Assembly (NCBI RefSeq): GCF_014203735.1
Contig: NZ_JACHJQ010000005.1
Span: 310,001-374,000, forward strand
Length of the DNA stretch: 64,000 nt
Direction: 5' to 3'
DNA from: Actinophytocola algeriensis
Lineage (GTDB): Bacteria; Actinomycetota; Actinomycetes; Mycobacteriales; Pseudonocardiaceae
The notes under the pieces are model-generated. The model searched no databases. It was not told where the DNA came from and was given only the letters and a program-made list of their open reading frames with translations. Both the position numbers and the translations under genes were made by a program. Below are positions 1-64,000 of this stretch, in pieces (position 1 is the stretch's first letter; each line of letters starts with the position of its first letter).

Positions 1-615
1 CAGCGGCGGGAGAAGGTCGTCGCGATGCTGGAGCGCGTCGGCCTCACCGCCGAGCACGCCGAGCGCTACCCACGCAACCTCTCCGGCGGGCAGCAGCAGC
101 GCATCGGCATCGCGCGGGCGATCATCACCGAGCCCGAGCTGGTGGTGCTCGACGAGCCGACGTCGTCGCTGGACGTCTCGGTGCGGGCACGCGTGCTCGA
201 CCTGCTGCGGGACCTGCAGCGCGAGCAGGGCATCTCCTACATCTTCATCTCGCACGACCTCGCCACCGTCGGGCTGATCAGCGACCGCGTCGCCGTGATG
301 TACCTCGGGCAGGTCGTCGAGCAGGGGCCGACCGCCGAGGTGCTCACCAACCCGAAACACCCCTACACCAGGGCGTTGCTGTCGGCGACGCTGTCCACGG
401 TGGTGGGGGAGAAGCGCGAGCACGTGCCGCTGCGCGGCGAGATCCCCAACCCGTCGGCCGCGCCGACCGTGTGTGTCCTGAGTGGACGATGCCCGATCGA
501 GATCGACGAGTGCTCTACGGGGCCGGTCGCGCACCGCCGCGTCGGTGACCGGCACGACGTGGCCTGTCTGCGGGTGGACCGCGTCGACCGCCTCCTGCCG
601 GTGGAGGCCGGGTGA
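1..615 (+). CDS. Oligopeptide/dipeptide ABC transporter ATPase, C-terminal part
   Basis: This gene enters from the left edge, and frame 1 is open from base 1. The visible part carries the ABC signature LSGGQQQR (about residues 27-34 of the fragment), the Walker B block [13 protein letters not shown], and the switch His in FISHDLATV. It ends with the Cys-containing C-terminal extension typical of OppD/OppF/DppD ATPases (RCPIEIDEC). The Walker A half lies outside the window. The protein would power uptake of a peptide or similar small solute at the membrane. Its stop overlaps the next GTG (GTGA), so it is the transport end of the catabolic operon that follows. The substrate cannot be read from the sequence. 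Confidence 0.93.
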
Positions 616-1427
616 ACGCGGGTTACCTGCGTGCGCCGTGGGGCCTGCTGCACTACCGGACGGCCGGCACCGCGAAGGCGGCGGACCGGCCGCTGCTGGT
701 GATGATGCACCAGAGCCCGCTGTCGTCGCGGCGGTACCGCGAGGCGCTGCACCTGCTCGCCGGGTTCTGCACCCCCGTCGCCGTGGACACCCCCGGCTAC
801 GGGCAGTCCGAGGCGGGCGCGGGGGAGTGGACCGTCGACCGGTACGCCGGGGTGGCGTGGTTCGTCGCCGACGCGTTCGGCGCTGAGCGGCCGTGGTTGT
901 TCGGCCGGGCGACGGGTGCGGTGTTCGCGGTGCACGCCGCCGCGCAGCGCCCGGGTCAGGCGGCCGGCGTGGTCCTGCACGGCGTCCCCGTCTACACCGA
1001 GGAGGAGAAGGCGAGCAGGCTCGCGGAGTTCGCACCGCCGTACGACCTGGCGAACAGCGGGTCGCACCTCGACCGGATCTGGCGGCGCGTCACGGACGAG
1101 TACCCGTGGGCGGGCCCGGCACTGGTCACCGACCTGGTGCTGGACTACCTGCACGCCGGACCGGACTTCGCCTCGTCCTACCGCGCGATCTGGCGCCACG
1201 ACCTGCACGCCTCGGTGCGGGCGGCAGGCCCGGTCGACCTGTTGCTCGCCGGGGACGCCGACCGCATCGGGTACATGCACGAGCGGGCCGTCGGCGGGAT
1301 CGAGCACCGGGCCGCGGTCGTGCTGCCGGACGCCACCGACTTCGTGGCCGAACAGGACCCGGCGGCGTTCTGCCGCGCACTCGCGGGCGTCATCCAGGAC
1401 AAGGGGACAGGGAACCAGAGATGCTGA
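612..1427 (+). CDS. Alpha/beta-hydrolase-fold protein with degenerate catalytic triad
   Basis: A 271-residue protein of the alpha/beta-hydrolase size and layout. The early strand and turn ([11 protein letters not shown], about 56-66) and the late acid loop ([11 protein letters not shown]) are recognisable. The nucleophile elbow, normally GxSxG, reads G98-R-A-T-G102, so the Ser is Ala100. The C-terminal position where the catalytic His is expected reads DATDF (Asp243 by rough alignment). I infer that it is not a classic serine hydrolase; it may use the fold for lyase-type chemistry or for binding. The GTG start overlaps the ATPase stop. Neighbouring cyclase and PrpD genes suggest catabolism of an imported organic acid or amide. 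Confidence 0.85.
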
Positions 1428-1498
1428 CCACCACACCGGACGAGAAGCCCGGCGACACCGGCCTCGACGCGCCGCGCGACCGGGGCGTGGTCGCGTGA
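1421..1498 (+). CDS. Possible 25-residue mini-ORF linking two operon genes
   Basis: A 25-codon reading frame starts with ATG inside the 3' end of the hydrolase gene and ends in a GTGA overlap with the cyclase start. The product is acidic and shows no motif. It fills an otherwise uncovered gap of about 70 bases and is bounded by start-stop overlaps on both sides. The most economical reading is a translational stepping stone that keeps ribosomes on the operon. Whether the peptide itself has a role is unknown. Confidence 0.25.
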   Translation: MLTTTPDEKPGDTGLDAPRDRGVVA

Positions 1499-2343
1499 GC
1501 ACCGCCGTCGCCGCCGCGGGCTGGGTTGGCACGGTCCTCGGCGCGGGGGTCCGCGTCTTCGACCTCGGCCGCCCGCTCTTCCGCGGCATGCCCCAGTCCC
1601 CGAACCACCCGCCCTACTGGCACACGCTGCCGCGCCGCCACGGTGACGGGGTCCGCGCCGACGGCGGCTCGGCCGCCGCCGACCACATCTCGCTCGGCAC
1701 CCACGTCGGCACGCACATCGACGCGTTCTCCCACGTGTCGCACGATGGTGTGCTGTTCGGTGACATCGACGCCCAGGAGGCGCAGCGCGGCGGCCGGATG
1801 ACCGCGCTCGGCGCCGAGACCATCGAGCCGATGTTCCTGCGCGGCGTGCTGCTCGACGTGCCCGCCGCGCTCGGCCTGCCCGGGTGCGCGCCCGGCTACG
1901 AGATCACCCCGGCCGACCTCGACGCCACCCTCGAACGGCAGGGGAGCAGCCTCGGTGCCGGCGACGTCGCGCTGGTGCGCAGCGGCTGGGGCCCGCGTTT
2001 CTCGTCCCCGGACCCGGCCGAGTACCTCGGGCACGACTCCGGTGTCCCCGGCGTGAGCGAGGCCGGCGCGCGCTGGCTCGCCGACCGGGGTGTGCACGCG
2101 GCGGGTGCCGACACGATCGCGTTCGAGTGCCTGCCACCCGGCCAGGGCCACGCGCTGCTGCCGGCACACCGGGTGCTGCTGGTGGAGCGCGGCATCCACA
2201 TCATCGAGGCGATGGAGCTGGAGGAGCTGGCCGCCGAGGGCGTGCACGAGTTCCTGTTCGTCCTGTCGTCGCTGAAGCTGGTCGGCGCCACCGGTTCGCC
2301 GGTCCGGCCGCTGGCCGTCGTCCCGGGGGCGGTGGCGGCGTGA
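1495..2343 (+). CDS. Cyclase family protein (kynurenine formamidase-like)
   Basis: A 282-residue protein of the cyclase/kynurenine formamidase fold, which hydrolyses amide or lactone-type bonds with a divalent metal. The metal-binding signature HxGTHxDxxxH is intact (H70-V-G-T-H74-I-D76-A-F-S-H80). A second His-rich stretch appears near PPGQGHALLPAHRVLL. The GTG at 1495 overlaps the stop of the mini-ORF. It lies between the triad-less hydrolase and an MmgE/PrpD gene, so it probably supplies the real hydrolytic step of this pathway. The substrate is unknown. Confidence 0.88.
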   Translation: MSTAVAAAGWVGTVLGAGVRVFDLGRPLFRGMPQSPNHPPYWHTLPRRHGDGVRADGGSAAADHISLGTHVGTHIDAFSHVSHDGVLFGDIDAQEAQRGGRMTALGAETIEPMFLRGVLLDVPAALGLPGCAPGYEITPADLDATLERQGSSLGAGDVALVRSGWGPRFSSPDPAEYLGHDSGVPGVSEAGARWLADRGVHAAGADTIAFECLPPGQGHALLPAHRVLLVERGIHIIEAMELEELAAEGVHEFLFVLSSLKLVGATGSPVRPLAVVPGAVAA

Positions 2344-3758
2344 GCGAGCCGACGCTGAGCAGGCACCTGGCGGCGTTCGCCGACGCCACGCGGCACCAGC
2401 CGCTGCCCGCCGAGGTCGCGGCGAGCGTGCGTGACCGGGTCCTCGACGTGCTCGGGCTGTGCCTCGCCGGGCGCGCGCTGGACACGAGCGCCGCGGCTCT
2501 GGCATACGTGCGCGAGCAGGGCGGTGCCGGGCAGGCGCACGTGATCGGTGACGCGGAACGGGTGCCCGCCGCACTCGCCGCGCTCGCCAACGGCGTGCTC
2601 GCGCACTCGCTGGACTACGACGACACGCACCTGCCGTCGGTGCTGCACCCCAGTGCGTCGGTGGTGCCCGCCGCGCTCGCCGCCGCGGAGGCGGCGGGCA
2701 CGGACGGGAAGGCGCTGCTGGCCGCGGTCGCCGCCGGGCTCGAGGTGTGCGTCCGCCTCGGCATGGCGGGCTACGACAAGGAGGCGAAGAACTCGACCTT
2801 CTTCGAGCACGGCCAGCACGCCACGTCGATCTGCGGTGCCATCGGCGGCGCGGTCGCGGCGGCGATGCTGCTGGGCCTGGACGAGGACGGCATCACCGAC
2901 GTCATCGGGGTGTCGGCGTCGATGGCCTCCGGGGTCATCGAGGCCAACCGCACCGGTGGCACGGTCAAGCGCCTGCACTGCGGCTGGGCCGCGCACGCCG
3001 CGGTGAGCGCCGCACAGCTCGTCAAGCACGGGTTCACCGGTCCGCCGACCGTCCTCGAAGGCCGGTTCGGCTTCTTCGAGGCGTTCCTGCGCGGCGAGTA
3101 CGACCCGGCCGAGATCACCGGCGGGCTCGGCGAGGAGTGGGCCGTGCCCGGCATCTTCTTCAAGCCCTACCCGGCCAACCACTTCACCCACACCATCGTC
3201 GACGCGGGCCGTGCGCTGCGTGAACAGGGCGTCGACCCGGACGAGGTCGAGGCGCTGACCGTCGGCGTGCCCGCACCGGTGGTCCGCACGGTCGGCGAGC
3301 CGATCGAGCGCAAGCGCAGGCCGGCCACCCCGTACGAGGCGCAGTTCAGCGGACCGTACGCGGCGGCGGTCGGCCTGTTCGGCGGGTCGGGGCTCGGCGC
3401 CGCCTACGCCGACTACGACACCGGGCTCCTTGCCGAGCCGCGCAGGCTGCGGCTGCTGTCGGTGACCGACGTGACCGCCGACGACGAGTGCACGGCGATC
3501 TTCCCGTACCAGTTCCCCGCCGTGCTGCGGGCGCGCACCGCGGACGGCAGGGAGTGGACCGCGAAGGCGCTCGTGAACCGCGGCGGCCCGCAGCGGCCGC
3601 TGTCCACCGACGAGCTGCGCGCGAAGTTCCGCGACAACGCCGATGGCGTGCTCACCCCCGAGGCGGTGCGGGCCGTCGAGGAGTGCGTCGCGGGGCTGGG
3701 CGGCGGCTCGCGCCCGGACGAGTTGCTGGCGCTCGTCCGACCGGAAGGAACGAGGTGA
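2340..3758 (+). CDS. MmgE/PrpD family protein
   Basis: A 472-residue protein matching the MmgE/PrpD family (2-methylcitrate dehydratase, cis-aconitate decarboxylase and relatives). Family-typical segments include SLDYDDTHLPSVLHPSASVVPAALA (two halves of the active-site region), a mid-protein GTVKRLHCGWAAHA and KPYPANHFTH. It likely dehydrates or decarboxylates a tricarboxylate-like acid in the cytoplasm. GTG 2340 overlaps the cyclase stop by four bases, so the two are translationally coupled. It is the last gene of this operon; a good Shine-Dalgarno stretch (GGAAGGAACGAGG) lies just before its stop. The exact reaction is not determined. Confidence 0.88.
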   Translation: MSEPTLSRHLAAFADATRHQPLPAEVAASVRDRVLDVLGLCLAGRALDTSAAALAYVREQGGAGQAHVIGDAERVPAALAALANGVLAHSLDYDDTHLPSVLHPSASVVPAALAAAEAAGTDGKALLAAVAAGLEVCVRLGMAGYDKEAKNSTFFEHGQHATSICGAIGGAVAAAMLLGLDEDGITDVIGVSASMASGVIEANRTGGTVKRLHCGWAAHAAVSAAQLVKHGFTGPPTVLEGRFGFFEAFLRGEYDPAEITGGLGEEWAVPGIFFKPYPANHFTHTIVDAGRALREQGVDPDEVEALTVGVPAPVVRTVGEPIERKRRPATPYEAQFSGPYAAAVGLFGGSGLGAAYADYDTGLLAEPRRLRLLSVTDVTADDECTAIFPYQFPAVLRARTADGREWTAKALVNRGGPQRPLSTDELRAKFRDNADGVLTPEAVRAVEECVAGLGGGSRPDELLALVRPEGTR

Positions 3759-3817
3759 TGCTGAGTACGCTCCTCTCCCCGGTTCGCGGCGCCGAAGGGC
3801 GGTGCCGGTGCACTGGC

Positions 3818-3830
3818 TATCCTCGGGTGG
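3818..3830 (+). promoter_or_regulatory. Candidate leaderless promoter (-10) for the MobA-MoaD gene
   Basis: TATCCT at 3818-3823 is followed six bases later by the GTG chosen as start, the spacing typical of leaderless actinobacterial mRNAs. No convincing -35 is visible. Confidence 0.35.
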
Positions 3831-4675
3831 TGGGCAAAGCGGCTGGTGTGGTGCTTGCGGGTGGTCGGTCCACCCGTATGGGGACGGCGAAGTCCGAGCT
3901 CGAGTGGCACGGTTCGACGTTGCTCTACCGGGCGGCCGCGGTGATGGCGCGGTCGGTCGACGGGCCGGTGGTCGTGGTCGCCGCGCCAGGGCAGGAGTTG
4001 CCCGAGCTGCCTGCCGGGGTCGAGGTGGTCGAGGATCCGGTCGATGGTCTGGGGCCCATGCAGGGCCTCGCCGCCGGGTTGGCCGCTGTGGCGGACCGCG
4101 CTGACGTGGCGTTCGTCTGTTCCACCGACCTGCCGTTCCTGCACCCCGCGTACGTGCGGCGGGTGCTGCGGGCACTCACCGACGACATCGACGTCGTGCT
4201 GCCCGTTGCGCGGGGGTTCCGGCAGCCGCTGGCGGCCGCCTACCAGACCAGGATCGCCGGGTTGGTCGCGAAGCTCCTCGCGGAGGGGAACCAGCGGCCG
4301 GGGATGATCTTCAAGCACTGCGACGTGACGCAGTTGGACGACGCGGCCCTGTTGGCCGACGCGGCGGTCGCGAAGTACGACCCGGAGCTGGACTCGGTGC
4401 TCAACGTCAACACGCCGGAGGACTACCGGGCCGCACGGGACCGGGAGCCACCCGAGGTCGTGGTCGAGCGGTTCGGGGCGCTGGCCAAGGGCGGCGGGCA
4501 CCGGCCCAAGGTCGTCCGGGCCGCGACGATCGGGCAGGCCGCCGAGGTGGTCGGGTTGACGTTGGACCGGCATGTCGTCGCCGCCCTGAACGGGGACCAG
4601 GTGACCAAGGACGGGCGGTTGCCCCTGGTCGCGGGGGACGCCGTCGCGTTCCTGTCGGCGGACGCAGGGGGATAG
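3830..4675 (+). CDS. MobA-like nucleotidyltransferase fused to a MoaD-like carrier
   Basis: A 281-residue protein in two parts. Residues 4-195 form a MobA/CoxL-type nucleotidyltransferase, with the nucleotide-binding signature LAGGRSTRMGTAK near the N-terminus. Residues 215-281 look like a ubiquitin-fold MoaD/ThiS sulfur carrier (VVAALNGDQV...LVAGDAVAFL) and end in the required Gly-Gly (280-281). MobA attaches a nucleotide to molybdopterin; MoaD donates sulfur to make it. I chose GTG 3830 because a TATCCT -10 box (3818-3823) would give a leaderless start there. An in-frame ATG at 3758, overlapping the PrpD stop behind a strong ribosome site, would add 24 unconserved-looking residues. It opens the W/Mo island. 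Confidence 0.85.
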   Translation: MGKAAGVVLAGGRSTRMGTAKSELEWHGSTLLYRAAAVMARSVDGPVVVVAAPGQELPELPAGVEVVEDPVDGLGPMQGLAAGLAAVADRADVAFVCSTDLPFLHPAYVRRVLRALTDDIDVVLPVARGFRQPLAAAYQTRIAGLVAKLLAEGNQRPGMIFKHCDVTQLDDAALLADAAVAKYDPELDSVLNVNTPEDYRAARDREPPEVVVERFGALAKGGGHRPKVVRAATIGQAAEVVGLTLDRHVVAALNGDQVTKDGRLPLVAGDAVAFLSADAGG

Positions 4676-4705
4676 GGCTCACGGGTAGCGCACACGGAAA
4701 GGGCA

Positions 4706-4718
4706 TACAGTCGACACA
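4706..4718 (+). promoter_or_regulatory. Candidate leaderless promoter for the AOR gene
   Basis: TACAGT at 4706-4711 lies six bases upstream of the ATG at 4718, with no Shine-Dalgarno sequence in between. This fits a leaderless transcript. Confidence 0.4.
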
Positions 4719-6514
4719 TGGCGCCAGGTGGTTTCTTCGGACAGGCGCTCGTCGTGGACGTGCACGCCGGGCACGCGACCGGCAGCCGGCTCACGCTGGA
4801 CGACCAGGTCCTGCGCGCGTACCTCGGCGGCGTCGGGCTCGGTACGTGGCTCATGCACCGGCTCGCTCCGCCCGGCGTGGATCCGCTCGCGCCGCAGGCG
4901 CCGCTCGCGTTCGTGTACTCGTCGCTCGTCGGGACTCCGCTGACCACGAGCGCCAAGTTCGCCGTGGTCGCCAAGTCGCCGTTGACCGGCCTGCTCACCG
5001 ACGCGCTCGCGTCCAGCCAGTTCGCCATCTCGGGCAAGCTGACCGGCCACGACGCCATCGTGATCCGGGGCCGCGCGGACGAGCTGTCCGTGCTGCTCAT
5101 CGACGGCGACGGGCCCCGGCTCGAACCGGCGCCCGACTTCGCGGGCCTGTCCGCGGCGGACGCGGAGACCAAGGCCAAGGAGCGGTTCGGCCGCGGCTGG
5201 CGCACCGCGGCGATCGGGCCCGCGGGGGAGCGGGGTGTGCGCTACGCGACCATCAGCCACGACGGCAGGCACGCCGGCCGAGGTGGTCTCGGTGCGGTGC
5301 TCGGCGCCAAGAACATCAAGGCCGTGCTGGTCAAGGCGGCCACGAAGGTGGGCGTCGCCGACCAGGCCGGTGTCCTCGCCGCCGCCAAGGACCTGCGCGG
5401 CAGGAGCTTCGGGCCCGCCACCGCCAAGTACCGGGAGCTGGGCACACTCGCGAACCTGCTGGCGTTCAACGCGGTCAGCACGCTCCCGACCCGCAACTTC
5501 ACCGCGGCCACCTTCGCCGAGGCGCCCCGGCTCGCCGCGGAGGAACTGCACGAGCTGCGCGGCGTGGCGCGCAACAGCTGCGCGTCCTGCTCCATCGGCT
5601 GCGAGCACATCTACGCCCGCAAGGGCGGCGGCAGCCAGCGGATGGAGTACGAGAACGTGTTCGCGCTCGGCCCGCTGTGCGGGGTGTCCGATCCGGACGA
5701 CGTGTTCGCCGCCAGCGCCCGCTGCGACGAGCTCGGCATCGACACCATCTCCGCCGGTGGCACCATCGCCTGGGCCATGGAGTGCGTCGAGCGCGGCCTG
5801 ATCGAGGAGCCGTGGCTCCGCTTCGGCGACGGCGCGGCCCTGCTCAGGGCCCTGGACGCGATCGGGAGCCGCGCGGCGGGGCTCGGCGAGCTGCTCGCCG
5901 AGGGCTCCCGGCGTGCCGCCGAGCGGGTCGGGCACGGTTCGCTCGACTTCGCCGCGCAGGTCAAAGGCCTGGAGATGCCCGGCTACGAACCACGCAGCCT
6001 CCAGTCGATGGCACTCGGCCTCGCCGTCAACGCGCGAGGCGCCGACCACAACCGCTCCGGCGCGTACGAGGCCGACCTGTCGGGTGACGTCGACCGCTTC
6101 CACGGCGGTGCCGCACACGTGGCCGCCGCGGTCCAGACCGAGGACAAGGCCGCGGTCATGGACTCGATGATCTTGTGCAAGTTCCTGCGCGGGGTGTTCG
6201 ACGACCCGTTCACCGAGTGGGCCCGGCTCCTGGCCCTGGTCACCGGCTGGGACCTGGACGCGGACGAGCTGCGTACCGCCGCCAGGCGGATCGTGCGGGC
6301 GAAACGTGCGTTCAACCTGCGCGAAGGCGCCACGGCCGCCGACGACACGCTGCCCGTGCGCATGCTCGAGACCCCCATCGAGCTCGGGTCCGGCCGCACC
6401 GCGGCGCTCACCGCGGACCGGCTCCGTTCGATGGTCGCGAGCTACTACGAAGCACGCGGTCTTGACCAGGACGGCAGGGTGTCCGCCACCGATCTGGCGG
6501 ATCTTTTCCTCTAG
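4718..6514 (+). CDS. Tungsten-type aldehyde ferredoxin oxidoreductase
   Basis: A 598-residue protein of the aldehyde:ferredoxin oxidoreductase (AOR/FOR) family, which oxidises aldehydes to acids with a tungsto-bispterin and one [4Fe-4S] cluster. The N-terminal domain has the family pattern from about residue 30 (YLGGVGLGTWLM) through GRGGLGAVLGAKNIKAV. The cluster ligands are present: C288-x2-C291-x3-C295 in NSCASCSIGCEH, and C487 in MILCKFLRG. The length matches the family (about 600). The neighbours are Mo/W cofactor genes, formate dehydrogenase and a tungstate transporter, so W use is well supported. No dedicated small ferredoxin follows; electrons may pass to the adjacent FdhA/FdhB module (inference). 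The aldehyde substrate is unknown; formaldehyde would fit the neighbours. Confidence 0.93.
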   Translation: MAPGGFFGQALVVDVHAGHATGSRLTLDDQVLRAYLGGVGLGTWLMHRLAPPGVDPLAPQAPLAFVYSSLVGTPLTTSAKFAVVAKSPLTGLLTDALASSQFAISGKLTGHDAIVIRGRADELSVLLIDGDGPRLEPAPDFAGLSAADAETKAKERFGRGWRTAAIGPAGERGVRYATISHDGRHAGRGGLGAVLGAKNIKAVLVKAATKVGVADQAGVLAAAKDLRGRSFGPATAKYRELGTLANLLAFNAVSTLPTRNFTAATFAEAPRLAAEELHELRGVARNSCASCSIGCEHIYARKGGGSQRMEYENVFALGPLCGVSDPDDVFAASARCDELGIDTISAGGTIAWAMECVERGLIEEPWLRFGDGAALLRALDAIGSRAAGLGELLAEGSRRAAERVGHGSLDFAAQVKGLEMPGYEPRSLQSMALGLAVNARGADHNRSGAYEADLSGDVDRFHGGAAHVAAAVQTEDKAAVMDSMILCKFLRGVFDDPFTEWARLLALVTGWDLDADELRTAARRIVRAKRAFNLREGATAADDTLPVRMLETPIELGSGRTAALTADRLRSMVASYYEARGLDQDGRVSATDLADLFL

Positions 6515-6551
6515 GCCCGGCGTCGGCCACACAAGCGGGGAGCCGTAACGG

Positions 6552-6590
6552 TATGCTGTATGCAATGCCAGGAGAGACGGAGCGACGATG
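6552..6590 (+). promoter_or_regulatory. Candidate promoter and ribosome site for fdhA
   Basis: A TATGCT -10-like box (6552-6557) is followed by GGAGAG (6571-6576), which lies about 11 bases before the ATG at 6588. The short gap after the AOR stop suggests fdhA can also be read with AOR. Confidence 0.3.
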
Positions 6591-9554
6591 ACGACTCTCG
6601 AGGAGCCGCACACGTCCACCAGGACGGTGACGGCCGAGATCGACGGCCGGTCGGTGACCGTGCCCGAGGGCACGACGATCTACGACGCGGCCAAACGGGC
6701 CGGTGTGGACATCCCCGTGCTGTGCCACGACGAGCGCTACGACCCGGTGGGCGTGTGCCGCATGTGCGTGGTCGACACCGGGGGCCGGGTGCTCGCCGCG
6801 GCGTGTGTGCGCCCGTGCGAGGACGGCATGACCGTCAAGACGGACACGGAGGAGATCCAGCAGAACCGGGCCACGCTGACCGAGCTGCTGATCTCCGACC
6901 AGCCGCCGCGCGCGGAGGACCCCAAGCAGACCAAGACCGGTGACAACCTGCTGCTGGAGCTGGCCGACCGGTTCGACGTGGCCAAGGAGACCACCGAGCT
7001 GCCGTGCGGCTCCGGGCGCGGTGTCGACCTGTCGAACCCGGTCATCGAGGTCAACCACGACGCCTGCATCCTGTGCGACCGCTGCGTCCGCGCGTGCGAC
7101 GACGTGCAGGGCAACGACGTCATCGGGCGGTCCGGCAAGGGCTACGAGACCCTCATCGCGTTCGACTTCAACGACCCGATGGGCCAGAGCTCGTGCGTGA
7201 CCTGCGGTGAGTGCGTGCAGGCCTGCCCGACCGGCGCGCTGACCAACAAGGCCATCAACAACATCCCGATCCAGCCGCGCGAGCAGCTCGACGCGGTCGA
7301 CAGCGTCTGCCCGTACTGCGGTGTCGGCTGCGCGCTCACCTACTACGTGGACCGCGAACGCGGCGCGATCTCCTTCGCCGAGGGCCGTGACCAGCCGGGC
7401 TCGAAGAGCCGCCTGTGCGTCAAGGGCCGGTACGGCTGGGACTACGCCGCCTCCCCGCAGCGCCTGACCAAGCCGTTGATCCGCATCGACTCCGCCTACC
7501 CGAAGGGCCCGCTGTCGGCGGACGTCCGCGGCGACGGCGGCAAGGGCAACGGCAACGACCGCGGCCGCGTCGAGGGCGGCAACCGCAGTGGCGGTGGTCG
7601 CGGCGACAAGAAGCTGGGCCGCGACGGCCGTCGCAAGCCCGGCGGGCTCGTCGACTACGACGAGGTCATGCCCTACTTCCGCGAGGCGACCTGGGAAGAG
7701 GCGCTGGACCTGGTGGCCAGCCGTCTCAAGGAGATCCACGCGACGCAGGGTCCCGGCGCGATCGCCGGGTTCGGCTCGGCGAAGTGCTCCAACGAGGAGG
7801 CCTACCTCTTCCAGAAGCTGATCCGCGTGGGCTTCGGCACCAACAACGTGGACCACTGCACGCGCCTGTGCCACGCGTCGTCGGTCGCCGCGCTGTTCGA
7901 GGGCGTCGGCTCCGGCGCGGTGTCCACCACCTACGGCGACGTCGTCAACGCCGAGGTCGTGATCATCACCGGCTCGAACCCGACCGCGAACCACCCGGTC
8001 GCCAGCTCGTTCTTCAAGCAGGCCCGCCGCAACGGCACGAAGATCGTGTACGTCGACCCGCGCGCCAGCACGGTCGCGGAGCACGCCGACTACCACTGCC
8101 AGGTCAAGCCGGGCACGGACGTGGCGTTCTACAACGGGATCATGCACGAGGTGATCCGCCTCGGCCTGATCGACCGCGACTTCATCCGCGAGCGCGTGTC
8201 CAACTACGACGAGCTGGCCCGCACGGTCGCGGACTACCCGCCGGAGCGGGCCGCGCAGATCACCGGCGTGGACGCCGACCTGATCCGCGAGGTCGCCCGC
8301 GTGTGGGGCGAGGCGAAGGCAGGCGTCATCTACTGGGGCATGGGCATCTCCCAGCACACCACCGGCACCGACAACGCCCGCTGCCTGATCGCGCTGTGCT
8401 CGATCACCGGCAACGTCGGCAAGCCCGGGGCCGGCCTGCACCCCCTGCGGGGCCAGAACAACGTGCAGGGCGCGTCCGACGCGGGCCTGATCCCGATGTT
8501 CTACCCGGACTACCAGGGGGTGGACGCCGGGGAGACGCGCGAGCGGTTCGAACAGGCGTGGGGCGCCAAGCTCGACCCCAACCGCGGGCTGACCGTCACC
8601 GAGATCATCGGGTCGGTGCTCAAGCCGGGTGGCGTGCGCGGCATGTACATGCTCGGCGAGAACCCGTTCCTGTCCGACCCGAACATCAACAAGGTCCGCA
8701 AGGCCCTCTCCACGCTGGACTTCCTGGTGGTGCAGGACATCTTCCTCACCGAGACGGCGGAGTTCGCGGACGTCATCCTGCCCGCGTCCTCGTACCTGGA
8801 GAAGGACGGCAGCTACACCAACACCGACCGGCGCGTGCAGCTCGGCCGCAAGGTGATGGACCCGCCCGGCGAGGCGCGGGTGGACTGGGAGATCGTGCAG
8901 GACATCGCGCAGCGCGTCGGGCTGGACTGGCGGTACACGTCACCGAGCGAGATCTTCGACGAGATGGTCGCGCTCATGCCGTCCTACGCGAACCTGAAGC
9001 ACGAGAACCTGGGCCTGTCCGGGAAGCTGTACCCCAACGACGACCCGGAGCACTCCGACGGCACGGTCGTGCTGTTCGACGAGCGGTTCAACACCGACGA
9101 CGGGCTCGCGCACCTCGTGCCAGCGCAGTGGTTGCCCGCCAGGGAGCTGCCGGACGCGGAGTACCCGCTGGTGCTCAACACCGGGCGGCTCCTCGAACAC
9201 TGGCACACCGGGTCGATGACCCGCCGCTCCTTCGCGCTGGACACGATCTCACCGATCGCCGAGGTGTACATGCACCCGAAGGACGCGGCCGACCGCGGTC
9301 TCGCACACGGTGAGCTGGTGCGGGTGCGGTCGCGCCGAGGGGTGATCGAGCTGCAGGTGCGGATCTCGCACCGCGAACAGCTGGGCAACTGCTTCATCCC
9401 GTTCCACTTCCGGGAGGCGGCGGCGAACCTGCTGACCATCGACGAGATCGACCCGGTCGGCAAGATCCCCGAGTACAAGTTCTGCGCGATCCAGGTGGAG
9501 GCACTGGGCGCGGAACACACGACCGACGTGGCCACGCTGGGAGCTGCGGAATGA
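6588..9554 (+). CDS. fdhA: Formate dehydrogenase catalytic subunit, NAD-type
   Basis: A 988-residue molybdo/tungsto-bis-MGD formate dehydrogenase. The modules run in order. An N-terminal [2Fe-2S] ferredoxin domain (CHDERYDPVGVCRMC...) comes first. Next is a NuoG-type His/Cys cluster region, then a two-cluster ferredoxin (CILCDRCVRAC and CVTCGECVQACP). The cluster CPYCGVGC...LCVKG precedes the catalytic domain. The catalytic position is Cys428 (CTRLCHASSV), so it is a Cys rather than a selenocysteine enzyme. The C-terminal molydop-binding domain (RLLEHWHTGSMTRR) is intact. It should oxidise formate to CO2, or run in reverse, and pass electrons to FdhB. An unusual Gly/Arg/Lys-rich insert occupies about residues 309-358. 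FdhD, needed for cofactor sulfuration, is not in the window. Confidence 0.95.
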   Translation: MTTLEEPHTSTRTVTAEIDGRSVTVPEGTTIYDAAKRAGVDIPVLCHDERYDPVGVCRMCVVDTGGRVLAAACVRPCEDGMTVKTDTEEIQQNRATLTELLISDQPPRAEDPKQTKTGDNLLLELADRFDVAKETTELPCGSGRGVDLSNPVIEVNHDACILCDRCVRACDDVQGNDVIGRSGKGYETLIAFDFNDPMGQSSCVTCGECVQACPTGALTNKAINNIPIQPREQLDAVDSVCPYCGVGCALTYYVDRERGAISFAEGRDQPGSKSRLCVKGRYGWDYAASPQRLTKPLIRIDSAYPKGPLSADVRGDGGKGNGNDRGRVEGGNRSGGGRGDKKLGRDGRRKPGGLVDYDEVMPYFREATWEEALDLVASRLKEIHATQGPGAIAGFGSAKCSNEEAYLFQKLIRVGFGTNNVDHCTRLCHASSVAALFEGVGSGAVSTTYGDVVNAEVVIITGSNPTANHPVASSFFKQARRNGTKIVYVDPRASTVAEHADYHCQVKPGTDVAFYNGIMHEVIRLGLIDRDFIRERVSNYDELARTVADYPPERAAQITGVDADLIREVARVWGEAKAGVIYWGMGISQHTTGTDNARCLIALCSITGNVGKPGAGLHPLRGQNNVQGASDAGLIPMFYPDYQGVDAGETRERFEQAWGAKLDPNRGLTVTEIIGSVLKPGGVRGMYMLGENPFLSDPNINKVRKALSTLDFLVVQDIFLTETAEFADVILPASSYLEKDGSYTNTDRRVQLGRKVMDPPGEARVDWEIVQDIAQRVGLDWRYTSPSEIFDEMVALMPSYANLKHENLGLSGKLYPNDDPEHSDGTVVLFDERFNTDDGLAHLVPAQWLPARELPDAEYPLVLNTGRLLEHWHTGSMTRRSFALDTISPIAEVYMHPKDAADRGLAHGELVRVRSRRGVIELQVRISHREQLGNCFIPFHFREAAANLLTIDEIDPVGKIPEYKFCAIQVEALGAEHTTDVATLGAAE

Positions 9555-9658
9555 CACCGAGTCCCAGGAGCAGAGCGAAGGAGCGGGCCTCGTCTGGACC
9601 GAGGAGCGCGCGCGGGCGCGCCGGCGCCGAGCACGCGACGAGGGAAGACGAGGTCTGA
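9551..9658 (+). CDS. Possible 35-residue mini-ORF between fdhA and fdhB
   Basis: An ATGA overlap with the fdhA stop opens a 35-codon frame rich in Arg, Ser and Ala. It ends four bases before the fdhB ATG. No motif is recognisable. Like the mini-ORFs at 1421 and 37370, it bridges a gap of about 100 bases inside an operon, which suggests translational coupling rather than a functional peptide. Confidence 0.28.
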   Translation: MTPSPRSRAKERASSGPRSARGRAGAEHATREDEV

Positions 9659-9676
9659 GCGGATGAGCGAAGCGAC
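9659..9676 (+). repeat. 18-base block at the fdhB start, copy 1
   Basis: GCGGATGAGCGAAGCGAC spans the ATG of fdhB and recurs exactly at the moeA start (11448-11465). Both proteins therefore begin MSEAT. It may be a shared translation-initiation element or a small duplication. Confidence 0.6.
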
Positions 9677-11420
9677 AAGCGTCACAGCGAGGGCGGCGGC
9701 GACCAGGGCCCACTGGGTCCCCGGAGTCGAGGGGCGGGCGGGGAAGTTCCCCGGCCCGTCGCTGATCCCCGCGCTCAACGCGATCCAGGCGCGGCTCGGC
9801 TGGCTGCCCCGCGAGGAGCTGGAGGAGCTGGCCCGCGAGGTCAAGCGGCCGAGGTACGAGATCGAGGGCATCGTCTCGTTCTACCCGCACTTCCGCACCA
9901 CCCCGCCGCCGAAGGTCGCGCTGCACGTCTGTCACGACCTGTCGTGCTGGCTGCGTGGCGGCGAGGACCGGATCGCCGCGGTGAAGGCGCGCTACGGCGC
10001 GGACACCGACGTCGAGCTGGTCGAGGTCTCCTGCCTCGGCCGCTGCGACGTGGCACCCGCCGCCGACGTGAACGAGCACCCGACGCCGGTGTCCGAGATG
10101 GCCGCCGTGGACGCCCTGGTCGACGCCGCGCGCGGGGACGGCGTGTCGGAGGCGGTGGCGTCGTCGCGGACGGAGCCGTGGCCCAACGACCCGTACGCCG
10201 CCGGTTCGGGTGTTGGGGAGCGGTACGCGTCGCTGCGGGCGTTGCTCACCGGTGAGCTGAACACCGACGAGGTCGTCGCCACGTTGTCGGCGTCCGGGCT
10301 GCGTGGCATGGGCGGCGCCGGGTTCCCCACCGGCAAGAAGTGGGAGCTGGTCGCGGGCACCGACGACCCGGTGAAGTACGCGATCTGCAACGCGGACGAG
10401 TCCGAGCCCGGCACGTTCAAGGACCGCCAGATCCTCGCCGACCAGCCGCACCTGGTGCTCGAAGGGCTGCTGCTGGGCATGGCCGTGGTCGGCGCGGAGC
10501 AGGGCTACGTGTTCATCCGGCACGAGTACGGGCCAGAGGAACGTGTGCTGCGTGCGGAGATCGACGCGCTGCGCGCCGCCGGGGTCGTCGGGCCGGACGC
10601 GTGCGGCAGCGGGCGGCGCCTGGACCTGGAGATCTTCGTCTCGCCCGGCGGGTACATCCTCGGCGAGGAGACCGCGCTGCTCGAGTGCATGGAGGGCCAC
10701 CGGGGCGAGCCCCGCAACAAGCCGCCGTTCCCGGGCAACTACGGCCTGCACGGCCGCCCGACGTTGATCAACTCGGTGGAGACGTTCGCGGACGTGCCGG
10801 TGATCCTGCAGCGCGGCGCGCAGTGGTGGGGCGAGCAGGGGCTCGGCGACTCGGTCGGCTGGAAGTTCTTCGCCGTGTCCGGGCACGTCGAGAACCCGGG
10901 CGTGTACTGCGTGCCGATGGGCACCACCGTCCGGGCGCTCATCGACCTGGCGGGCGGTGTGCAGGACGGCAAGGCGGTCGGCGCGGTGCAGCCGGGTGGT
11001 GCGTCGTCGAACTTCATCGGCCCGGACCAGCTCGACCTCGCGCTCGACTTCGGCACGCTCGCCGAGGCGGGCACCATGCTCGGCTCCGGCGCCCTCGTCG
11101 TGCTGGCGGAGGGCACCGACCTGCTGGCGGCCGCGACGAACGTGCTCCGGTTCTTCCGCAACGAGTCCTGCGGCAAGTGCGTGCCCTGCCGGGCGGGGTC
11201 CACGAAGGCGCACACACTGCTGGCCGGCAAGTCCACATTGGACGACGAGCAGCGGTCGCACGTCCTGCGGCTGGAGGAAGCGATGCGCAAGACGTCGATC
11301 TGCGGGCTCGGGCAGGTCGCGCTCGGCCCCGTGGTGTCGGTGCTGGGACTGGACAAGGGTGGGGCGGCGGCCCGGCCGCAACCCCGTCCGAACGGTGCGA
11401 AGGAGCAACCAGATCGTTGA
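9663..11420 (+). CDS. fdhB: Formate dehydrogenase NADH-side subunit (NuoE-NuoF fusion)
   Basis: A 585-residue fusion. Residues 1-160 are NuoE-like, a thioredoxin-fold [2Fe-2S] domain with ligands in CHDLSCWLRGG and CLGRCDVAP. The rest is NuoF-like, with an FMN/NADH site (GMGGAGFPTGKKWE, then NADESEPGTFKDR) and a C-terminal [4Fe-4S] site (ESCGKCVPCRAGS with a later Cys in SICGLG). This is the diaphorase half of NAD-dependent formate dehydrogenases: it accepts electrons from FdhA and reduces NAD+. Because AOR lies just upstream without its own electron-transfer subunit, this module could also serve AOR (inference). The ATG at 9663 is favoured over in-frame alternatives because conserved NuoE sequence starts soon after. 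Confidence 0.93.
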   Translation: MSEATSVTARAAATRAHWVPGVEGRAGKFPGPSLIPALNAIQARLGWLPREELEELAREVKRPRYEIEGIVSFYPHFRTTPPPKVALHVCHDLSCWLRGGEDRIAAVKARYGADTDVELVEVSCLGRCDVAPAADVNEHPTPVSEMAAVDALVDAARGDGVSEAVASSRTEPWPNDPYAAGSGVGERYASLRALLTGELNTDEVVATLSASGLRGMGGAGFPTGKKWELVAGTDDPVKYAICNADESEPGTFKDRQILADQPHLVLEGLLLGMAVVGAEQGYVFIRHEYGPEERVLRAEIDALRAAGVVGPDACGSGRRLDLEIFVSPGGYILGEETALLECMEGHRGEPRNKPPFPGNYGLHGRPTLINSVETFADVPVILQRGAQWWGEQGLGDSVGWKFFAVSGHVENPGVYCVPMGTTVRALIDLAGGVQDGKAVGAVQPGGASSNFIGPDQLDLALDFGTLAEAGTMLGSGALVVLAEGTDLLAAATNVLRFFRNESCGKCVPCRAGSTKAHTLLAGKSTLDDEQRSHVLRLEEAMRKTSICGLGQVALGPVVSVLGLDKGGAAARPQPRPNGAKEQPDR

Positions 11421-11447
11421 CCGCGGGAGCGAGCCAGAAGGCGCCGG

Positions 11448-11465
11448 GCGGATGAGCGAAGCGAC
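11448..11465 (+). repeat. 18-base block at the moeA start, copy 2
   Basis: This is an exact second copy of the block at 9659-9676, in the same register relative to the ATG (11452). Confidence 0.6.
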
Positions 11466-12690
11466 CAAGAAGACACAGCGGGAGTTCTTCACCACCCGCA
11501 CCGTTGCCGAGGCACTGGCAGGCTTTCGTCCGGACCACCGGGCGCCGGTCGAGACCGTGCCGCTCGCCGAGGCGCTCCACCGGGTGCCCGCCGCCGACAT
11601 CCCGTCGCCCCACGCCTTGCCGGGCTTCGTGAAGTCCACTGTGGATGGCTACGCGGTGCGGGCGGCGGACACCTACGGCTCCTCGGACGGCCTGCCGTCG
11701 TACCTGGACCTGCTGGGCGCGGTGCGGATGGGCGCGGCACCCGAGGTCACGGTGCGCCCCGGCGGGTGTGCCGCGATGCCGACCGGGGGAGTGCTGCCCG
11801 ACGGTGCGGACGCCGTGGTGATGGTCGAGTACACGGCCGAGACCATGCCCGGCACCATCGAAGTCACCCGTCCTGTGGCACCCGGTGGTGGGCTGGTGCG
11901 CGCCGACGAGGACGTTGCGGCCGGCGCGCCGCTCGTGCCAGCCGGTCGTCCGCTGCGCGCGCCGGATCTCGGGTTGCTCGCCGCGGCCGGGGTCACGTCG
12001 GTCGCGGTGCACGCCCGGCCCCGGGTCGCGATCATCTCCACCGGTGACGAGGTCGTGCCACCAGCCACAGTGGAGCTGTCGGCCGGGCAGGTGCGGGACG
12101 CGACCGCCTCCGCGCTGGCCGGGCTGGTCGCCGACGCGGGCGGCGAGCCGGTGATCGCGGGGATCGTCGGCGACGAGCCGGGTGCGTTGAAGGACAGGCT
12201 GACCGAGGTACTCGCTGATGCCGACCTGGTGGTCGTCTCGGCTGGCTCTTCGGTCGGAGCACGGGACGAGACCGCGGGCGCGGTCGCCGCGGTGGGTGCG
12301 GTCTGGTGCCACGGGCTCGCGATCAAGCCGGGCAAGCCGACGCTGCTCGCGGACTGCGGTGGCATCCCGTTGATCGGGCTGCCCGGCAACCCGCTGTCCG
12401 CGCTGGTCGTGTTCGGCCAGGTCGGGGTTCCACTGCTGTGGCGGCTGTCCGGGTGCGAGACCCCGCCACCGGTACCGAGCACCCGGGCACAGCTGTCCCG
12501 GGACCTGGCGTCGGCGGCGGGCCGGCTCGACGTGGTTCAGGTCCGGCTGTGGGACGGGGTCGCCGAGCCGGTGTTCGGTCCGTCCGCGCTGCTGTCCGTG
12601 CTCACCCGCGCCGACGGCTACCTGGTCGTGCCGGAACCGGCCACCGGGCTCGACGCGGGCACCGAGGTAGAGGTCATGCTGTACCGATGA
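11452..12690 (+). CDS. moeA: Molybdopterin molybdenumtransferase MoeA
   Basis: A 412-residue MoeA/gephyrin-E-type enzyme, which inserts molybdate (or tungstate) into adenylylated molybdopterin in the cytoplasm. Family motifs seen are STVDGYAVRAADT near residue 65, PTGGVLPDGADAVVMVE, the MoCF-binding domain IISTGDEVVPP, VSAGSSVGARDET and the GLPGNPLSALVVF loop. The length is normal. It follows fdhB by 31 bases and overlaps the next MoeA-type gene by four bases (ATGA). Its place in a W island suggests that it, or its partner, handles tungstate. The metal preference cannot be read from the sequence. Confidence 0.92.
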   Translation: MSEATKKTQREFFTTRTVAEALAGFRPDHRAPVETVPLAEALHRVPAADIPSPHALPGFVKSTVDGYAVRAADTYGSSDGLPSYLDLLGAVRMGAAPEVTVRPGGCAAMPTGGVLPDGADAVVMVEYTAETMPGTIEVTRPVAPGGGLVRADEDVAAGAPLVPAGRPLRAPDLGLLAAAGVTSVAVHARPRVAIISTGDEVVPPATVELSAGQVRDATASALAGLVADAGGEPVIAGIVGDEPGALKDRLTEVLADADLVVVSAGSSVGARDETAGAVAAVGAVWCHGLAIKPGKPTLLADCGGIPLIGLPGNPLSALVVFGQVGVPLLWRLSGCETPPPVPSTRAQLSRDLASAAGRLDVVQVRLWDGVAEPVFGPSALLSVLTRADGYLVVPEPATGLDAGTEVEVMLYR

Positions 12691-14585
12691 ACAGTCCGTT
12701 CGTGTCCGACGTCCCCGCCGCGGCGGCCCACACCGCCTGGCGGGAGGCGCGCGCCGCGGCTGGTTGCCCCGCCAGGGTCGCGACCGTGCGGGTGCCGGTC
12801 GGCGAGGCCGTCGGCAGGGTGACCGCCGAACCCGTGTGGGCGAAGCGTTCCGCACCCGCGTTCGACTCGTCCGGCATGGACGGGATCGCGGTCCGCGCGC
12901 AGGACACGGTCGGCGCGGCGGAGACCACTCCGGTGCTGCTCACCGACTTCGAGGTCGTCGACACCGGCGACCCGCTGCCCGCGGGCTACGACGCCGTGAT
13001 CATGCGCGAACACGTGCACCGGACCGGCGAGCAGGCCGAGATCCGGGCCGCCGTCCCGCCCTACCAGCACGTCCGCTCGATCGGTGAGGACATCAGCGCG
13101 GCCGAACTGCTGCTGCCGGAAGGACACCGCCTGCGCCCGGTCGACGTGGCGGCCTGCGCGGCCGCGGGGGTGGTCGAACTGGCCGTGCGCCGAGCGCCGG
13201 TCGTGGCGATCATCCCGACCGGTGACGAGATTCGCCCGTTGGGTGCCACTCTCGAACCGGGCGACATCCTGGACACCAACTCGCTGATGCTCGCCGCCCA
13301 GGCCCGCGAGGCAGGCTGCGCGGCCGACGTCACCGAGATCGTGCGGGACGACCCGGACGCCATCACCGCGGCCCTCCGCGCCGCCGCGGCCGGTGCCGAC
13401 CTGGTCCTGCTGATCGCCGGTTCCAGCGCGGGCCGTGACGACTACACCGCCCGCGTGGTCGCGGGCGCGGGCACGCTGGCGGTCCACGGCGTGGCCGTCC
13501 GCCCAGGACACCCCGTCGTGCTCGGCACCGTCGACCGGACGCCGGTGGTCGGTGTCCCCGGCTACCCGGTGTCCGCCGCTCTCACGTTCGACATCTTCGC
13601 GGCCCCGGTGCTCGCGGAGCTGGAAGGCGCCGCCCCGCGCGAACGGCCGTCCACCACGGCACACCTCGCGCGGAAGCTCCCGTCGGCGATCGGCATGGAC
13701 GACTGGGTCCGCGTCCGCCTCGGCCGGGTGGGGGACCGCGTCGTCGCGACACCACTGCCCCGTGGTGCGGGCGTGCTGACCTCGCTGGTGCGTGCGGACG
13801 GGCTGCTGGTCGTGCCGTCCGGAGTGGAGGGTCACCACGCCGGAGCGGAGGTCCGGGTGGAGCTGCTGCGCGGACTGGCGGAGATCGACCGCACCGTCGT
13901 CGCGATCGGTTCGCACGACCTGGTGCTCGACCTCGCCGCCTCGGCACTGCGGGCCGACAACCCGCTCATCACCCTCGCGTCGTCGAACGTCGGCTCGCTC
14001 GGCGGCCTGGTCGCACTACGGGACGGCCTGTGCCACCTCGCGGGCTCACACCTGCTCGACCCGGCGACCGGCGAGTACACGCTGCCCTATGTGGACAAGC
14101 TGCTCGGCGATGGCTTCGCGGTGATCCGCCTGGTCCACCGCGACCAGGGCCTGATCGTCGCGCCAGGCAACCCGCTGGAGCTGGCCAAGATCGACGACCT
14201 CACCCGGCAGGGCCTCCGGTACGTCAACCGCCAGCGCGGCGCGGGCACCCGTGCGCTCCTCGACCACGAGCTGGCGCGGCGGGGCATGGATCCCGCCGAC
14301 ATCCCCGGCTACGCCCGCGAGGAGCACACGCACCTGGCCGTGGCCGCCGCGGTGTCCTCGGGCCGGGCCGACGCCGGACTCGGGATCCTGGCCGCCGCCC
14401 GTGCGTTCGGTCTCGACTTCGTCCCCGTCGCGCAGGAGCCGTACGACCTCGTCCTGCGCACCGACAGCCTCGCCGACGACCGGCTCGCCCCGCTGTGGGA
14501 CCTGCTCGGCCGCACCGGCTTCCACGACGAGGTCGAGGCGCTCGGTGGCTACTCGTGCGCGGAGACCGGCAGGCGGATCCGCTGA
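12687..14585 (+). CDS. MoeA fused to a C-terminal periplasmic-binding-protein-like domain
   Basis: A 632-residue fusion. Residues 1-400 are a second MoeA (SSGMDGIAVRAQDT, IIPTGDEIRPLG, IAGSSAGRDDYTARV, GVPGYPVSAALTF). Residues about 415-632 are a PBP-like/LysR-substrate-type fold (IGSHDLVLDLAASAL, VNRQRGAGTRALLDHEL, AAAVSSGRADAGLGILAAA, PYDLVLRTDSL), the kind that binds molybdate or tungstate in regulatory proteins. MoeA-PBP fusions occur in bacteria and archaea. I infer that the binding domain delivers or senses the oxyanion for insertion. The start overlaps moeA by four bases. It converges with the regulator at 14591, which carries the same kind of domain. Confidence 0.9.
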   Translation: MNSPFVSDVPAAAAHTAWREARAAAGCPARVATVRVPVGEAVGRVTAEPVWAKRSAPAFDSSGMDGIAVRAQDTVGAAETTPVLLTDFEVVDTGDPLPAGYDAVIMREHVHRTGEQAEIRAAVPPYQHVRSIGEDISAAELLLPEGHRLRPVDVAACAAAGVVELAVRRAPVVAIIPTGDEIRPLGATLEPGDILDTNSLMLAAQAREAGCAADVTEIVRDDPDAITAALRAAAAGADLVLLIAGSSAGRDDYTARVVAGAGTLAVHGVAVRPGHPVVLGTVDRTPVVGVPGYPVSAALTFDIFAAPVLAELEGAAPRERPSTTAHLARKLPSAIGMDDWVRVRLGRVGDRVVATPLPRGAGVLTSLVRADGLLVVPSGVEGHHAGAEVRVELLRGLAEIDRTVVAIGSHDLVLDLAASALRADNPLITLASSNVGSLGGLVALRDGLCHLAGSHLLDPATGEYTLPYVDKLLGDGFAVIRLVHRDQGLIVAPGNPLELAKIDDLTRQGLRYVNRQRGAGTRALLDHELARRGMDPADIPGYAREEHTHLAVAAAVSSGRADAGLGILAAARAFGLDFVPVAQEPYDLVLRTDSLADDRLAPLWDLLGRTGFHDEVEALGGYSCAETGRRIR

Positions 14586-14590
14586 CGGTC

Positions 14591-15508
14591 CTACCCGTCC
14601 AGTCTTTCCAGCGTGCCGACCTCGGTGAGGTCGTAGCCGTCCATGTCCGCCACGGCGGCACGGGTCGCCGGGTCGCGCATGGCGGTCATGAGCGACCGCA
14701 CCGCTCCCAACGCCGTTCCGGCGAGCACGATGTCGTAGGACTCCCAGGTCAGCGGCACGAAGTCGAGACCGAGGTCGGTCGCGGTCGCGCGCAGACCCAG
14801 CGCGGCGTCGGCGATCCCGGCGGCGACGGCGAGCCCGGTCTCGAGGTGGGAGTCGAGCTCGGGCCCGTGCACGGTGTGCGGGTCGATACCCGCGCCGATG
14901 AGGAGCTGTTCGAGGAGCACGCGGGTGCCCGCACCCGCCTGGCGCCGCGCGACGAGCTTGCCGGTGAGGTCGGCGACCGACCGGATGCCGCTCTGGTCGC
15001 CGTGCGGGACGAGCAGGCCTTGCTGGCGGCGCCAGAGGTGGAGCAGATGGGGGTCCTTGCCCCGCAGCAAGGCCCGGGCGAACGGGCTGTTGTAGACACC
15101 GGTGTGGTGGCGCAGGTGTATGGCCGCGCCGTCCGCGTCCCCGCGCGCGAGGGCACGCAGACCCTGGAAGCTGCCGCGGCTGCCGACCGGGACCACCGCT
15201 GGCGTGGTGCGGTCGAGCAGGATCTGCAGCGCGGGGTCGTCGCTCCCGGCGAGCCGGAACACCCGGTCGGCTTCGAGCAGCCGGGCCGCGGCGAGCACAC
15301 CGTCCGTGGCGACACGGGCCCGGCGCCGGTCCGCGACGGTGATCACGTCCGCATCGGCGAGATGGCGGTACGCACGGACGACCGTCGACGAGGTCGCCCC
15401 CAGCTCGTCGGCGTACGTGCGGACGGCGGGCAGTTCTGCGCCGACGGCCAGCTCACCCGACCGGATCCGGCGGGCGAGCTCGGTGGCGACTTCCAGGTAG
15501 CGCGTCAT
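14591..15508 (-). CDS. GntR-type regulator with molybdate/tungstate-binding-like domain
   Basis: A 305-residue protein. Residues 1-70 form a GntR winged helix (LARRIRSGELAVGAELPAVRTYADELGATSSTVVRAYRHL, quoted here as two halves of one helix-turn-helix). Residues 85-305 are a PBP-like domain closely resembling the tail of the MoeA fusion (RQAGAGTRVLLEQLL, AAGIADAALGLRATA, SYDIVLAGTALG). The start is the ATG at 15508, where family homology begins. An open frame continues further upstream but would run through the divergent promoter. It is divergent from tupA and likely senses intracellular tungstate or molybdate and controls the transporter, and perhaps itself. Confidence 0.86.
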   Translation of the reverse strand: MTRYLEVATELARRIRSGELAVGAELPAVRTYADELGATSSTVVRAYRHLADADVITVADRRRARVATDGVLAAARLLEADRVFRLAGSDDPALQILLDRTTPAVVPVGSRGSFQGLRALARGDADGAAIHLRHHTGVYNSPFARALLRGKDPHLLHLWRRQQGLLVPHGDQSGIRSVADLTGKLVARRQAGAGTRVLLEQLLIGAGIDPHTVHGPELDSHLETGLAVAAGIADAALGLRATATDLGLDFVPLTWESYDIVLAGTALGAVRSLMTAMRDPATRAAVADMDGYDLTEVGTLERLDG

Positions 15509-15538
15509 TTTTGTTGTGCCCTGAACCTCACGTGTCAC

Positions 15539-15564
15539 TTCGGTCAGCCGAACAGCGGTAATCT
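15539..15564 (+). promoter_or_regulatory. Candidate operator and -10 box in the tupA/regulator intergenic region
   Basis: TTCGGtcagCCGAA (15539-15552) is a perfect 5-base inverted repeat with a 4-base spacer. It lies just upstream of TAATCT (15559-15564), a good -10 for tupA. GAAGGAG at 15587-15593 is the tupA ribosome site. An operator here could block the polymerase on tupA. The pairing with the GntR-type protein is inference. Confidence 0.4.
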
Positions 15565-15600
15565 TGTGCCGATCTGTGAGCCTACAGAAGGAGTCAGCGG

Positions 15601-16458
15601 ATGCGCCCGGTTCGTCTTGCGACTGCCTGCGTGGCCCTGCTGCTGTCGCTCGCTGCGTGCGGTGGGACCGATCAGGCGGCCGGATCCTCGGCCGAGAAGT
15701 CCTTGATCCTCGCCACCACCACGAGCACACAGGACTCGGGACTGCTCGACGAGTTGTTGCCCGCCTTCACCGCCGACACCGGCTGGCAGGTCAAACCACT
15801 GGCCGTGGGCAGCGGACAGGCCATCGAGCTCGGCCGCCGCGGCGAGGCCGACGTCCTCCTCGTGCACTCCCCGGCAGCCGAGGAGGAGTTCGTCGCCGAG
15901 GGCACCGCTGGCCCGCGGCGGCTGGTGATGCACAACGACTTCGTGCTCGTCGGGCCGTCGGCCGATCCGGCCGGGATCCGCGGTGTACCGGCGACGGAGG
16001 CCATGCGGAAGATCGCCACCACACAGGCGGGCTTCGTCTCGCGCGGCGACGAGTCCGGCACCCACGCCCGTGAGGAGCAGCTGTGGGACCAGAACCGGAT
16101 CGTCCCTTCCGGACAGTGGTACCGCGCCACCGGCCAGGGCATGGGCGCCACGTTGCGGGTGGCGAGCGAGACGTCGGCCTACACGTTGACCGACCGGGCG
16201 ACCTACCTGTCCCAGAAGGGAAACCTGGACCTCGAGGTGCTGAACGAGGGCGACCAGGCGCTGCTCAACATCTACCACGTCATCGAGATGACGAAGCGCG
16301 CAGGCGACGGGGTCCAGCCGGACGGTGCGAAGGCGTTCGCCGACTGGATCACCGGTCCACGCGCGCAGGACCTGATCGGCGAGTTCGGCGCGTCGGCAGG
16401 CGGTGCGCGCCTGTTCGTGCCGGATGCCGGCAAGGACGAGTCGGCGCTGGGGAACTGA
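15601..16458 (+). CDS. tupA: Tungstate ABC transporter substrate-binding lipoprotein
   Basis: A 285-residue exported lipoprotein with the signal and lipobox LLSLAAC (Cys20). The mature protein opens with the TupA hallmark TTTSTQDSGLLDELL (about residues 38-52), which distinguishes tungstate-binding TupA/WtpA-like proteins from ModA. Other conserved blocks are GSGQAIELGRRGEADVLLVHSP and FVSRGDESGTHAREEQLW. It captures tungstate outside the membrane and hands it to TupB. It is followed four bases later by tupB. The AOR and formate dehydrogenase genes upstream are the expected consumers. Confidence 0.92.
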   Translation: MRPVRLATACVALLLSLAACGGTDQAAGSSAEKSLILATTTSTQDSGLLDELLPAFTADTGWQVKPLAVGSGQAIELGRRGEADVLLVHSPAAEEEFVAEGTAGPRRLVMHNDFVLVGPSADPAGIRGVPATEAMRKIATTQAGFVSRGDESGTHAREEQLWDQNRIVPSGQWYRATGQGMGATLRVASETSAYTLTDRATYLSQKGNLDLEVLNEGDQALLNIYHVIEMTKRAGDGVQPDGAKAFADWITGPRAQDLIGEFGASAGGARLFVPDAGKDESALGN

Positions 16459-16462
16459 CGAC

Positions 16463-17164
16463 GTGGACGTGCTCGGCGACGGTCTGCTCGAGGCGTTGCG
16501 GCTGCTGGTGACCGGGGACGAGGACACCTGGGCGATCACCGCGCTCACCCTCCAGGTCTCCCTCAGCGCCACCGTGGTCGCGTTCCTGCTCGGCGCCCCG
16601 GTGGGCACCGCGCTCGCCCTCGGCCGGTTCCGGGGGCGGCGGGTGCTGCTGGCGATCGCGAACACCGGCATGGGGCTGCCGCCCGTGGTGGTCGGGTTGT
16701 TCGTCACGGTGCTGTTGTGGCGCGCGGGCCCGCTCGGCGCGTTCGGGCTGCTCTACACCCCGACCGCGATGGTGATCGCGCAGGCGGCGATCGCCGTGCC
16801 CGTCGTGACCGCGCTGACCGCGACGGCGTTGCAGCAGGTCGACCCGGACTTCCTGCTGCAGATGCGCGGCTTGGGCGCCACGAGGCTCCGAGCCCTCGGC
16901 GCGCTGCTGGCGGAGGCCAGGCTGCCGCTGCTGGCGGCGGCCATGGCCGGGTTCGGCGCGGTGGTCAGCGAGGTCGGGGCCGCGCAGATGGTCGGCGGCA
17001 ACCTGGCAGGTGAGACCCGCGTGCTCACCACCGCCGCGGTGCTCGCGACCAGTCGCGGCCAGTTCGCACTGGCCATCGCGTTCGGCCTCGTCCTGCTCGG
17101 CCTCGCGTTCGTCGTCAACCTCGCCGTCACGCTCGCACAACACCGGCGGCAGGTGGCGAGATGA
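16463..17164 (+). CDS. tupB: Tungstate ABC transporter permease
   Basis: A 233-residue integral membrane protein with about five or six hydrophobic helices. It contains the BPD_transp_1 coupling loop EAA-like motif (LGATRLRALGALLAEARLPLL). The GTG at 16463 is chosen because it lies just after the tupA stop and gives a family-length protein. It forms the channel between TupA and the TupC ATPase, whose start overlaps its stop by four bases. Confidence 0.9.
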   Translation: MDVLGDGLLEALRLLVTGDEDTWAITALTLQVSLSATVVAFLLGAPVGTALALGRFRGRRVLLAIANTGMGLPPVVVGLFVTVLLWRAGPLGAFGLLYTPTAMVIAQAAIAVPVVTALTATALQQVDPDFLLQMRGLGATRLRALGALLAEARLPLLAAAMAGFGAVVSEVGAAQMVGGNLAGETRVLTTAAVLATSRGQFALAIAFGLVLLGLAFVVNLAVTLAQHRRQVAR

Positions 17165-18216
17165 GCATCGGCTGCCGTGACCTGCGGGTCACCGCGCACG
17201 GGCGGGAACTCGTGTCCGTGCGGGCGCTGGACGTGCCCGCGGGGGAGACGCTCGCGGTCCTCGGCCCCAACGGCGCCGGGAAGTCGACGCTGCTCCGTGC
17301 GCTCGCGCACCTGGGCGCCGCGGCCAGGTCCGGGTCCATCCTGCTCGACGGCCAGGACGCCACCACCGCCCAGCTCCGCCAGGCCGTCGCCGCGGTGCTG
17401 CAACGTCCCGTGCTGCAACGCAAGTCCGTGCTCGACAACGCCGCGGCAGGCCTGCGGCTGCGCGGCGTGCGACGCGGAGAAGCCCGCCGTCGAGCCGAGC
17501 CGTGGCTCGACGCGCTCGGCGTCGCACACCTCGCCGACCGCCAGGCCCACACGCTCTCCGGGGGTGAGTCGCAGCGCGTCGCCATCGCGCGGGCCCTCGC
17601 CGTCGCGCCACGCGTGTTGCTGCTCGACGAGCCGTTCACCGGCCTCGACGCCACCACCCGCACGGACCTGCTCGCCGACCTCCGCGCCGCACTGAACGAA
17701 CAGGACGCCGCGGTTCTGCTCGTCACGCACGACCGCGAGGAAGCACGCGCACTCGCACAACGCACGGCCTTGCTGGTGGGTGGGGAGATCAGGCAGATCG
17801 GCGCCACCGCCGACGTCCTCGACGCACCGACCGACCTCGAGTGCGCGACCCTGCTGGGTTTCACCACCCACCTGCCGCCCGCGCTCACCGGTCACCAGTC
17901 GATGCTGGTCGCCCGCCCCGAACGCTGCCGTCCGCTCACCGGCTCCACCCCGCCACCGCCGGACACGGTCGTGGTCGACGGCGTCCTGCGCCGAGTGGTA
18001 CCCCTCGGCGGCGCACACCGCCTCGACGTCGACACCACCTCGGGCACCGTCACCGCGGTGACCACCGCGGACGTCCCGACGTCACCGGGACACCCGATCC
18101 GCATCGCGACAGCCAGGGAACACCTTCGCGAGTGCGTGCCTCCGGTACCTGGACGGGTTGTGGTGGGTGCGGCCGGACCTGGAGCCGCGGTCAGGTGGCC
18201 GACTCGCCCGTCCTGA
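17161..18216 (+). CDS. tupC: Tungstate ABC transporter ATPase
   Basis: A 351-residue ABC ATPase: Walker A GPNGAGKSTLL (about 38-48), signature LSGGESQRVAIARAL, Walker B VLLLDEPFTGLD and the switch His in LLVTHDREEA. The last 110 residues form a C-terminal extension (HQSMLVARPERCRPL...VDGVLRRVVPLGGAHRLDVD) resembling the regulatory TOBE-like domains of oxyanion importers. It powers tungstate uptake with TupB. Its 3' end overlaps the convergent membrane-protein gene by 26 bases. Confidence 0.91.
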   Translation: MSIGCRDLRVTAHGRELVSVRALDVPAGETLAVLGPNGAGKSTLLRALAHLGAAARSGSILLDGQDATTAQLRQAVAAVLQRPVLQRKSVLDNAAAGLRLRGVRRGEARRRAEPWLDALGVAHLADRQAHTLSGGESQRVAIARALAVAPRVLLLDEPFTGLDATTRTDLLADLRAALNEQDAAVLLVTHDREEARALAQRTALLVGGEIRQIGATADVLDAPTDLECATLLGFTTHLPPALTGHQSMLVARPERCRPLTGSTPPPPDTVVVDGVLRRVVPLGGAHRLDVDTTSGTVTAVTTADVPTSPGHPIRIATAREHLRECVPPVPGRVVVGAAGPGAAVRWPTRPS

Positions 18217-19081
18217 TGTCCTCGCCACTGCGCCAGAACTGCGTGCACGCCCACAGCCCGAACACCATGGCGGGCACGCCGACCGACAGGAGTGCGATGC
18301 CGGCGGTCGTCGCTTCCCGGATGTCGTCGGCGTCGCCGAAGTCGTCGGCGGGGACGTTCGCCAGGCTCCACCAGATGGCTGCTCCGACCACGACCATGAG
18401 CATCGCGGCTCCGCAGATCCACAGGTCGAACCGCCACCGGTAGGAGAAGGCGCGCCAGAAGGGCTGTGCTTCGCGTACGACGCGCCCGTTCGGGTTCTTG
18501 GCCGCCTGCCGCCGGTACCAGTGGGCGTAGGAGGTCTTCTTGACCAGTGAACCGAGCACGGCGCCGGTCACCGGCGTGATGAGCGCGCCCCACAGGAACC
18601 AGACGAAGAAGACGTCGAAGTCCCAGTCGATGGTCCAGGGGAGGCCGAGCAGCGCGGCGGCCAGTACCGCGAGCCCGGTTAGCCACGCCAGGTGCGACGG
18701 TGTGGACAGCAGGCGGATCTCGGACTCGAAACCGCCGTGCGGTGCTTTCTTGCCCCGCTGTCGTTTCGACACCCCGATCGAGCCGCGCCGGGTGTACTCC
18801 AGGATCCACATCGCGCACATCAGCAGCATGCCGACCCAGGAGAACAGGTACGGGCTGTTGATCGCGCCGAGCACGCCGTCCGAGACGTCGATCCGCTCCT
18901 GACTGGTGTGCCAGGCCACGAGTGTGAGCGCCCCGGGGAGCAACGTGGCCAGGAAGTAGAGCACGCACAGCACCAAGACGATCCACCAGGCGACGGTGGG
19001 CCGTCCGCTGCCGCTCCCGAGCCTGCCGTCCTCGCCAAGGGCGGCGTACCCGATCATGTTGCTGGCGTTGGGCTGATCCAT
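18191..19081 (-). CDS. Multi-pass membrane protein of unknown function
   Basis: A 296-residue protein with about six hydrophobic helices (WWIVLVLCVLYFLATLLPGAL, YLFSWVGMLLMCAMWIL, LAWLTGLAVLAAALLGL, FDVFFVWFLWGALITPVTGAV, FDLWICGAAMLMVVVGAAIWW and a last one near the C-terminus). I do not recognise a family. The ATG at 19081 is preferred because homologous-looking sequence starts there. It is the last of three same-strand genes with an M48 protease and a repeat protein, so a shared membrane-quality or envelope role is possible. Confidence 0.8.
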   Translation of the reverse strand: MDQPNASNMIGYAALGEDGRLGSGSGRPTVAWWIVLVLCVLYFLATLLPGALTLVAWHTSQERIDVSDGVLGAINSPYLFSWVGMLLMCAMWILEYTRRGSIGVSKRQRGKKAPHGGFESEIRLLSTPSHLAWLTGLAVLAAALLGLPWTIDWDFDVFFVWFLWGALITPVTGAVLGSLVKKTSYAHWYRRQAAKNPNGRVVREAQPFWRAFSYRWRFDLWICGAAMLMVVVGAAIWWSLANVPADDFGDADDIREATTAGIALLSVGVPAMVFGLWACTQFWRSGEDIRTGESAT

Positions 19082-19106
19082 GGGGCCCTCTCTCAACGTG
19101 GCGGTG

Positions 19107-20249
19107 TCAGGCCGTTTCCGTGGCCGCGCAGGCACGTTTCCGGAAGCTGTCGAAGACGTCGACCGCGTTGTCGCCGTAGTCCTCCCACGGCCTGCCGGAC
19201 GCGTCGGTGCCCAGCTGGGCGAACAGGGGCACGGCCTCGGCGCCCCGGCCCGCGCTCACCAGTCCGTACGCCGCCCAGCGCCGGTCGCTGCTCGCGTGGA
19301 CGCCACCGCCGCCCTCGGGTGAGCCCAGCCATCCGAGCAGCACGTCGAGCGCACGGTGGATCCGCGCGTCCTGCCAGACCTTCTCGTTGTGGTCCTCGTA
19401 GCCGAACGCGGCCTGGATGACCAGGAAGGCGAGCGAAGGGGACGCGGCGGCGGCACGCTCCGCGAACGCGAACAGCGCGTCGTACGAGACGGGCTCGTCG
19501 TCGGCCATGTACATCAGCGCGAACTCGTGCCCCGTGCGGTGCAGCGGGTTGCGGGCCTGCAGCTCACGCCAGATCGCCGCGAACGTGTTGCCCCCGTAGC
19601 CGCGGCCACGCGCGAGTGTGATCAGCGTGCACCACGGAGTCGGGTCCTCGGGCGCCAGCTCCGTCGCCCTCCGCGCCGCGAGCTCCGACCGCGCCAGCGT
19701 CTGGTGGAACGCGTCGTGCTGCTCGGCCGAGGTCTGCTCCGGCGGCTTGTTGCCGCGCAGTTTCCAGGCCAGCCAGAGAAGTGCGTGCGCGTCGACGACC
19801 GCGATGTGCCGGTCGTCGCCGGTGCTCGCGGCCCGCCACGCCGCCAGCCAGGCACCGTTGTCCCCAGCGGCCTCGCCGAGCGCGTGCACCGCCGCCGAGC
19901 GCATCGCCCAGTCGCCGTGGCTGCGGTTGAGCAACTCGCGTGCCGGCCGCCAGTCACCTGCCCTGGCCGCGGCCACCGCCGCGGCGATCACCGGGACCGG
20001 CCTGCTCAGATCGGTGCTCAGCGCGTGCGTGGGCGGCAGTCCCCATCTGGTGACGTCAACGGCCGGCTGGTCCGGTAGGCCAGGCACGATCTCGGCCGGG
20101 TTGACGGTGGGGTCGACCTGGTGGATCAACGCGATCATGTCCTCGGGGGACGCCGTCCGCATGTAGGTGTGCACCGACTGGCCTCGGCGCTTGGCTTCCT
20201 TGCGCATGGCCATCAGGACGCGGGTCTTGGTGCCCAGTAGGAGTGCCAC
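19107..20249 (-). CDS. Helical repeat protein (TPR-like), unknown function
   Basis: A 380-residue soluble protein rich in Ala, Trp and Glu, with repeated helix pairs such as DWRPARELLNRSHGDWAMRSA and AFHQTLARSELAARRATELAPEDP. This pattern is typical of tetratricopeptide-like scaffolds. There is no signal peptide. The GTG at 20249 sits 37 bases inside the 3' end of the upstream M48 gene, so the two are strongly coupled. It may act as an adaptor for the protease (inference from gene order only). Confidence 0.78.
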   Translation of the reverse strand: MALLLGTKTRVLMAMRKEAKRRGQSVHTYMRTASPEDMIALIHQVDPTVNPAEIVPGLPDQPAVDVTRWGLPPTHALSTDLSRPVPVIAAAVAAARAGDWRPARELLNRSHGDWAMRSAAVHALGEAAGDNGAWLAAWRAASTGDDRHIAVVDAHALLWLAWKLRGNKPPEQTSAEQHDAFHQTLARSELAARRATELAPEDPTPWCTLITLARGRGYGGNTFAAIWRELQARNPLHRTGHEFALMYMADDEPVSYDALFAFAERAAAASPSLAFLVIQAAFGYEDHNEKVWQDARIHRALDVLLGWLGSPEGGGGVHASSDRRWAAYGLVSAGRGAEAVPLFAQLGTDASGRPWEDYGDNAVDVFDSFRKRACAATETA

Positions 20250-21778
20250 GATGGTGTTGCCTTCCGTGTGATTTGTCCTGCCGCGTCGAGTAGCGCGCGC
20301 AGTCCCGCCGTGTCCGGTCGTTCGGACACCGCCGCGTCGACCAGCTCCGGCAGTGCGACCCGGTACCGCTCATCCAGTCGCATCGCGCCGACCGAGGGCC
20401 ACGACTCCTGCCACCGCACCGCGCCCGCCTCGGTGAGCGTCGTGACGACCGCGCCGAAGAGTCCTTTGCGGACGATCAGCTTGGCTCGTTCGTAACGGAC
20501 CCTCGGGCCGTCCGCGGGCCCGCCCGGCCCGGCCGGACCGGGCGGGGTCGCGCCGAGCTCGGTCAGCAGGCCCGCGTCGAGCGCGTCGAGCAGCGTGCGC
20601 AGCGAGGGCGGCCGGGCGGTCAACCGGGCCGCGTTGGCCAGCACCGTGCCGGTGGCCTCGGTCAGTGCGGCGAGGCCGCCGATGCGGACCAGCGTCGGCC
20701 AGTCCACACGCCGTTTGGTGCGTGCTTCCGGCACCAGACCGTCGAGCAGCGCCGCGTCGAGCAGCGGCACCGGGTTGTGCAGCAGGCCGAGCGCGGGCCC
20801 GGGCGGTACGCGCACCGTGCCGACGGCGCGCAGCGCGTCGATCGCCGCGATCCGCTCGCTCATCGGCGGGTGCGTGTCGTACGGGTCCGCCTCGTCCGGT
20901 GGGTTGGCGCGCAGCTCGCCCAGCTGGTCGTGCAGCGAGGCACGGAGCCTGCGGTACCCGGCGAACGCGTCGGCGGGCAGGTAACCCGCGGTCCACCCCA
21001 CGACCAGGTGGTTGTCCAGGAATGCCTGCCACGACTCGGCGATCGGTGCCAGCTCACGGAACGCGGCGACGGTGGCCGCCGAGCCGACGGCGCCCGCCGC
21101 CGCCTCGTCCGCCGCGCTTTCCTGCCGCCTGCTCAACTTCGTGGACGCGCGCAGCGTGACCGCGCCGCAGTGCCGCAGCAGGAAGTGCAGTCCCCGCTGG
21201 AGGTAGTCGTCCCTGTTCATCGTGGCCAGTGTGTGCACGTAGGCGCGTCTGCTGCGGTAGGCGATGCCCGCGAAACGGGTGTCCCGGTTGCTGTAGTGCG
21301 CGAGCTCGTGGGTGAGGACCGCGGCGAACTGCGCGGAGCTCATCTCGGCGATCAGCGGGGCGCCGATGAACAGGTGCCGCCGCGTGGAGATCAGCCCGAG
21401 CAGCCGGGTGTCCTCCATCACGGCGGCGTTCGCGTCCGCGATCAGGTGGATGTCGTCCGGTGGCGCGGTGTCCGCGACCTCCGCGAGCCTGCGGACCAGC
21501 GCCCACAGCTCCGGCTGCTCGTGCTCACGCACCGGCACGCCATGCACCGGGTTGTCGATCTTCGAGGCGAGCACCCACAGCCCGCGGCCGAGTACCAGCA
21601 CGGTCGGCACGACGCCGATCGCGATCTTCACGGCGGTGACGGGGGAGACCGTGAACGCATAGATGTTGAACCAGACCAGAGCGCCCATGACGACGAGCAT
21701 CGCCATCGGGACGAAGCTGGTCAGCAGCACCCATGACACGGTGCGCGACAACAGTTTCAGAGGTGGCCCCTTTCCCAT
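20213..21778 (-). CDS. Membrane-anchored M48 family metalloprotease
   Basis: A 521-residue HtpX/Ste24-type zinc protease. Two N-terminal membrane helices (about 12-35 and 45-67) precede the catalytic domain. The HExxH motif is HELAH in AAVLTHELAHYSNRDTR (about residues 153-157). The third ligand lies in RRQESAADEAAAG. The C-terminal 200 residues are a non-catalytic helical region with a Pro/Gly linker. M48 enzymes degrade damaged membrane proteins at the cytoplasmic face. It heads a three-gene operon. Confidence 0.88.
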   Translation of the reverse strand: MGKGPPLKLLSRTVSWVLLTSFVPMAMLVVMGALVWFNIYAFTVSPVTAVKIAIGVVPTVLVLGRGLWVLASKIDNPVHGVPVREHEQPELWALVRRLAEVADTAPPDDIHLIADANAAVMEDTRLLGLISTRRHLFIGAPLIAEMSSAQFAAVLTHELAHYSNRDTRFAGIAYRSRRAYVHTLATMNRDDYLQRGLHFLLRHCGAVTLRASTKLSRRQESAADEAAAGAVGSAATVAAFRELAPIAESWQAFLDNHLVVGWTAGYLPADAFAGYRRLRASLHDQLGELRANPPDEADPYDTHPPMSERIAAIDALRAVGTVRVPPGPALGLLHNPVPLLDAALLDGLVPEARTKRRVDWPTLVRIGGLAALTEATGTVLANAARLTARPPSLRTLLDALDAGLLTELGATPPGPAGPGGPADGPRVRYERAKLIVRKGLFGAVVTTLTEAGAVRWQESWPSVGAMRLDERYRVALPELVDAAVSERPDTAGLRALLDAAGQITRKATPSWHSYWAPRPAS

Positions 21779-21871
21779 CCGGCCATGGTGTGCACACTGC
21801 CCGTCCCACCGGGACCGGCCGTCCGATGTGGAGGGTCCGGGCCGGCCGGTCCGGCGATGCCGTGACCGCCG

Positions 21872-22543
21872 CTACTTCCAGGTGATCGGCTCGGCGGCGT
21901 AGTCGGCCTGCGCGCCGTCGGGGGCCGCGTCGTCGTAGGTGTCGACCTCGTAGGCCACCCCGGTCACCTCGGCAGGCTCCGGCGCGAGGGCGAGCGTGCA
22001 GGTCTCGTAGCTCGCGCCGGCCGCGACGAAGTCGTCGCCCGCGCTGCCCTTGGCACACGGTGCGAACGAACTGGGCACCGAGTAGACGCCGCCTGCCTCG
22101 GTGCCGTCGGCGAGCAGGCCCTGCAGCGAGACCAGCGAGGTGCCACCCCAGTCGCCGCCGGTCTCGTTGGTCACGGTGATCCGGACGTAGTACGGCACGT
22201 ACCCGTCGGCCCGCGCACCCAGCTGGAGCGGGGCGAGGTCGGCCGCGGCACCCTTGTCGATCTTGGTGATCGTGACGCCGACCAGTCCTTCCTCGCCACC
22301 GGCCCGGAACGGCACGACGGCCTTGTCCCCGAGCGCCAGCTCGGTGCCCTGGGGGGTCAGTTCGGCCGAGCCGCCAGGCGGGGTGGCGTCCTCGGCGGGA
22401 GTGGTGGCCGGGGTGGGCTCCGCTTCGGACGAGGAGGAGTCCGGGACGACGGTCGCCGCGGTCGAGTCCGGCTCCTCCGCTCCGCAGGCCGACAGAACGA
22501 GCGCCCCCGCGACCGCGGCAGCGGGCAGGATCCAACGAAACAT
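21872..22543 (-). CDS. Secreted lipoprotein, unknown function
   Basis: A 223-residue protein with signal and lipobox LVLSAC (Cys20), a Ser/Glu/Thr/Pro-rich linker to about residue 60, then a beta-rich domain (VGVTITKIDKGAA..., YVPYYVRITVTNETGGDWGG) with two Cys that could pair (APCAKG and ETCTLA). The pattern resembles DUF4352-like surface lipoproteins of actinomycetes, but I do not assign a function. The ATG at 22543 has a GGGGAG ribosome site. It is divergent from the large AfsR-type regulator. Confidence 0.82.
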   Translation of the reverse strand: MFRWILPAAAVAGALVLSACGAEEPDSTAATVVPDSSSSEAEPTPATTPAEDATPPGGSAELTPQGTELALGDKAVVPFRAGGEEGLVGVTITKIDKGAAADLAPLQLGARADGYVPYYVRITVTNETGGDWGGTSLVSLQGLLADGTEAGGVYSVPSSFAPCAKGSAGDDFVAAGASYETCTLALAPEPAEVTGVAYEVDTYDDAAPDGAQADYAAEPITWK

Positions 22544-22720
22544 GAAGTACTCCCCTGATGAGACGTGCGAAGGCAGCTCGAACGGCCGCTCGCCTGTGGT
22601 GCGGCGATTCTGCGTGACCCCGGCTACTCGACGGCTACTCCCAGCCAACTCCTCCGGCCCCTACGCCGAACGGAGCAACGCGAACAGTTAGTCTCACCGT
22701 GATCGAGACGGAGGTGAGCC

Positions 22721-25700
22721 GTGGCCGTCGTGTTCCGGATCCTCGGCCGACTCGAGGTCAGCGAGGTCGGTACCGTCAGTGACGTCGAAGACGCCGGTGA
22801 CCTCGGTGTGGGGACGCCGATCGCGATCGCAGGCGGCCACGCCCGCCAGCTGCTGGGCGTGCTGCTGCTGCACGAGGGGCGGCTCGTCGGCATCGACACC
22901 CTCGCCGAGGTGCTCTGGGACGACGACCCGCCGCCCTCGTGCCGCAAGCTCATCCAGGCCAGGATGTCCCAGCTGCGCAGGTCGCTCGGCGCCGTGGTCG
23001 AGCTGGACGGCTCCCGCGACGGCTACCGGCTCACGGTCCGCGCGGGCACCGTGGACCTGCGGGAGCATCGCGCGCTGGTCCGCGACGCCGCCAGCGGCAC
23101 GACACCTGCCGACACCGAGGTGCTGCTCGACCGGGCGCTGTCGCTGTGGCACTGGCCCGCGCTCGCGGAACTGGCGGGCACGGCACGCGGCGCGCGGATC
23201 GTCGCCGACCTCACCGAGGAGTACCTGGCGACCGTGGAGGCGCACGCGGACGCCGCGCTCGCGTCCGGCCGCTGCCCCGCGCTCGCCGCCCGGCTCGCCC
23301 CGGTGCTCGACGAACACCCGCTCCGCGAGCGGATCCGGGCGCAGCTGATGCGCGCCCTGCACCGGGCGGGCAGGCAGGCAGACGCGCTGGCGGTGTTCGA
23401 CCGGGGCCGCAGGCTGCTCGCCGACGAACTGGGCGTGGACCCGGGCCAGGAGCTGCGCGCCGCCCACGCCGAGATCCTGGCCGGGGACGACCCGGCAGGC
23501 CCGGCCGTGCGCACGGAGCCCGTCGCTCCCGTGCCCCGCCAGTTACCACCGGCGCTCGGTGACTTCACCGGGCAGTGGGCGGAGCTGGCGGAGATCGAGG
23601 CGGTGCTCCGTGCGGAGCGCGCCCACGACGAGCCCGCCGCGGTGGTGACCGTCTCGGGTCTGGGCGGGATCGGCAAGACCGCGCTGGCGGTGCAGGCCGG
23701 GCATCGCCTCAAGACCGTGTACACCGACGGGCAGTTGTTCGCGGTGCTGGGTGGCGCGCGGGCCCAGCCGGTCGATCCGGCGATCGTGCTGGGTCGTTTC
23801 CTGCGTGCGCTCGGGGTGCCCGCCACAGCGGTGCCGGACGACCCGGAGGAACGCGGCGAGCTGTACCGGAGTCTGCTCGCGGAACGCCGGGTCCTGGTGG
23901 TGCTCGACGACGTGCTCGACGAGGCGCAGCTGGCACCGCTGCTGCCGGCGAGCGGGACCTGTGGTGTGCTCGTGACCGGCCGGGTGCGGCTGGGTGCGCT
24001 CGGTGGTGCGCGGCGCGTCGTGCTGGGCGAGATGTCCGAGGCCGACAGCGTCGCGCTGCTGCGCAACAGCACGGACGGCAGGCTCGCCGCCGCGGCCGAC
24101 GCGGAGCTGTCGGCTCTGGTCGGGTTGTGCGCGCGGCTGCCGCTCGCGTTGCGGATCGTCGGGTCGTTGCTGGCGTCCCGGCCGCACTGGCGGCTCGCCG
24201 ATCTGGTGTCGAGGCTGGCGGACGAACAGCACCGGCTGGACGCGTTGCGCTACCGCGACCTGGAGGTGCGGGCCAGCTTCGGGTTGAGCTACGCGGGGCT
24301 GCGGCCGGCGGCGGGCAGGCTGTTCCGGCTCCTCGGGCTGCTGGAGGCACCCGACTTCCCGTTGTGGGCGGCCGCCGCCGTCGTGGACAGCGAACTGGGC
24401 GCCGCCCAGGACCTCCTCGACGAACTCGTCGACGTGCACCTGCTCGACGTCACCGGCACACCGCACGGCCAGGCCCGGTACGGCTTCCACGACCTGCTCC
24501 GCGCCTACGCCAGGGAACGCGCCGAGGCGGAGGAGCCCGCGGCGGGCCGGCACGCGGCGGTCGTCCGCGCGCTCGGCGCCCTGCTCGCCTTCACGGACAT
24601 CGCCGACCGCGACCACATGGGCCAGAACATGTTCCAGCGGGACGCACCACGCTGGCGGCCGGACCTGGTGGGCGCGAGCCTGCCGCCGGACGTGCTGCCG
24701 ATGACGGTGCTGGACACCGAGCGGACCGCGCTGGTGGCCGCCGTGCGGCAGGCCGCCGACCTCGGCCGGGACGAGCTGTGCTGCGAGCTCGCCGTTGGCG
24801 GGCAGGCGTTGTTCGAGACGGAGCGGTACTTCGACGACTGGCAGACCTGCTACGACACCGCGATGGATCTGGCCAGGACCGCGGGGAACCTGCGTGGTCA
24901 AGCCAGGCTGCTGATCTCGATGGCGGGACTGCGCTACCTCCGGCGCCGGTACGGGCCGGCGGAGGAGGCCAACACCGAGGCCATGCACCTGTTCGAGCGG
25001 ATCGGCGACCAGCGCGGCTATCTGGAGGCCCTGAGCAACGCGCCGTTCTTCCTGGTCCCCAACGGACGGCTGACGGAGGCGATCACCGCGGGCGGCGAGG
25101 CCTTTGAGCGGCTCACCGCGAACGGGCAGGCCGCCGCGGCACTGCACGCCTACTCCCAGGTCGGCCTCGCGCACCTGCAGGCCGGCAGGCCCGGCACCGC
25201 GGTGGCGGTCCTCGCGGAGATCGTCGCCGGTGCGCGGGAACAGGGCATCCGCACGCTGGTCGCACGCGACACCTACTGGCTCGGCCAGGCCGAACTCGCA
25301 CTCGGCCACCAGCCCGAGGCCGAGAAGGCCTTCACGGAACTGTCCGCACACGTCGACGACATCGGCCCATCGGGCGACTTCTACGCCGCTCACGCCTGGG
25401 GATGCCTCCACCTGGCCCGAGGCGAGTACGCCGACGCGCGCCGACGGCTCCTCGAAGGCGTTGAGATCGCGCGTGGGCTCCACGACCCCCTGTTCGAGGC
25501 CCGTGTCCTCGTCGAGCTGCTCGACCTCCACCTGCGTGACGGCGACGACCTTCCGGCCGCCATCAGCCTGGGTGAACACGCGGTCGGCGTGGCCCGCGGC
25601 ATCAACTACCCGTACCTGCTGGCCGGCATTCTGGACAAGCTCGCCCGGCTGCACACCGCCACGGGCGATGACACCGCGGCCGACCGGCTGGCCGGCGAGG

Positions 25701-25729
25701 CGGCGACCCTGTACGCCGGGATCCGCTGA
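22721..25729 (+). CDS. AfsR/SARP-family regulator with NB-ARC ATPase and TPR domains
   Basis: A 1002-residue regulator. Residues 1-110 are an OmpR-like winged helix (LTVRAG end), and 115-255 are the bacterial transcriptional activation domain (HPLRERIRAQLMRALHRAG). Residues 290-560 are an NB-ARC ATPase with P-loop SGLGGIGKTALAVQ (about 310-323) and Walker B RVLVVLDDVLD (about 389-399). Residues 690-1000 are TPR repeats (LLISMAGLRYLRRRYGPAEEA...). Such proteins activate secondary-metabolite or stress genes in actinomycetes. The GTG at 22721 has a GGAGGTGAG site. No biosynthetic cluster lies beside it, so its target is unclear. Confidence 0.92.
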   Translation: MAVVFRILGRLEVSEVGTVSDVEDAGDLGVGTPIAIAGGHARQLLGVLLLHEGRLVGIDTLAEVLWDDDPPPSCRKLIQARMSQLRRSLGAVVELDGSRDGYRLTVRAGTVDLREHRALVRDAASGTTPADTEVLLDRALSLWHWPALAELAGTARGARIVADLTEEYLATVEAHADAALASGRCPALAARLAPVLDEHPLRERIRAQLMRALHRAGRQADALAVFDRGRRLLADELGVDPGQELRAAHAEILAGDDPAGPAVRTEPVAPVPRQLPPALGDFTGQWAELAEIEAVLRAERAHDEPAAVVTVSGLGGIGKTALAVQAGHRLKTVYTDGQLFAVLGGARAQPVDPAIVLGRFLRALGVPATAVPDDPEERGELYRSLLAERRVLVVLDDVLDEAQLAPLLPASGTCGVLVTGRVRLGALGGARRVVLGEMSEADSVALLRNSTDGRLAAAADAELSALVGLCARLPLALRIVGSLLASRPHWRLADLVSRLADEQHRLDALRYRDLEVRASFGLSYAGLRPAAGRLFRLLGLLEAPDFPLWAAAAVVDSELGAAQDLLDELVDVHLLDVTGTPHGQARYGFHDLLRAYARERAEAEEPAAGRHAAVVRALGALLAFTDIADRDHMGQNMFQRDAPRWRPDLVGASLPPDVLPMTVLDTERTALVAAVRQAADLGRDELCCELAVGGQALFETERYFDDWQTCYDTAMDLARTAGNLRGQARLLISMAGLRYLRRRYGPAEEANTEAMHLFERIGDQRGYLEALSNAPFFLVPNGRLTEAITAGGEAFERLTANGQAAAALHAYSQVGLAHLQAGRPGTAVAVLAEIVAGAREQGIRTLVARDTYWLGQAELALGHQPEAEKAFTELSAHVDDIGPSGDFYAAHAWGCLHLARGEYADARRRLLEGVEIARGLHDPLFEARVLVELLDLHLRDGDDLPAAISLGEHAVGVARGINYPYLLAGILDKLARLHTATGDDTAADRLAGEAATLYAGIR

Positions 25730-25750
25730 TCCGCGCGGTCCGGCGCAGCG

Positions 25751-26086
25751 CTACGGCCGGGATCCGGCCACCGACTGTTCTCCGGCGTCCACCGTGTCGA
25801 CGGGGATGCCGGCGGGCGGCGGCTCGTCGGGACGCTCATCGACGACGGCCGGGACCACGGCGAGCCGCGCACCGGTGAGCAGGGCCGCGATCCCGGCGGC
25901 ATGGCCCGTGGACAGCCGCACGCTCGTCGACGGCTCCTCGGACTGCCCGTCGAACACCATGATGTGGCGCGGGCCGCGGTCTTCCGCGACGATGACCAGC
26001 AGCTGTTCGCTGTCGTCGCCGACGCGCGTGTCATAGCGCCATCCGATGCCGGGCAGTCGTCGTTCCTGAACCACGAGTTCCGACAT
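25751..26086 (-). CDS. KhtT N-terminal-like small protein
   Basis: A 111-residue protein. Residues 1-75 (LPGIGWRYDTRV...EQLLVIVAEDRGPRHIMVFDG...STSVRLSTGHAAGIAALLTG) match the N-terminal domain of KhtT-type regulatory subunits of CPA2 K+/H+ antiporters. The usual TrkA_C domain is absent; a Pro/Val-rich tail takes its place. No antiporter gene is nearby. It may be a stand-alone regulator or a remnant. It lies 13 bases after a STAS-like gene on the same strand. Confidence 0.68.
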   Translation of the reverse strand: MSELVVQERRLPGIGWRYDTRVGDDSEQLLVIVAEDRGPRHIMVFDGQSEEPSTSVRLSTGHAAGIAALLTGARLAVVPAVVDERPDEPPPAGIPVDTVDAGEQSVAGSRP

Positions 26087-26099
26087 CAGCTACCTGCTT

Positions 26100-26483
26100 T
26101 CACGTTCCGGCCCTGGTCCACCTGCGTCCTCGTGTGTCGACCACCACCACGTCGCCGGGAAGGTCGAAGGCGACGAGCGAACCGAGGATCATGGGTCGTA
26201 CACCGGACAGCGTGATGGTCGTTCCCGTGCCGACGATCGGGCGCACCACGTTGACGAGAAGGGTCAGTTGCGCCTGCGGCAACACGGCGGCATGGGACAG
26301 GTCGATGACGAGCTCGCCCGGTTCTTCCGCGCTGCCGGTGTCGTGACGGTTGTCGTAGGCCGCCCGCACGTCGGCCGCGATGGCCGAAACGTAGCGGCCC
26401 AGCTGTCCGGCGACCTCCCGGGTTGGGTGGATCCGGACCGTGTGACGGGGTGCCGGCACCACCGGATCCTTGTGTGCTTTCAC
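26100..26483 (-). CDS. STAS-like protein (anti-sigma antagonist fold), degenerate
   Basis: About 127 residues from the GTG at 26483. The strand-helix pattern ELVIDLSHAAVLPQAQLTLLVNVVRPIVGTGTTITLSGVRP (two adjoining segments) resembles STAS domains of anti-anti-sigma factors. The usual phosphorylated Ser in the loop after the strand is not evident (AVLPQAQL). It is probably a divergent STAS protein in a general-stress switch. The longer open frame upstream reads like noise. The start is uncertain. Confidence 0.55.
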   Translation of the reverse strand: MKAHKDPVVPAPRHTVRIHPTREVAGQLGRYVSAIAADVRAAYDNRHDTGSAEEPGELVIDLSHAAVLPQAQLTLLVNVVRPIVGTGTTITLSGVRPMILGSLVAFDLPGDVVVVDTRGRRWTRAGT

Positions 26484-26697
26484 ACCATCTACTGTGCCGG
26501 GACGAACGCTGTGCTGCTTGTCCGTCGCCGACAACGAAGAGGGCGTGGTTTGTCGCCGCCCTACAGGTGACCGCGCGGCCGTGGTCGCCGGACAGCACGA
26601 CTCCTGCCGGCGGCCCCCAGGGGTGACGGTGCCGAACACTGCCGTAACGTGAAGGTGTAACCGGCGTGGTGCGACCTGGTGGATCCAGTGGAGGTGG

Positions 26698-28308
26698 GTG
26701 TTGACGGCCGCTGGACAGCAGTCTGCTGTGGACGTGGTGGGGGAGGCGGGCCGTCGGCGAACCTTCGCGGTGATCAGCCATCCGGACGCGGGCAAGTCCA
26801 CCCTGACGGAGGCGCTTGCGTTGCACGCGCGGGTGATCTCGGAGGCGGGTGCGGTACACGGCAAGGCAGGCCGGCGTGGCGTGGTGTCGGACTGGCTGGC
26901 GATGGAGCAGGCGCGCGGCATCTCGATCACGTCGGCGGCGTTGCAGTTCTCCTACGGCGACACCGTGATCAACATGCTGGACACCCCTGGCCACGCCGAC
27001 TTCTCCGAGGACACCTACCGGGTCCTGTCCGCTGTGGACTCCGCGGTGATGCTGCTGGACGCGGCGAAGGGGCTGGAGCCGCAGACGCTGAAGCTGTTCG
27101 ACGTGTGCAGGCACCGGGGCATCCCGGTGATCACGTTCGTCAACAAGTGGGACCGCCCTGGCCGTGAGGCGCTGGAGCTGTGCGACGAGCTGGTCGAGCG
27201 GATCGGCTTGCAGCCCATGCCGTTGACCTGGCCGGTCGGGGAAGCGGGCCAGTTCCAGGGCGTGCGCGACTGTCTCGACGGGACGTTCGTCCGCTACCAG
27301 CGCACCGCGGGCGGCGCCACCGCGGCGGCAGAGGAACGCCTGACCCCGGACCAGGCGCAGGCTGAGATAGGTGCGGACTGGGCGCGAGCCGCCGAGGAGG
27401 CGGACCTGCTCGCCGCTTCGGGTGGCGAGTTCGACCCGGCCCGGTTCATCGCCGCGAACGCGTCGCCGGTCCTGTTCGGGTCGGCGGTGCTGAACTTCGG
27501 AGTGCGGCACCTGCTGGACGTGCTGGTCGAACTCGCCCCCCGTCCGGTTCCCCGGCGGGACGCCGACGGGAACTCGCGGGCGCTGGACGCGCCGTTCTCG
27601 GCGTTCGTGTTCAAGGTGCAGACCGGGATGGACCCCTCGCACCGCGACCAGGTCGCGTTCGCCCGGGTGTGCTCCGGGGTGTTCGAACGCGGCATGGTCG
27701 TCACCAACGCCACGACCGGGCGGCCGTTCGCGACCAAGTACGCCCATCAGGTGTTCGGGCAGCAGCGGTCCACACTGGACACTGCCTACCCCGGTGACGT
27801 GATCGGCCTCGTGAACGCCACCGCGCTCCGCGTCGGCGACACGCTGTACGCCGGGAAACCGACGGTCCGGTACCCGGGACTGCCCAGCTTCGCGCCCGGC
27901 TTCTTCTCGGTCGCGCGCCCCGCGGAGGTGGGGCGGGCCAAGCAGTTCCGCAAGGGCATCGAGCAGCTCGGGTCCGAAGGTGTGGTGCAGGTGCTGCGCT
28001 CGGACCGGCGGGGCGACGCGGCGCCGGTGCTCGCCGCGGTCGGTCCGATGCAGTTCGAGGTCGCCGTACACCGCCTCGACACCGAGTTCGGCGTACCGGT
28101 CAACCTGGAGTCGCTGCCGTACACGGTCGCGCGCCGGCTCGACGACCCCGTCCAGCGGTCCATTGTCGACACCGGGCGCCGCAGCGAAGTGCTCTCCCGT
28201 GCCGACGGGACCGACCTGGCGCTGTTCACCGACCAGCACGCGCTCAACGTGATGCTGCGCCTGCACCCCGACCTCGTCGTGAGCTCCCTCGTCGCGGGCA
28301 CTGACTGA
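26698..28308 (+). CDS. prfC: Peptide chain release factor 3
   Basis: A 536-residue translational GTPase that recycles RF1/RF2 from terminated ribosomes. The G motifs are intact: G1 HPDAGKST (about 25-32), switch I region GVVSDWLAMEQARGISITSAA, G3 DTPGHADFSED, G4 NKWDRPGR. Domains II and III follow (FSAFVFKVQTGMDPSHRDQVAFARV, GPMQFEVAVHRL). The length is that of RF3 rather than EF-G. The GTG start at 26698 sits in a GGAGGTGG context. The gene is monocistronic. Confidence 0.95.
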   Translation: MLTAAGQQSAVDVVGEAGRRRTFAVISHPDAGKSTLTEALALHARVISEAGAVHGKAGRRGVVSDWLAMEQARGISITSAALQFSYGDTVINMLDTPGHADFSEDTYRVLSAVDSAVMLLDAAKGLEPQTLKLFDVCRHRGIPVITFVNKWDRPGREALELCDELVERIGLQPMPLTWPVGEAGQFQGVRDCLDGTFVRYQRTAGGATAAAEERLTPDQAQAEIGADWARAAEEADLLAASGGEFDPARFIAANASPVLFGSAVLNFGVRHLLDVLVELAPRPVPRRDADGNSRALDAPFSAFVFKVQTGMDPSHRDQVAFARVCSGVFERGMVVTNATTGRPFATKYAHQVFGQQRSTLDTAYPGDVIGLVNATALRVGDTLYAGKPTVRYPGLPSFAPGFFSVARPAEVGRAKQFRKGIEQLGSEGVVQVLRSDRRGDAAPVLAAVGPMQFEVAVHRLDTEFGVPVNLESLPYTVARRLDDPVQRSIVDTGRRSEVLSRADGTDLALFTDQHALNVMLRLHPDLVVSSLVAGTD

Positions 28309-28368
28309 GCACACGGCGCGGCCAAGGGGTGCCGGTACGGTGTCGGGTGCCGGTGAAAGGGGTGCGAC

Positions 28369-28779
28369 GTGCGTGAACGGATGCAGATCGGTGAGGTGGC
28401 CGAGCGCACCGGGTTGTCGCTGCGCACCATCCGCTACTACGAGGAAGTCGGGCTGGCGGTGCCCAGCGCCCGCAGTCAGGGCGGGTTCCGGCTCTACACC
28501 GAACCGGACCTGGACCGGCTCGAGCTCGTCAAACGCATGAAGCCACTGGGTTTCCAGCTGGAGGAGATGCGGGACCTGCTCGCCGTGCTCGATCCCCAGC
28601 CCGGCGCGCCCCACGTCGACGACCCGGCGGCGCGGCTCGCGGAGTTCAGCGCCACCGCCGAGGAGGCGTGCGAGCAGTTGCGTGCGAAGCTGCGCGTCGC
28701 CGAGGAGTTCGCGGCGATGCTCCGAACGCGTCTTCGTCCTTCCCGGACACGGGGGAAGGCGGGGCGATCCGCGCACTGA
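28369..28779 (+). CDS. MerR family regulator
   Basis: A 136-residue MerR-type activator. The N-terminal winged helix is IGEVAERTGLSLRTIRYYEEVGL (about 5-27, in two segments), followed by the dimerisation coiled coil around DLDRLELVKRMKPLGFQLEEMRDLL. No Cys is present for metal sensing, so it is probably not a metal sensor. It sits upstream of a SulP transporter on the same strand, a plausible target. The GTG start has a GAAAGGGG site. Confidence 0.88.
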   Translation: MRERMQIGEVAERTGLSLRTIRYYEEVGLAVPSARSQGGFRLYTEPDLDRLELVKRMKPLGFQLEEMRDLLAVLDPQPGAPHVDDPAARLAEFSATAEEACEQLRAKLRVAEEFAAMLRTRLRPSRTRGKAGRSAH

Positions 28780-29095
28780 GGACCGGTACCGGCCGACGGT
28801 TCGTCCACTGTCCTTTGTGTACAGACCGCTGATGGCGTTGCCAGTGATCTCGGCCTCACGAGCGAAGGCCGGCGTCAGCCGAACCAGATCCCTGGTCTAA
28901 CGTGAGGCGAGAGTCCGGGTCGGCGGCGCGGCGTGCTCCACCGGCCGGCGGGACGACCGTCCGCCATGCGTCTGTCCTGGGGGCATCGACGCCCCTTGGT
29001 CGCCGCAGGAACAGTTCGTACGCCGGCACAGCAGCCGACACAGCCGCCCATTTCCCGCGCCGGTGCACCGGCGCTCGACCACGTCAGGTTGCCGC
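28780..29095. other. Intergenic region, MerR to SulP
   Basis: About 316 bases without a supportable gene. It probably holds the SulP promoter, but I could not pick a convincing -35/-10 pair or a MerR-type dyad. An in-frame GTG at 29063 could extend SulP into this region by 11 residues. Confidence 0.4.
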
Positions 29096-30598
29096 GTGCC
29101 CTCATCCGTGTCTCTGTCGTTCCTCCGTGCCCGTTTCTCCCGGCCGTCGTGGCTGTCGCCGCGCGTGGCGCGGACCGAGGTACTGGCCGGTTTGGTGGTC
29201 GCGCTCGCGTTGATCCCCGAGGCGATCTCGTTCTCCATCATCGCGGGCGTGGACCCGAGCGTCGGGTTGTTCGCGTCGTTCACGATGGCGGTGGTGATCT
29301 CGGTCGTCGGCGGTCGTCCCGCGATGATCTCCGCGGCCACCGGTGCGATCGCCCTCGTGGTCGCGCCGCTGGCCAGGGAACACGGCCTGAGCTACCTGAT
29401 CGCAGCGGTCATCCTGGGTGGACTGGTGCAGATCGTGCTCGGCGCGCTGGGCACCGCGCGGCTGATGCGGTTCGTGCCGCGCAGCGTCATGGTCGGGTTC
29501 GTCAACGCGCTGGCGATCCTGATCTTCCTGGCGCAGGTGCCGGAGCTGATCGACGTGCCGTGGGCGGTGTACCCGCTGTTCGCCGCTGGCCTGGCACTGA
29601 TGCTGGTGTTCCCAAGGCTCACCAGGGTGGTCCCGGCGCCGCTCGTGTCGATCGTCGCGCTCACCGCGCTGACCGTCGCCGCGGGCATCGCCGTGCCGGC
29701 GGTCGGCGACAAGGGCGCACTGCCCTCCGCGCTTCCGGTGCCGGGGCTGCCGCAGGTGCCGTTCACCCTGGACACCCTGACGCTGCTCGCGCCATACGCG
29801 ATCGCGTTCGCGCTGGTCGGTTTGATGGAGTCGCTGATGACCGCGAAGCTGGTCGACGACATCACCGACACCGGTTCCAACAAGACCCGTGAGTCCGTCG
29901 GCCAGGGCATCGCCAACGTCGTCACCGGGTTCTTCGGCGGCATGGGCGGCTGCGCGATGATCGGCCAGACCATGATCAACGTGAAGACCGCGGGCGCCCG
30001 CACGCGGCTGTCCACCTTCCTCGCCGGGGCGTTCCTGATGGCGTTGTGCATCGCCGTCGGCCCGCTGGTGTCCCGGATCCCGATGGCCGCCCTGGTCGCG
30101 GTGATGGTGCTGGTCGCGTTCGCGACCTTCGACTGGCACAGCGTCGCCCCCGCCACGCTCAAGCGGATGCCGGCCGGCGAGATCACCGTCATGGTCGTGA
30201 CCGTCGCCGTCGTGGTGGCCACCCACAACCTGGCCATCGGTGTCATCGCGGGCGTGCTCACCGCGCTGGTCATCTTCGCCCGCCGGGTCGCGCACCTGGC
30301 GGGCGTCACCGCCGTACACGACCCCGACGGCACCGAGGTCGTGTACGCCGTCACCGGCGAGCTGTTCTTCGCCTCCAGCAACGACCTGGTCTACCGGTTC
30401 GACTACGCAGGCGACCCGGACCGGGTCGTCATCGACCTCACCGCCGCCCACATCTGGGACGCCTCCACCGTCGCCGCCCTCGACGCCATCACCACCAAGT
30501 ACAACGCCCGCGGCAAGACCGTCGAGATCGTCGGCCTCAACGAACACAGCGCCACCATGCACAGCCGGCTCACCGGTGAACTCACCCCGAGTCACTAG
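29096..30598 (+). CDS. SulP family anion transporter with STAS domain
   Basis: A 500-residue membrane protein of the SulP/SLC26 family (sulfate, bicarbonate or other anions). It has ten or more hydrophobic helices and the family segments LAGLVVALALIPEAISFSII, GRPAMISAATGAIALVVAP and GFFGGMGGCAMIGQTMIN. A C-terminal cytoplasmic STAS domain follows (DRVVIDLTAAHIWDASTVAALD, about 440-460). The length is standard. The GTG at 29096 removes an Arg-rich leader. The transported anion is not determinable. Confidence 0.9.
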   Translation: MPSSVSLSFLRARFSRPSWLSPRVARTEVLAGLVVALALIPEAISFSIIAGVDPSVGLFASFTMAVVISVVGGRPAMISAATGAIALVVAPLAREHGLSYLIAAVILGGLVQIVLGALGTARLMRFVPRSVMVGFVNALAILIFLAQVPELIDVPWAVYPLFAAGLALMLVFPRLTRVVPAPLVSIVALTALTVAAGIAVPAVGDKGALPSALPVPGLPQVPFTLDTLTLLAPYAIAFALVGLMESLMTAKLVDDITDTGSNKTRESVGQGIANVVTGFFGGMGGCAMIGQTMINVKTAGARTRLSTFLAGAFLMALCIAVGPLVSRIPMAALVAVMVLVAFATFDWHSVAPATLKRMPAGEITVMVVTVAVVVATHNLAIGVIAGVLTALVIFARRVAHLAGVTAVHDPDGTEVVYAVTGELFFASSNDLVYRFDYAGDPDRVVIDLTAAHIWDASTVAALDAITTKYNARGKTVEIVGLNEHSATMHSRLTGELTPSH

Positions 30599-30786
30599 GT
30601 CGCGCGCGGGCACGCACTGAAACCCTTCCAGGTCAACGTTGTTGCCGGGCCATCCACTGCCAGATGTGGGGTGCCGTTGCGGCCCCTGTTCCCGACGTAG
30701 CCGAGTGTGCCGCCACCGGGTTGGCCTTCCGCGTGGCTCAGCGCCAGCACGATGTTCCCGCGTCGGTCGAGCCGCGCGCCGGTCAC
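30595..30786 (-). pseudogene. Possible remnant of a coding region
   Basis: Between two genes, the minus strand has a 63-codon frame with coding-like third-position GC (start GTG 30786, TGARLDRRGNIVLALSHAEG...). The same frame continues upstream to a TGA without a better start. It overlaps the last codons of the SulP gene. It could be the tail of a decayed exported protein. I do not recognise the family, so this is a weak call. Confidence 0.25.
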
Positions 30787-30884
30787 GGTCCGGTCGAGGT
30801 CGTACCCGGCGGCGCCGGCGATCGGGTTGGTGGCCGTGGCGTGGACTCGTGATCGCCGGTGCGGACGACGTCACCGTTGCCGGG

Positions 30885-31337
30885 TCAGCGCAACCGTTCG
30901 GCGACTTGCTCCAGACCGGCCCTGATCAGCCGGCCGTACTCGTCGTCGCCCAGCGTGTCGATCGTGTCCTGCGCCTGGTGAAGGTGCTCGCGGGCACGGG
31001 TGAGATCCCCCAGCTTGCGGTGGCACTCGCTCAGGTTCAGGTGCAACGACGGGTACAAGCCGGCCACCGGAAGCGCCACACCGGCTTGCGCGACCCGGGT
31101 GTCGGTGAGCAGGTCGGCGGCCGCAAGTGCTCGCTGGTCCCAGATCAGCTCCTGGCGCACGTCGTCCTGCACGTCGGCCATCGCATGCGCGAGCGTGCAA
31201 CGGTGCAGCGGGTCTCCCCGCTCGCCGCCGATCTCGTCCCAGATCCCGGCGAACAGGACGCGAGCGGCTTCCCGTTCGCCGTTGTGGCTGAGCCGCACCG
31301 CTTCGCCGATCCGGATGAGTGTCGGGTCAGTGATCAC
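30885..31337 (-). CDS. Small helical repeat protein (TPR-like)
   Basis: About 150 residues of alpha-helical repeats (EREAARVLFAGIWDEIG, HLNLSECHRKLGDLTRAREHLHQAQDTI). The GTG start at 31337 follows GGAGCCGCAG. It resembles stand-alone tetratricopeptide proteins of unknown role that are frequent in Pseudonocardiales. It probably mediates protein contacts in the cytoplasm. Confidence 0.72.
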   Translation of the reverse strand: MITDPTLIRIGEAVRLSHNGEREAARVLFAGIWDEIGGERGDPLHRCTLAHAMADVQDDVRQELIWDQRALAAADLLTDTRVAQAGVALPVAGLYPSLHLNLSECHRKLGDLTRAREHLHQAQDTIDTLGDDEYGRLIRAGLEQVAERLR

Positions 31338-31486
31338 CTGCGGCTCCTCCTCAGCCCACCACGCGTAGACCGACCGTATCCCCGATCCGGCCACCGGAAC
31401 AACAACCGCCCGCCGCTGCTCATGCGGCAACGGGCGGCGCCAGCGATACCTGCTTTCCGGGCCACCACTTGCCTGTGCGCCTGCCG

Positions 31487-32485
31487 TCACCGCACACGAC
31501 GACGGCTGACAGCCGTCGAGCCCAGGCCGGTGCGGGGCCGCTCGCCGGCCGGGAAGGAGGTGTGGGTGAGGTTCTCGGAGATCTGCCAGATCCGTTCGGC
31601 GTCGTCCTCGCTGCGAAGGCGGGAGTAGACGGTCTGTTCGGCCGGTGCGCCTGCCAGGTGCCCGAGACCGCTGGGCCCGTACAGCCGGGCGCCGCGCGCG
31701 TCGGGCGAGGTGGCGGCCAGCAGGGCCGGAAGCAGGGCGGTCTCGACCGTCCCGAGGAGGATGCCGCGGCGCGAGAGAGCACGGATGACGCGCACACCGG
31801 CGGTGTCCCGTGCCCGGCCGACCTCGGGACGCGCGGCCAGCAGGTTGGTGGGGGCGACGCCGGGGTGGGCGAGGTTGCTGGTGATGCCCCAGCCCGCGGC
31901 CTGGCTGCGCCGGTCCAGTTCGAGTCCGAACAGGCCGAAGGCGATCTTGGACTGGCTGTACGCGCGGCGGCCGTTGTAGGACCGTTCCCAGTTCAGGTCG
32001 TCCCAGTTGATGGCTTTCTCGTTCGCGGCGACACTGATCTGCGAGGTCACGCGCGCCCGTCCCGCGCGCAGCAGGGGCAGCAGGTTGGCGACGAGCGCGA
32101 AATGCCCCAGGTGGTTGCTGCCGAACTGCAGCTCGAAGCCGTCCGTGGTGGTCTGCCGGTCCGGTGGGGTCATCACGCCTGCGTTGTTGACGAGGATGTG
32201 GATCGGCCGGTCCTCGCCGCGCAGCGTGGCGCCCAGCGCGGCGACCGAGCTCAGTGACGACAGGTCGAGGTCCCGCAGGGACAGGACCGCTTCCGGGTGC
32301 TGCCGCTTGATCTTCGCGACCGCCGCTTCGCCCTTGCCGGGGTTGCGGACGGGCATGACGACCTCGGCACCGGCGGCGGCGAGGCGGGCCGCCAGGCCCA
32401 GGCCGACACCGTCGCTGGCGCCGGTGACGACGGCGAGCTTCCCGGTGAGGTCGGGAACGGTGATGTCCGGTTTCGTGCGTGCCAT
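31487..32485 (-). CDS. Short-chain dehydrogenase/reductase
   Basis: A 332-residue classical SDR. The cofactor motif is [10 protein letters not shown] (about 21-30), NNAGV is present, and the catalytic site has Ser in SQISVAA with YSQSK (Tyr-x3-Lys). A longer C-terminal region than the 250-residue norm is typical of the retinol/WWOX-like branch (SDR, NADP). It is divergent from an MmyB-type regulator, an arrangement common in actinomycetes in which the regulator controls the SDR gene. The substrate is unknown. Confidence 0.9.
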
Positions 32486-32676
32486 GTGCTGCTCCTGGGG
32501 TTCCTCGTGGACGTGTTCCCAGGCTGCGTCCGATCCACGGGGATAGCCACGGCCTCTCGATCCCAGGCTGACCGGACCCGGCCGACATCGACCCGAAGGG
32601 GGGATCGGCAGTCCGAGGCAGCCGTCCGGCACCGGTGGCAGGATGAAACCGCAGTCGGACCAGGGAGGAAGCAGCC

Positions 32677-33537
32677 GTGATCGACCGGGCTGGGCTCGCC
32701 GAGTTCCTGCGTCGCCGCCGAGAGGCGCTGCAACCAGAAGACGTCGGCCTGCCGCGCGGGCAACGACGCAGGACCGCAGGTCTGCGCCGCGAGGAAGTCG
32801 CCACGCTCTGCCACATCTCCACCGACTACTACAGCAGGCTCGAACGGGAGCGCGGCCCGCACCCGTCCGAGCACATGATCGCCTCGCTCGCGCAGGGCCT
32901 GTACCTGTCCCTCGACGAACGCGACCACCTGTTCCGCCTCGCCGGGCACAACCCGCCTGCGCGAGGCGCGACCAGCGAACACATCAGTCCCGGCCTGCTG
33001 CGCATCTTCGACCGGCTCACCGACACCCCCGCCGAGATCGTCACCGAGCTCGGCGAGACACTCCGGCAGACCCCGCTCGGCGTCGCGGTCACCGGCGACA
33101 CCACCCGGTACACCGGCCCGGCCCGCAGCATCGGCTACCGGTGGTTCACCGACCCGGCCACCAGGGCCAGGTACCACCCCGGCGACCACGCGCTGCACTC
33201 CCGCGTCTTCGCTTCCGGGCTGCGCAAGATGGTCACACTCCGCGGCCCCGGCTCACGGGCCGCTCACCTCCTGGACCTCCTGCTCGCCGGCAGCGAGGAA
33301 TTCCGCACCGTCTGGAAGGAACACGAGATCGGCATCCACTACAACAGCGTCAAACGCTACGTGCACCCCGAGGTCGGCGACCTGGAACTCACCTGCCAGA
33401 CACTCCTCGACCCCGACCAGTCACACCTCCTCCTCGTCTACACCGCCGTCCCCGGCAGCGAAAGCCACGAGAAACTACAGCTTCTCTCCGTGATCGGACC
33501 CCAGCACGACATGCTGAGGACGCCACCGGAGGCGTGA
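32677..33537 (+). CDS. MmyB-type helix-turn-helix regulator
   Basis: A 286-residue regulator with an N-terminal XRE helix-turn-helix ([22 protein letters not shown], about 30-51, two helices). A C-terminal PAS-like ligand domain of the MmyB family follows ([32 protein letters not shown]). These domains bind hydrophobic ligands such as fatty acids. The GTG start has a GGGAGG site. It is divergent from the SDR gene and probably controls it (inference from arrangement). Confidence 0.9.
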
Positions 33538-33585
33538 GTTCCGGCAGCAGCCGCGTCACCCTCCGGACGCCGAAGGTCGTGCCGC

Positions 33586-34524
33586 TCAGCGGCTCACGAC
33601 GGTCTCGCGCTCCACACGCGACAGCTTCTCGGGATTGCGCACGTTGTAGAAGCCGGTGACGTAGCCGTTCTCGAGCCGCACCGCCAGCACGCCGTCGATC
33701 TCCCCGTCGACGCGGACGAGCAGCCCAGGGCCACCGTTGACCTGGACCGGCTCGACCGACCTCCTGGCGCCGCGCTGCCACCAGCCGACGGCCAGCAGGC
33801 GTGCCACCTTGTCCGCCCCCACGACGGGATGGAGCAGGGCATGCCTGATCCCGCCGCCGTCGCTCATGGCGACGACGTCCGGGGCGAGGATGTCGAGCAG
33901 GCTCCGCAGGTCGCCGGTCTCGACCGCGCGCTGGAAGGCCTGGAGCGCGGCTCGGGTCTGCGCAGGGGAAGCGGTGCCGCGTGGTCGGCGCGCGGCGACG
34001 TGCGCCCGTGCCCGGTGGGCGATCTGGCGTACGGCGGCGGGGTTCTTGCCGACGGCCTCCGCGATCTCGTCGTACTCCAGCTCGAACACCTCGCGCAGCA
34101 CGAACACCGCCCGCTCGGTCGGCCCGAGCGTCTCCAGCACCAGCAGCATCGCCATCGAGACGCTCTCGGCGAGCTCGACGTCCTCGGCCACGTCCGGCGC
34201 GGTCAGCAACGGCTCCGGCAGCCACGGGCCGACGTAGGACTCCCTGCGCCGGCCGAGCGCACGCAGCCGGTCCAGCGCCAGCCGGGTGACGATCCGCACC
34301 AGGTAGGCACGCTGCTCCCGCACCGTGCCGGGATCGACGCCCACCCACCGCAGCCAAGTCTCCTGCAGGACGTCTTCGGCGTCGGTGGCCGAGCCGAGCA
34401 TCTCGTAGGCGACGGTGAACAGCAGGTCGCGGTGGCCGACGAACGCCTCGGTGGCGGAGTGCACCGGGTCGCCACGATCGAGCGGCCCGGCCGGGTCCGT
34501 CGTTCGTTCGCCGGGCTGGCTCAT
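33586..34524 (-). CDS. ECF41-type RNA polymerase sigma factor
   Basis: A 312-residue ECF sigma factor of group 41 (SigJ type). The sigma-2 domain (HRDLLFTVAYEMLGSATDAEDVLQETWLRW) and sigma-4 domain (LGPTERAVFVLREVFELEYDEIAEAVG) are followed by the SnoaL-like C-terminal extension (FQRAVETGDLRSLLDILAPDVV...). In ECF41 this extension modulates activity in place of an anti-sigma factor. The ATG at 34524 is chosen over upstream starts because the ECF41 promoter lies just beyond it. The divergent epimerase gene is the classic ECF41 target. Confidence 0.93.
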   Translation of the reverse strand: MSQPGERTTDPAGPLDRGDPVHSATEAFVGHRDLLFTVAYEMLGSATDAEDVLQETWLRWVGVDPGTVREQRAYLVRIVTRLALDRLRALGRRRESYVGPWLPEPLLTAPDVAEDVELAESVSMAMLLVLETLGPTERAVFVLREVFELEYDEIAEAVGKNPAAVRQIAHRARAHVAARRPRGTASPAQTRAALQAFQRAVETGDLRSLLDILAPDVVAMSDGGGIRHALLHPVVGADKVARLLAVGWWQRGARRSVEPVQVNGGPGLLVRVDGEIDGVLAVRLENGYVTGFYNVRNPEKLSRVERETVVSR

Positions 34525-34568
34525 TCCTGGCTCCTGCCTGTTCACGTTCGACGCTGCCACACGCACAA

Positions 34569-34595
34569 GACGCCGGCCCCTCGTGCTTTGTGACA
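34569..34595 (-). promoter_or_regulatory. ECF41 promoter of the sigma gene (perfect consensus)
   Basis: On the minus strand TGTCACA (34595-34589) is separated by exactly 16 bases from CGTC (34572-34569), the published ECF41 promoter pattern. It reads toward the sigma gene starting at 34524 and indicates autoregulation. Confidence 0.85.
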
Positions 34596-34630
34596 CCCGC
34601 GACCGGTCGACCACGTCACACGACCCGCAC

Positions 34631-34657
34631 TGTCACAGGGATCGGGACGCAGGCGTC
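34631..34657 (+). promoter_or_regulatory. ECF41 promoter of the epimerase gene (perfect consensus)
   Basis: TGTCACA (34631-34637), a 16-base spacer and CGTC (34654-34657) on the plus strand match the ECF41 consensus exactly. The pattern lies 45 bases upstream of the GTG at 34703. Confidence 0.87.
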
Positions 34658-34702
34658 TCGTGTCCGTCAGGGCACCATTCAGCGCCAGGAAAGGCATGGC
34701 AC

Positions 34703-35455
34703 GTGAGCATCGGCAAGTTCGCAGTGGCAGGAGCAACCGGACGACTGGGACGCCACGTCGTCGACGTCCTCACCGAACGGGGCTACCAGGTCGTTCCGAT
34801 GTCCCGGGCCACCGGAGTGGACATCATCAGCGGTGACGGCCTCGCCGAGGCCCTCACCGGGACCGACGTGATCATCGATGCCGCGTCGTGGCACGGCTCC
34901 GACCAGGAGGCGGCGACGGAGTTCTTCCGCACGTCGGCCCGCAACCTGCACGAGGCGGGGCAGAAGGCGGGAGTCACCAGGATCGTCCTCGTGTCCATCA
35001 TCGGCGTCGACAAGGCAACCGGCGGTTTCATTGCCTCCCAACAGGTACACGAGGAGGCCAACCTGTCCGGCCCGCTGCCCGTCCGCATCCTGCGGGCCGC
35101 GCAGTTCCACGAACTCGTCGGCCAGCTCCTCGACTGGCAACAGGGCGACACCGCCTACATCCCGGCCCTGCCAACCCAGCTCGTGGCCGCGCGCACGGTG
35201 GCCGAGGCGCTGGTCGGCCTGGCCACCGATCCCGACGCACCGGGCACGCCGGTGCCGGAGATCGCCGGGCCCCGCAGGCAGACCATGGCCGAGGCGGCTG
35301 AACTCCTCGGCGCCCGCCGGGGTGTCCGGGTCGTCGGCGTCGACAATCCTGACATGCCTGATGCCCAGGCCGCTGCCGACGGTGCTTTCCTGCCAAGCCC
35401 GCACGCCACGCTCGCCGGTCCCACTTTTCAGGAGTGGCTCGACGCCCAGCTCTGA
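34703..35455 (+). CDS. NmrA/NAD(P)-binding epimerase-like protein
   Basis: A 250-residue Rossmann-fold protein of the NmrA/atypical SDR family. The cofactor loop is VAGATGRLGRHVV (about 7-19); a typical SDR YxxxK is not clear. ECF41 sigma factors control COE-type genes (carboxymuconolactone decarboxylase, oxidoreductase, epimerase), and this is the epimerase/dehydratase type. The GTG at 34703 follows GGAAAGG. It is expressed from the ECF41 promoter at 34631-34657. The substrate is unknown. Confidence 0.88.
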   Translation: MSIGKFAVAGATGRLGRHVVDVLTERGYQVVPMSRATGVDIISGDGLAEALTGTDVIIDAASWHGSDQEAATEFFRTSARNLHEAGQKAGVTRIVLVSIIGVDKATGGFIASQQVHEEANLSGPLPVRILRAAQFHELVGQLLDWQQGDTAYIPALPTQLVAARTVAEALVGLATDPDAPGTPVPEIAGPRRQTMAEAAELLGARRGVRVVGVDNPDMPDAQAAADGAFLPSPHATLAGPTFQEWLDAQL

Positions 35456-35672
35456 TTCGGGCGGAGTCGGCTTACCTGCCATTGTGGTCCGCGCGTGCCG
35501 GTTGGTCTCGGGGTGATTCCAGGGTCCTCGCCGGACGGGCGTCCTGCCGGACGGGCCTCCTCGCCGGAGGGGCAGGTCTCTGGGATGGCTCTCCGGTTGG
35601 CAACGGGGTTTCTTTGGCAGGGACTCTTTCGGTGGTCTGCCTGGGGTGTGGTGTGGTTTGGGCTCGCCCTCC

Positions 35673-35705
35673 GCGCTTTCGCGCTTTCGCGCTTTCGCGC
35701 CTTTC
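35673..35705 (+). repeat. GCGCTTTC octamer tandem repeat
   Basis: Three perfect copies of GCGCTTTC lie at 35673-35696. A fourth with one inserted C follows at 35697-35705. Confidence 0.9.
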
Positions 35706-35743
35706 GCATCTGCCAGTGTCCAGCGGTTCACCTGCCCCCGGTT

Positions 35744-35772
35744 CATCTGCCCGGCCCGCGGCCGGGCAGATG
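35744..35772. terminator. Perfect 12-bp hairpin between convergent genes
   Basis: CATCTGCCCGGC (35744-35755) is the exact complement of GCCGGGCAGATG (35761-35772) around a 5-base loop. No U-tract follows on either side. Its place between convergent genes suggests a bidirectional terminator. Confidence 0.6.
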
Positions 35773-35958
35773 CCGACGCGACCTGTTCACGATCGTGCTG
35801 GCCATGGCGTGTAGCAGGGCAGACGCCCGTCCGGGGCGAGAGCCGGGGTCTGCGGTGCGCGACCATCGACCACGAGTTCGGCGGTCAGACCTGTCATGCG
35901 ACCAGCTTGCCAACCGTTCTCGCCTCCGGTGGTGGCCAACGCCCTCGGCACCACTGCG

Positions 35959-36645
35959 TCAGGGGGCGAGTTTGCCCAGCAGTTCCAGCAGGATGCCGCG
36001 TTCTCCCGGCGTCAGCTCGGCGGTGTGGCGCACCGACAAGGTGGCCAGCAGGGCGCGTGCCAGTTCGGCCGCGGCGGTCCCTTTGCCGTCGGGGGGCTCG
36101 TTCTGGTGGAGCACGGCGCCGAACACGGCGTCGCGCATTCGGTCGGCCAGTCCGGCCGTGCGGGGGCCTTCCGGAGTGGACAGCAGGCTGAGGGTGGTGC
36201 CGACGGCGCCGGTGTGGATCGTCGTCGCGGCCTGTTCCGGGGGGAGCCGGAGGCGGCCCGCTTCGGCCAGTCGCTCGAGGATGCCGACGAGGACGCGGTG
36301 GCCTTCGCGGGCCGGTGGGCGGTCCTCGGCGTCCGGGGTGCCGTACATCAGCCGGTAGAAGGCCGGGTGCTCGAGGCCGAACCCGACGTGGTCCGCCCAG
36401 CCCCGGTGGAGGTCGTCGAGGGGGTCCGCCGAGGGCCTGCGGCTGCGCTTGGCGCTGAGGTAACGCTTGAAGCCCTCCGCCGCCACGGCCTCGAGCAGGG
36501 CCTTCTTGTCACCGAAGTGGTGGTAGACGGTCGGCGCGGTGACTCCGGCCGCCTGGCACACGTCCCTGATCGAGACCTCCTCCGCGCCGGTCCGCTCCAG
36601 CAGCGTGGCGGTGGCGTCGAGGATCTGCCCGCGGGTGTCGGTCAT
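35959..36645 (-). CDS. TetR family regulator
   Basis: A 228-residue TetR-type repressor: N-terminal helix-turn-helix ILDATATLLERTGAEEVSIRDVCQAAGVTAPTVYHHFGDK (about 8-47, in pieces), then a ligand-binding helical domain. It is divergent from the PaoABC-like aldehyde oxidase operon, the likely target. A 6-bp inverted repeat (36718-36732) lies in the shared upstream region. The AT-rich character of 36650-36735 stands out against the rest of the window. Confidence 0.9.
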   Translation of the reverse strand: MTDTRGQILDATATLLERTGAEEVSIRDVCQAAGVTAPTVYHHFGDKKALLEAVAAEGFKRYLSAKRSRRPSADPLDDLHRGWADHVGFGLEHPAFYRLMYGTPDAEDRPPAREGHRVLVGILERLAEAGRLRLPPEQAATTIHTGAVGTTLSLLSTPEGPRTAGLADRMRDAVFGAVLHQNEPPDGKGTAAAELARALLATLSVRHTAELTPGERGILLELLGKLAP

Positions 36646-36717
36646 GTAGCGAGAATATAGGACTGGGTTGCGTTCCCTTTAATCCTGTTATATACCTAAC
36701 GTGGATATAGAGATCCG

Positions 36718-36732
36718 CGTAACGTTGTTACG
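36718..36732. promoter_or_regulatory. Candidate TetR operator before the aldehyde oxidase operon
   Basis: CGTAACgttGTTACG is a perfect 6-base inverted repeat with a 3-base spacer, 23 bases upstream of the GTG at 36756 and within the AT-rich promoter region. Confidence 0.5.
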
Positions 36733-36755
36733 TCATCCAGTGGCAGGAGACGCCG

Positions 36756-37373
36756 GTGACACACGACCCCGTACCAGAGAGATCCGCGCACACTCGCCGT
36801 ACCGTCCTCAAGTCCACCGCCGTGGCCGCGGCCGGGACCGTCGCGGCCGCCAACCTCACGTCCGTCGCCGCGGCTGAGCCCGTGCGCACGGTCGCGGGCG
36901 GCGGGCCGGTGGAGATCACGCTGTCGGTCAACGGGCAGCGGCGCCGGGTGGTGGTCGAGCCGAGGGTGACGCTGCTCGACGCGCTGCGTGAGCGGCTCGG
37001 CCTGACCGGCACGAAGAAGGGTTGTGACCGGGGTGAGTGCGGTGCGTGCACCGTCCTGGTCGACGGCGAGCGGATCAAGTCCTGCCTGACCCTGGCCGTG
37101 ATGCGGCAGGACACCGAGATCACCACGGTGGAAGGACTGGCGCGCGGCGAGCGGCTGCATCCGGTGCAGGCCGCGTTCATCCGGCACGACGCGTTCCAGT
37201 GCGGCGGCTGCACGCCTGGTCAGATCATGTCCGCCGTGGCCTGCATCGACGAGGGGCACGCGGGTTCCGAGGCGGAGATCCGGGAGTGGATGAGCGGCAA
37301 CCTCTGCCGCTGTGCCGCGTACCAGAACATCGTCGCGGCCGTTGCCGACGCCGCGAAGGAGGTGCGGCGGTGA
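36756..37373 (+). CDS. Aldehyde oxidase [2Fe-2S] subunit (PaoA/YagT-like), Tat-exported
   Basis: A 205-residue iron-sulfur subunit of a molybdenum hydroxylase. The N-terminus has a twin-arginine signal (TRRTVLKSTAVAAAGTVAAA, about 13-32), so the complex is exported folded. The two [2Fe-2S] clusters have their ligands: GCDRGECGACTVLVDG and, later, QCGGCTPGQ with LCRCAAYQNI. It passes electrons from the molybdenum site to FAD. The GTG at 36756 gives the full signal. With the next two genes it forms a PaoABC-type periplasmic aldehyde oxidase. Confidence 0.92.
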   Translation: MTHDPVPERSAHTRRTVLKSTAVAAAGTVAAANLTSVAAAEPVRTVAGGGPVEITLSVNGQRRRVVVEPRVTLLDALRERLGLTGTKKGCDRGECGACTVLVDGERIKSCLTLAVMRQDTEITTVEGLARGERLHPVQAAFIRHDAFQCGGCTPGQIMSAVACIDEGHAGSEAEIREWMSGNLCRCAAYQNIVAAVADAAKEVRR

Positions 37374-37438
37374 GCGGAGCTCGCGGAGCGAACCATCGGG
37401 CACCGCGGCGCCTGGCGGCGGCGGAGGTGGCGGCGTGA
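37370..37438 (+). CDS. Possible 22-residue mini-ORF between aldehyde oxidase genes
   Basis: A GTGA overlap with the iron-sulfur gene opens a 22-codon frame that closes in a GTGA overlap with the FAD subunit. There is no motif. This is the third mini-ORF of this kind in the window (see 1421 and 9551). Confidence 0.28.
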   Translation: MSGARGANHRAPRRLAAAEVAA

Positions 37439-38418
37439 GGGCCTTCGGTTACACGGTCGCGGAAAGCCCGGCCGATGCGGTGCGGATCGCCGCGGGGACA
37501 CCGAACTCGGCGTTCGTGGCGGGTGGCACCGATCTGCTGAACCTGATGCGGGACGGTGCGCAGTCGCACGACCACCTGGTGGACCTCAACCACCTCGACC
37601 TCGCCCGGATCGACATGGACGCCACCACGCTGCGCATCGGCGCTCTCGCCAGGATGCGTCAGGTCGCCGAACACCCCGAGGTGCGGCGGGAGTTCCCGGT
37701 GCTGTCGCAGGCGCTGCTCGCCTCGGCGTCCCCGCAGGTCCGCGTCATGGCCGCGATCGGAGGGAACCTGTTGCAGCGCACCAGGTGCGGGTACTTCCGG
37801 GACGCGGGCTCGGCGTGCAACAAGCGCGTCCCCGGCAGCGGGTGCCCGGCGATCAGCGGGCACAACCGGGGACACGCGATCCTCGGCGGCAGCGAGCACT
37901 GCATCGCCACACACCCCTCGGACCTGGCGGTGGCGCTGACCGCGCTGGACGCGACGGTGCACCTGCTCGGCCCGGACGGCGGAAGGGCCGTCCCCGTCGC
38001 CGACTTCCACCTCCTCCCCGGCAGCACACCGCAGCGGGAAACGGTGCTGCGCCAAGGAGAACTCATCACCCGGGTGGACGTGCCGCGCACGCGTGCCGCC
38101 ACGCGCTCGCGGTACCTGAAACTGCGTGACCGGGCCAGTTTCGAGTTCGCGGTCGTGTCGGTGGCGGCGGCGCTGCGCCTGGACGGCCGCACCGTAGGGG
38201 ACGTGCGGCTGGCGTTCGGTGGCGTGGGCACCCGCCCGTGGCGGGACACCGGTGTCGAGGCGGCCCTGCGCGGCCGGGAGCTGACCGAGGCGGCGGTCAG
38301 CGCCGCGGGCCGCGTCCTGGTGCGGGACGCCGTTCCCCGCGACGGCAACGGGTTCAAGGTCGAGCTGGTCCAGCGTGCGCTGGTGAGTGTCCTCGGTGAA
38401 CTGGGAGGCGTCCGATGA
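37435..38418 (+). CDS. Aldehyde oxidase FAD subunit (PaoB/YagS-like)
   Basis: A 327-residue FAD-binding subunit (CoxM family). FAD loops FVAGGTDLLNLM (about 23-34) and AAIGGNLLQRTRC are present. The extra [4Fe-4S] cluster typical of PaoB/YagS is predicted from Cys in RTRCGYFRD, ACNKR, GSGCPA and EHCIATHPSD. The GTG at 37435 overlaps the mini-ORF, and the stop overlaps the next ATG. It links the iron-sulfur subunit to the final acceptor. Confidence 0.91.
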   Translation: MRAFGYTVAESPADAVRIAAGTPNSAFVAGGTDLLNLMRDGAQSHDHLVDLNHLDLARIDMDATTLRIGALARMRQVAEHPEVRREFPVLSQALLASASPQVRVMAAIGGNLLQRTRCGYFRDAGSACNKRVPGSGCPAISGHNRGHAILGGSEHCIATHPSDLAVALTALDATVHLLGPDGGRAVPVADFHLLPGSTPQRETVLRQGELITRVDVPRTRAATRSRYLKLRDRASFEFAVVSVAAALRLDGRTVGDVRLAFGGVGTRPWRDTGVEAALRGRELTEAAVSAAGRVLVRDAVPRDGNGFKVELVQRALVSVLGELGGVR

Positions 38419-40583
38419 CGGGCTTGGTCGGTCGGGGTGTCGAGCGGGTGGACGGCAGGGCGAAGGTCACCGGTGCGGCCCGCTACGCCGCCGACAACGC
38501 GGTGAACGGTGTGCTCCACGGCGCCCTGGTGATGAGCACGGTGGCCAGGGGGGAGATCACGGAGCTCGACACGAGCGCGGCGCTGGCGTCTCCCGGCGTC
38601 GTCGCGGTGTACACCCACGAGAACATGCTGCCGCTGACGGTGCCGCCGGACTTCCCCTACCCCAAGAGGTTCATCCCGCTGCAGGACACGCGGATACACC
38701 ACAACGGGCAGCCGGTCGCCTACGTGGTGGCCGAGACCCTGGAACAGGCGCAGGAGGCGGCGACCCTGGTCCGGGTGCGTTACCGCGTGGCACCTCCCAC
38801 CGCGCTCCTCGCCGACGCGCTCGACGAGGCGTTCCTGCCACGCGACTTTCGTGGCAGGCCCAACGAGACCGTCCGGGGGGACGCCGCCGCGGCGCTCGAG
38901 CGGGCCGAGGTGCGGGTCGAGCAGGAGTACACCAGCCCGATGCAGCACCACAACCCGATCGAACCGCACACCACCACCGCCGTCTGGGACGGCGACTCGC
39001 TGACGCTGTACGAGAGCGCGCAGGGCGTCGTCCTCACCCGCATGGTCGTGGCGCAGGCGTTCGCGAAGTACGTGCTGGAGCAGGACATCCGGGTCGTCTC
39101 GCCCTACCTGGGCGGCGGGTTCGGCGCGAAGGGCCCCACCTGGTCCCACACGCTGCTCACCGCGGCGGCGGCGCGACTGGCCCGCGGGCCGGTCAAGCTC
39201 GTGCTGACCCGCGCGCAGATGTACACGATGAACGGTCACCGCGCCGAGTACCGCCGCGGCCTGCGGCTCGGCGCCACCCGGCAAGGCAGGCTGACCGCCA
39301 TCGTCGACACCAGCACCGCACAGCTGACCCGTACCGAGGAAAGCATCTACAACACCAGCAACTCCACGCTCCACCTGTACGCCTGCCCGAACGTCCACGT
39401 GCGACAGCTGGGTGTGCGGCTGGACCTGCCGACGTCGAGCTACATGCGCTCACCGGAGACCACCGCGCACTTCGGCCTCGAGACCGCGCTGGACGAGCTG
39501 AGCTACGAGGTCGGCCTCGACCCGGTGGAACTGCGGGTGCGCAACCACCTCCCGGCAGGTCCACCCGCCAGCAAGTACCTGCTGGAGTGCTACCGGATGG
39601 GGGCCAAGGCGTTCGGCTGGGCACGGCGTGACCCGCGGCCGGGAGTCACGCGGGTCGGGGACGAGTACGTCGGCTGGGGCATGGCCACCGAGACCCACAC
39701 CTACAACGCGATCCCGTCCTTCGCCGAGCTCACCATCGACGAGGCGGGACGGGCGACCCTGCGCGTGGCCAGCCAGGAGATCGGCACCGGTACCTACACC
39801 GTGCTCACCCAGGTCGTCGCCGACGGGCTCGGCATGCCGCTGGACCACGTCACGACTTTGCTCGGCGACACGGCGTTCCCCGCAGCGGCCATCTCCGCGG
39901 GGTCGTCCACGATGCCCAGCGTGGTCGGCCCGGTGTCCACCGCGGCGCGGAACGCGCGCGACGCGGTGGTCGCGATCGCCGTCGCCGACCCGCGTTCCCC
40001 GCTCCACGGCGTGCCCGCGGCGGACGTCGTGGCCGAGCACGGACAGCTGTTCGTGCGCGGCGACCGCCGGCGCAGGGACAGCTACCGCGACGTCGTGCGC
40101 CGCCACGGCCAGGCCGTCGTGGTGAACGGGAGCGGACCGAACACGCCAGGGCATTCGTTCGGCGCGGTGTTCGTGGAGGTCCGGGTCCGGCCGAGGCTCG
40201 GCGCGGTGCGGGTGAGCCGGGTGGTCGCCGCGTACGACCCCGGCCGGGTGCTCAACCACCGGACCGCGCACGGACAGGTGATCGGCGGCGTGACCTGGGG
40301 CATCGGCTTCGCGCTGATGGAGCACACGGTGGTGGACCGGAACACGGCGCGGGTGGTCAACCCGACCCTGTCCACCTACCTGGTGCCGGTGTGCGCCGAC
40401 ACGCCATCGGTGGAGTCGTACTTCGTCGACCGCCCGGACCCGGCCAGCAAACCCGCGCTCGGCGCCCGCGGCTTCGGCGAAACCCCGGGCACCGGCGTGC
40501 CTGCCGCCATCAGCAACGCGATCTTCCACGCCACCGGCCGCCGCCTCCGCGACGTCCCGTTCACCCAGGACAAGCTGTTGTGA
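38415..40583 (+). CDS. Aldehyde oxidase molybdenum subunit (PaoC/YagR-like)
   Basis: A 722-residue xanthine-oxidase-family catalytic subunit. It carries the N-terminal fold domain (YAADNAVNGVLHGALVMS), molybdopterin-binding stretches (YLGGGFGAKGPTW, SQEIGTGTYTVLTQV, SAGSSTMPSVVGPVST) and the catalytic Glu689 in GARGFGETPGTG. The length is typical of the short PaoC type. It uses MCD or MPT cofactor, drawn from the same biosynthesis as the W island. It likely detoxifies aromatic or other aldehydes outside the cytoplasm. It ends the operon, followed by a nested hairpin. Confidence 0.93.
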   Translation: MTGLVGRGVERVDGRAKVTGAARYAADNAVNGVLHGALVMSTVARGEITELDTSAALASPGVVAVYTHENMLPLTVPPDFPYPKRFIPLQDTRIHHNGQPVAYVVAETLEQAQEAATLVRVRYRVAPPTALLADALDEAFLPRDFRGRPNETVRGDAAAALERAEVRVEQEYTSPMQHHNPIEPHTTTAVWDGDSLTLYESAQGVVLTRMVVAQAFAKYVLEQDIRVVSPYLGGGFGAKGPTWSHTLLTAAAARLARGPVKLVLTRAQMYTMNGHRAEYRRGLRLGATRQGRLTAIVDTSTAQLTRTEESIYNTSNSTLHLYACPNVHVRQLGVRLDLPTSSYMRSPETTAHFGLETALDELSYEVGLDPVELRVRNHLPAGPPASKYLLECYRMGAKAFGWARRDPRPGVTRVGDEYVGWGMATETHTYNAIPSFAELTIDEAGRATLRVASQEIGTGTYTVLTQVVADGLGMPLDHVTTLLGDTAFPAAAISAGSSTMPSVVGPVSTAARNARDAVVAIAVADPRSPLHGVPAADVVAEHGQLFVRGDRRRRDSYRDVVRRHGQAVVVNGSGPNTPGHSFGAVFVEVRVRPRLGAVRVSRVVAAYDPGRVLNHRTAHGQVIGGVTWGIGFALMEHTVVDRNTARVVNPTLSTYLVPVCADTPSVESYFVDRPDPASKPALGARGFGETPGTGVPAAISNAIFHATGRRLRDVPFTQDKLL

Positions 40584-40588
40584 CCCGC

Positions 40589-40634
40589 CCGGCGCCGCAC
40601 CTGATGGTCCACAGTGGACAATGTGCGGCGCCGG
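40589..40634 (+). terminator. Nested double hairpin after the aldehyde oxidase operon
   Basis: The outer stem is 12 perfect base pairs: CCGGCGCCGCAC (40589-40600) with GTGCGGCGCCGG (40623-40634). Its 22-base loop contains a second palindrome, GTCCACaGTGGAC (40607-40619). It starts 5 bases after the stop codon, without a U-tract. It is a likely terminator or RNA-stability element. Confidence 0.65.
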
Positions 40635-41027
40635 CATCGGCGCGGGCTCAGCGGGAACCGCTGTCGGGTGTTCGCCTGACAGCGCCGGCCTGATCGTTCT
40701 CCTACCTTGATGATCATCCGCGGCGTGGCAGATGTCCGTTTCAGGATCGTCTTCATGGGACCGCGCGACATTTACCTGGGGGAAGTACTGAGCGATGGGT
40801 GAGGAAGCGCTCGTCCAGAACGAACGCGTGGGGGTGGGCGGCCTCAGCCTGCGCTCGCAGCGTGCCGCGTGGGGGTACGGCTGCCACCAGCGACCACATG
40901 AGGCAGTCGCGGGACCTCGGCGGCGGACGGGGCGGCGGCCTGGCTGCTGGCAGGCTGGCTGCCGTCGACGTTCGACCAGGAGCACGGGGGGTACGACTCC
41001 TATTTCGGGGCCCGGCTGCTGCGGGCG
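40635..41027. other. Region before the LanB-like gene
   Basis: No intact gene. The frame of the downstream LanB-like protein is open back to a TGA at 40899-40901 and still reads like protein (AAWLLAGWLPSTFDQEHGG), but it has no ATG or GTG. Another frame opens at ATG 40795 and runs to 41076 with an unconvincing sequence. This is consistent with a lost 5' end. Confidence 0.5.
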
Positions 41028-42470
41028 GTGGCGGACCACTACCCGGGCAGCGTGGACGCCGCCACGGACAACGTGACCGTCGCGGCTGTCGCGGAACTCG
41101 TGGTGACCGAAGCGGCCGCCCACCTTTCCGCCGACGTGTCGGACCGCGGGCTCACCTACGCCGGCCGGACGCTGGTCTACGAGGACACGGTGCGGGACGT
41201 CGACGTCCGGATCGGACCGCCGCTGCTGCACGCCGTCGCGGGGCCGCTCGGGATGGTCCTGGACAGCGTCCGGTGGCTGGTGGACGCGGTCGCCAACCGG
41301 TACCGGGCCCGGTTCTCGGAGCTGTTCCGGCAAGAGCAGGCAACCTCGGGCGATGAGGCCGTGCCGCTGGCCCGGCTGATGTTGCGGGTCCTGCCGGAGC
41401 TGACCGTCCACACGCGACACACACTGCCCGCCGCGGTCGCCGGGGGAGTCGCCGACTTCCAGGAGCGCTGGCAGCGGGTGCTGGGGACACCGCCGGACGC
41501 TCGTCGCCACCAGGTCCCGGCCGCCGGGATCGCGGCGGCGATGGCGCGTGAGTTCCCCCCTCCCGCGACGCGCAGGCCGCCATGGAGCAACGCGCGACAC
41601 CACAGCCCGGACGTGATGCTCGCCGCCGCCGGCCGGCAGGAGGTCGAACGGGGCGATTTCACGGTGGTCCTTGGCGAGCTGCACGTGGCCGTCAACACGA
41701 TCGAGAGCCGGATCTTCGTGACCCAGCACGAGGAACCGGGCAGGCTGCTGGCGGCAGCCGAGGCCGATCACGGCGATGAGCGGGTGTATGCGTTGCCCCG
41801 CGAGGACTCCCCGGTGGTCACCGGCCGGGGCTCGCCACCGTCAGGCCTGTTGTCTCCGCGCTACACCTACTGGGTGAACAGTGGCCCGGAGGCCGCCGAG
41901 TGCCCGGTGAACCCGTTGCCCTCGGCCGGTCTGCGGGTACACCGGCGCGGCGACCGGCTGGTCGTCCGGAGCGACGTGCCCGGCCAGGAGTTCGACTTCC
42001 TGGAGGTGGTCGGCGAGCTGCTCTCCGGCGCGATCGCGAACGCCTTCCAGCCCGTGCCGGTCACCGGCCACCGGCCCCGGATCACCATCGACCGGCTGGT
42101 CCTGTGCCGCGAGGGGTGGACGTTTCCCGCCGGGGAGCTGACGTGGGCGACGCAGACCGACGAGGCGCGGCGGTACCTGCGGGCCCGGCAGTGGCGCGCC
42201 AAGCACGACCTCCCGGAGCGCGTGTTCCTCCGTGCGCCGGGCGAGCAGAAACCGATCGCGGTCGACTTCCGGAGCCTGCCGCTGGTCAACATCCTGGCCA
42301 AGGCGATCCGGCAGGCCGGAACCCGGCCGGAGCAACCGATCCAGCTGGTCGAGATGGTGCCCGACCTCGACCAGCTCTGGCTGACCGACGCCGGCGGTGC
42401 CCCCTACACGTCCGAACTGCGCGTGGTCGCCCACGACGGCTGGTACGAGGCCCCGACGGGGTGCGTCTAG
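41028..42470 (+). CDS. Lantibiotic dehydratase (LanB N-domain)-like protein, 5'-truncated
   Basis: A 480-residue frame from GTG 41028 resembling the middle and end of the LanB glutamylation domain of lanthipeptide/thiopeptide dehydratases. Supporting segments are LVYEDTVRDVDVRIGPPLL, PLGMVLDSVRWLVDAVA, RYTYWVNSGPEA and the C-terminal VEMVPDLDQLWLTDAGG...YTSELRVV. Full proteins have about 250 more N-terminal residues. Here the same frame is open upstream to 40902 without a start and is then broken by TGA. No LanC, elimination domain or precursor peptide is seen nearby. Most likely it is a decayed gene, although a split dehydratase is possible. The family call is from remembered patterns. Confidence 0.6.
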   Translation: MADHYPGSVDAATDNVTVAAVAELVVTEAAAHLSADVSDRGLTYAGRTLVYEDTVRDVDVRIGPPLLHAVAGPLGMVLDSVRWLVDAVANRYRARFSELFRQEQATSGDEAVPLARLMLRVLPELTVHTRHTLPAAVAGGVADFQERWQRVLGTPPDARRHQVPAAGIAAAMAREFPPPATRRPPWSNARHHSPDVMLAAAGRQEVERGDFTVVLGELHVAVNTIESRIFVTQHEEPGRLLAAAEADHGDERVYALPREDSPVVTGRGSPPSGLLSPRYTYWVNSGPEAAECPVNPLPSAGLRVHRRGDRLVVRSDVPGQEFDFLEVVGELLSGAIANAFQPVPVTGHRPRITIDRLVLCREGWTFPAGELTWATQTDEARRYLRARQWRAKHDLPERVFLRAPGEQKPIAVDFRSLPLVNILAKAIRQAGTRPEQPIQLVEMVPDLDQLWLTDAGGAPYTSELRVVAHDGWYEAPTGCV

Positions 42471-43123
42471 GAGAGAAGTCGCGCGAGGCGTGTGCGGGTC
42501 TGCTGCCACAGGTGGTTCATCGCTCGTCCGCTTCCGCCGTTGCTGATCCGCAGGAGCGCGAGGCCGCGGACGGTGGCGATGGCGAAGATCAGGTCGTCGG
42601 CGAACCCCGGCCGCCTGGCGATGTCGCCGAGCGCCGCTTCGGCTTCCCGTGCGATGGTCCGTGCCACGTCGCGTTCGAGGCGGTGCAGGTTCGCGCGCAA
42701 CTCCGGGTCGGTGCGGGACGCGACCCAGAGTTCGAGCGTCGCGTTGAACACGACGCCCTGGCATTCCTCCCACAGCACGTCGAGCGCTTCCTCGATGGAG
42801 ACAGGACCCCGGGCGAACCGGGCGTGCGCGGCGGCGGCCCGTTGCTCGGCGAGGTGGGTGACGGCAGCGCCGACGAGTTCGGCGCGGGTGCGGAAGTAAA
42901 GAGTTTGCGCGCCGCGCGAGACGTTGGCGAGTGCGGCGATCCGCCCGGTCGTCGTCTTGGCGTACCCGTGCGTGACAAGGCATTGAACGGTCGCTTCCAG
43001 CAGTGCGACGCGGGTTTCCGCGCGGCGCTGGGCCTGGGTGCGGTGCTGGTGCCTGGGTGCGTCGCCAGGTTCAGCGGCCTTCTCCGCCGCATCATTTGTC
43101 TGCGGATCTGCACTTAACTGCAT
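42467..43123 (-). CDS. TetR family regulator
   Basis: A 218-residue TetR-type repressor: helix-turn-helix TVQCLVTHGYAKTTTGRIAALANVSRGAQTLYFRTR (about 46-81, in pieces) and a C-terminal domain. Its end overlaps the LanB-like gene by four bases. It is divergent from a secreted esterase. Its start codon lies inside a TAAC-N13-GTTA dyad that also covers the esterase promoter, so it likely represses both. Confidence 0.88.
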   Translation of the reverse strand: MQLSADPQTNDAAEKAAEPGDAPRHQHRTQAQRRAETRVALLEATVQCLVTHGYAKTTTGRIAALANVSRGAQTLYFRTRAELVGAAVTHLAEQRAAAAHARFARGPVSIEEALDVLWEECQGVVFNATLELWVASRTDPELRANLHRLERDVARTIAREAEAALGDIARRPGFADDLIFAIATVRGLALLRISNGGSGRAMNHLWQQTRTRLARLLS

Positions 43124-43135
43124 GCCTGCATGTTA
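43115..43135. promoter_or_regulatory. Candidate TetR operator overlapping the esterase promoter
   Basis: TAAC (43115-43118) and GTTA (43132-43135) flank a TGCATG-rich core. A TACTTT -10 candidate for the esterase follows directly (43134-43139), with the ATG at 43147. Confidence 0.4.
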
Positions 43136-43146
43136 CTTTGCCAAGC

Positions 43147-44400
43147 ATGGAGCAGACCCTGGCACTCCAGGGGATCCGGCGGGTGGGGCAGATCGGCGGC
43201 ACCCTCGTCCGTACCCTGTGCGCTCTCGCCCTCGCCCTTGCCGTTGCGACCACCGCGATCGTCCCCGCGGGCACCGCGGTCGCCGACGAACCCGGTCCGG
43301 CGCAGCGCCTCGAGACCTTCGAGTTGCCGAGCCAACTGGTCGACACGTCGACGCCCGGTGCCCTGCTCCCCGGTGGGCGCACGGTGCCCAAGGTCAACGT
43401 GCTCCTCCCGGACGGCTACGACGCGAACCCGGACCGCGCCTATCCGGTGCTGTGGCTGCTGCACGGCGCGAACGGTGGCGCCGACACCTGGGCGTCGGAC
43501 ATCGAGGAACTCGCGGCCGGGCTGCCCGCCATCATCGTGATGCCCGACGGCGGCACGTTCGGCATGTACATGGACTGGTGGAACGTCGGCGCCAGGGCGA
43601 ACCCCGCGTGGGCGACCTACCACCTGCGACTGCTCAAGGACACGATCGAGAGCCGCTACCGGATCCTTCCCGAGCGGCGGTGGCACGCCATCGGCGGCAT
43701 CTCCATGGGCGGCCAGGGTGCACTGCGTTACGCGGCCCTGCTGCCGGGCTACTTCGGGTCGGTCGTGGGGTTCTCGGCCGCGCTCCCGAACATGCAGGCA
43801 CCTGAGGTGCAGTTCGGGTTGTCGGTGCTGGGGCTGGTCAACGGCGCGGGCTACCACCAGATCTTCGGGTCTCCTGCCAGTGCCTACGCCACGGGCAACA
43901 ATCCCACGGCGATCGCCGGGAACTACGCGCACACGCGGATGTACCTCACCTCGGGCAACGGCATCAACTGCCCCCAGGACCCGGTCCTGCCCAGCTTTCC
44001 CGGCGACGTCGTGATCGAAGCGATCATCAACGTCCAGCAGGGTCTGTTCGCGCACACCGCCCGTGGCGCGGGTGCGGACGTGACCGCCAGGACGACCTGC
44101 GGGGTGCACACCTTCGGCGTGTGGGACCGCGCGTTCGTCGCGGCACGGGCGTGGGGCTTCTTCGAGCCGGTGGAAGAACACCCGGCGAACTGGGAGTACC
44201 GCACGGTCGCGGGCGAGGGCGAGATGTGGGCGCTGGACTACGAGTTCGCGGCGCCGCCGTCGACCGTCGCGACGTTCACCCGGTCCGGCGACACCCTGAG
44301 CGCCACCGGCAGCGGTCACGTCCGGATCAGCGGCCCGGGGAACTGCGGGCTGGCCGCGACGCTGCCGTTCTCACAGCCCCTCCCCGCCGACTGTCCCTGA
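43147..44400 (+). CDS. Secreted alpha/beta-hydrolase esterase
   Basis: A 417-residue exported protein. It has a long signal region (LVRTLCALALALAVATTAIVPAGTAVA, about 21-47, in pieces), then an esterase D/mycolyltransferase-like domain: YPVLWLLHGANGGADTW, nucleophile elbow GISMGGQGAL (Ser about residue 185), and His in TTCGVHTFGVWDRAF. Cys pairs (NCPQD and TTCGV; NCGLAAT and ADCP) may form disulfides. A C-terminal beta domain ends the protein. It probably cleaves or transfers acyl esters at the cell surface. The expression switch is likely the divergent TetR. Confidence 0.88.
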   Translation: MEQTLALQGIRRVGQIGGTLVRTLCALALALAVATTAIVPAGTAVADEPGPAQRLETFELPSQLVDTSTPGALLPGGRTVPKVNVLLPDGYDANPDRAYPVLWLLHGANGGADTWASDIEELAAGLPAIIVMPDGGTFGMYMDWWNVGARANPAWATYHLRLLKDTIESRYRILPERRWHAIGGISMGGQGALRYAALLPGYFGSVVGFSAALPNMQAPEVQFGLSVLGLVNGAGYHQIFGSPASAYATGNNPTAIAGNYAHTRMYLTSGNGINCPQDPVLPSFPGDVVIEAIINVQQGLFAHTARGAGADVTARTTCGVHTFGVWDRAFVAARAWGFFEPVEEHPANWEYRTVAGEGEMWALDYEFAAPPSTVATFTRSGDTLSATGSGHVRISGPGNCGLAATLPFSQPLPADCP

Positions 44401-44825
44401 CCGGAGCCAATCCCCGCGATCGCCGCGGTTTCCTGGCCGCGGTCGGCTGATCCGCACTGGAACACCGCGAGCACTCCCTGCGCCTGCACCAACGCCTTGG
44501 CTCACCGAGGGAGGCCGACGCCCTCAACGCGGTCGGCTGGTTCGGAACCGGCCCTCGCCCGATGTCGCCATGGGCCGACAATCGTCAGTGTCCGGAACTC
44601 GGGACCTGGTCGTCGAACCAGGGGCCTCGTGTGCTGCTTTCGCTGTAATCGTCCGGACGGTCATGGTGACGTGGCCCGTGATGGTCTTCGATACTCTCAC
44701 CGTGTGCGCCAGGACGATCCGTTCAGAACGGTGTATGAAGCGCTCGATGTGTTCCAGGAGTGTGGGATCAGCTGGGCTGGGCGCGCACGAGGAAGCGGAG
44801 CGCGGTCGGGCCGCGTGTGTGGGTA
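44401..44825. other. Intergenic region with gene relics
   Basis: No intact gene. It contains the AfsR-type relic at 44457-44543. Just before it is a short stretch reading NPRDRRGFLAAVG in the esterase +2 frame, reminiscent of a Tat signal but too short to call. The remaining 280 bases show only shadow frames. Confidence 0.5.
44457..44543 (+). pseudogene. Relic of an AfsR-type TPR gene
   Basis: Twenty-nine codons read LEHREHSLRLHQRLG...EADALNAVGWF, a recognisable TPR unit of AfsR/SARP-type regulators. Neither a start nor a continuation exists. It is an isolated fragment left by deletion. Confidence 0.5.
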
Positions 44826-45515
44826 TCAGCGGATGATGACGGCGTGGTCCCGGATGCCGTCCCAGGTGGACACTGGAAGATCGGTCAGGGTGAACAGGTC
44901 GTCCACGGTGATCACGGTGTCTCGGATGGCGACGATTCCGGCGGCCCGCTCGATCGGCAGGTCGAGTATCCGGGCTATCACGGTGTCGGGTGCGCTCGCG
45001 ATGTCGACCAGGCCACCGTCGTCGTAGTCGCCTTCGAGGTCGGGACGGCCGATGCGGAGTTCGCGGGCCAGGAGGGGATCGGAGGCCGCGAGGTCGCGGG
45101 CTCGAGCCCGTCTCGCGCGGGCCTGCAGGACTTGCCGCACGGCCGGGTCGGCTTCGGGCGTGTTGTCGGCGGTGACAGCTGTGCCGGGTGGTGCGGGGCC
45201 CAGGTGGTAGACCTCGCGGCGGAGTTTGGCCAGCAGCGTGGTGCCGACGACCAACGTGCTGAGCACCGCGACGACGAACACCGAGTCGACCGCTTCGGAG
45301 ACGGCGCCTTCAGCTTGCCCCGACACGTACATCGTGCCGCCCGCGACCAACGCGAACAGGACGGTCGTCAACCACAGCCAGACCCTGCGCAACCGAATGG
45401 CGGCGTGCAGGAAGGGCACGAACGTGAACAGGCCCGCGGTCAACACCGGCACCGCCAGGTACCACAGGCTGCCGATTCTCACCGCCTTGCCGGGGTGCTG
45501 TCCTGACGTGTCCAT
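44826..45515 (-). CDS. Membrane protein with C-terminal ComEA-like helix-hairpin-helix
   Basis: A 229-residue protein with three hydrophobic helices in the first 100 residues (LWYLAVPVLTAGLFTFVPFL, VWLWLTTVLFALVAGGTMYV, VDSVFVVAVLSTLVVGTTLL). An Arg/Ala-rich helix follows, then a ComEA-like HhH unit (LVDIASAPDTVIARILDLPIERAAGIVAIRD, in pieces). The motif may bind DNA or serve as a protein contact. It is not DNA-uptake ComEA, which has one helix. The start is ATG 45515. Function unknown. Confidence 0.8.
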   Translation of the reverse strand: MDTSGQHPGKAVRIGSLWYLAVPVLTAGLFTFVPFLHAAIRLRRVWLWLTTVLFALVAGGTMYVSGQAEGAVSEAVDSVFVVAVLSTLVVGTTLLAKLRREVYHLGPAPPGTAVTADNTPEADPAVRQVLQARARRARARDLAASDPLLARELRIGRPDLEGDYDDGGLVDIASAPDTVIARILDLPIERAAGIVAIRDTVITVDDLFTLTDLPVSTWDGIRDHAVIIR

Positions 45516-45650
45516 CCCGCCCCCCTTTTCGCAACGGCTACAAGTCTGGTATCGGCGGGGAGCGCCTGCCGTTACCCGCCGGCGGACCGCATCGGATCCG
45601 GGACCGGTGCTAGCTTGCGGTGGAGCGCCGGAGAGCTGGAGGATCGTTCC

Positions 45651-46559
45651 TTGGACGAGTTCAGGTTCGAGCAGGACCTGGTACGAGCGCTGCTGGCCGA
45701 ACAGCATCCGGATCTCGCCGCCCTGGAACTCCGGGACATCGCGGGTGGCTGGGACAACCAGCTGTGGCGCCTCGGGACGGAACTGGCTGTGCGTATGCCG
45801 CGCACCGAGCGCGCCCCGGCCCTGCTGCGCACCGAGCAGAAGTGGCTGCCCGTACTGGCTGAGCGCCTGCCGCTGCCGACGCCCGTCCCGGTGCGCATCG
45901 GTGAACCGTCGGAACTGTTCGAGCACACCTGGACGATCACGCGCTGGGTCGAGGGCGAGCCGGCGGACCACGCGCCGATCACCCGCGCTGACGCGGCCGA
46001 GACCCTCGCGGGTTTCCTCAAGGCCCTGCACCGGCAGGCACCCGCGCAAGCCCCGGCCAATCCCACGCGCGGCGTCCCGCTCGCCGGGATGCGGGACGGG
46101 TTCACCAGCGCGTTGACGCTCATCGCCGCCGACGCGAGCGCTGACGCCGCCCGGGAGATCTGGGAGAAGGCTGTCGCCGCGTCCGCGTGGCACGGGCCGT
46201 CGCCGTGGTTGCACGGCGATCTGCATCCGGCGAACGTGGTGGTGCGGGAAGGGACGCTCGCCGGCGTGATCGACTTCGGCGAGCTGTGCGCCGGCGATCC
46301 CGCCACCGACCTGTCAGCCGCCTGGATCCTGCTGCCCGCGGGCACGGCGAGCCGGTTCTTCGACGCCTACCAGGACGCGGACGAGGCAACCATCGCACGG
46401 GCTCGCGGCTGGGCCGTCCTGCGCGCACTGCACCTGATCAGCATCGGGCGGAACGGCAGACTCGGGCTGCCCGGGGGCAAACCGACGTGGGAACCAGCAG
46501 GCCGTGCCGCGCTCGAACGCGCATTGGCCGTGAACGGTGATGCCGGCCGTACCGGGTAG
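45651..46559 (+). CDS. Aminoglycoside phosphotransferase (APH)-family kinase
   Basis: A 302-residue APH/choline-kinase-fold protein. The catalytic loop HGDLHPANVVV and metal-binding GVIDFGELCAGDPATDLSAAW are intact, as is the N-terminal ELAVRMPRTE (ATP Lys position replaced by Arg). Such genes may confer antibiotic resistance or phosphorylate metabolites, and sequence alone does not decide. I chose TTG 45651 because GGAGG lies ten bases upstream; TTG 45615 is an alternative. It is transcribed away from the ComEA-like gene. Confidence 0.87.
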   Translation: MDEFRFEQDLVRALLAEQHPDLAALELRDIAGGWDNQLWRLGTELAVRMPRTERAPALLRTEQKWLPVLAERLPLPTPVPVRIGEPSELFEHTWTITRWVEGEPADHAPITRADAAETLAGFLKALHRQAPAQAPANPTRGVPLAGMRDGFTSALTLIAADASADAAREIWEKAVAASAWHGPSPWLHGDLHPANVVVREGTLAGVIDFGELCAGDPATDLSAAWILLPAGTASRFFDAYQDADEATIARARGWAVLRALHLISIGRNGRLGLPGGKPTWEPAGRAALERALAVNGDAGRTG

Positions 46560-46645
46560 CCCTGTCGTCGGCGCCGGGTGAGGAGTGTCGCCGGGCGGGT
46601 AGGTCTTGCCGCGGTGTGCGGGGAAGACGCACGTCATGGTCGTTC

Positions 46646-46672
46646 TGTCACAAAACGCTGCGGACCGGGGTC
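46646..46672 (+). promoter_or_regulatory. Near-consensus ECF41 promoter upstream of the flavoprotein gene
   Basis: TGTCACA (46646-46652), an exact 16-base spacer and GGTC (46669-46672; consensus CGTC). It lies 150 bases before the ATG at 46825. The downstream operon carries an ECF41 sigma gene, which supports autoregulation. Confidence 0.6.
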
Positions 46673-46824
46673 CTGTGGGCGACTACCTGAGGGACCGCTG
46701 ACGGCAAAGGGTTGGCGACCGTCCTGACCCCGGGGCTCATGGTGACCGGCGCCATAGCCGCGAGCTGTCAGGAATCCGGGAGCTGTCTCGTTCAGGTGGC
46801 GAGCGAACAGACAGGAGCGAGAAC

Positions 46825-48015
46825 ATGCGGCACCGCATCATCGTCCTCGGGGCCGGCTACGCCGGCGCGTCCGCCGCCGGGTACCTCGCCCGCCGTCTGC
46901 ACCCCGACGACGTCGAGATCACCGTCGTCAACGCCGAACCCGACTTCGTCGAGCGGATGCGTCTGCACCAGCTCGCCGCGGGCGCCGACCTGCGCCGCCA
47001 TGGGTTGGCGGAGATGTTCGCGGGCACGGGCATCCGGCTGCGACTGGCGCACGTCACCGCCGTCGACGCCGAGCACCGGACCGTCACCGTGACCGACGGC
47101 GAGGGCACCGACCGGCTCGAGTACGACACCCTCCTGTACTCGCTCGGCAGCACCGCCGCCGACCACGGCGTTCCCGGTGTGGACGAGCACGCCTTCCACG
47201 TCGCCGGCCGGTCGGCCGCGCTGCGCCTGCGCCGTCGTCTGGATGATCTCGGCGTGAACGGGACGGTGCTGGTCGTCGGCGGCAACCTGACCGCGATCGA
47301 GACCGCCACCGAGATCGCAGAATCCTGGCCGGAGCTCGGGGTCGCCCTCGCCACCAGCGGCGAGCTGGGGGGCTGGCTGGGCAGGAAGGCCCGCCGTCAC
47401 CTGCTGCGTGCCTTCGACCGGTTCGGCATCGAGGTCCACGAGCACACCACCATCGAACGGGTGACGGCAACGGGGGCGGTCGCCGAGGGTGGCACCTCGT
47501 TCTTCGCCGGCGCGACCGTGTGGGCGGCCGGTTTCGCGGCCCATCCGGTCGCCGCCGCAGGCGGTCTCGCCGTCGAGGACGACGGCCGGATGATCGTCGA
47601 CCGGATGATGCGGTCGGTTTCGCACCCGGAGGTCTACGCCGCGGGGGACAGCGCCCACGCCATCGGTGAGAACGGTCAGCCGCTGCCGATGTCCTGCGCT
47701 TCGGCCGGGTTCACGAGAATGCAGGCGACGGCCGCGATCGTCGGGGACCTGACCGGCCGCACAGTCTCACGGAGCCCGTTGGCATACCTCGGGAACTGCA
47801 TCAGCCTTGGCCAGAAGGACGGGATCCTCCAGATGGTCGACGGCGACGCGCGGTCGAAGTCCTGGTCGCTGCTCGGTCGTCCGGCGGCGCGCTTCAAGGC
47901 GTTCGTGCTCAACAGCACCGTGTGGAACATGAACCACCCGACCTACGGGCTGCCGACTCGCAAGCACCGTGTGACAACGGTTTCCGACCGTTCCAGTGAG
48001 ACGGTCGGAACCTAG
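46825..48015 (+). CDS. FAD-dependent NADH dehydrogenase-like oxidoreductase
   Basis: A 396-residue two-dinucleotide-fold flavoprotein (NDH-2-like). The FAD motif is VLGAGYAGASAAGYLARR (about 6-23), the NAD motif VVGGNLTAIETATEIAE and the late FAD motif VYAAGDSAHA. No membrane helix is seen at the C-terminus. ECF41 targets include such oxidoreductases, and the ECF41 sigma gene follows after five bases. It probably oxidises NAD(P)H with an unknown acceptor. Confidence 0.9.
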   Translation: MRHRIIVLGAGYAGASAAGYLARRLHPDDVEITVVNAEPDFVERMRLHQLAAGADLRRHGLAEMFAGTGIRLRLAHVTAVDAEHRTVTVTDGEGTDRLEYDTLLYSLGSTAADHGVPGVDEHAFHVAGRSAALRLRRRLDDLGVNGTVLVVGGNLTAIETATEIAESWPELGVALATSGELGGWLGRKARRHLLRAFDRFGIEVHEHTTIERVTATGAVAEGGTSFFAGATVWAAGFAAHPVAAAGGLAVEDDGRMIVDRMMRSVSHPEVYAAGDSAHAIGENGQPLPMSCASAGFTRMQATAAIVGDLTGRTVSRSPLAYLGNCISLGQKDGILQMVDGDARSKSWSLLGRPAARFKAFVLNSTVWNMNHPTYGLPTRKHRVTTVSDRSSETVGT

Positions 48016-48020
48016 GGGAC

Positions 48021-48956
48021 ATGGACACCGCCAGCGTGGCGCGTTTCGAGGCCAACCGGAACCGGTTGGCCTCGCTCGCGTACCGTCTGCTCGGCTCGGC
48101 CGCCGACGCCGAGGACACGGTGCAGGACGCGTTCCTGCGCTGGCAGGCCGCCGATCGGGCACACATCGAGGTACCGGAGGCGTGGCTGACCAAGGTGGTC
48201 ACCAACCTGTCGCTCGACCGGCTCCGCTCCGCGACGACGCGGCGCGAACGCGCGGTCGGCGACTGGCTGCCAGAACCACTCCTCGACGGTGACCCGATGC
48301 TGGGTCCGGCCGACACCCTCGAGCAGCGCGAATCGGTGACGTTGGCGGTGCTGATGCTCATGGAGCGCCTCCCGCCGATCGAGCGGGCCGTTTATGTTCT
48401 GCGCGAGGCGTTCTCCTACAGCCACGCCGAGATCGCCGAGATCCTCGACGTCACCGAGTCCGCGAGCCAGCAACACGCGCACCGGGCCCGGCGCCGTGTC
48501 GCCGCGGCGCGCAACGCCAACGAAGTCGACGACGCCGCAGCGCGCCGGATCGTGGCGGCGTTCGTCGACGCCGCCTCCTCGGGCCGCACAGAACGGTTGG
48601 TGGCGTTGCTGACCGACGACGCGACCGCGATCGCCGACGGGGCCGGGTCGGCCAGGAATCTGATGCGGGTCTCGGTTCCCGAGCGGATCGCCGCGCTGCT
48701 GCGAGCCGGCTTCACACCCACCCCCGCCAAGCGGCGACTGGCGGGCGGCGCACCCTCGATCCACGCCGCCGTGGTCAACGGCTCGCCCGCGATGATCGCC
48801 GCGCTCGACGACCGGGTGCTGGGCGTGGTGGTCCTGGCGGTCCGCGACGGCAAGATCGCGGCCCTGCACGGCATGGCCGCGCAGGCCCGGCTCGGCCGCC
48901 TCACCGAACAATGGCGGCGGCGCGAGCACGACGACCCCCTCATCGAGTCGTGGTGA
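48021..48956 (+). CDS. ECF41-type RNA polymerase sigma factor
   Basis: A 311-residue ECF sigma factor: sigma-2 FEANRNRLASLAYRLLGSAADAEDTVQDAFLRW (in pieces), sigma-4 LPPIERAVYVLREAFSYSHAEIAEILDVTE, then a SnoaL-like extension (FVDAASSGRTERLVALLTDDAT). It is the second ECF41 factor in the window and lies downstream of an oxidoreductase in one operon. Its partner promoter is likely the near-consensus site at 46646-46672. It may cross-talk with the factor at 33586-34524, which uses the perfect sites. Confidence 0.93.
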   Translation: MDTASVARFEANRNRLASLAYRLLGSAADAEDTVQDAFLRWQAADRAHIEVPEAWLTKVVTNLSLDRLRSATTRRERAVGDWLPEPLLDGDPMLGPADTLEQRESVTLAVLMLMERLPPIERAVYVLREAFSYSHAEIAEILDVTESASQQHAHRARRRVAAARNANEVDDAAARRIVAAFVDAASSGRTERLVALLTDDATAIADGAGSARNLMRVSVPERIAALLRAGFTPTPAKRRLAGGAPSIHAAVVNGSPAMIAALDDRVLGVVVLAVRDGKIAALHGMAAQARLGRLTEQWRRREHDDPLIESW

Positions 48957-49072
48957 CAGGCCGGCCCAGGCCCGCGGCCCGGTCGTTCAGCGCGCGACCA
49001 CTCTCACCTCACCGGGCATGCCGTACTAGGCTGCGCCATCGACGATGGTCGCGCCGGGGAGGAGTTCGAGCA

Positions 49073-49735
49073 GTGACAGCGGACGCACGGGAGCTGTTGG
49101 AGTCGATCCGCGCCGAGCTGGCACCGACGGAGAGCGAGAACCGTCTGGTGCCGTTGATCGAGCGGGGTGACGCCGACCGGTCGGTGTTCGCCACGATCGC
49201 AGGCGAGGAGTCCCACATCGTCAGGAGCGACTGGCGCAGCCTGCACTTGCTGGCGTCGCGGTCGACCGAGCACACGGCCAGGGAGTTCGCCGCCGGGCTC
49301 GCTCAGGGCGAGGCGCTGGCCCTGGCGAAACTCCCCGCGCTCGCCGCGGCGGGCGGGATGGACGAGGAGACGCTGCGTGCGTACGAGCCGATGGCCGGCT
49401 GCCAGGCCTACCCGGCGTACTTCGCCTGGCTCGCGCTCAACGGCGAACCGGCCGACGTCATCGTCGGGATCGTCGCGAACTTCGCCGCGTGGGGTGACTA
49501 CTGCGGGCGGATCGCCACGGCCATGCGCGAGAAGTACGGGCTCGACGACGACGCGTGCGCGTTCTTCGACTTCTTCGCCGCGCCCGTCCCCGAGGTCGTC
49601 GACCAGGCGCTCGCGGCGGTGCAGGCGGGCATGGACGCCGGCCGGAGCAACGAGCGGGAGGCCCGCCGGTACGGCAGGCTGTTCCAGGCCTACGAGCTGA
49701 TGTTCTGGAACACCATCGCCGACTGCCAGCCCTAG
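49073..49735 (+). CDS. TenA-like (heme-oxygenase-fold) protein
   Basis: A 220-residue all-helical protein of TenA/thiaminase-like build, with conserved aromatic and acidic positions (EESHIVRSDWRSLHLL, AGCQAYPAYFAWLAL, WGDYCGRIATAM, FQAYELMFWNTI). TenA enzymes hydrolyse thiamin breakdown products. The usual catalytic Cys cannot be placed with certainty, so a non-thiamin role is possible. The GTG at 49073 has a GGGGAGGAG site. Its end overlaps the convergent GGDEF gene by four bases. Confidence 0.65.
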   Translation: MTADARELLESIRAELAPTESENRLVPLIERGDADRSVFATIAGEESHIVRSDWRSLHLLASRSTEHTAREFAAGLAQGEALALAKLPALAAAGGMDEETLRAYEPMAGCQAYPAYFAWLALNGEPADVIVGIVANFAAWGDYCGRIATAMREKYGLDDDACAFFDFFAAPVPEVVDQALAAVQAGMDAGRSNEREARRYGRLFQAYELMFWNTIADCQP

Positions 49736-51855
49736 CGGCCGGCCTCGGCCGGGGTCGCCGAGGGGAGCTGGGCCAGGTCGCCGAGGCGGCCGGAGCTGTG
49801 CAACCGGAGGAACGCGTCCACCACGTCCGGGTCGAACTGGCTGCCCCGGCAACGGAGCAGCTCTTCGCGAGCCTCGGCCTCGGTCCGAGGAACGTGGTAC
49901 GGCCGGTCCGCGAGCATCGCCGCCCACGAGTCGCACACCGTGAGGATCCGCGCCTCCAGCCGGATCTGGTCACCGGCGAGCCGGTCGGGATAACCGGTGC
50001 CGTCGAAGCGTTCGTGGTGCTGGCGGACCACCAGGGCGGTGTCGGCGAGGCCCGGCACGACGCACAACATGCGGTAGCCGTTGTCGGGATGCTGGCGCAC
50101 CTGCTGCCAGTCCTCTTCGGACAGCGGGGCGTTCTTGGTCCAGACCTCGTTGGGGACGAGGACCTTGCCGACGTCGTGCAGATGCCCGGCCAGGCTCGTG
50201 CGGCGCACGCACTCGCTGTCGAGGCCGAGCTCGACCGCGGTCAGCGCCGCCCATCTGCTCACCGCGCGGCCGTGTTCATGGTTGGACAGCCAGCTGTCGA
50301 CCAGGTCGGCGACGTGCTCGAGATAGGCGATCATGTCCGCGGTCCCGTTCGGTCCGGCGGCGGTCAGCGGGCCGCACGGGCCGACGTCGATGCGGTTGCG
50401 CCCATGGCACTTGGCCGAGTACAGGGCACGGTCCGCGGCGATCACGAGCTCGTGCGGCGTGTCACCGTGCAGCGGGAAGGTGGCGGTGCCGACCGAGATC
50501 GTGACCTCCACCGCCGTGTCGTCGCGGACGACGACCGGGCTGCCGCTCACCTTGCGGCGCAGGCGTTCCGCGATGTTCGACGGGTCGTCGGCGGCGGCGC
50601 CGCGCACCAGGACCGCGAACTCCTCGCCCCCGTAGCGCGACAGCACGTCCTCCTGTCTTATCCCGTTCCGCAGGCGCCGCGCGATCTCGATCAGCACCTG
50701 GTCCCCGCCGGGGTGACCGAAGCTGTCGTTGATCGACTTGAAGTGGTCGACGTCGGCGAGCAGCACCGCCAGTGGCGTGCCGGTCCGCCGGGCGTGCGCC
50801 AGCTCGGTGACCAGCCGGGCCTCGAAGTACCTGCGCGTGCGCAGACCCGTCAGCATGTCCGTGATGGCCAACCGCCGCTGCTGGGCGACGAGGACCGCCA
50901 GCCTCGCGATCGTCAGCAGGAACAGCAGGCCGCACGCCACCGCGATCACCGGGATGCCGTGGTACTTGCCGCGGAAGTACTCCACGAGGAGCGTGGCGGG
51001 GGCGACGAGCGCGGCGGCACAGAGCGCGATGATCCGCGCCGGTCCCGGGCCGGGGTCGGTCACCGTCGCGGGTTCCCCGAGGCTGCGCATCGTCGGGTGC
51101 AGTGCGGCAGCGCCCAGCGCCAGGTTGCCCGCCAGCCAGATCGCGTCGAGGAAGTTCCCCGCGGCGTAGGTTCCGCTCAACTGCTGCAGCACGTAGATGC
51201 TGTCCGCGGCGAAGAAGGCGAACAGGTTCGTGGACAGCAGCAGGAAAGCGGCCGGGCGCCGTCCGGTGCCGAGGATGAGCCGCAGCGCCACGGCGAACAT
51301 CGCCAGGTCCATCATCGGGTAGGTCAGCGACGCGGCCTTGGCCAGCGTCGGCACCTGCGCCTGCGCGGTCGGCGCCAGGAGGTACAGCCACGACAACATG
51401 CCCGCGGCGACGGCGAGCAGTGCCGCGTCCAGCAGGCTGGGCAGGTCGCGGCCGGGTGTGCGCAGCCGGATCAGCAACACCAGCCCAGCGACCACCAATG
51501 GGTAGTGCGCCAGGTAGAACACGTCGGCGAGGCCCGGATAGCGGGTGTCACCGACGATGTTGTGCGTGACGTAGAAACTGGCGTCCGCCGCCGCGTAGAT
51601 CACCACGCTGGCACCGAGCAACAACCACGGCAGCAACGGCTTCGGCCGGTACCGGTAGCAGCCGTACAGCACCGCGACGGCGGACGAGGTGCTGACCGTG
51701 GTGTACAGCAGCACGCCAACGACCGCGGGTGCGTCGAGGGCCAGCGACACGTAGTAGGCGACCACCACGACGAAACCGAACGCGAGGTACACAGCCCATG
51801 CCCACCTACCAGTCCGCACGGTCGACGGTGTCCTTTCGCCAGTGATGTCCGTCAC
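49732..51855 (-). CDS. Membrane-bound GGDEF and HD-GYP protein (c-di-GMP synthesis and breakdown)
   Basis: A 707-residue bifunctional signalling protein. About eight to ten helices span residues 10-290. The GGDEF domain (about 310-480) has an intact active site YGGEEF (about 405-410) and metal Asp in LLADVDHFKSIND. The HD-GYP domain (about 520-690) has HLHDVGK and HHERFDGTGYP, all key residues. Fusions of a cyclase with an HD-GYP rather than an EAL domain are uncommon in actinomycetes. Its output would be c-di-GMP-controlled development or motility-like traits. The GTG at 51855 (leaderless, TACAGT upstream) is preferred over ATG 51885. Confidence 0.9.
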   Translation of the reverse strand: MTDITGERTPSTVRTGRWAWAVYLAFGFVVVVAYYVSLALDAPAVVGVLLYTTVSTSSAVAVLYGCYRYRPKPLLPWLLLGASVVIYAAADASFYVTHNIVGDTRYPGLADVFYLAHYPLVVAGLVLLIRLRTPGRDLPSLLDAALLAVAAGMLSWLYLLAPTAQAQVPTLAKAASLTYPMMDLAMFAVALRLILGTGRRPAAFLLLSTNLFAFFAADSIYVLQQLSGTYAAGNFLDAIWLAGNLALGAAALHPTMRSLGEPATVTDPGPGPARIIALCAAALVAPATLLVEYFRGKYHGIPVIAVACGLLFLLTIARLAVLVAQQRRLAITDMLTGLRTRRYFEARLVTELAHARRTGTPLAVLLADVDHFKSINDSFGHPGGDQVLIEIARRLRNGIRQEDVLSRYGGEEFAVLVRGAAADDPSNIAERLRRKVSGSPVVVRDDTAVEVTISVGTATFPLHGDTPHELVIAADRALYSAKCHGRNRIDVGPCGPLTAAGPNGTADMIAYLEHVADLVDSWLSNHEHGRAVSRWAALTAVELGLDSECVRRTSLAGHLHDVGKVLVPNEVWTKNAPLSEEDWQQVRQHPDNGYRMLCVVPGLADTALVVRQHHERFDGTGYPDRLAGDQIRLEARILTVCDSWAAMLADRPYHVPRTEAEAREELLRCRGSQFDPDVVDAFLRLHSSGRLGDLAQLPSATPAEAGR

Positions 51856-51946
51856 CGTGCGACTGTAGCGAGCGCCGCGTGCCATCGCGTGGCGGCGTGC
51901 CGTCTCAGAAGGACACGACGCCTTTCCACTCGGCGATGAGATCCGG

Positions 51947-52801
51947 TCAGCAGTCGGACCGGTTGACCGTGTCGGCGCGGCGTTCGATGAGGACGGTGTC
52001 GTGCCAGGTGCCGCCCAGCTGGGCGATGCGTTCGCGGATGCCGACGGTGCGGTAGCCGGCCTGGTGGTGCAGCGCGATGCCGGCGCGGTTCTCGGTGAGG
52101 ATCGCGGTCTGCAGGGTCCAGAGCCCGGCTTCGTCGGCGGCGACGACCTGACGGCGGATCAGGGCTTTGCCGATGCCGTTGCCTCGGTGGCCGTCGGCGA
52201 CGTGGATGGAGCTTTCGGCGACGCCCGCGTAGTACTCGCGGGTGGAGACGGGGGACAGGGCGGTCCAGCCGACGACCTCGCCGTCGAGTTCGGCGACCCA
52301 GCGGTGGTCGGGGAGCCACTTCGCGTCCAGGGACGCGCGGGACGGCACCGCGGTCTCGAAGGTCGCGATGCCGGTGGCGATGCCTTCGCCGTAGATGCGG
52401 CGGACCGCTGGCCAGTCGTCGGGTTGGAGTGCGCGGACGGTGATGTCGGCCGGGACGTCGGGTGGGCAGCAGGGGCGGGGCGCGAGCAGGCCCATGACGG
52501 CGTCGGCGGCGTGGGGGAGGCCGACGCAGCAGGCTTCGTTGACGACGACGCGGGTGCTGGTGCCTTCCTTGTGGAGTTTGAGGAAACCGACGTCGGCGAG
52601 TTTGCGGACGTGGTGGGAGCAGGTGGACTGGCTGATGCCGAGCAGTTCGGTGAGCCGGCCGACCGTGAGTCCGCCGGGGGTGGTGGCCACGGTGTGCAGG
52701 AGCCGCACGCGGGTGGGTTCGGCGAGGCTCGCGAACCACTCGGCGTAGGTCGCGGCTTCCTGCTCGGGGAGCACCGGGGCGGCGGGGACGGTCGCGGTCA
52801 T
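51947..52801 (-). CDS. ArsR repressor fused to a GNAT acetyltransferase (ArsN-like)
   Basis: A 284-residue fusion. Residues 15-100 are an ArsR winged helix (EPTRVRLLHTVATTPGGLTVGRLTELLGISQSTCSHHVRKL, in pieces). Cys61, the pair 91-92 and the pair 111-112 are possible As(III) ligands. Residues 119-280 are a GNAT domain of the phosphinothricin/arsinothricin N-acetyltransferase type (ITVRALQPDDWPAVRRIYGEGIATG, VADGHRGNGIGKALI). ArsN-type enzymes acetylate the organoarsenical antibiotic arsinothricin. The fusion would sense and detoxify at once. An ATCGA-N6-TCGAT operator lies 11 bases upstream of the ATG, on the minus strand. Confidence 0.9.
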   Translation of the reverse strand: MTATVPAAPVLPEQEAATYAEWFASLAEPTRVRLLHTVATTPGGLTVGRLTELLGISQSTCSHHVRKLADVGFLKLHKEGTSTRVVVNEACCVGLPHAADAVMGLLAPRPCCPPDVPADITVRALQPDDWPAVRRIYGEGIATGIATFETAVPSRASLDAKWLPDHRWVAELDGEVVGWTALSPVSTREYYAGVAESSIHVADGHRGNGIGKALIRRQVVAADEAGLWTLQTAILTENRAGIALHHQAGYRTVGIRERIAQLGGTWHDTVLIERRADTVNRSDC

Positions 52802-52811
52802 GTCGCCGAGT

Positions 52812-52827
52812 ATCGACGTGGATCGAT
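52812..52827. promoter_or_regulatory. ArsR-type operator, copy 1
   Basis: ATCGACGTGGATCGAT: arms ATCGA and TCGAT around 6 bases, just upstream of the ArsR-GNAT start (52801). The same pattern appears three times before the flavoprotein gene at 54701. Confidence 0.75.
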
Positions 52828-52833
52828 GGTGCG

Positions 52834-53922
52834 TCAAACGCGGGCGAGGTGGTGGACGGTGGCCACGACCAGGCGGGTGGCGGCGGCGAGGGTGGCGGGG
52901 TCGACGCGGTCGGGGGTTTCGGCTGGGGTCTGGTAGCCGGGGATGCCCATGCCGATGCCGACCGCTGGGAGGCCGGCCGCGGCGTAGCGGCGGTTGTCCG
53001 ACGGCATCGCGCCCGCGCGGAGGGGGACGCCGGTTTCGCGCCCCGCCTGGTCGAGTGCGGCGAGCAGCGCGGTTGCCGGGCCGCCCGCTTCGACCGCCGC
53101 CGCGGCGCCGAGTTCGGCGGCCCCGTCGACGTTGATGACGTGCGTGCCGGATGGCACGTGCGGTGCGTGGTGAGCCGAGCCTCGCGCGCCTGCTTCTTCC
53201 GCGTCGAGCAGCGCGACCGCCAGGCCGACGCCGGGTGCGGACGTCATCAGGAGGCGGGTGGCTTCCAGGACGACCGCGACGCCGGACGCGTTGTCTGCGG
53301 CCGCGGGGAGCCGCTGCTCGGGGTCGTCGCCGACGCCGTCGTAGTGCGCCGTCAGCAGGACCGAGGGGGTGCCGCCGGTGAGGACGGCGTGGACGTTGGT
53401 GCCGGTGGTCTCGATCGTGCGCAGGGGAACCGTGACGGTGACCTCGCCGCCCTCGGCGACCATCCGGGTGTGCAGGTCGGTGCGGACCGCGAGGAGTGGA
53501 CGGTCGCCCTGTGGCGGGCCGGCGATCATCTTCGGCAGCCAGCCCTCGGCGTCGACACCGCGGGGCACGAGCACGTCCCCGATGACGGCCGATCGGGGTT
53601 CCGGCAGGTCGGCGGAGGTGAGGTGTTCGACGAAGTCGCGGCGGTGCACGAGGTCGTGGCCGCGCCAGCGGAGCGTGGGGGTCGCGTACAGGTCGCGCAC
53701 GCCCCGCACGTGGAAGGTCTCGGTGGTCACCTCGGCGCCGAGGCCGGTCAGCTGTCGCGCCAGCCAGGTCGCCGCGGCTCGTCCACCGGGAGTGCCGACG
53801 CGACGGCCCCGGTAGGCGTCGGCCGCCAGTTCGGCGATCGTGGTCTGCACGCGGGTGACGTCGGGCGTGCCGGGGCCGGCAGCTGCCGACCCCGGTCGTG
53901 CCGACCGGCTTGGCCGTGTCAT
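52834..53922 (-). CDS. M28 family metallopeptidase, coupled to a Cys-rich peptide gene
   Basis: A 362-residue M28-type aminopeptidase without a signal peptide. Metal-site motifs are present: TAHYDGVGD (His, Asp), PAAADNASGVA (bridging Asp), LLDAEEAG (Glu-Glu) and INVDGAAE (Asp). The last ligand, His in the usual SDH motif, is replaced by Asn (SDNRRYAAAGLPAVG). It may bind one metal or have altered activity. The ATG at 53922 overlaps the stop of the Cys-rich peptide gene by four bases. A role in processing that peptide, or in maturing a peptidic organoarsenical, is inference. Confidence 0.85.
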   Translation of the reverse strand: MTRPSRSARPGSAAAGPGTPDVTRVQTTIAELAADAYRGRRVGTPGGRAAATWLARQLTGLGAEVTTETFHVRGVRDLYATPTLRWRGHDLVHRRDFVEHLTSADLPEPRSAVIGDVLVPRGVDAEGWLPKMIAGPPQGDRPLLAVRTDLHTRMVAEGGEVTVTVPLRTIETTGTNVHAVLTGGTPSVLLTAHYDGVGDDPEQRLPAAADNASGVAVVLEATRLLMTSAPGVGLAVALLDAEEAGARGSAHHAPHVPSGTHVINVDGAAELGAAAAVEAGGPATALLAALDQAGRETGVPLRAGAMPSDNRRYAAAGLPAVGIGMGIPGYQTPAETPDRVDPATLAAATRLVVATVHHLARV

Positions 53923-54146
53923 CCGCAGCAGCCCGCGCCCGCGTCGATGGCCTCCTCGCGCGCGGCCGGAGTGCAGCACTGCCCGGCATCGGCGGCCTCG
54001 GCGCTGCCGCAGCACCCGCCTGAACCGGCGGCCGCGGTGCTGTCCGTGGTGGTGGGCGTGCTGCCGCAACAGCCGCTCGCCGAGGGCGGGGTGAACGCTT
54101 CGGCGGGGTCGCCGACGAAACCGCCGGGGCGGGTGTCCGTGCTCAT
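53919..54146 (-). CDS. Small Cys-Cys-rich protein in the arsenic island
   Basis: A 75-residue protein with eight cysteines, all in four Cys-Cys pairs (26-27, 45-46, 57-58, 73-74; GCCG or QCCT contexts). They are spaced by Ser/Thr/Ala/Gly-rich linkers. It has no signal or membrane segment. The ATG at 54146 follows GAGGAGACC. It is translationally coupled to the M28 peptidase and divergent from arsR. The CCG segments resemble the Cys-rich tail of the flavoprotein at 54701-56047. It is a candidate As(III)-binding or carrier peptide, and no family is recognised. Confidence 0.72.
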   Translation of the reverse strand: MSTDTRPGGFVGDPAEAFTPPSASGCCGSTPTTTDSTAAAGSGGCCGSAEAADAGQCCTPAAREEAIDAGAGCCG

Positions 54147-54192
54147 GATCGGTCTCCTCGAGTTTCCTCTGTGGTCAGGGGAAGCCCCTGAA

Positions 54193-54206
54193 TAGATGGC
54201 TGTCTA
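54193..54206. promoter_or_regulatory. Candidate ArsR operator between the peptide gene and arsR
   Basis: TAGATGGCTGTCTA has arms TAGA and TCTA with a 6-base spacer, in the 107-base gap between divergent genes. A second dyad, CAGGGGaagCCCCTG, lies next to it (54176-54190). Confidence 0.4.
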
Positions 54207-54253
54207 ATCAAGGCAACATCGCACGCTGGATCGACGGATGTCAATATAGAAGC

Positions 54254-54622
54254 ATGTCGAATCAGGAGCTGGTCGTCGAGGTGGCGCCCCAGGGGGCCGC
54301 GTGCTGCGCGCCGCTGACCGAGGCGCCGCTCGTCGCCGACCAGGCGGAGCCGATGGCGAAGATGTTCAAGGCGCTCGCCGACCCGGTCCGGCTGCGCCTG
54401 TTGTCGCTGATCTCCTCCGCCGCTGGCGAGGTGTGCGTGTGCGACCTGACCGCGGCGTTCGACCTGACCCAGCCGACGATCTCCCACCATCTCAAGGTTC
54501 TGCGTGAAGCCGGCTTCGTGGGCAGTGAGCGCCGGGGGACGTGGGTCTACTACTGGGCGCGGCCGGAGAACCTCAAGCGGTTGTCGGTGCTGCTCGACTC
54601 CCCTGGACTCACGTCGGGCTAA
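54254..54622 (+). CDS. arsR: ArsR family arsenic-responsive repressor
   Basis: A 122-residue ArsR/SmtB repressor. The winged helix is MFKALADPVRLRLLSLI through DLTQPTISHHLKVLREAGFV. Possible arsenite ligands are Cys17-Cys18 near the N-terminus and the CVCDL motif (Cys61, Cys63), resembling the N-terminal-pair type described in corynebacteria. It probably releases DNA when As(III) binds. The ATG at 54254 lies opposite the Cys-rich peptide gene. Confidence 0.93.
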   Translation: MSNQELVVEVAPQGAACCAPLTEAPLVADQAEPMAKMFKALADPVRLRLLSLISSAAGEVCVCDLTAAFDLTQPTISHHLKVLREAGFVGSERRGTWVYYWARPENLKRLSVLLDSPGLTSG

Positions 54623-54624
54623 GT

Positions 54625-54640
54625 ATCGATCCGCGTCGAT
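54625..54640. promoter_or_regulatory. ArsR-type operator, copy 2
   Basis: ATCGATCCGCGTCGAT matches ATCGA-N6-TCGAT, directly after the arsR stop codon. Confidence 0.75.
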
Positions 54641-54650
54641 GGTTGCATCC

Positions 54651-54666
54651 ATCGAGCCGGGTCGAT
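54651..54666. promoter_or_regulatory. ArsR-type operator, copy 3
   Basis: ATCGAGCCGGGTCGAT matches ATCGA-N6-TCGAT and runs into a TACTGT -10-like box (54665-54670) for the flavoprotein gene. Confidence 0.75.
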
Positions 54667-54682
54667 ACTGTCAGCCCAGTCA

Positions 54683-54698
54683 ATCGAACGCTATCGAT
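54683..54698. promoter_or_regulatory. ArsR-type operator, copy 4
   Basis: ATCGAACGCTATCGAT matches ATCGA-N6-TCGAT and ends three bases before the ATG at 54701. Confidence 0.75.
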
Positions 54699-54700
54699 GA

Positions 54701-56047
54701 ATGGAGTCGATGATGTCGGAGCTGCCCGTGGTGGTGGTCGGCGCCGGTCCGGTGGGCCTGGCGGCCGCGGCCGAGCTGGTCGAACGTGGCCAGGAACCGT
54801 TGGTGCTGGAGAAGGCGGACCGGGCGGGTGCGGCGGTCGCCGAGTGGCACCACGTCCGGCTGTTCTCCCAGTGGTCGGAGCTGGTCGATCCGGCAGCCGG
54901 CCGCCTGCTGGCGGAGACGGGCTGGCAGCGGCCCGGCGACACCGTCTATCCGACCGGCGAGGAGTGGGCCGCCGCCTACCTGCGGCCGCTGGCCGCCGCG
55001 CTCGGCGACCGGGTGCGCTTCGGCGCCGAGGTCGTCGGCGTCGCCCGGCGCGGCCGCGACCGGGTGGTCGACGCGGGCCGCGACACCGAGCCACTGACCG
55101 TGCACGTGCGGCGCGCCGACGGCGGCGAGGAGCGGATCACCGCCCGCGCGGTCATCGACGCGTCCGGGACCTGGGGCACGCCCAACCCGCTGGGCGGCGA
55201 CGGCCTGCCCGCGGTCGGCGAGCGCGCCTCGGTCGACCGGATCTCCTACCGCGTGCCGGACCTCACCGACGCGACCGTGCGGGCACGGTATGCGGGCAAG
55301 CATGTGGTGATCGCGGGCAGCGGGCACTCGGCGCTGACCGCGCTCGTCGCGTTCGCCGACCTGGCCGAGCAGGAGCCCGCGACCCGGATCACCTGGCTGC
55401 TGAGGCGTGGCGCGGTCGGGTCGACGTTCGGCGGTGGCGAGGCAGACCAGCTGCCCGCCCGCGGCGCGCTCGGCGTGCGCGCGAAGGCCGCGGTCGAGGC
55501 AGGGCGGATCGCGGTGGTGACCGGGTTCCGCGCGGAGACCGTCGAGCGGCACGGCGACGCCCTGTCCCTGGTGTCCGACGGCGGCCAGAAGGTGTCCGAT
55601 GTGGACGAGGTGGTGGTGTTGACGGGTTTCCGGCCGGACCTGTCGTGGCTGTCGGAGCTGCGCCTCGAACTGGACGCGACGCTGCAGGCGCCGGTCGCGC
55701 TCGCGCCGCTGATCGACCCCAACGTCCACTCGTGCGGCACCGTGTACCCGCACGGTGTCAAGGAACTGACCCACCCCGAGCCGGACGTGTACCTGGCCGG
55801 GATGAAGAGCTACGGCCGCGCACCGACGTTCCTGGCGGTGACCGGCTACGAACAAGTCCGCTCCATCGCCGCCGGGCTCGCAGGCGACCGGGAGTCCGCC
55901 GAGCGGGTCGAGCTGGTGCTGCCGGAGACCGGAGTCTGTGGCGGTGCCGGGGTGTTCGACGACCCGGCGGCCGACCAGGCGGGTGGCTGTTGTGGCGCGC
56001 CGGCCGAGCCTGAGGTGCTGACGCTGTCCGCGCCACGGGCGCGGTGA
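54701..56047 (+). CDS. Flavin-dependent oxidoreductase of the arsenic island
   Basis: A 448-residue two-nucleotide-fold flavoprotein: FAD motif VVVGAGPVGLAAAAELVERG (about 10-29), NADP-type motif VIAGSGHSALTALVAF and FRP-type residues in VYLAGMKSYGRAPTFL. It belongs with flavin monooxygenases often found in actinobacterial ars clusters, whose exact role is not established. The C-terminus is Cys-rich (GVCGG...GGCCGAP). Three ArsR-type operators sit before its ATG (two more in-frame ATGs follow within 12 bases). Its stop overlaps the MFS gene. Confidence 0.88.
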   Translation: MESMMSELPVVVVGAGPVGLAAAAELVERGQEPLVLEKADRAGAAVAEWHHVRLFSQWSELVDPAAGRLLAETGWQRPGDTVYPTGEEWAAAYLRPLAAALGDRVRFGAEVVGVARRGRDRVVDAGRDTEPLTVHVRRADGGEERITARAVIDASGTWGTPNPLGGDGLPAVGERASVDRISYRVPDLTDATVRARYAGKHVVIAGSGHSALTALVAFADLAEQEPATRITWLLRRGAVGSTFGGGEADQLPARGALGVRAKAAVEAGRIAVVTGFRAETVERHGDALSLVSDGGQKVSDVDEVVVLTGFRPDLSWLSELRLELDATLQAPVALAPLIDPNVHSCGTVYPHGVKELTHPEPDVYLAGMKSYGRAPTFLAVTGYEQVRSIAAGLAGDRESAERVELVLPETGVCGGAGVFDDPAADQAGGCCGAPAEPEVLTLSAPRAR

Positions 56048-57261
56048 GCGACGCACCGACCCCCGCGGTCGCGCACCAGCAGGAGGCGGTGCGCACGGGG
56101 CGGTGGGTCGTGCTCGCCGCCCTGTGCGCTACCCAGATCACCGGCTGGGGTGTCCTCTACTACGCGTTCCCGGTGCTGGCCGGTGACATCACCGCGGCCA
56201 CCGGGTGGTCGGCGCCGGCGATCACCGCCGCGTTGTCGGTCAGCCAGCTCTGCGCCGCGCTGGTGGGTGTCCCGGTCGGCCGGTGGCTCGACCGCCACGG
56301 GCCGCGCGGGGTCATGGCGGCGGGGTCGCTACTGGGTGTGCTCGCCCTGCTGGTGGTCGCCACCGCGCAGCACCTGCCCTTGTTCTTCACCGGCTGGGTG
56401 CTGGCCGGAGCGGCGATGGGCGCGGTGCTCTACCCGCCCGCGTTCGCCGCGCTGACCCGCTACTACGGCCCCGATCCGGTTCGTGCGCTCACCGTGCTCA
56501 CCCTGGCCGGCGGCCTCGCGAGCACGGTGTTCGCACCCCTGACCGCCACACTCGCACAGCACCTGGACTGGCGGCAGACCTACCTCGTGCTCGCCGCGAT
56601 CCTCGCGGTCGTCACCATCCCGGCGCACTGGTTCGGGCTGCGCCTGCCCTGGCCGCCCCGACCGGCGGTCGAAGCCGGACGCGTCGACACCCACCCGCGG
56701 CACATCGCCCGCAGCCGCGCGTTCGTCGTGCTCGCGGTGACACTCAGCCTCGCCGCGCTCACGACCTTCGCCGCCATCATCAACCTCGTGCCGCTGCTCG
56801 AGGAACGCGGACTTTCCACTCAGGTGGCGGCGGTCGCGCTCGGGCTCGCCGGTGCCGGGCAGGTGGTCGGGCGGATCGGGTACGTCAGGATCGTGCGCCA
56901 CACCAGCGTCCGCACCCGCACCGTCGCGATCACGCTGGCGCTCGCGGCGACGACCGCCGTGCTCGGTGTCCTCACCACGACGGTGGCCCTGGTCGTCGGC
57001 GCGATCGTGGGTGGCATGGCGCGCGGCATCTTCACGCTGGTGCAGGCCACCGCCGTCACCGACCGCTGGGGACGGCGCCACTACGGCCACCTCACCGGTC
57101 TGCTGTCCGCCCCGGTCACCATCACCATGGCGTTCGCCCCCTTCGCCGGAGCCGCGGCCGCCGAGCTGCTCGGCAGCTACACCACCGCGTTCCTCGTCCT
57201 CGGCGCGCTCGCCACGATCGCGGCCGCGCTGTCGTTCCTCACGATCCCCAGAACCCAGTAG
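56044..57261 (+). CDS. MFS exporter of the arsenic island
   Basis: A 405-residue major facilitator protein with about 12 helices (WVVLAALCATQITGWGVLYYA ... TAFLVLGALATIAAALSFL) and the loop motif GRWLDRHGPRGVMAAGS between helices 2 and 3. No ArsB or Acr3 pump is in the window, so this MFS protein is the candidate efflux route for an arsenical. Whether it carries arsenite, arsenate ester or an organoarsenical is unknown. The GTG start overlaps the flavoprotein stop (GTGA). Confidence 0.88.
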   Translation: MSDAPTPAVAHQQEAVRTGRWVVLAALCATQITGWGVLYYAFPVLAGDITAATGWSAPAITAALSVSQLCAALVGVPVGRWLDRHGPRGVMAAGSLLGVLALLVVATAQHLPLFFTGWVLAGAAMGAVLYPPAFAALTRYYGPDPVRALTVLTLAGGLASTVFAPLTATLAQHLDWRQTYLVLAAILAVVTIPAHWFGLRLPWPPRPAVEAGRVDTHPRHIARSRAFVVLAVTLSLAALTTFAAIINLVPLLEERGLSTQVAAVALGLAGAGQVVGRIGYVRIVRHTSVRTRTVAITLALAATTAVLGVLTTTVALVVGAIVGGMARGIFTLVQATAVTDRWGRRHYGHLTGLLSAPVTITMAFAPFAGAAAAELLGSYTTAFLVLGALATIAAALSFLTIPRTQ

Positions 57262-57275
57262 AGGCAGTACTTCTC

Positions 57276-58322
57276 ATGATCGACGCCAGCGACGTCATCG
57301 TCATCGGCGCCGGGCAGTCCGGCCTGGCCGCCGCACACGCACTCAGGCAAGCGGGCCGCTCCCCGGTCGTGCTCGAAGCGGGCCAGGAACCGGTCGGCTC
57401 CTGGCCCTCCTACTACGACAGCCTGACCCTGTTCTCCCCGGCGCGATACAGCTCGCTGCCCGGCAAGCCCTTCCCCGGCGACCCGGACCGCTACCCGCAC
57501 CGCGACGAGGTCGTCGACTACCTGCGCCGCTACGCCAAGAACCTCGACGCCGACATCCGCACCCACCACCGGGTGACTGCCCTCCGCCGCCACGGCGAAC
57601 GGTTCACCGTCCACGTCGAGGACGGCACCGAGCTGACCGCGGCCATGGTGATCGCCGCGTCCGGCGCGTTCGGGCAGCCGCACCGCCCGCGGCTGCCCGG
57701 CCTGGATTCCTTCACCGGCACGGTGTCGCACTCGGCCGAGTACCGTGCACCGGCATCGTTCGCCGGGCAGCGCGTCGTCGTGGTCGGCGCCGCCAACACC
57801 GCCGTGCAGGTCGGCTACGAACTCGCGAAGGTCGCCACCGTCACCCTCGCCACCCGCAAACCGATCACGTTCGCCCCACAACGCCCGCTCGGCCGCGACG
57901 TCCACTTCTGGTCCATCGCCCTCGGCTTCGACCACCTGCCCATCGGACACCTGCTCAGGAACCCGCCGCACACCCCGGTCAACGACGACGGTCGCTACCA
58001 GCGCGCCATCAGGGCGCGGAAACCCGACCAGCGCCGCATGTTCACCCACCTCGACGGCGACACCGTCACCTGGCCCGACGGCACCCGCGAACACGTCGAC
58101 ACCATCCTGCTCGCCACCGGGTACCGCCCGGCACTGTCCTATCTGGACCCGGTTGAACGAGCACATTCCCGAGGTATCTCCACCAGCCATCCCGGACTCG
58201 GCTACGTCGGTCTCGAATGGCAACGAAGTTTCGCCTCCGCCACCCTCCGCGGCGTCGGCCGCGACGCCCACTACGTCGTGCGGCGCCTCCTTGACGCGAG
58301 CAGTTGCCTCAATCTACATTGA
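57276..58322 (+). CDS. ArsO-like flavin-dependent monooxygenase
   Basis: A 348-residue class B-type flavin monooxygenase fold: FAD motif VIVIGAGQSGLAAAHAL (about 8-24), a Trp-containing GSWPSYYDSLTLFSPARYSSLPG block typical of ArsO/CzcO-like proteins, and NADP motif VVVVGAANTAVQVGYELA. The last residues are encoded within the operator of the next gene. It may oxidise arsenite-type or organoarsenical species (inference from context). It follows the MFS gene by 14 bases. Confidence 0.88.
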   Translation: MIDASDVIVIGAGQSGLAAAHALRQAGRSPVVLEAGQEPVGSWPSYYDSLTLFSPARYSSLPGKPFPGDPDRYPHRDEVVDYLRRYAKNLDADIRTHHRVTALRRHGERFTVHVEDGTELTAAMVIAASGAFGQPHRPRLPGLDSFTGTVSHSAEYRAPASFAGQRVVVVGAANTAVQVGYELAKVATVTLATRKPITFAPQRPLGRDVHFWSIALGFDHLPIGHLLRNPPHTPVNDDGRYQRAIRARKPDQRRMFTHLDGDTVTWPDGTREHVDTILLATGYRPALSYLDPVERAHSRGISTSHPGLGYVGLEWQRSFASATLRGVGRDAHYVVRRLLDASSCLNLH

Positions 58323-58337
58323 GTCAATGAACGTTGA
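58308..58337. promoter_or_regulatory. Operator palindromes at the ArsR-ArsC fusion start
   Basis: CTCAATctacATTGAG (58308-58323) is a perfect 6-base inverted repeat that contains the stop codon of the upstream flavoprotein. A second dyad, TCAAtgaacgTTGA (58324-58337), covers the ATG at 58327. Together they suggest autoregulation by the ArsR domain, separate from the ATCGA-type sites. Confidence 0.6.
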
Positions 58338-59007
58338 GTGGCCTTCCTCGGTGGTGGCGCGGGCGCGGCTGCACGCGGCGCTCGGCGAACCGGCCCGGCT
58401 GGCGATCGTCGACCGGCTGGTGCTGGGCGATGTCGCGCCCGGCGAGCTGAGCCGGGAGCTCGGGGTACCGAGCAACCTGTTGGCCCACCACGTAAAACTG
58501 CTCGAACAGGCGGGGGTGCTCGAGCGGTCCCGTTCGGAGGGTGACCACCGCCGTACCTACCTGCGGCTTCGCCCAGAAGCGCTGGCACATCTCGCGCCGG
58601 AGGGCGCGGTACGAGCGCCGAGGGTGGTGTTCGTGTGCACCCACAACTCGGCCCGTTCCCAACTCGCCGCCGCGTTGTGGGCTCGCCGCAGCCCGGTGCC
58701 CGCGGCCTCGGCCGGGACCGAACCGGCCAGGCGGGTGCACCCGCTGGCGGTCGCTGCCGCACGCGAGCACGGCCTGTCGCTGGCCCCGGCCCGGACCGCG
58801 CACATCGACGAGGTGCTGCGGCCGGACGACCTCGTGGTCGCGGTCTGCGACAACGCCCACGAGCAACTCGACGTGGACCGGCTGCACTGGTCGGTGCCGG
58901 ACCCCGCGCCGCTGGGCACCGACGAGGCGTTCGACCGCGCGTTCACCGATCTCGCCGACCGGGTCGACCGGCTGGCACCCGCCGTCCACGGAGGAACCGA
59001 TGACTGA
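58327..59007 (+). CDS. ArsR repressor fused to an arsenate-reductase-type phosphatase domain
   Basis: A 226-residue fusion. Residues 8-90 are an ArsR winged helix (EPARLAIVDRLVLGDVAPGELSRELG, LLAHHVKLLEQAGVLER). Residues 98-225 are a low-molecular-weight phosphatase/ArsC domain with the loop C104-T-H-N-S-A-R110 intact. The ArsR part has no Cys, so any As(III) sensing must use the phosphatase Cys104 and Cys174 or another signal. It could couple arsenate reduction to derepression. Its stop is eight bases inside the next gene. Confidence 0.9.
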   Translation: MNVEWPSSVVARARLHAALGEPARLAIVDRLVLGDVAPGELSRELGVPSNLLAHHVKLLEQAGVLERSRSEGDHRRTYLRLRPEALAHLAPEGAVRAPRVVFVCTHNSARSQLAAALWARRSPVPAASAGTEPARRVHPLAVAAAREHGLSLAPARTAHIDEVLRPDDLVVAVCDNAHEQLDVDRLHWSVPDPAPLGTDEAFDRAFTDLADRVDRLAPAVHGGTDD

Positions 59008-59647
59008 CCAGGCCCACCGGCACCTGAGCGTCGACCTGCACCACGCCCTCACGACGGCCGCGACGCGGCTGCACGCCGAGTTCGACGGCACCTTCGGCGC
59101 CGAGACCATCGAGCGGTTCCTGCACTCCAGCTACGACCAGTTCGCTGCCCGCAGCACCGTGCCGAACTTCCTGCCCCTGCTGGCCGAACGGTTCGCCCGT
59201 CAGCGCTTGCACGCGCTGGCCAAGGTCGAAGGCCGCGCCGCCGGAAAGCCGACGGTGCTGTTCCTGTGTGTCCACAACGCGGGGCGCTCCCAGATGGCGC
59301 TCGGCTTCTTCCAGAACCTGGCCGGTGACCGCGCCGTGGCGTGGTCCGGCGGTTCCGAGCCCGGCCACGAGATCAACCCGTCCGCGATCGCCGCGATGGC
59401 CGAGCGGGGCATCGACATCTCCCGCGAGTTCCCGAAGCCGTGGACCGACGAGGTCGTCCGGGCGGCCGACGTGGTGATCACCATGGGCTGCGGCGACGCG
59501 TGTCCCGTGTTCCCCGGCAAGCGCTATCTGGACTGGGCGCTCGACGACCCCGCGGGCAAGGGTGTCGAGGACGTTCGCCCCGTCCGCGACGAGATCGAAC
59601 GCCGCGTCCGCGGCCTGCTCGACGAACTCGGCGTCCCCGCCACCTGA
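59000..59647 (+). CDS. arsC: Arsenate reductase, mycothiol/thioredoxin type
   Basis: A 215-residue arsenate reductase of the LMW-phosphatase fold. A helical N-terminal extension (1-80) is typical of actinobacterial mycothiol-linked forms. The catalytic loop is C90-V-H-N-A-G-R96, followed by SGGSEPG and ITMGCGDACPVFPGKRYLDWALDDP, which carries two more Cys. It reduces arsenate to arsenite for export. The ATG at 59000 follows GGAGGAACC. Confidence 0.93.
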   Translation: MTDQAHRHLSVDLHHALTTAATRLHAEFDGTFGAETIERFLHSSYDQFAARSTVPNFLPLLAERFARQRLHALAKVEGRAAGKPTVLFLCVHNAGRSQMALGFFQNLAGDRAVAWSGGSEPGHEINPSAIAAMAERGIDISREFPKPWTDEVVRAADVVITMGCGDACPVFPGKRYLDWALDDPAGKGVEDVRPVRDEIERRVRGLLDELGVPAT

Positions 59648-59664
59648 ACCCGGGAGCATTTTTC

Positions 59665-60354
59665 TTGTCTCGCAAGGTCCTCGCCGAGTTCCTCGGCAGC
59701 CTCCTGCTCGCCGCCCTGGTCATCGGGTCCGGTATCGCCGCCCAGAACCTCACCGCCGACACCGGGTTGCGGCTGCTGGAGAACGCCGCCGCGACCGCGG
59801 CCGGTCTCTACGCGCTCATCCTCGTGTTCGGCCCGGTCAGCGGCGGCCACTTCAACCCCGTGGTGTCGGTCGTCGACGCCGTCTTCGGCGGACTGTCCTG
59901 GCGCCAGGCCGCCGCCTACATCCCGGCGCAGGTCGCCGGCTGTGTGGCCGGCGCGGTGCTGGCCAACGTGATGTTCGACCTCGCGCCGGTCAGCATCAGC
60001 ACCACCCATCGGGCCACCGCCGCGCACGGGGTGTCCGAAGTGGTCGCCACCCTCGGCCTCGTCCTCGTGATCTTCGCGCTCGTCCGGTCCGGCCGGATCG
60101 AACGAGCCCCGGCCGCGGTCGGCGCCTACATCGGTGCCGCTTACTGGTTCACCTCGTCCACCAGCTTCGCCAACCCCGCCATCACCGCCGGCCGCATGTT
60201 CAGCGACACCTTCGCTGGCATCGCACCCGCCTCGGTGTTCCCGTTCATCCTGGCCCAGCTCATCGGCGCCGCGCTCGCGGTAGTGCTGCTCCGAGTCCTC
60301 TACCCGGCCACGACGTCAGCTCAGGCGGACGAGGCGGCGTTGCCGTCACGATGA
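59665..60354 (+). CDS. Aquaporin/glycerol-facilitator family channel (AqpS-like)
   Basis: A 229-residue MIP-family channel with about six helices and two half-helix motifs: GGHFNPVVSVVDA (NPV in place of NPA) and SFANPAITAGR (NPA). In rhizobia AqpS replaces an arsenite pump and lets As(III) leave passively after ArsC reduction. The same arrangement (ArsC then MIP, no Acr3/ArsB) is seen here. The start is TTG 59665 with GGGAG upstream. A few codons further upstream are possible. Confidence 0.86.
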   Translation: MSRKVLAEFLGSLLLAALVIGSGIAAQNLTADTGLRLLENAAATAAGLYALILVFGPVSGGHFNPVVSVVDAVFGGLSWRQAAAYIPAQVAGCVAGAVLANVMFDLAPVSISTTHRATAAHGVSEVVATLGLVLVIFALVRSGRIERAPAAVGAYIGAAYWFTSSTSFANPAITAGRMFSDTFAGIAPASVFPFILAQLIGAALAVVLLRVLYPATTSAQADEAALPSR

Positions 60355-60415
60355 TCACCGAGCCGGTGGGCCGGGTAGCGCCGCGTGAGGACAGGGCGGT
60401 GCGCGGGCCTGGCGA

Positions 60416-61070
60416 TCACCAGACCACCGGGAGCGCGACGAGCCCGCCGGTGAGCGTGCCGGTCCGCACCGTCAACTCGGACACGGGCACCGCGAGCCGC
60501 ATCGCCGGGAACCGTGCGGCGAGACGGCCGAACACCGTGCGGAGTTCGATGCGCGCGAGCGGGGCGCCGATGCACTAGCGCAGGCCGTGGCTGAAGGTCA
60601 GGTGTGCGGCGGCGGAGCGGGTGATGTCGAAGCGGTCCGGCTCGGCGAAGACCGAGTCGTCGTGGTTGGCCGCGCCGGTGTCGAGCAGGACCAGGTCTCC
60701 TGCGTGGACGGCGACCCCGCAGATCTCCAGGTCGACCCGGGCGTGGCGCGGGATGCCACGGCCACCCCGGTCCGGCGCCCGGAGCACCTCCTCGACCGCC
60801 CCGGCGACCAGGTCCGGGTCAGCACGCAGTGCCCGTCACCGGTCCGGGTCGGTCAGCAGGTGCGGTCCTCGTAGGGCACACCGCCAGCGGACCGCCGAAC
60901 AACGCGGAGTCCCCGGTACGTGCGGCCTTCTCCGGCATCGGGTGAGCGCGGCCCAGCCGCTCGTCGGACGACAGCCGCCGCACTTCGGCATGGGCGGTGA
61001 CCAACCAGCCCCCGTCACCCACCGCGGTGCGGATCCGGTGCGCCGCATGCCCCGGGCGGGGTCGCCTGAG
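60416..61070 (-). pseudogene. Cytochrome P450 pseudogene
   Basis: The N-terminal part reads RIRTAVGDGGWLVTAHAEV, then RLSSDERLGRAHP and ARTGDSALFGG in one frame (61070 to about 60890). The C-terminal part reads LEICGVAVHAGDLVLLDTG, HDDSVFAEPDRFDI and LTFSHGLR, then an amber codon (60574-60576), then CIGAPLARIELR to a final TGA at 60416. The middle 200-plus residues are missing. The stop sits exactly one codon before the heme Cys. Confidence 0.85.
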
Positions 61071-61142
61071 CCGCGCTCTACCGCCGAATCAGGGAGGGCT
61101 GGAGCGCCGGGTGGTGGACTGGTGGGGAGGGGGTGACCTCCT

Positions 61143-61415
61143 ATGAGTGGATCCGGTGAACCGGTGGCGCGTCCGGTGTGGTCACGGCGTTCCGAGGCCG
61201 TGCTGCTGGTGTTGCGTGGCCGCACGGCGCGCGTCGCGGTGCCGGTCGCGGCGGTGGTCGGCACCGTGATCTCGGTGGTCAACCAGGCTGAAGTGATCAT
61301 CGGCGGGCACGCGACCGGCGTCACCTGGGTGCGGATCGCCGTCAACTACGTGGTGCCGTACATCGTGGCCAGCGTGGCCTACCTGTCAGCCTGCCGGAGC
61401 AACCACCAGCGGTGA
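61143..61415 (+). CDS. NrtS-like small membrane protein
   Basis: A 90-residue protein with two hydrophobic helices (VAVPVAAVVGTVISVVNQAEVI and IAVNYVVPYIVASVAYLSA). The pattern, including NQ...W...NY.VPY..A, matches small NrtS-type proteins linked to nitrate/nitrite transport. No nitrate genes are nearby, so the function is tentative. A GGGAGGGGG stretch serves as ribosome site. Confidence 0.7.
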   Translation: MSGSGEPVARPVWSRRSEAVLLVLRGRTARVAVPVAAVVGTVISVVNQAEVIIGGHATGVTWVRIAVNYVVPYIVASVAYLSACRSNHQR

Positions 61416-61494
61416 GTCACCGTCTCGCGCGGCGTCCTGTGTAAGAGCGTGGTCGCGTCCCGGGTTCGCGGCGTTCAGTGTGGCCAACGTATCA

Positions 61495-61564
61495 GATAGA
61501 ACGTTCTGTCTTGACAGAGCGCGGCTCAGGCGTCCATGCTGCCTGAGATAGAACGTTCGGTCTT
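61495..61564 (+). promoter_or_regulatory. Promoter flanked by two TetR-type operator boxes
   Basis: GATAGAACGTTCTGTCTT (61495-61512) and GATAGAACGTTCGGTCTT (61547-61564) differ at one base. TTGACA (61511-61516) and CATGCT (61535-61540, 18-base spacing) form a promoter between them. The core AGAACGTTCT of box 1 is a perfect 10-base palindrome. No TetR gene lies next to it in this window. Confidence 0.7.
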
Positions 61565-61600
61565 GTCGCTGAATCGCACCATCCTCTGGAAAGGATCATC

Positions 61601-62158
61601 GTGACCACCGTTGACTCACCCGCCGCCGGCGCGATCGCGCCCGTGCTGCGCCGGCTGTACTTCGTGCGGTTCGCGTTCGCCATCGTCTGGGCGGCCCTGC
61701 TGTTCCTCACCAAGGCCCAGCTCGGGCCCCTCGGTATCACCCTCATCGTCCTGTACCCGTTGTTCGACGTCGCGGCGGCTGTCGTGGACGCTCGTTCGTC
61801 CCACGCCACCGGTTCGGCACGCGGCCTCTACGTGAACATCGCGATCAGCCTGCTGGCCGCCGCCGGCCTGGCCGTCACCGCGTCCTCCGGTGTGCCCGCG
61901 GTCCTGCGCGTGTGGGGCGCCTGGGCGATCGTCGCCGGGGTGGTCCAGCTGATCGTGGCCGTCAGCCGCCGCGGGATGGGTGGCCAGTGGCCGATGATCC
62001 TCAGCGGCGGCATCTCCGTGCTCGCCGGTGGCTCGTTCATCGTCGGAGCCGCCGCGCCGAACCCGGCGCTGACGAACGTGGCGGGTTACGCCGTTCTCGG
62101 CGGCGTCTTCTTCCTCGTCTCGGCGATCCGCCTCGGCCGCGCGGCCACGGTGAACTGA
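61601..62158 (+). CDS. HdeD/DUF308-like membrane protein
   Basis: A 185-residue protein with five or six hydrophobic helices and short loops (FAFAIVWAALLFL, LGITLIVLYPLFDVAAAV, VNIAISLLAAAGLAVT, WAIVAGVVQLIVAV, MILSGGISVLAGGSFIVG, VAGYAVLGGVFFLVSAI). It is similar to HdeD-type stress membrane proteins. It lies two bases before the flavin disulfide reductase gene. Both are under the TetR-type double operator. Confidence 0.78.
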   Translation: MTTVDSPAAGAIAPVLRRLYFVRFAFAIVWAALLFLTKAQLGPLGITLIVLYPLFDVAAAVVDARSSHATGSARGLYVNIAISLLAAAGLAVTASSGVPAVLRVWGAWAIVAGVVQLIVAVSRRGMGGQWPMILSGGISVLAGGSFIVGAAAPNPALTNVAGYAVLGGVFFLVSAIRLGRAATVN

Positions 62159-62160
62159 CC

Positions 62161-63600
62161 ATGGACACCACCACCTACGACGTGGTCGTCATCGGCGCGG
62201 GCCCGGTGGGGGAGAACGTCGCCGACCGGGTCGTCCAGGGCGGGCTGAGCGCCGCCATCGTCGAGCGGGAACTGGTCGGGGGCGAGTGCTCCTACTGGGC
62301 GTGCATGCCGACCAAGGCGTTGCTGCGCAGCGGGGCGGCGCTGCGTGCGGCCCGGGAGGTGCCCGGCGCACGGGAAGCGGTGACGGGTGACCTGGACGTG
62401 GCGGCAGTGCTCCGCCGCCGCGACTCCTTCGCTTCGCACTGGCAGGACGACGGTCAGGCGTCGTGGCTCGAGCAGGTGGGTGTTCCGCTGTACCGAGGAC
62501 ACGGCCGGATCGGCTCCGCCCGGGTCGTCGAGGTGACCGGCGCGGACGGCGCCACCACGACGCTGACCGCTCGGCACGCGGTCGTCGTCGCGACCGGGAG
62601 CGCCGCGCTGGTCCCGGACATCGACGGTCTGCGCGCGGCGGCACCGTGGACCAGCCGCGAAACGGTGGCGGCGAGCGAGGTTCCCGGCCGGCTCGCGATC
62701 ATCGGTGGCGGGGTGGTGGCCTCGGAGATGGCGACCGCGTTCACCGACCTGGGGTCGTCGGTGACGGTGCTGGCCCGCGACGGCGTGCTGCACCTCGCGG
62801 AGCCGTTCGTCGGCGAGCGGGTCACGGAATCCCTGCGGGAGAAGGGTGTTTCGGTGCGTGTCGGCACCGAGGCCGGCTCGGTGAAGCGTGCCCACGACGG
62901 AACGGTGGCCATCACGCTCACCACCGGCGAGCAGGTCGAGGCCGACGAGCTACTCGTCGCGATCGGCCGCACCCCGAACACCCAGGACATCGGACTGGGC
63001 ACCGTCGGTCTGACGCCGGGTGCCTGGCTCGCGGTCGACGACACGATGCGGGTCGTCGGCGAGGGCGGTGTGCCGATCGGTGACGGGTGGCTCTACGCCG
63101 CCGGGGACGTCAACCGGCGCGTTCTGCTGACGCACCAGGGCAAGTACCAGGCCCGTGCCGTGGGCGACGTCATCGTGGCGCGCGCGAAGGGCGAAGCTGT
63201 CGACGACGGCCGATGGGGCAGGCACGCGGCGACCGCCGACGAGCGCGCGGTGCCACAGGTGGTGTTCACCGATCCGGAGATCGCGTCCGTGGGCCTGACC
63301 TCGGCCGCTGCCGAAGCCGCAGGCCTGCGGATCCGGGTGGTCGACTACGACCTGGCCGCCACCGCCGGGTCCGCCCTGCACGCCGAGGGATACCGCGGTC
63401 ACGCCCGGATGGTCGTCGACGAGGACCGGACGGTGATCGTCGGGTTCACCCTCGCCGGCCCGGACGTCGCGGACATGCTGCACGCGGCGACGATCGCCGT
63501 GGTCGGGGAGGTGCCGCTGGACCGGCTCTGGCACGCGGTCCCGGCCTTTCCCACCGTCAGCGAGGTGTGGCTGCGGCTGCTGGAAACCTACGGCCGCTGA
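62161..63600 (+). CDS. FAD-dependent disulfide reductase (mercuric reductase/Lpd-like)
   Basis: A 479-residue pyridine-nucleotide disulfide reductase. FAD motif VVVIGAGPVGENVADRVV (about 8-25), redox pair in GGECSYWACMPTKALLR (Cys-x4-Cys), NAD motif LAIIGGGVVASEMATAF, late FAD motif LYAAGDVNRR and C-terminal active-site stretch LWHAVPAFPTVSE are all present. The Tyr/Trp within the redox motif is unusual for Lpd or glutathione reductase. Likely electron acceptors are a disulfide or quinone. It forms a unit with the preceding membrane protein. Confidence 0.9.
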   Translation: MDTTTYDVVVIGAGPVGENVADRVVQGGLSAAIVERELVGGECSYWACMPTKALLRSGAALRAAREVPGAREAVTGDLDVAAVLRRRDSFASHWQDDGQASWLEQVGVPLYRGHGRIGSARVVEVTGADGATTTLTARHAVVVATGSAALVPDIDGLRAAAPWTSRETVAASEVPGRLAIIGGGVVASEMATAFTDLGSSVTVLARDGVLHLAEPFVGERVTESLREKGVSVRVGTEAGSVKRAHDGTVAITLTTGEQVEADELLVAIGRTPNTQDIGLGTVGLTPGAWLAVDDTMRVVGEGGVPIGDGWLYAAGDVNRRVLLTHQGKYQARAVGDVIVARAKGEAVDDGRWGRHAATADERAVPQVVFTDPEIASVGLTSAAAEAAGLRIRVVDYDLAATAGSALHAEGYRGHARMVVDEDRTVIVGFTLAGPDVADMLHAATIAVVGEVPLDRLWHAVPAFPTVSEVWLRLLETYGR

Positions 63601-63616
63601 CTCGCCCGGCTGGTGT

Positions 63617-63644
63617 CCGTCCCGGCGTGCTCCCGCCGGGACGG
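63617..63644. terminator. Perfect 11-bp hairpin after the disulfide reductase gene
   Basis: CCGTCCCGGCG (63617-63627) pairs with CGCCGGGACGG (63634-63644) around a 6-base loop, 16 bases after the stop codon. There is no U-tract. Confidence 0.6.
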
Positions 63645-63757
63645 GACAACAGCACGGCGCGCACCCGTGCTGGCCGCAGCTGGAGCCGCGTTTTCCGTCC
63701 AGCGGCAGCGTAACGATCCGCGGGACGTGCTGCCGCACCACGAGATGGGATAGCGGA

Positions 63758-64000
63758 ATGAGCCCGAAGGTGTCCCGGCCGGAGCATTCATCCGACGACG
63801 AGCCCGGGGAGCCTGAGCTGCCGCCGGGGCACGTGCCGATGCGCCGGCCGGTGACTCCGAGGCAGGCCGCGCCGAAGCCTCTTCCCCGGTGGGTCACCAC
63901 TGTCGGGTTCGTGGTGCTGCTGGCGGCGATCGCCGGCGTGATCGTGTACCTCGCCCAGCCGGACGATCCGCGCGACTCCGCCCAGGGCACCGCGGACCTG
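63758..64000 (+). CDS. Single-pass membrane protein, N-terminal part
   Basis: Eighty-one codons are visible before the window ends. A Pro/Glu/Arg-rich cytoplasmic region (about 1-43) is followed by one helix (WVTTVGFVVLLAAIAGVIVYLA, about 45-66) and the start of an extracellular part (PDDPRDSAQGTADL). The layout suits a secreted-domain anchor or divisome-like protein, but the family is not visible. The start is ATG 63758, without a strong ribosome site. Confidence 0.7.
   Translation, partial: MSPKVSRPEHSSDDEPGEPELPPGHVPMRRPVTPRQAAPKPLPRWVTTVGFVVLLAAIAGVIVYLAQPDDPRDSAQGTADL

Follow-up and report, generated by a model that had tools for sequence, protein, structure and literature searches.

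A predicted tungsten-use module with a MobA-WorX fusion, an aldehyde oxidoreductase and a formate dehydrogenase in Actinophytocola algeriensis

Described tungsten systems and the layout of the locus

Tungsten enzymes of aerobes, the position of WorX beside the aldehyde oxidoreductase (AOR) and the association of MoeA-PBP with TupA have already been described. Tungsten enzymes have been characterised from the aerobes Brevibacillus massiliensis (its AOR; PMC9424855) and Methylorubrum extorquens (the formate dehydrogenase FDH1; PMC13197769; PDB 7e5z, 7vw6), and because of them the use of tungsten by a host group usually held to be aerobic is less surprising than the preliminary description of the present locus had supposed. 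The Class I tungsten oxidoreductases consist of WorL alone, with or without the ThiS-like WorX (PMC13328260), and such members as the B. massiliensis enzyme and PfAOR (PMC9424855) share with the AOR considered here the single large subunit, the cluster cysteines, the second-shell residues and a nearby WorX, whereas here WorX is fused to MobA, FdhAB is encoded downstream, and the catalytic His goes with the motif HNRSGAYE, with Gly448 where many AORs have Tyr452. The strict adjacency of MoaD to AOR was read as tungsten-cofactor supply as early as 2006 (PMC1779556), an arrangement like that found here, but the MobA fusion is unmentioned in that work ('moba' has 0 occurrences). Among plasmid-borne AORs from organisms other than Actinomycetota, the nearest one with a name is that of Thermomicrobium roseum (NC_011961), which is 49% identical, sister in the tree and preceded directly by a MoaD/ThiS gene; unlike here, no MobA, FDH or MoeA is annotated within 12 kb of it. 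M. extorquens FDH1 has the alpha and beta architecture, the Cys ligand and the aerobic host in common with the present system, and its host also links a tungstate transporter to a MoeA, in a moeA1-mobB-tupBCA cluster, but no AOR is named there, and MobB with a MoeA1 carrying Arg291/Ala312 stands in place of the MobA-WorX fusion, the canonical MoeA and the MoeA-PBP. In the available part of PMC11733289, MoeA-PBP is presented as a predicted tungstate insertase family co-occurring with TupA in 86% of cases; as here, the archaeal-type systems have tandem MoeA genes, one with the PBP domain, linked to TupA, but they are ascribed to bacteria of anoxic habitats, whereas here the hosts are actinomycetes and the PBP family is also borne by a GntR regulator. 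No report of this actinobacterial combination was found in the literature search.

The window (the whole analysed stretch of 64,000 nucleotides of A. algeriensis) contains one operon running from mobA-worX to moeA2, with intergenic gaps of at most 108 bases, adjoined by tupABC and a reverse-strand GntR-PBP gene (Table 1). All the parts listed earlier (AOR, FDH, the fusion, two MoeA proteins, regulator, TupABC) were recovered, with small coordinate shifts; FdhB is an operon member that had been left unnamed. The island was, however, called complete too readily, for FdhD is absent from it, the two FdhD genes of the genome being outside the window, and no MoaA, MoaC, MoaE, MogA or MobB was identified among its genes by domain and family scans. 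For Class I, which is marked by the lack of a WorS, WorN or WorABC neighbour, the picture is mixed: the ORF and domain scan of the operon gave no WorS, WorN or ferredoxin gene, yet FdhB has NuoE/NuoF modules like those of WorB/WorC. An ARAGORN search of the window came up without a tRNA, hence no tRNA-site island was seen, and no Rfam family reached its gathering score there, so that a Moco-type riboswitch was not found and regulation by RNA was rejected.

Table 1. Features of the locus (positions in the window)
Feature	Position	Strand	Assignment
-10-like box TATCCT	3818-3823	+	directly 5' of the mobA-worX start; putative leaderless-type promoter
mobA-worX	3827-4675	+	MobA-like guanylyltransferase with MoaD/ThiS-like sulfur carrier, Gly-Gly end
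aor	4718-6514	+	aldehyde oxidoreductase, tungsten AOR family (WorL), without WorS partner
fdhA	6588-9554	+	formate dehydrogenase alpha, Cys ligand, N-terminal NuoG-like Fe-S region
fdhB	9663-11420	+	NuoE-NuoF fusion, NAD-type diaphorase subunit
moeA1	11452-12690	+	plain MoeA, canonical KPGK and GNPLS pocket
moeA2	12687-14585	+	MoeA with C-terminal PBP_like, archaeal-type, predicted tungstate insertase
gntR-PBP regulator	14591-15508	-	GntR winged helix and PBP_like domain
palindrome TCTG-N8-CAGA	15573-15588		candidate operator, gntR/tupA intergenic
tupA	15601-16458	+	predicted tungstate-binding lipoprotein
tupB	16463-17164	+	permease; start from comparison with locus L008
tupC	17161-18216	+	ATPase

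Enzymes, cofactor genes, importer and regulator

The AOR (AFOR_N 2.4e-55, AFOR_C 5e-103) belongs by sequence to the tungsten AOR family and has all four cluster cysteines, as had been read from the sequence: Cys288/291/295/487 are kept in 89/89 island-type rows, into which a few genomes enter twice. Thr243, Tyr423 and His444 are found in all these rows and Glu312 in 84 of them, the four residues corresponding to Thr243/Glu313/Tyr427/His448 of PfAOR; in the other 5 rows (4 genomes) the Glu is replaced by Gln, and it is kept in 33/33 other AORs. The identification of a formate dehydrogenase also stands, FdhA scoring 783 bits against the TIGR01591 cut-off of 666, with Cys428-His429 in 69/69 rows (a Cys, not a Sec, ligand). 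Its best match is the M. extorquens tungsten FDH1 (1000 bits; the next 594), and the best solved relative of FdhB is the beta subunit of the same tungsten enzyme (363 bits vs 331 for the next), both subunits having the MeFDH1-type architecture, i.e., the NuoG-like N-terminus on FdhA and the NuoE-NuoF fusion as FdhB. Plasmid-borne Methylobacterium relatives of the FDH are 49-50% identical, a figure that is not for MeFDH1 itself. At loci L052 and L054 FdhA is in pieces.

The fusion of a cofactor nucleotidyltransferase with a carrier is a single ORF, whose start was placed at GTG 3827, not ATG 3758, because relatives begin near there and TATCCT sits just 5' of it. Of 81 sequences extracted from in front of mobA, 76 have the pattern TANNNT within 12-32 bases of their end, and two favoured offsets account for 47 of the matches. 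The MobA part matches NTP_transf_3 (1.7e-31) and scores below the NCBIfam equivalog cut-off. The last 75 aa of the fusion resemble ThiS: the Pfam ThiS model was matched in 20/20 members scanned (best 1.1e-6), the member in the window giving 0.0027 and 18.6 bits and thus not reaching the gathering score of 22.5, and the first fold match of the WorX AF2 model (pLDDT 89), the sole one with E<=0.001, is a mycobacterial molybdopterin-synthase chain. The GG end is kept in 87/87 rows, WorX and MobA share one ORF in 85/85, and MobA-WorX directly precedes AOR in 74 of the 75 loci with room. Both MoeA proteins of the preliminary description are present, of which MoeA2 scores 696 bits against PRK14498 (cut-off 534) and has the C-terminal PBP domain. 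The oxyanion pocket of MoeA1 has Lys and Ser in 62/62 rows, the canonical, molybdenum-type state, and that of MoeA2 has His and Ser in 58/58; neither protein has the Arg291 and Ala312 described for the tungsten-selective M. extorquens MoeA1 (PMC13197769), the positions being matched by motif and equal spacing in unaligned sequences.

The TupABC-like importer follows in the order tupA, tupB, tupC, and TupA has the expected signature TTTSTQDSG, starting at residue 39, with Arg148...Thr154 spaced like Arg118/Thr124 of the TupA paper (mapped by spacing alone); TTTST is kept in 16/17 TupA ORFs and RGDxSGT in 13/17. The solved TupA 3lr1 matches that of the window with 207 bits, and both TupA (215 of 400 bits) and TupB (172 of 320 bits) are below the NCBIfam equivalog cut-offs. 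An ORF between MoeA1 and MoeA2 at L045, considered as a tungstate importer, appears rather to resemble an ABC exporter and was rejected; the corresponding place at L030 yielded nothing informative. The minus-strand protein taken earlier for an oxyanion-sensing-like regulator combines GntR (8.9e-11) with PBP_like (1.1e-45), the latter of the same family as the PBP of MoeA2, and its ligand sensing is putative; the fold search gave PBP-type and LysR-type matches with low TM-scores of about 0.3-0.57, including ModA and the TupA-like 3muq among many others.

The palindrome TCTG-N8-CAGA has one match in the window vs 0.54 expected, no more than by chance, and its weight therefore comes from conservation across loci. 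Among 22 tupA upstream stretches, the exact palindrome was found in 8/9 loci with an adjacent divergent gntR (5 of the 9 being Nonomuraea), L008 being one base off, and in 0/13 without it, with one loose match (L080). It is exact in 0/81 sequences within 250 bases 5' of mobA, and is not beside gntR in L007, L032, L080 and L003; a regulon shared by the importer and the enzyme operon was accordingly rejected, and the importer is probably the regulator's only target. In Saccharopolyspora soli, WtpABC instead of TupABC is encoded behind the same regulator and palindrome.

From these assignments, the following working of the module may be proposed. TupABC would import tungstate, and GntR-PBP would sense intracellular tungstate or a cofactor intermediate by its MoeA2-family PBP domain and act at TCTG-N8-CAGA before tupA. 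MoeA2-PBP would capture tungstate and insert it into the pterin, with MoeA1 helping or running in parallel; MobA would make the bis-MGD form needed by FDH, and the WorX tail, on one chain with MobA, would carry sulfur while the cofactor is made or loaded. The cofactor would be delivered to two soluble enzymes, the single-subunit AOR, which would convert aldehydes to acids and pass electrons probably to ferredoxin (no dedicated carrier being encoded in the operon), and FdhAB, which by homology would couple formate oxidation to NAD+.

Distribution and the metal

The same island, the search for which in other Pseudonocardiales had been proposed, was found there, and its gene order recurs in 80 actinobacterial loci, with FdhA at most 2.5 kb downstream of AOR in 60 of the 66 with room. 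Since the order recurs in tens of loci and dN/dS is 0.12-0.20 in 12 comparisons (AOR, FdhA and FdhB vs four relatives), the arrangement is not due to chance. In the family of the window, the island-type AOR is patchy (29/297 genomes). Island-type FdhA is present in 26/28 family genomes with that AOR vs 0/19 without it, and TupB above 100 bits in 20/29 vs 0/19, often far from AOR or on other contigs; the AOR-less set of 19 comprises the ones listed among 267 and is not a random draw, and one of them, G274, has a 51-bit TupB match. TupB at that level is wanting in 9/29, one of the nine having WtpABC. Pairwise-distance correlations are 0.93-0.97 for the six operon genes (48 rows) and 0.93-0.94 for AOR vs TupA/TupB (12 rows), although shared ancestry alone gives high values.

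Dedicated tungsten metabolism, as originally claimed, is well supported by these sequence comparisons, with tungsten as the best-supported metal, because FdhAB is nearest to a tungsten FDH, TupB tracks AOR, and WtpABC replaces TupABC in one relative; its completeness was overstated. The locus is probably a tungsten-use module of two separable transcription units. That TupABC is a general oxyanion importer and the enzymes take molybdenum or mixed metals appears unlikely, though the MoeA1 pocket is canonical, TupA, TupB and MobA remain under the equivalog cut-offs, and other molybdopterin oxidoreductases are encoded elsewhere in the genome. Moreover, with the TupB model, which does match in E. 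coli, no further permease of this type turned up in the genome at E<=1e-12, and TupABC, with no ModB-like permease seen besides TupB, may double as a molybdate route. Against a molybdenum module speak the proximity of FdhAB to the tungsten enzyme, the lack of TupB above 100 bits in all 19 AOR-less relatives tested, the AOR family, described as W-specific in the available part of PMC6147048, and the replacement by WtpABC, though the latter is also reported to carry molybdate (PMC11733289). The case of Actinomycetospora chiangmaiensis is a contrast, not support. This species belongs to the Pseudonocardiaceae. According to the available text of PMC7176365, where 'aldehyde ferredoxin' is absent, it has Sec-FDHs and tungstate was without effect on its formate.

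Coupling of AOR with FdhAB and its meaning

Tungsten-only C1 oxidation, in which AOR would convert formaldehyde (and other small aldehydes) to formate and FdhAB formate to CO2 with NADH, is suggested by the neighbourhood and co-occurrence of the two enzymes and by the fact that the AOR lineage without island-type FdhAB is also the only one with Glu312 replaced by Gln (the genomes of L064=L154, L070 and L153 being tested and L098 seen over 4 kb only). However, the Gln rows form one clade and were counted as one event, the L075 genome bin has no FdhA and yet its AOR keeps the Glu, in G791 and G814 AOR is retained although no FdhA passes 1e-150, and AOR scores higher against PfAOR (304 bits) than against formaldehyde oxidoreductase (239 bits), while sequence cannot reveal the substrate; such a sequential route is conceivable but doubtful. 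Docking of AOR on FdhAB, with electrons led along the Fe-S centres and through the diaphorase of the latter to NAD+ (or CO2) as from WorL to WorABC in bifurcating WORs, would agree with the FdhA N-terminus and FdhB being module types of WorA, WorB and WorC (class definition of PMC13328260), with the match of FdhB to an electron-bifurcating AOR (9mqx, chain B), and with the compact operon devoid of WorS, WorN and ferredoxin genes. It is improbable nonetheless, as FdhB is best matched by the beta subunit of an FDH whose solved structures include no AOR partner, some genomes keep AOR without island-type FdhA, and the two genes are unlinked in G891 (where AOR, FdhA and TupB are megabases apart) and in P. 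nigra, which weakens an obligate complex. In Pseudonocardia MH-G8 only fragments were found, perhaps owing to an assembly gap.

A mobile cassette of little physiological role, to which the patchy occurrence and the nesting of Streptosporangiaceae and Streptomycetaceae rows inside the Pseudonocardiaceae part of the tree might point, is very improbable in view of the low dN/dS, the retention of the parts even when unlinked, and the absence of mobile-element families among the island proteins scanned. A wider reading, that aerobic actinomycetes of several families have a functionally coupled tungsten C1/aldehyde module of AOR and MeFDH1-like FDH (turning aldehyde or formaldehyde via formate into CO2, or sharing electrons), supplied by a cofactor line with two inventions, the MobA-WorX fusion tying sulfur carriage to nucleotide attachment and the GntR regulator with a tungstate-sensing PBP domain, and with the catalytic Glu no longer kept in one FDH-less lineage, is speculative and on balance rather unlikely.

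If the tungsten module is real, tungsten use would extend through culturable soil actinomycetes, several of which bear strain numbers of culture collections (Nonomuraea, Kibdelosporangium, Pseudonocardia). These would provide enzymes of both kinds, AOR and formate dehydrogenase, from aerobic hosts, together with the late cofactor genes encoded in the same operon, and would have a metal need that standard media may fail to supply.

Gene layout of the island

By GC-frame gene calling and family scans of the window, every part named in the preliminary description, which had claimed a tungsten-use island with AOR, FdhA, two MoeA proteins, a regulator and TupABC, was recovered, and fdhB, missing from that list, was added. 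The mobA-worX gene was retained, with its start moved to a GTG codon, since the relatives start nearby, most of them with a -10-like box directly ahead of the start codon. The genes mobA-worX, aor, fdhA, fdhB, moeA1 and moeA2-PBP are separated by at most 108 bases or overlap by 4 bases. Downstream of moeA2-PBP lies gntR-PBP, with tupABC divergent from it. The assembly of this genome (G000) comprises 9.73 Mb, with the window on contig 5; the life style of Actinophytocola is presumably aerobic. A MmgE/PrpD-family gene ends right before the operon, and no MmgE/PrpD cluster recurring beside it was found in the neighbourhood clustering.

Coordinates of the island, of its surroundings and of related sites in other sequences
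Feature	Sequence	Position	Strand
Island parts, mobA-worX to tupABC	window	within 3818-18216	
mobA-worX, start codon GTG	window	3827	+
aor, fdhA, fdhB, moeA1, moeA2-PBP	window		+
gntR-PBP	window		-
MmgE/PrpD-family gene	window	1884-3758	
SARP-type regulator (BTAD, NB-ARC, TPR)	window	22721-25729	
SulP-type sulfate permease carrying a STAS domain, perhaps importing oxyanions unspecifically	window	29063-30598	
Second formate-dehydrogenase-like gene, ~220 kb from the island	G000:C5	548256-551232	
WtpA, WtpB and ABC ATPase genes	Saccharopolyspora soli L038	6064-8945	
AOR, then directly a selD-like gene	L064	9118-12759	

Distribution and co-occurrence in actinobacteria

The scan of genome contigs for AOR confirmed 97 relatives, and 80 loci were kept, all 80 with actinobacterial taxon names as read from the record titles, including Pseudonocardia, Nonomuraea, Kibdelosporangium, Amycolatopsis, Herbidospora, Saccharopolyspora, Streptomyces and Nocardioides, along with metagenome bins, such as those of Solirubrobacterales and Nitriliruptoraceae. 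MobA-WorX stands immediately 5' of AOR in 74 of the 75 loci with room (5 of 80 being too short), FdhA lies within 2.5 kb 3' of AOR in 60 of 66 (14 of 80 being too short), and MoeA1 and MoeA2 follow FdhB unbroken in 43 of the 52 loci having FdhB and 4.2 kb beyond. Clustering of the called ORFs in 81 sequences gave TupA, TupB and TupC clusters in 14, 13 and 12 of them, two clusters of 10 which, judged by their representatives, are minus-strand ORFs across FdhB, and a next cluster in 8; thus, only the six operon genes recur so widely. Several Pseudonocardia and one related bin (L020, L023, L024, L031, L045) carry an ABC-exporter-like gene, either next to AOR or flanked by the two MoeA genes. Pseudonocardia nigra (L024) lacks FdhA-FdhB around its AOR and carries two island-type pairs (L099 and L108, FdhA 84% and 81%) on other contigs, and FdhA beside AOR is found only as pieces in L052 and L054, which may reflect a pseudogene or an assembly error.

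In the family, AOR was matched in 30 of 297 genomes (29 of the 30 island-type), and in the GTDB genus of the window in 4 of the 6 members listed, while any AFOR_C match at E<=0.001 was obtained in 9 of 298 genomes of the order and 95 of 396 of the phylum. Co-occurrence was assessed in 50 genomes for FdhA and 51 for TupB, namely 28 with island-type AOR (29 if the own genome is counted in), G698, whose only AOR match stands at 35%, the 19 AOR-less family genomes listed out of 267, and two of another family of the order (G035 and G023, AOR 70-72%). FdhA at E<=1e-150 was present in 26/28, 0/1, 0/19 and 0/2 of these classes, respectively, and TupB above 100 bits in 20/29, 0/1, 0/19 and 0/2, with weak matches in G274 (51 bits) and G035 (54 bits). 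This co-occurrence is not due to linkage alone, since one contig of G891 has AOR at 1.9 Mb, FdhA at 5.2 Mb and TupB at 6.1 Mb, and TupB and AOR are on different contigs in G725, G747 and G815. In the TupB-less Saccharopolyspora soli (G888), WtpA (254 bits) and WtpB (260 bits), both under the NCBIfam cut-offs, together with an ABC ATPase gene replace TupABC and adjoin a GntR-PBP gene of the same kind.

The AORs without island-type FdhAB belong mainly to one lineage (L064=L154, L070, L098, L153), where Gln replaces the catalytic Glu312 in five rows from four genomes, the only such rows among 122 of AOR; the preceding Tyr is His or Asn in 3 of the 5. No island-type FdhA was found in the lineage genomes searched (G300=G035, G301, G023), nor TupB above 100 bits in G035 and G023. 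This lineage suggests that AOR needs its partners, and does not prove it, because the five rows form one clade in the AOR tree; the counter-cases L075 (a 2.3-Mb bin), G791 and G814 possess AOR without a full FdhA. The gene right after the L064 AOR is taken by us as selD-like from its N-terminus, and a formate-dehydrogenase-like ORF lies a few kb on.

Enzymes and cofactor proteins

The four cluster cysteines of AOR with Thr243, Tyr423 and His444 are kept in 89/89 island-type rows and Glu312 in 84/89, the row counts taking in a few genomes twice (the window as L001 and L084, L064=L154, L076=L149). The best solved relative is the Pyrococcus AOR 1aor (304 bits), against 280 bits for the electron-bifurcating AOR 9mqx and 239 bits for the formaldehyde oxidoreductase 1b25. 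The catalytic His is followed by a local signature HNRSGAYE, with Gly448 in 89/89 island-type rows and Tyr at that site in 15/33 other AORs. In the IQ-TREE tree of 70 rows, the island-type rows form a single clade (100/100) with the Thermomicrobium roseum AOR as sister (100/99), a long branch placed with a program warning, and other actinobacterial AORs outside. The T. roseum AOR has a MoaD/ThiS gene immediately upstream; however, MobA, FDH and MoeA are not annotated within 12 kb of it.

FdhA has as its best solved relative the tungsten FDH1 of Methylorubrum extorquens, at 1000 bits versus 594 for the next, and FdhB the same enzyme by a narrower margin, 363 versus 331 bits. All 69 FdhA rows have Cys428 and His429; of the N-terminal cysteines, Cys140 is kept in 49/69 and each of the others in 68 or 69. 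Among the plasmid-borne FdhA relatives listed, one is a Nonomuraea record, and the rest are of Methylobacterium, Azospirillum and other Proteobacteria at 48-53%. The fdhD genes occupy two sites elsewhere in the own genome, outside the island, one adjoining the second formate-dehydrogenase-like gene.

WorX ends in Gly-Gly in 87/87 cases and shares one ORF with MobA in 85/85; Pfam ThiS matches it in 20/20 members scanned, that of the window below the gathering score, and its AF2 model has for its first fold match one chain of a mycobacterial molybdopterin synthase (TM 0.70, E 4.7e-4). MoeA1 carries Lys295 and Ser316 in 62/62 rows, in contrast to Arg291/Ala312 given for the tungsten-selective MoeA1 of M. 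extorquens in the available part of PMC13197769, the positions being paired by motif and the equal 21-residue spacing. MoeA2-PBP carries His276 and Ser297 in 58/58 rows, and it reaches 696 bits against PRK14498, whose cut-off is 534. For MoeA-PBP, the available part of the work of Megrian et al. (PMC11733289) reports an accompanying TupA in 86% of cases and proposes tungsten insertion.

Regulation and relation to described systems

A palindrome TCTG-N8-CAGA between the divergent gntR and tupA is exact in 8 of 9 sequences, the window included, and one base off in the ninth; it is also exact between gntR and wtpA in L038. In the 1.89 Mb of loci it turns up 13 times, with 8 occurrences at these gntR sites, and none of 13 tupA genes without an adjacent divergent gntR has it in exact form upstream; in 13 loci tup is not beside the GntR-PBP regulator. 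Since the palindrome marks gntR-tupA and is absent upstream of mobA in 81/81 sequences, the importer and the enzyme operon seem to be under separate control. The PBP domains of the regulator and of MoeA2 share 39% identity.

Each piece of the island resembles something already described. In PMC13328260, as far as available, 4,064 WorL were sorted into classes I-V; its main text holds no occurrence of actinobacteria or actinomycetes, which its sequence-listing supplement may include, and one of 'formate dehydrogenase', in the references. No description of the operon in actinomycetes was found in the titles and abstract openings of the open-licence literature, and no earlier account was found of the actinomycete combination, the MobA-WorX fusion or the pair of GntR-PBP and its candidate operator. 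The gene set is real, conserved and under purifying selection, and the best reading that sequence comparison offers is a tungsten module comprising two tungsten enzymes.
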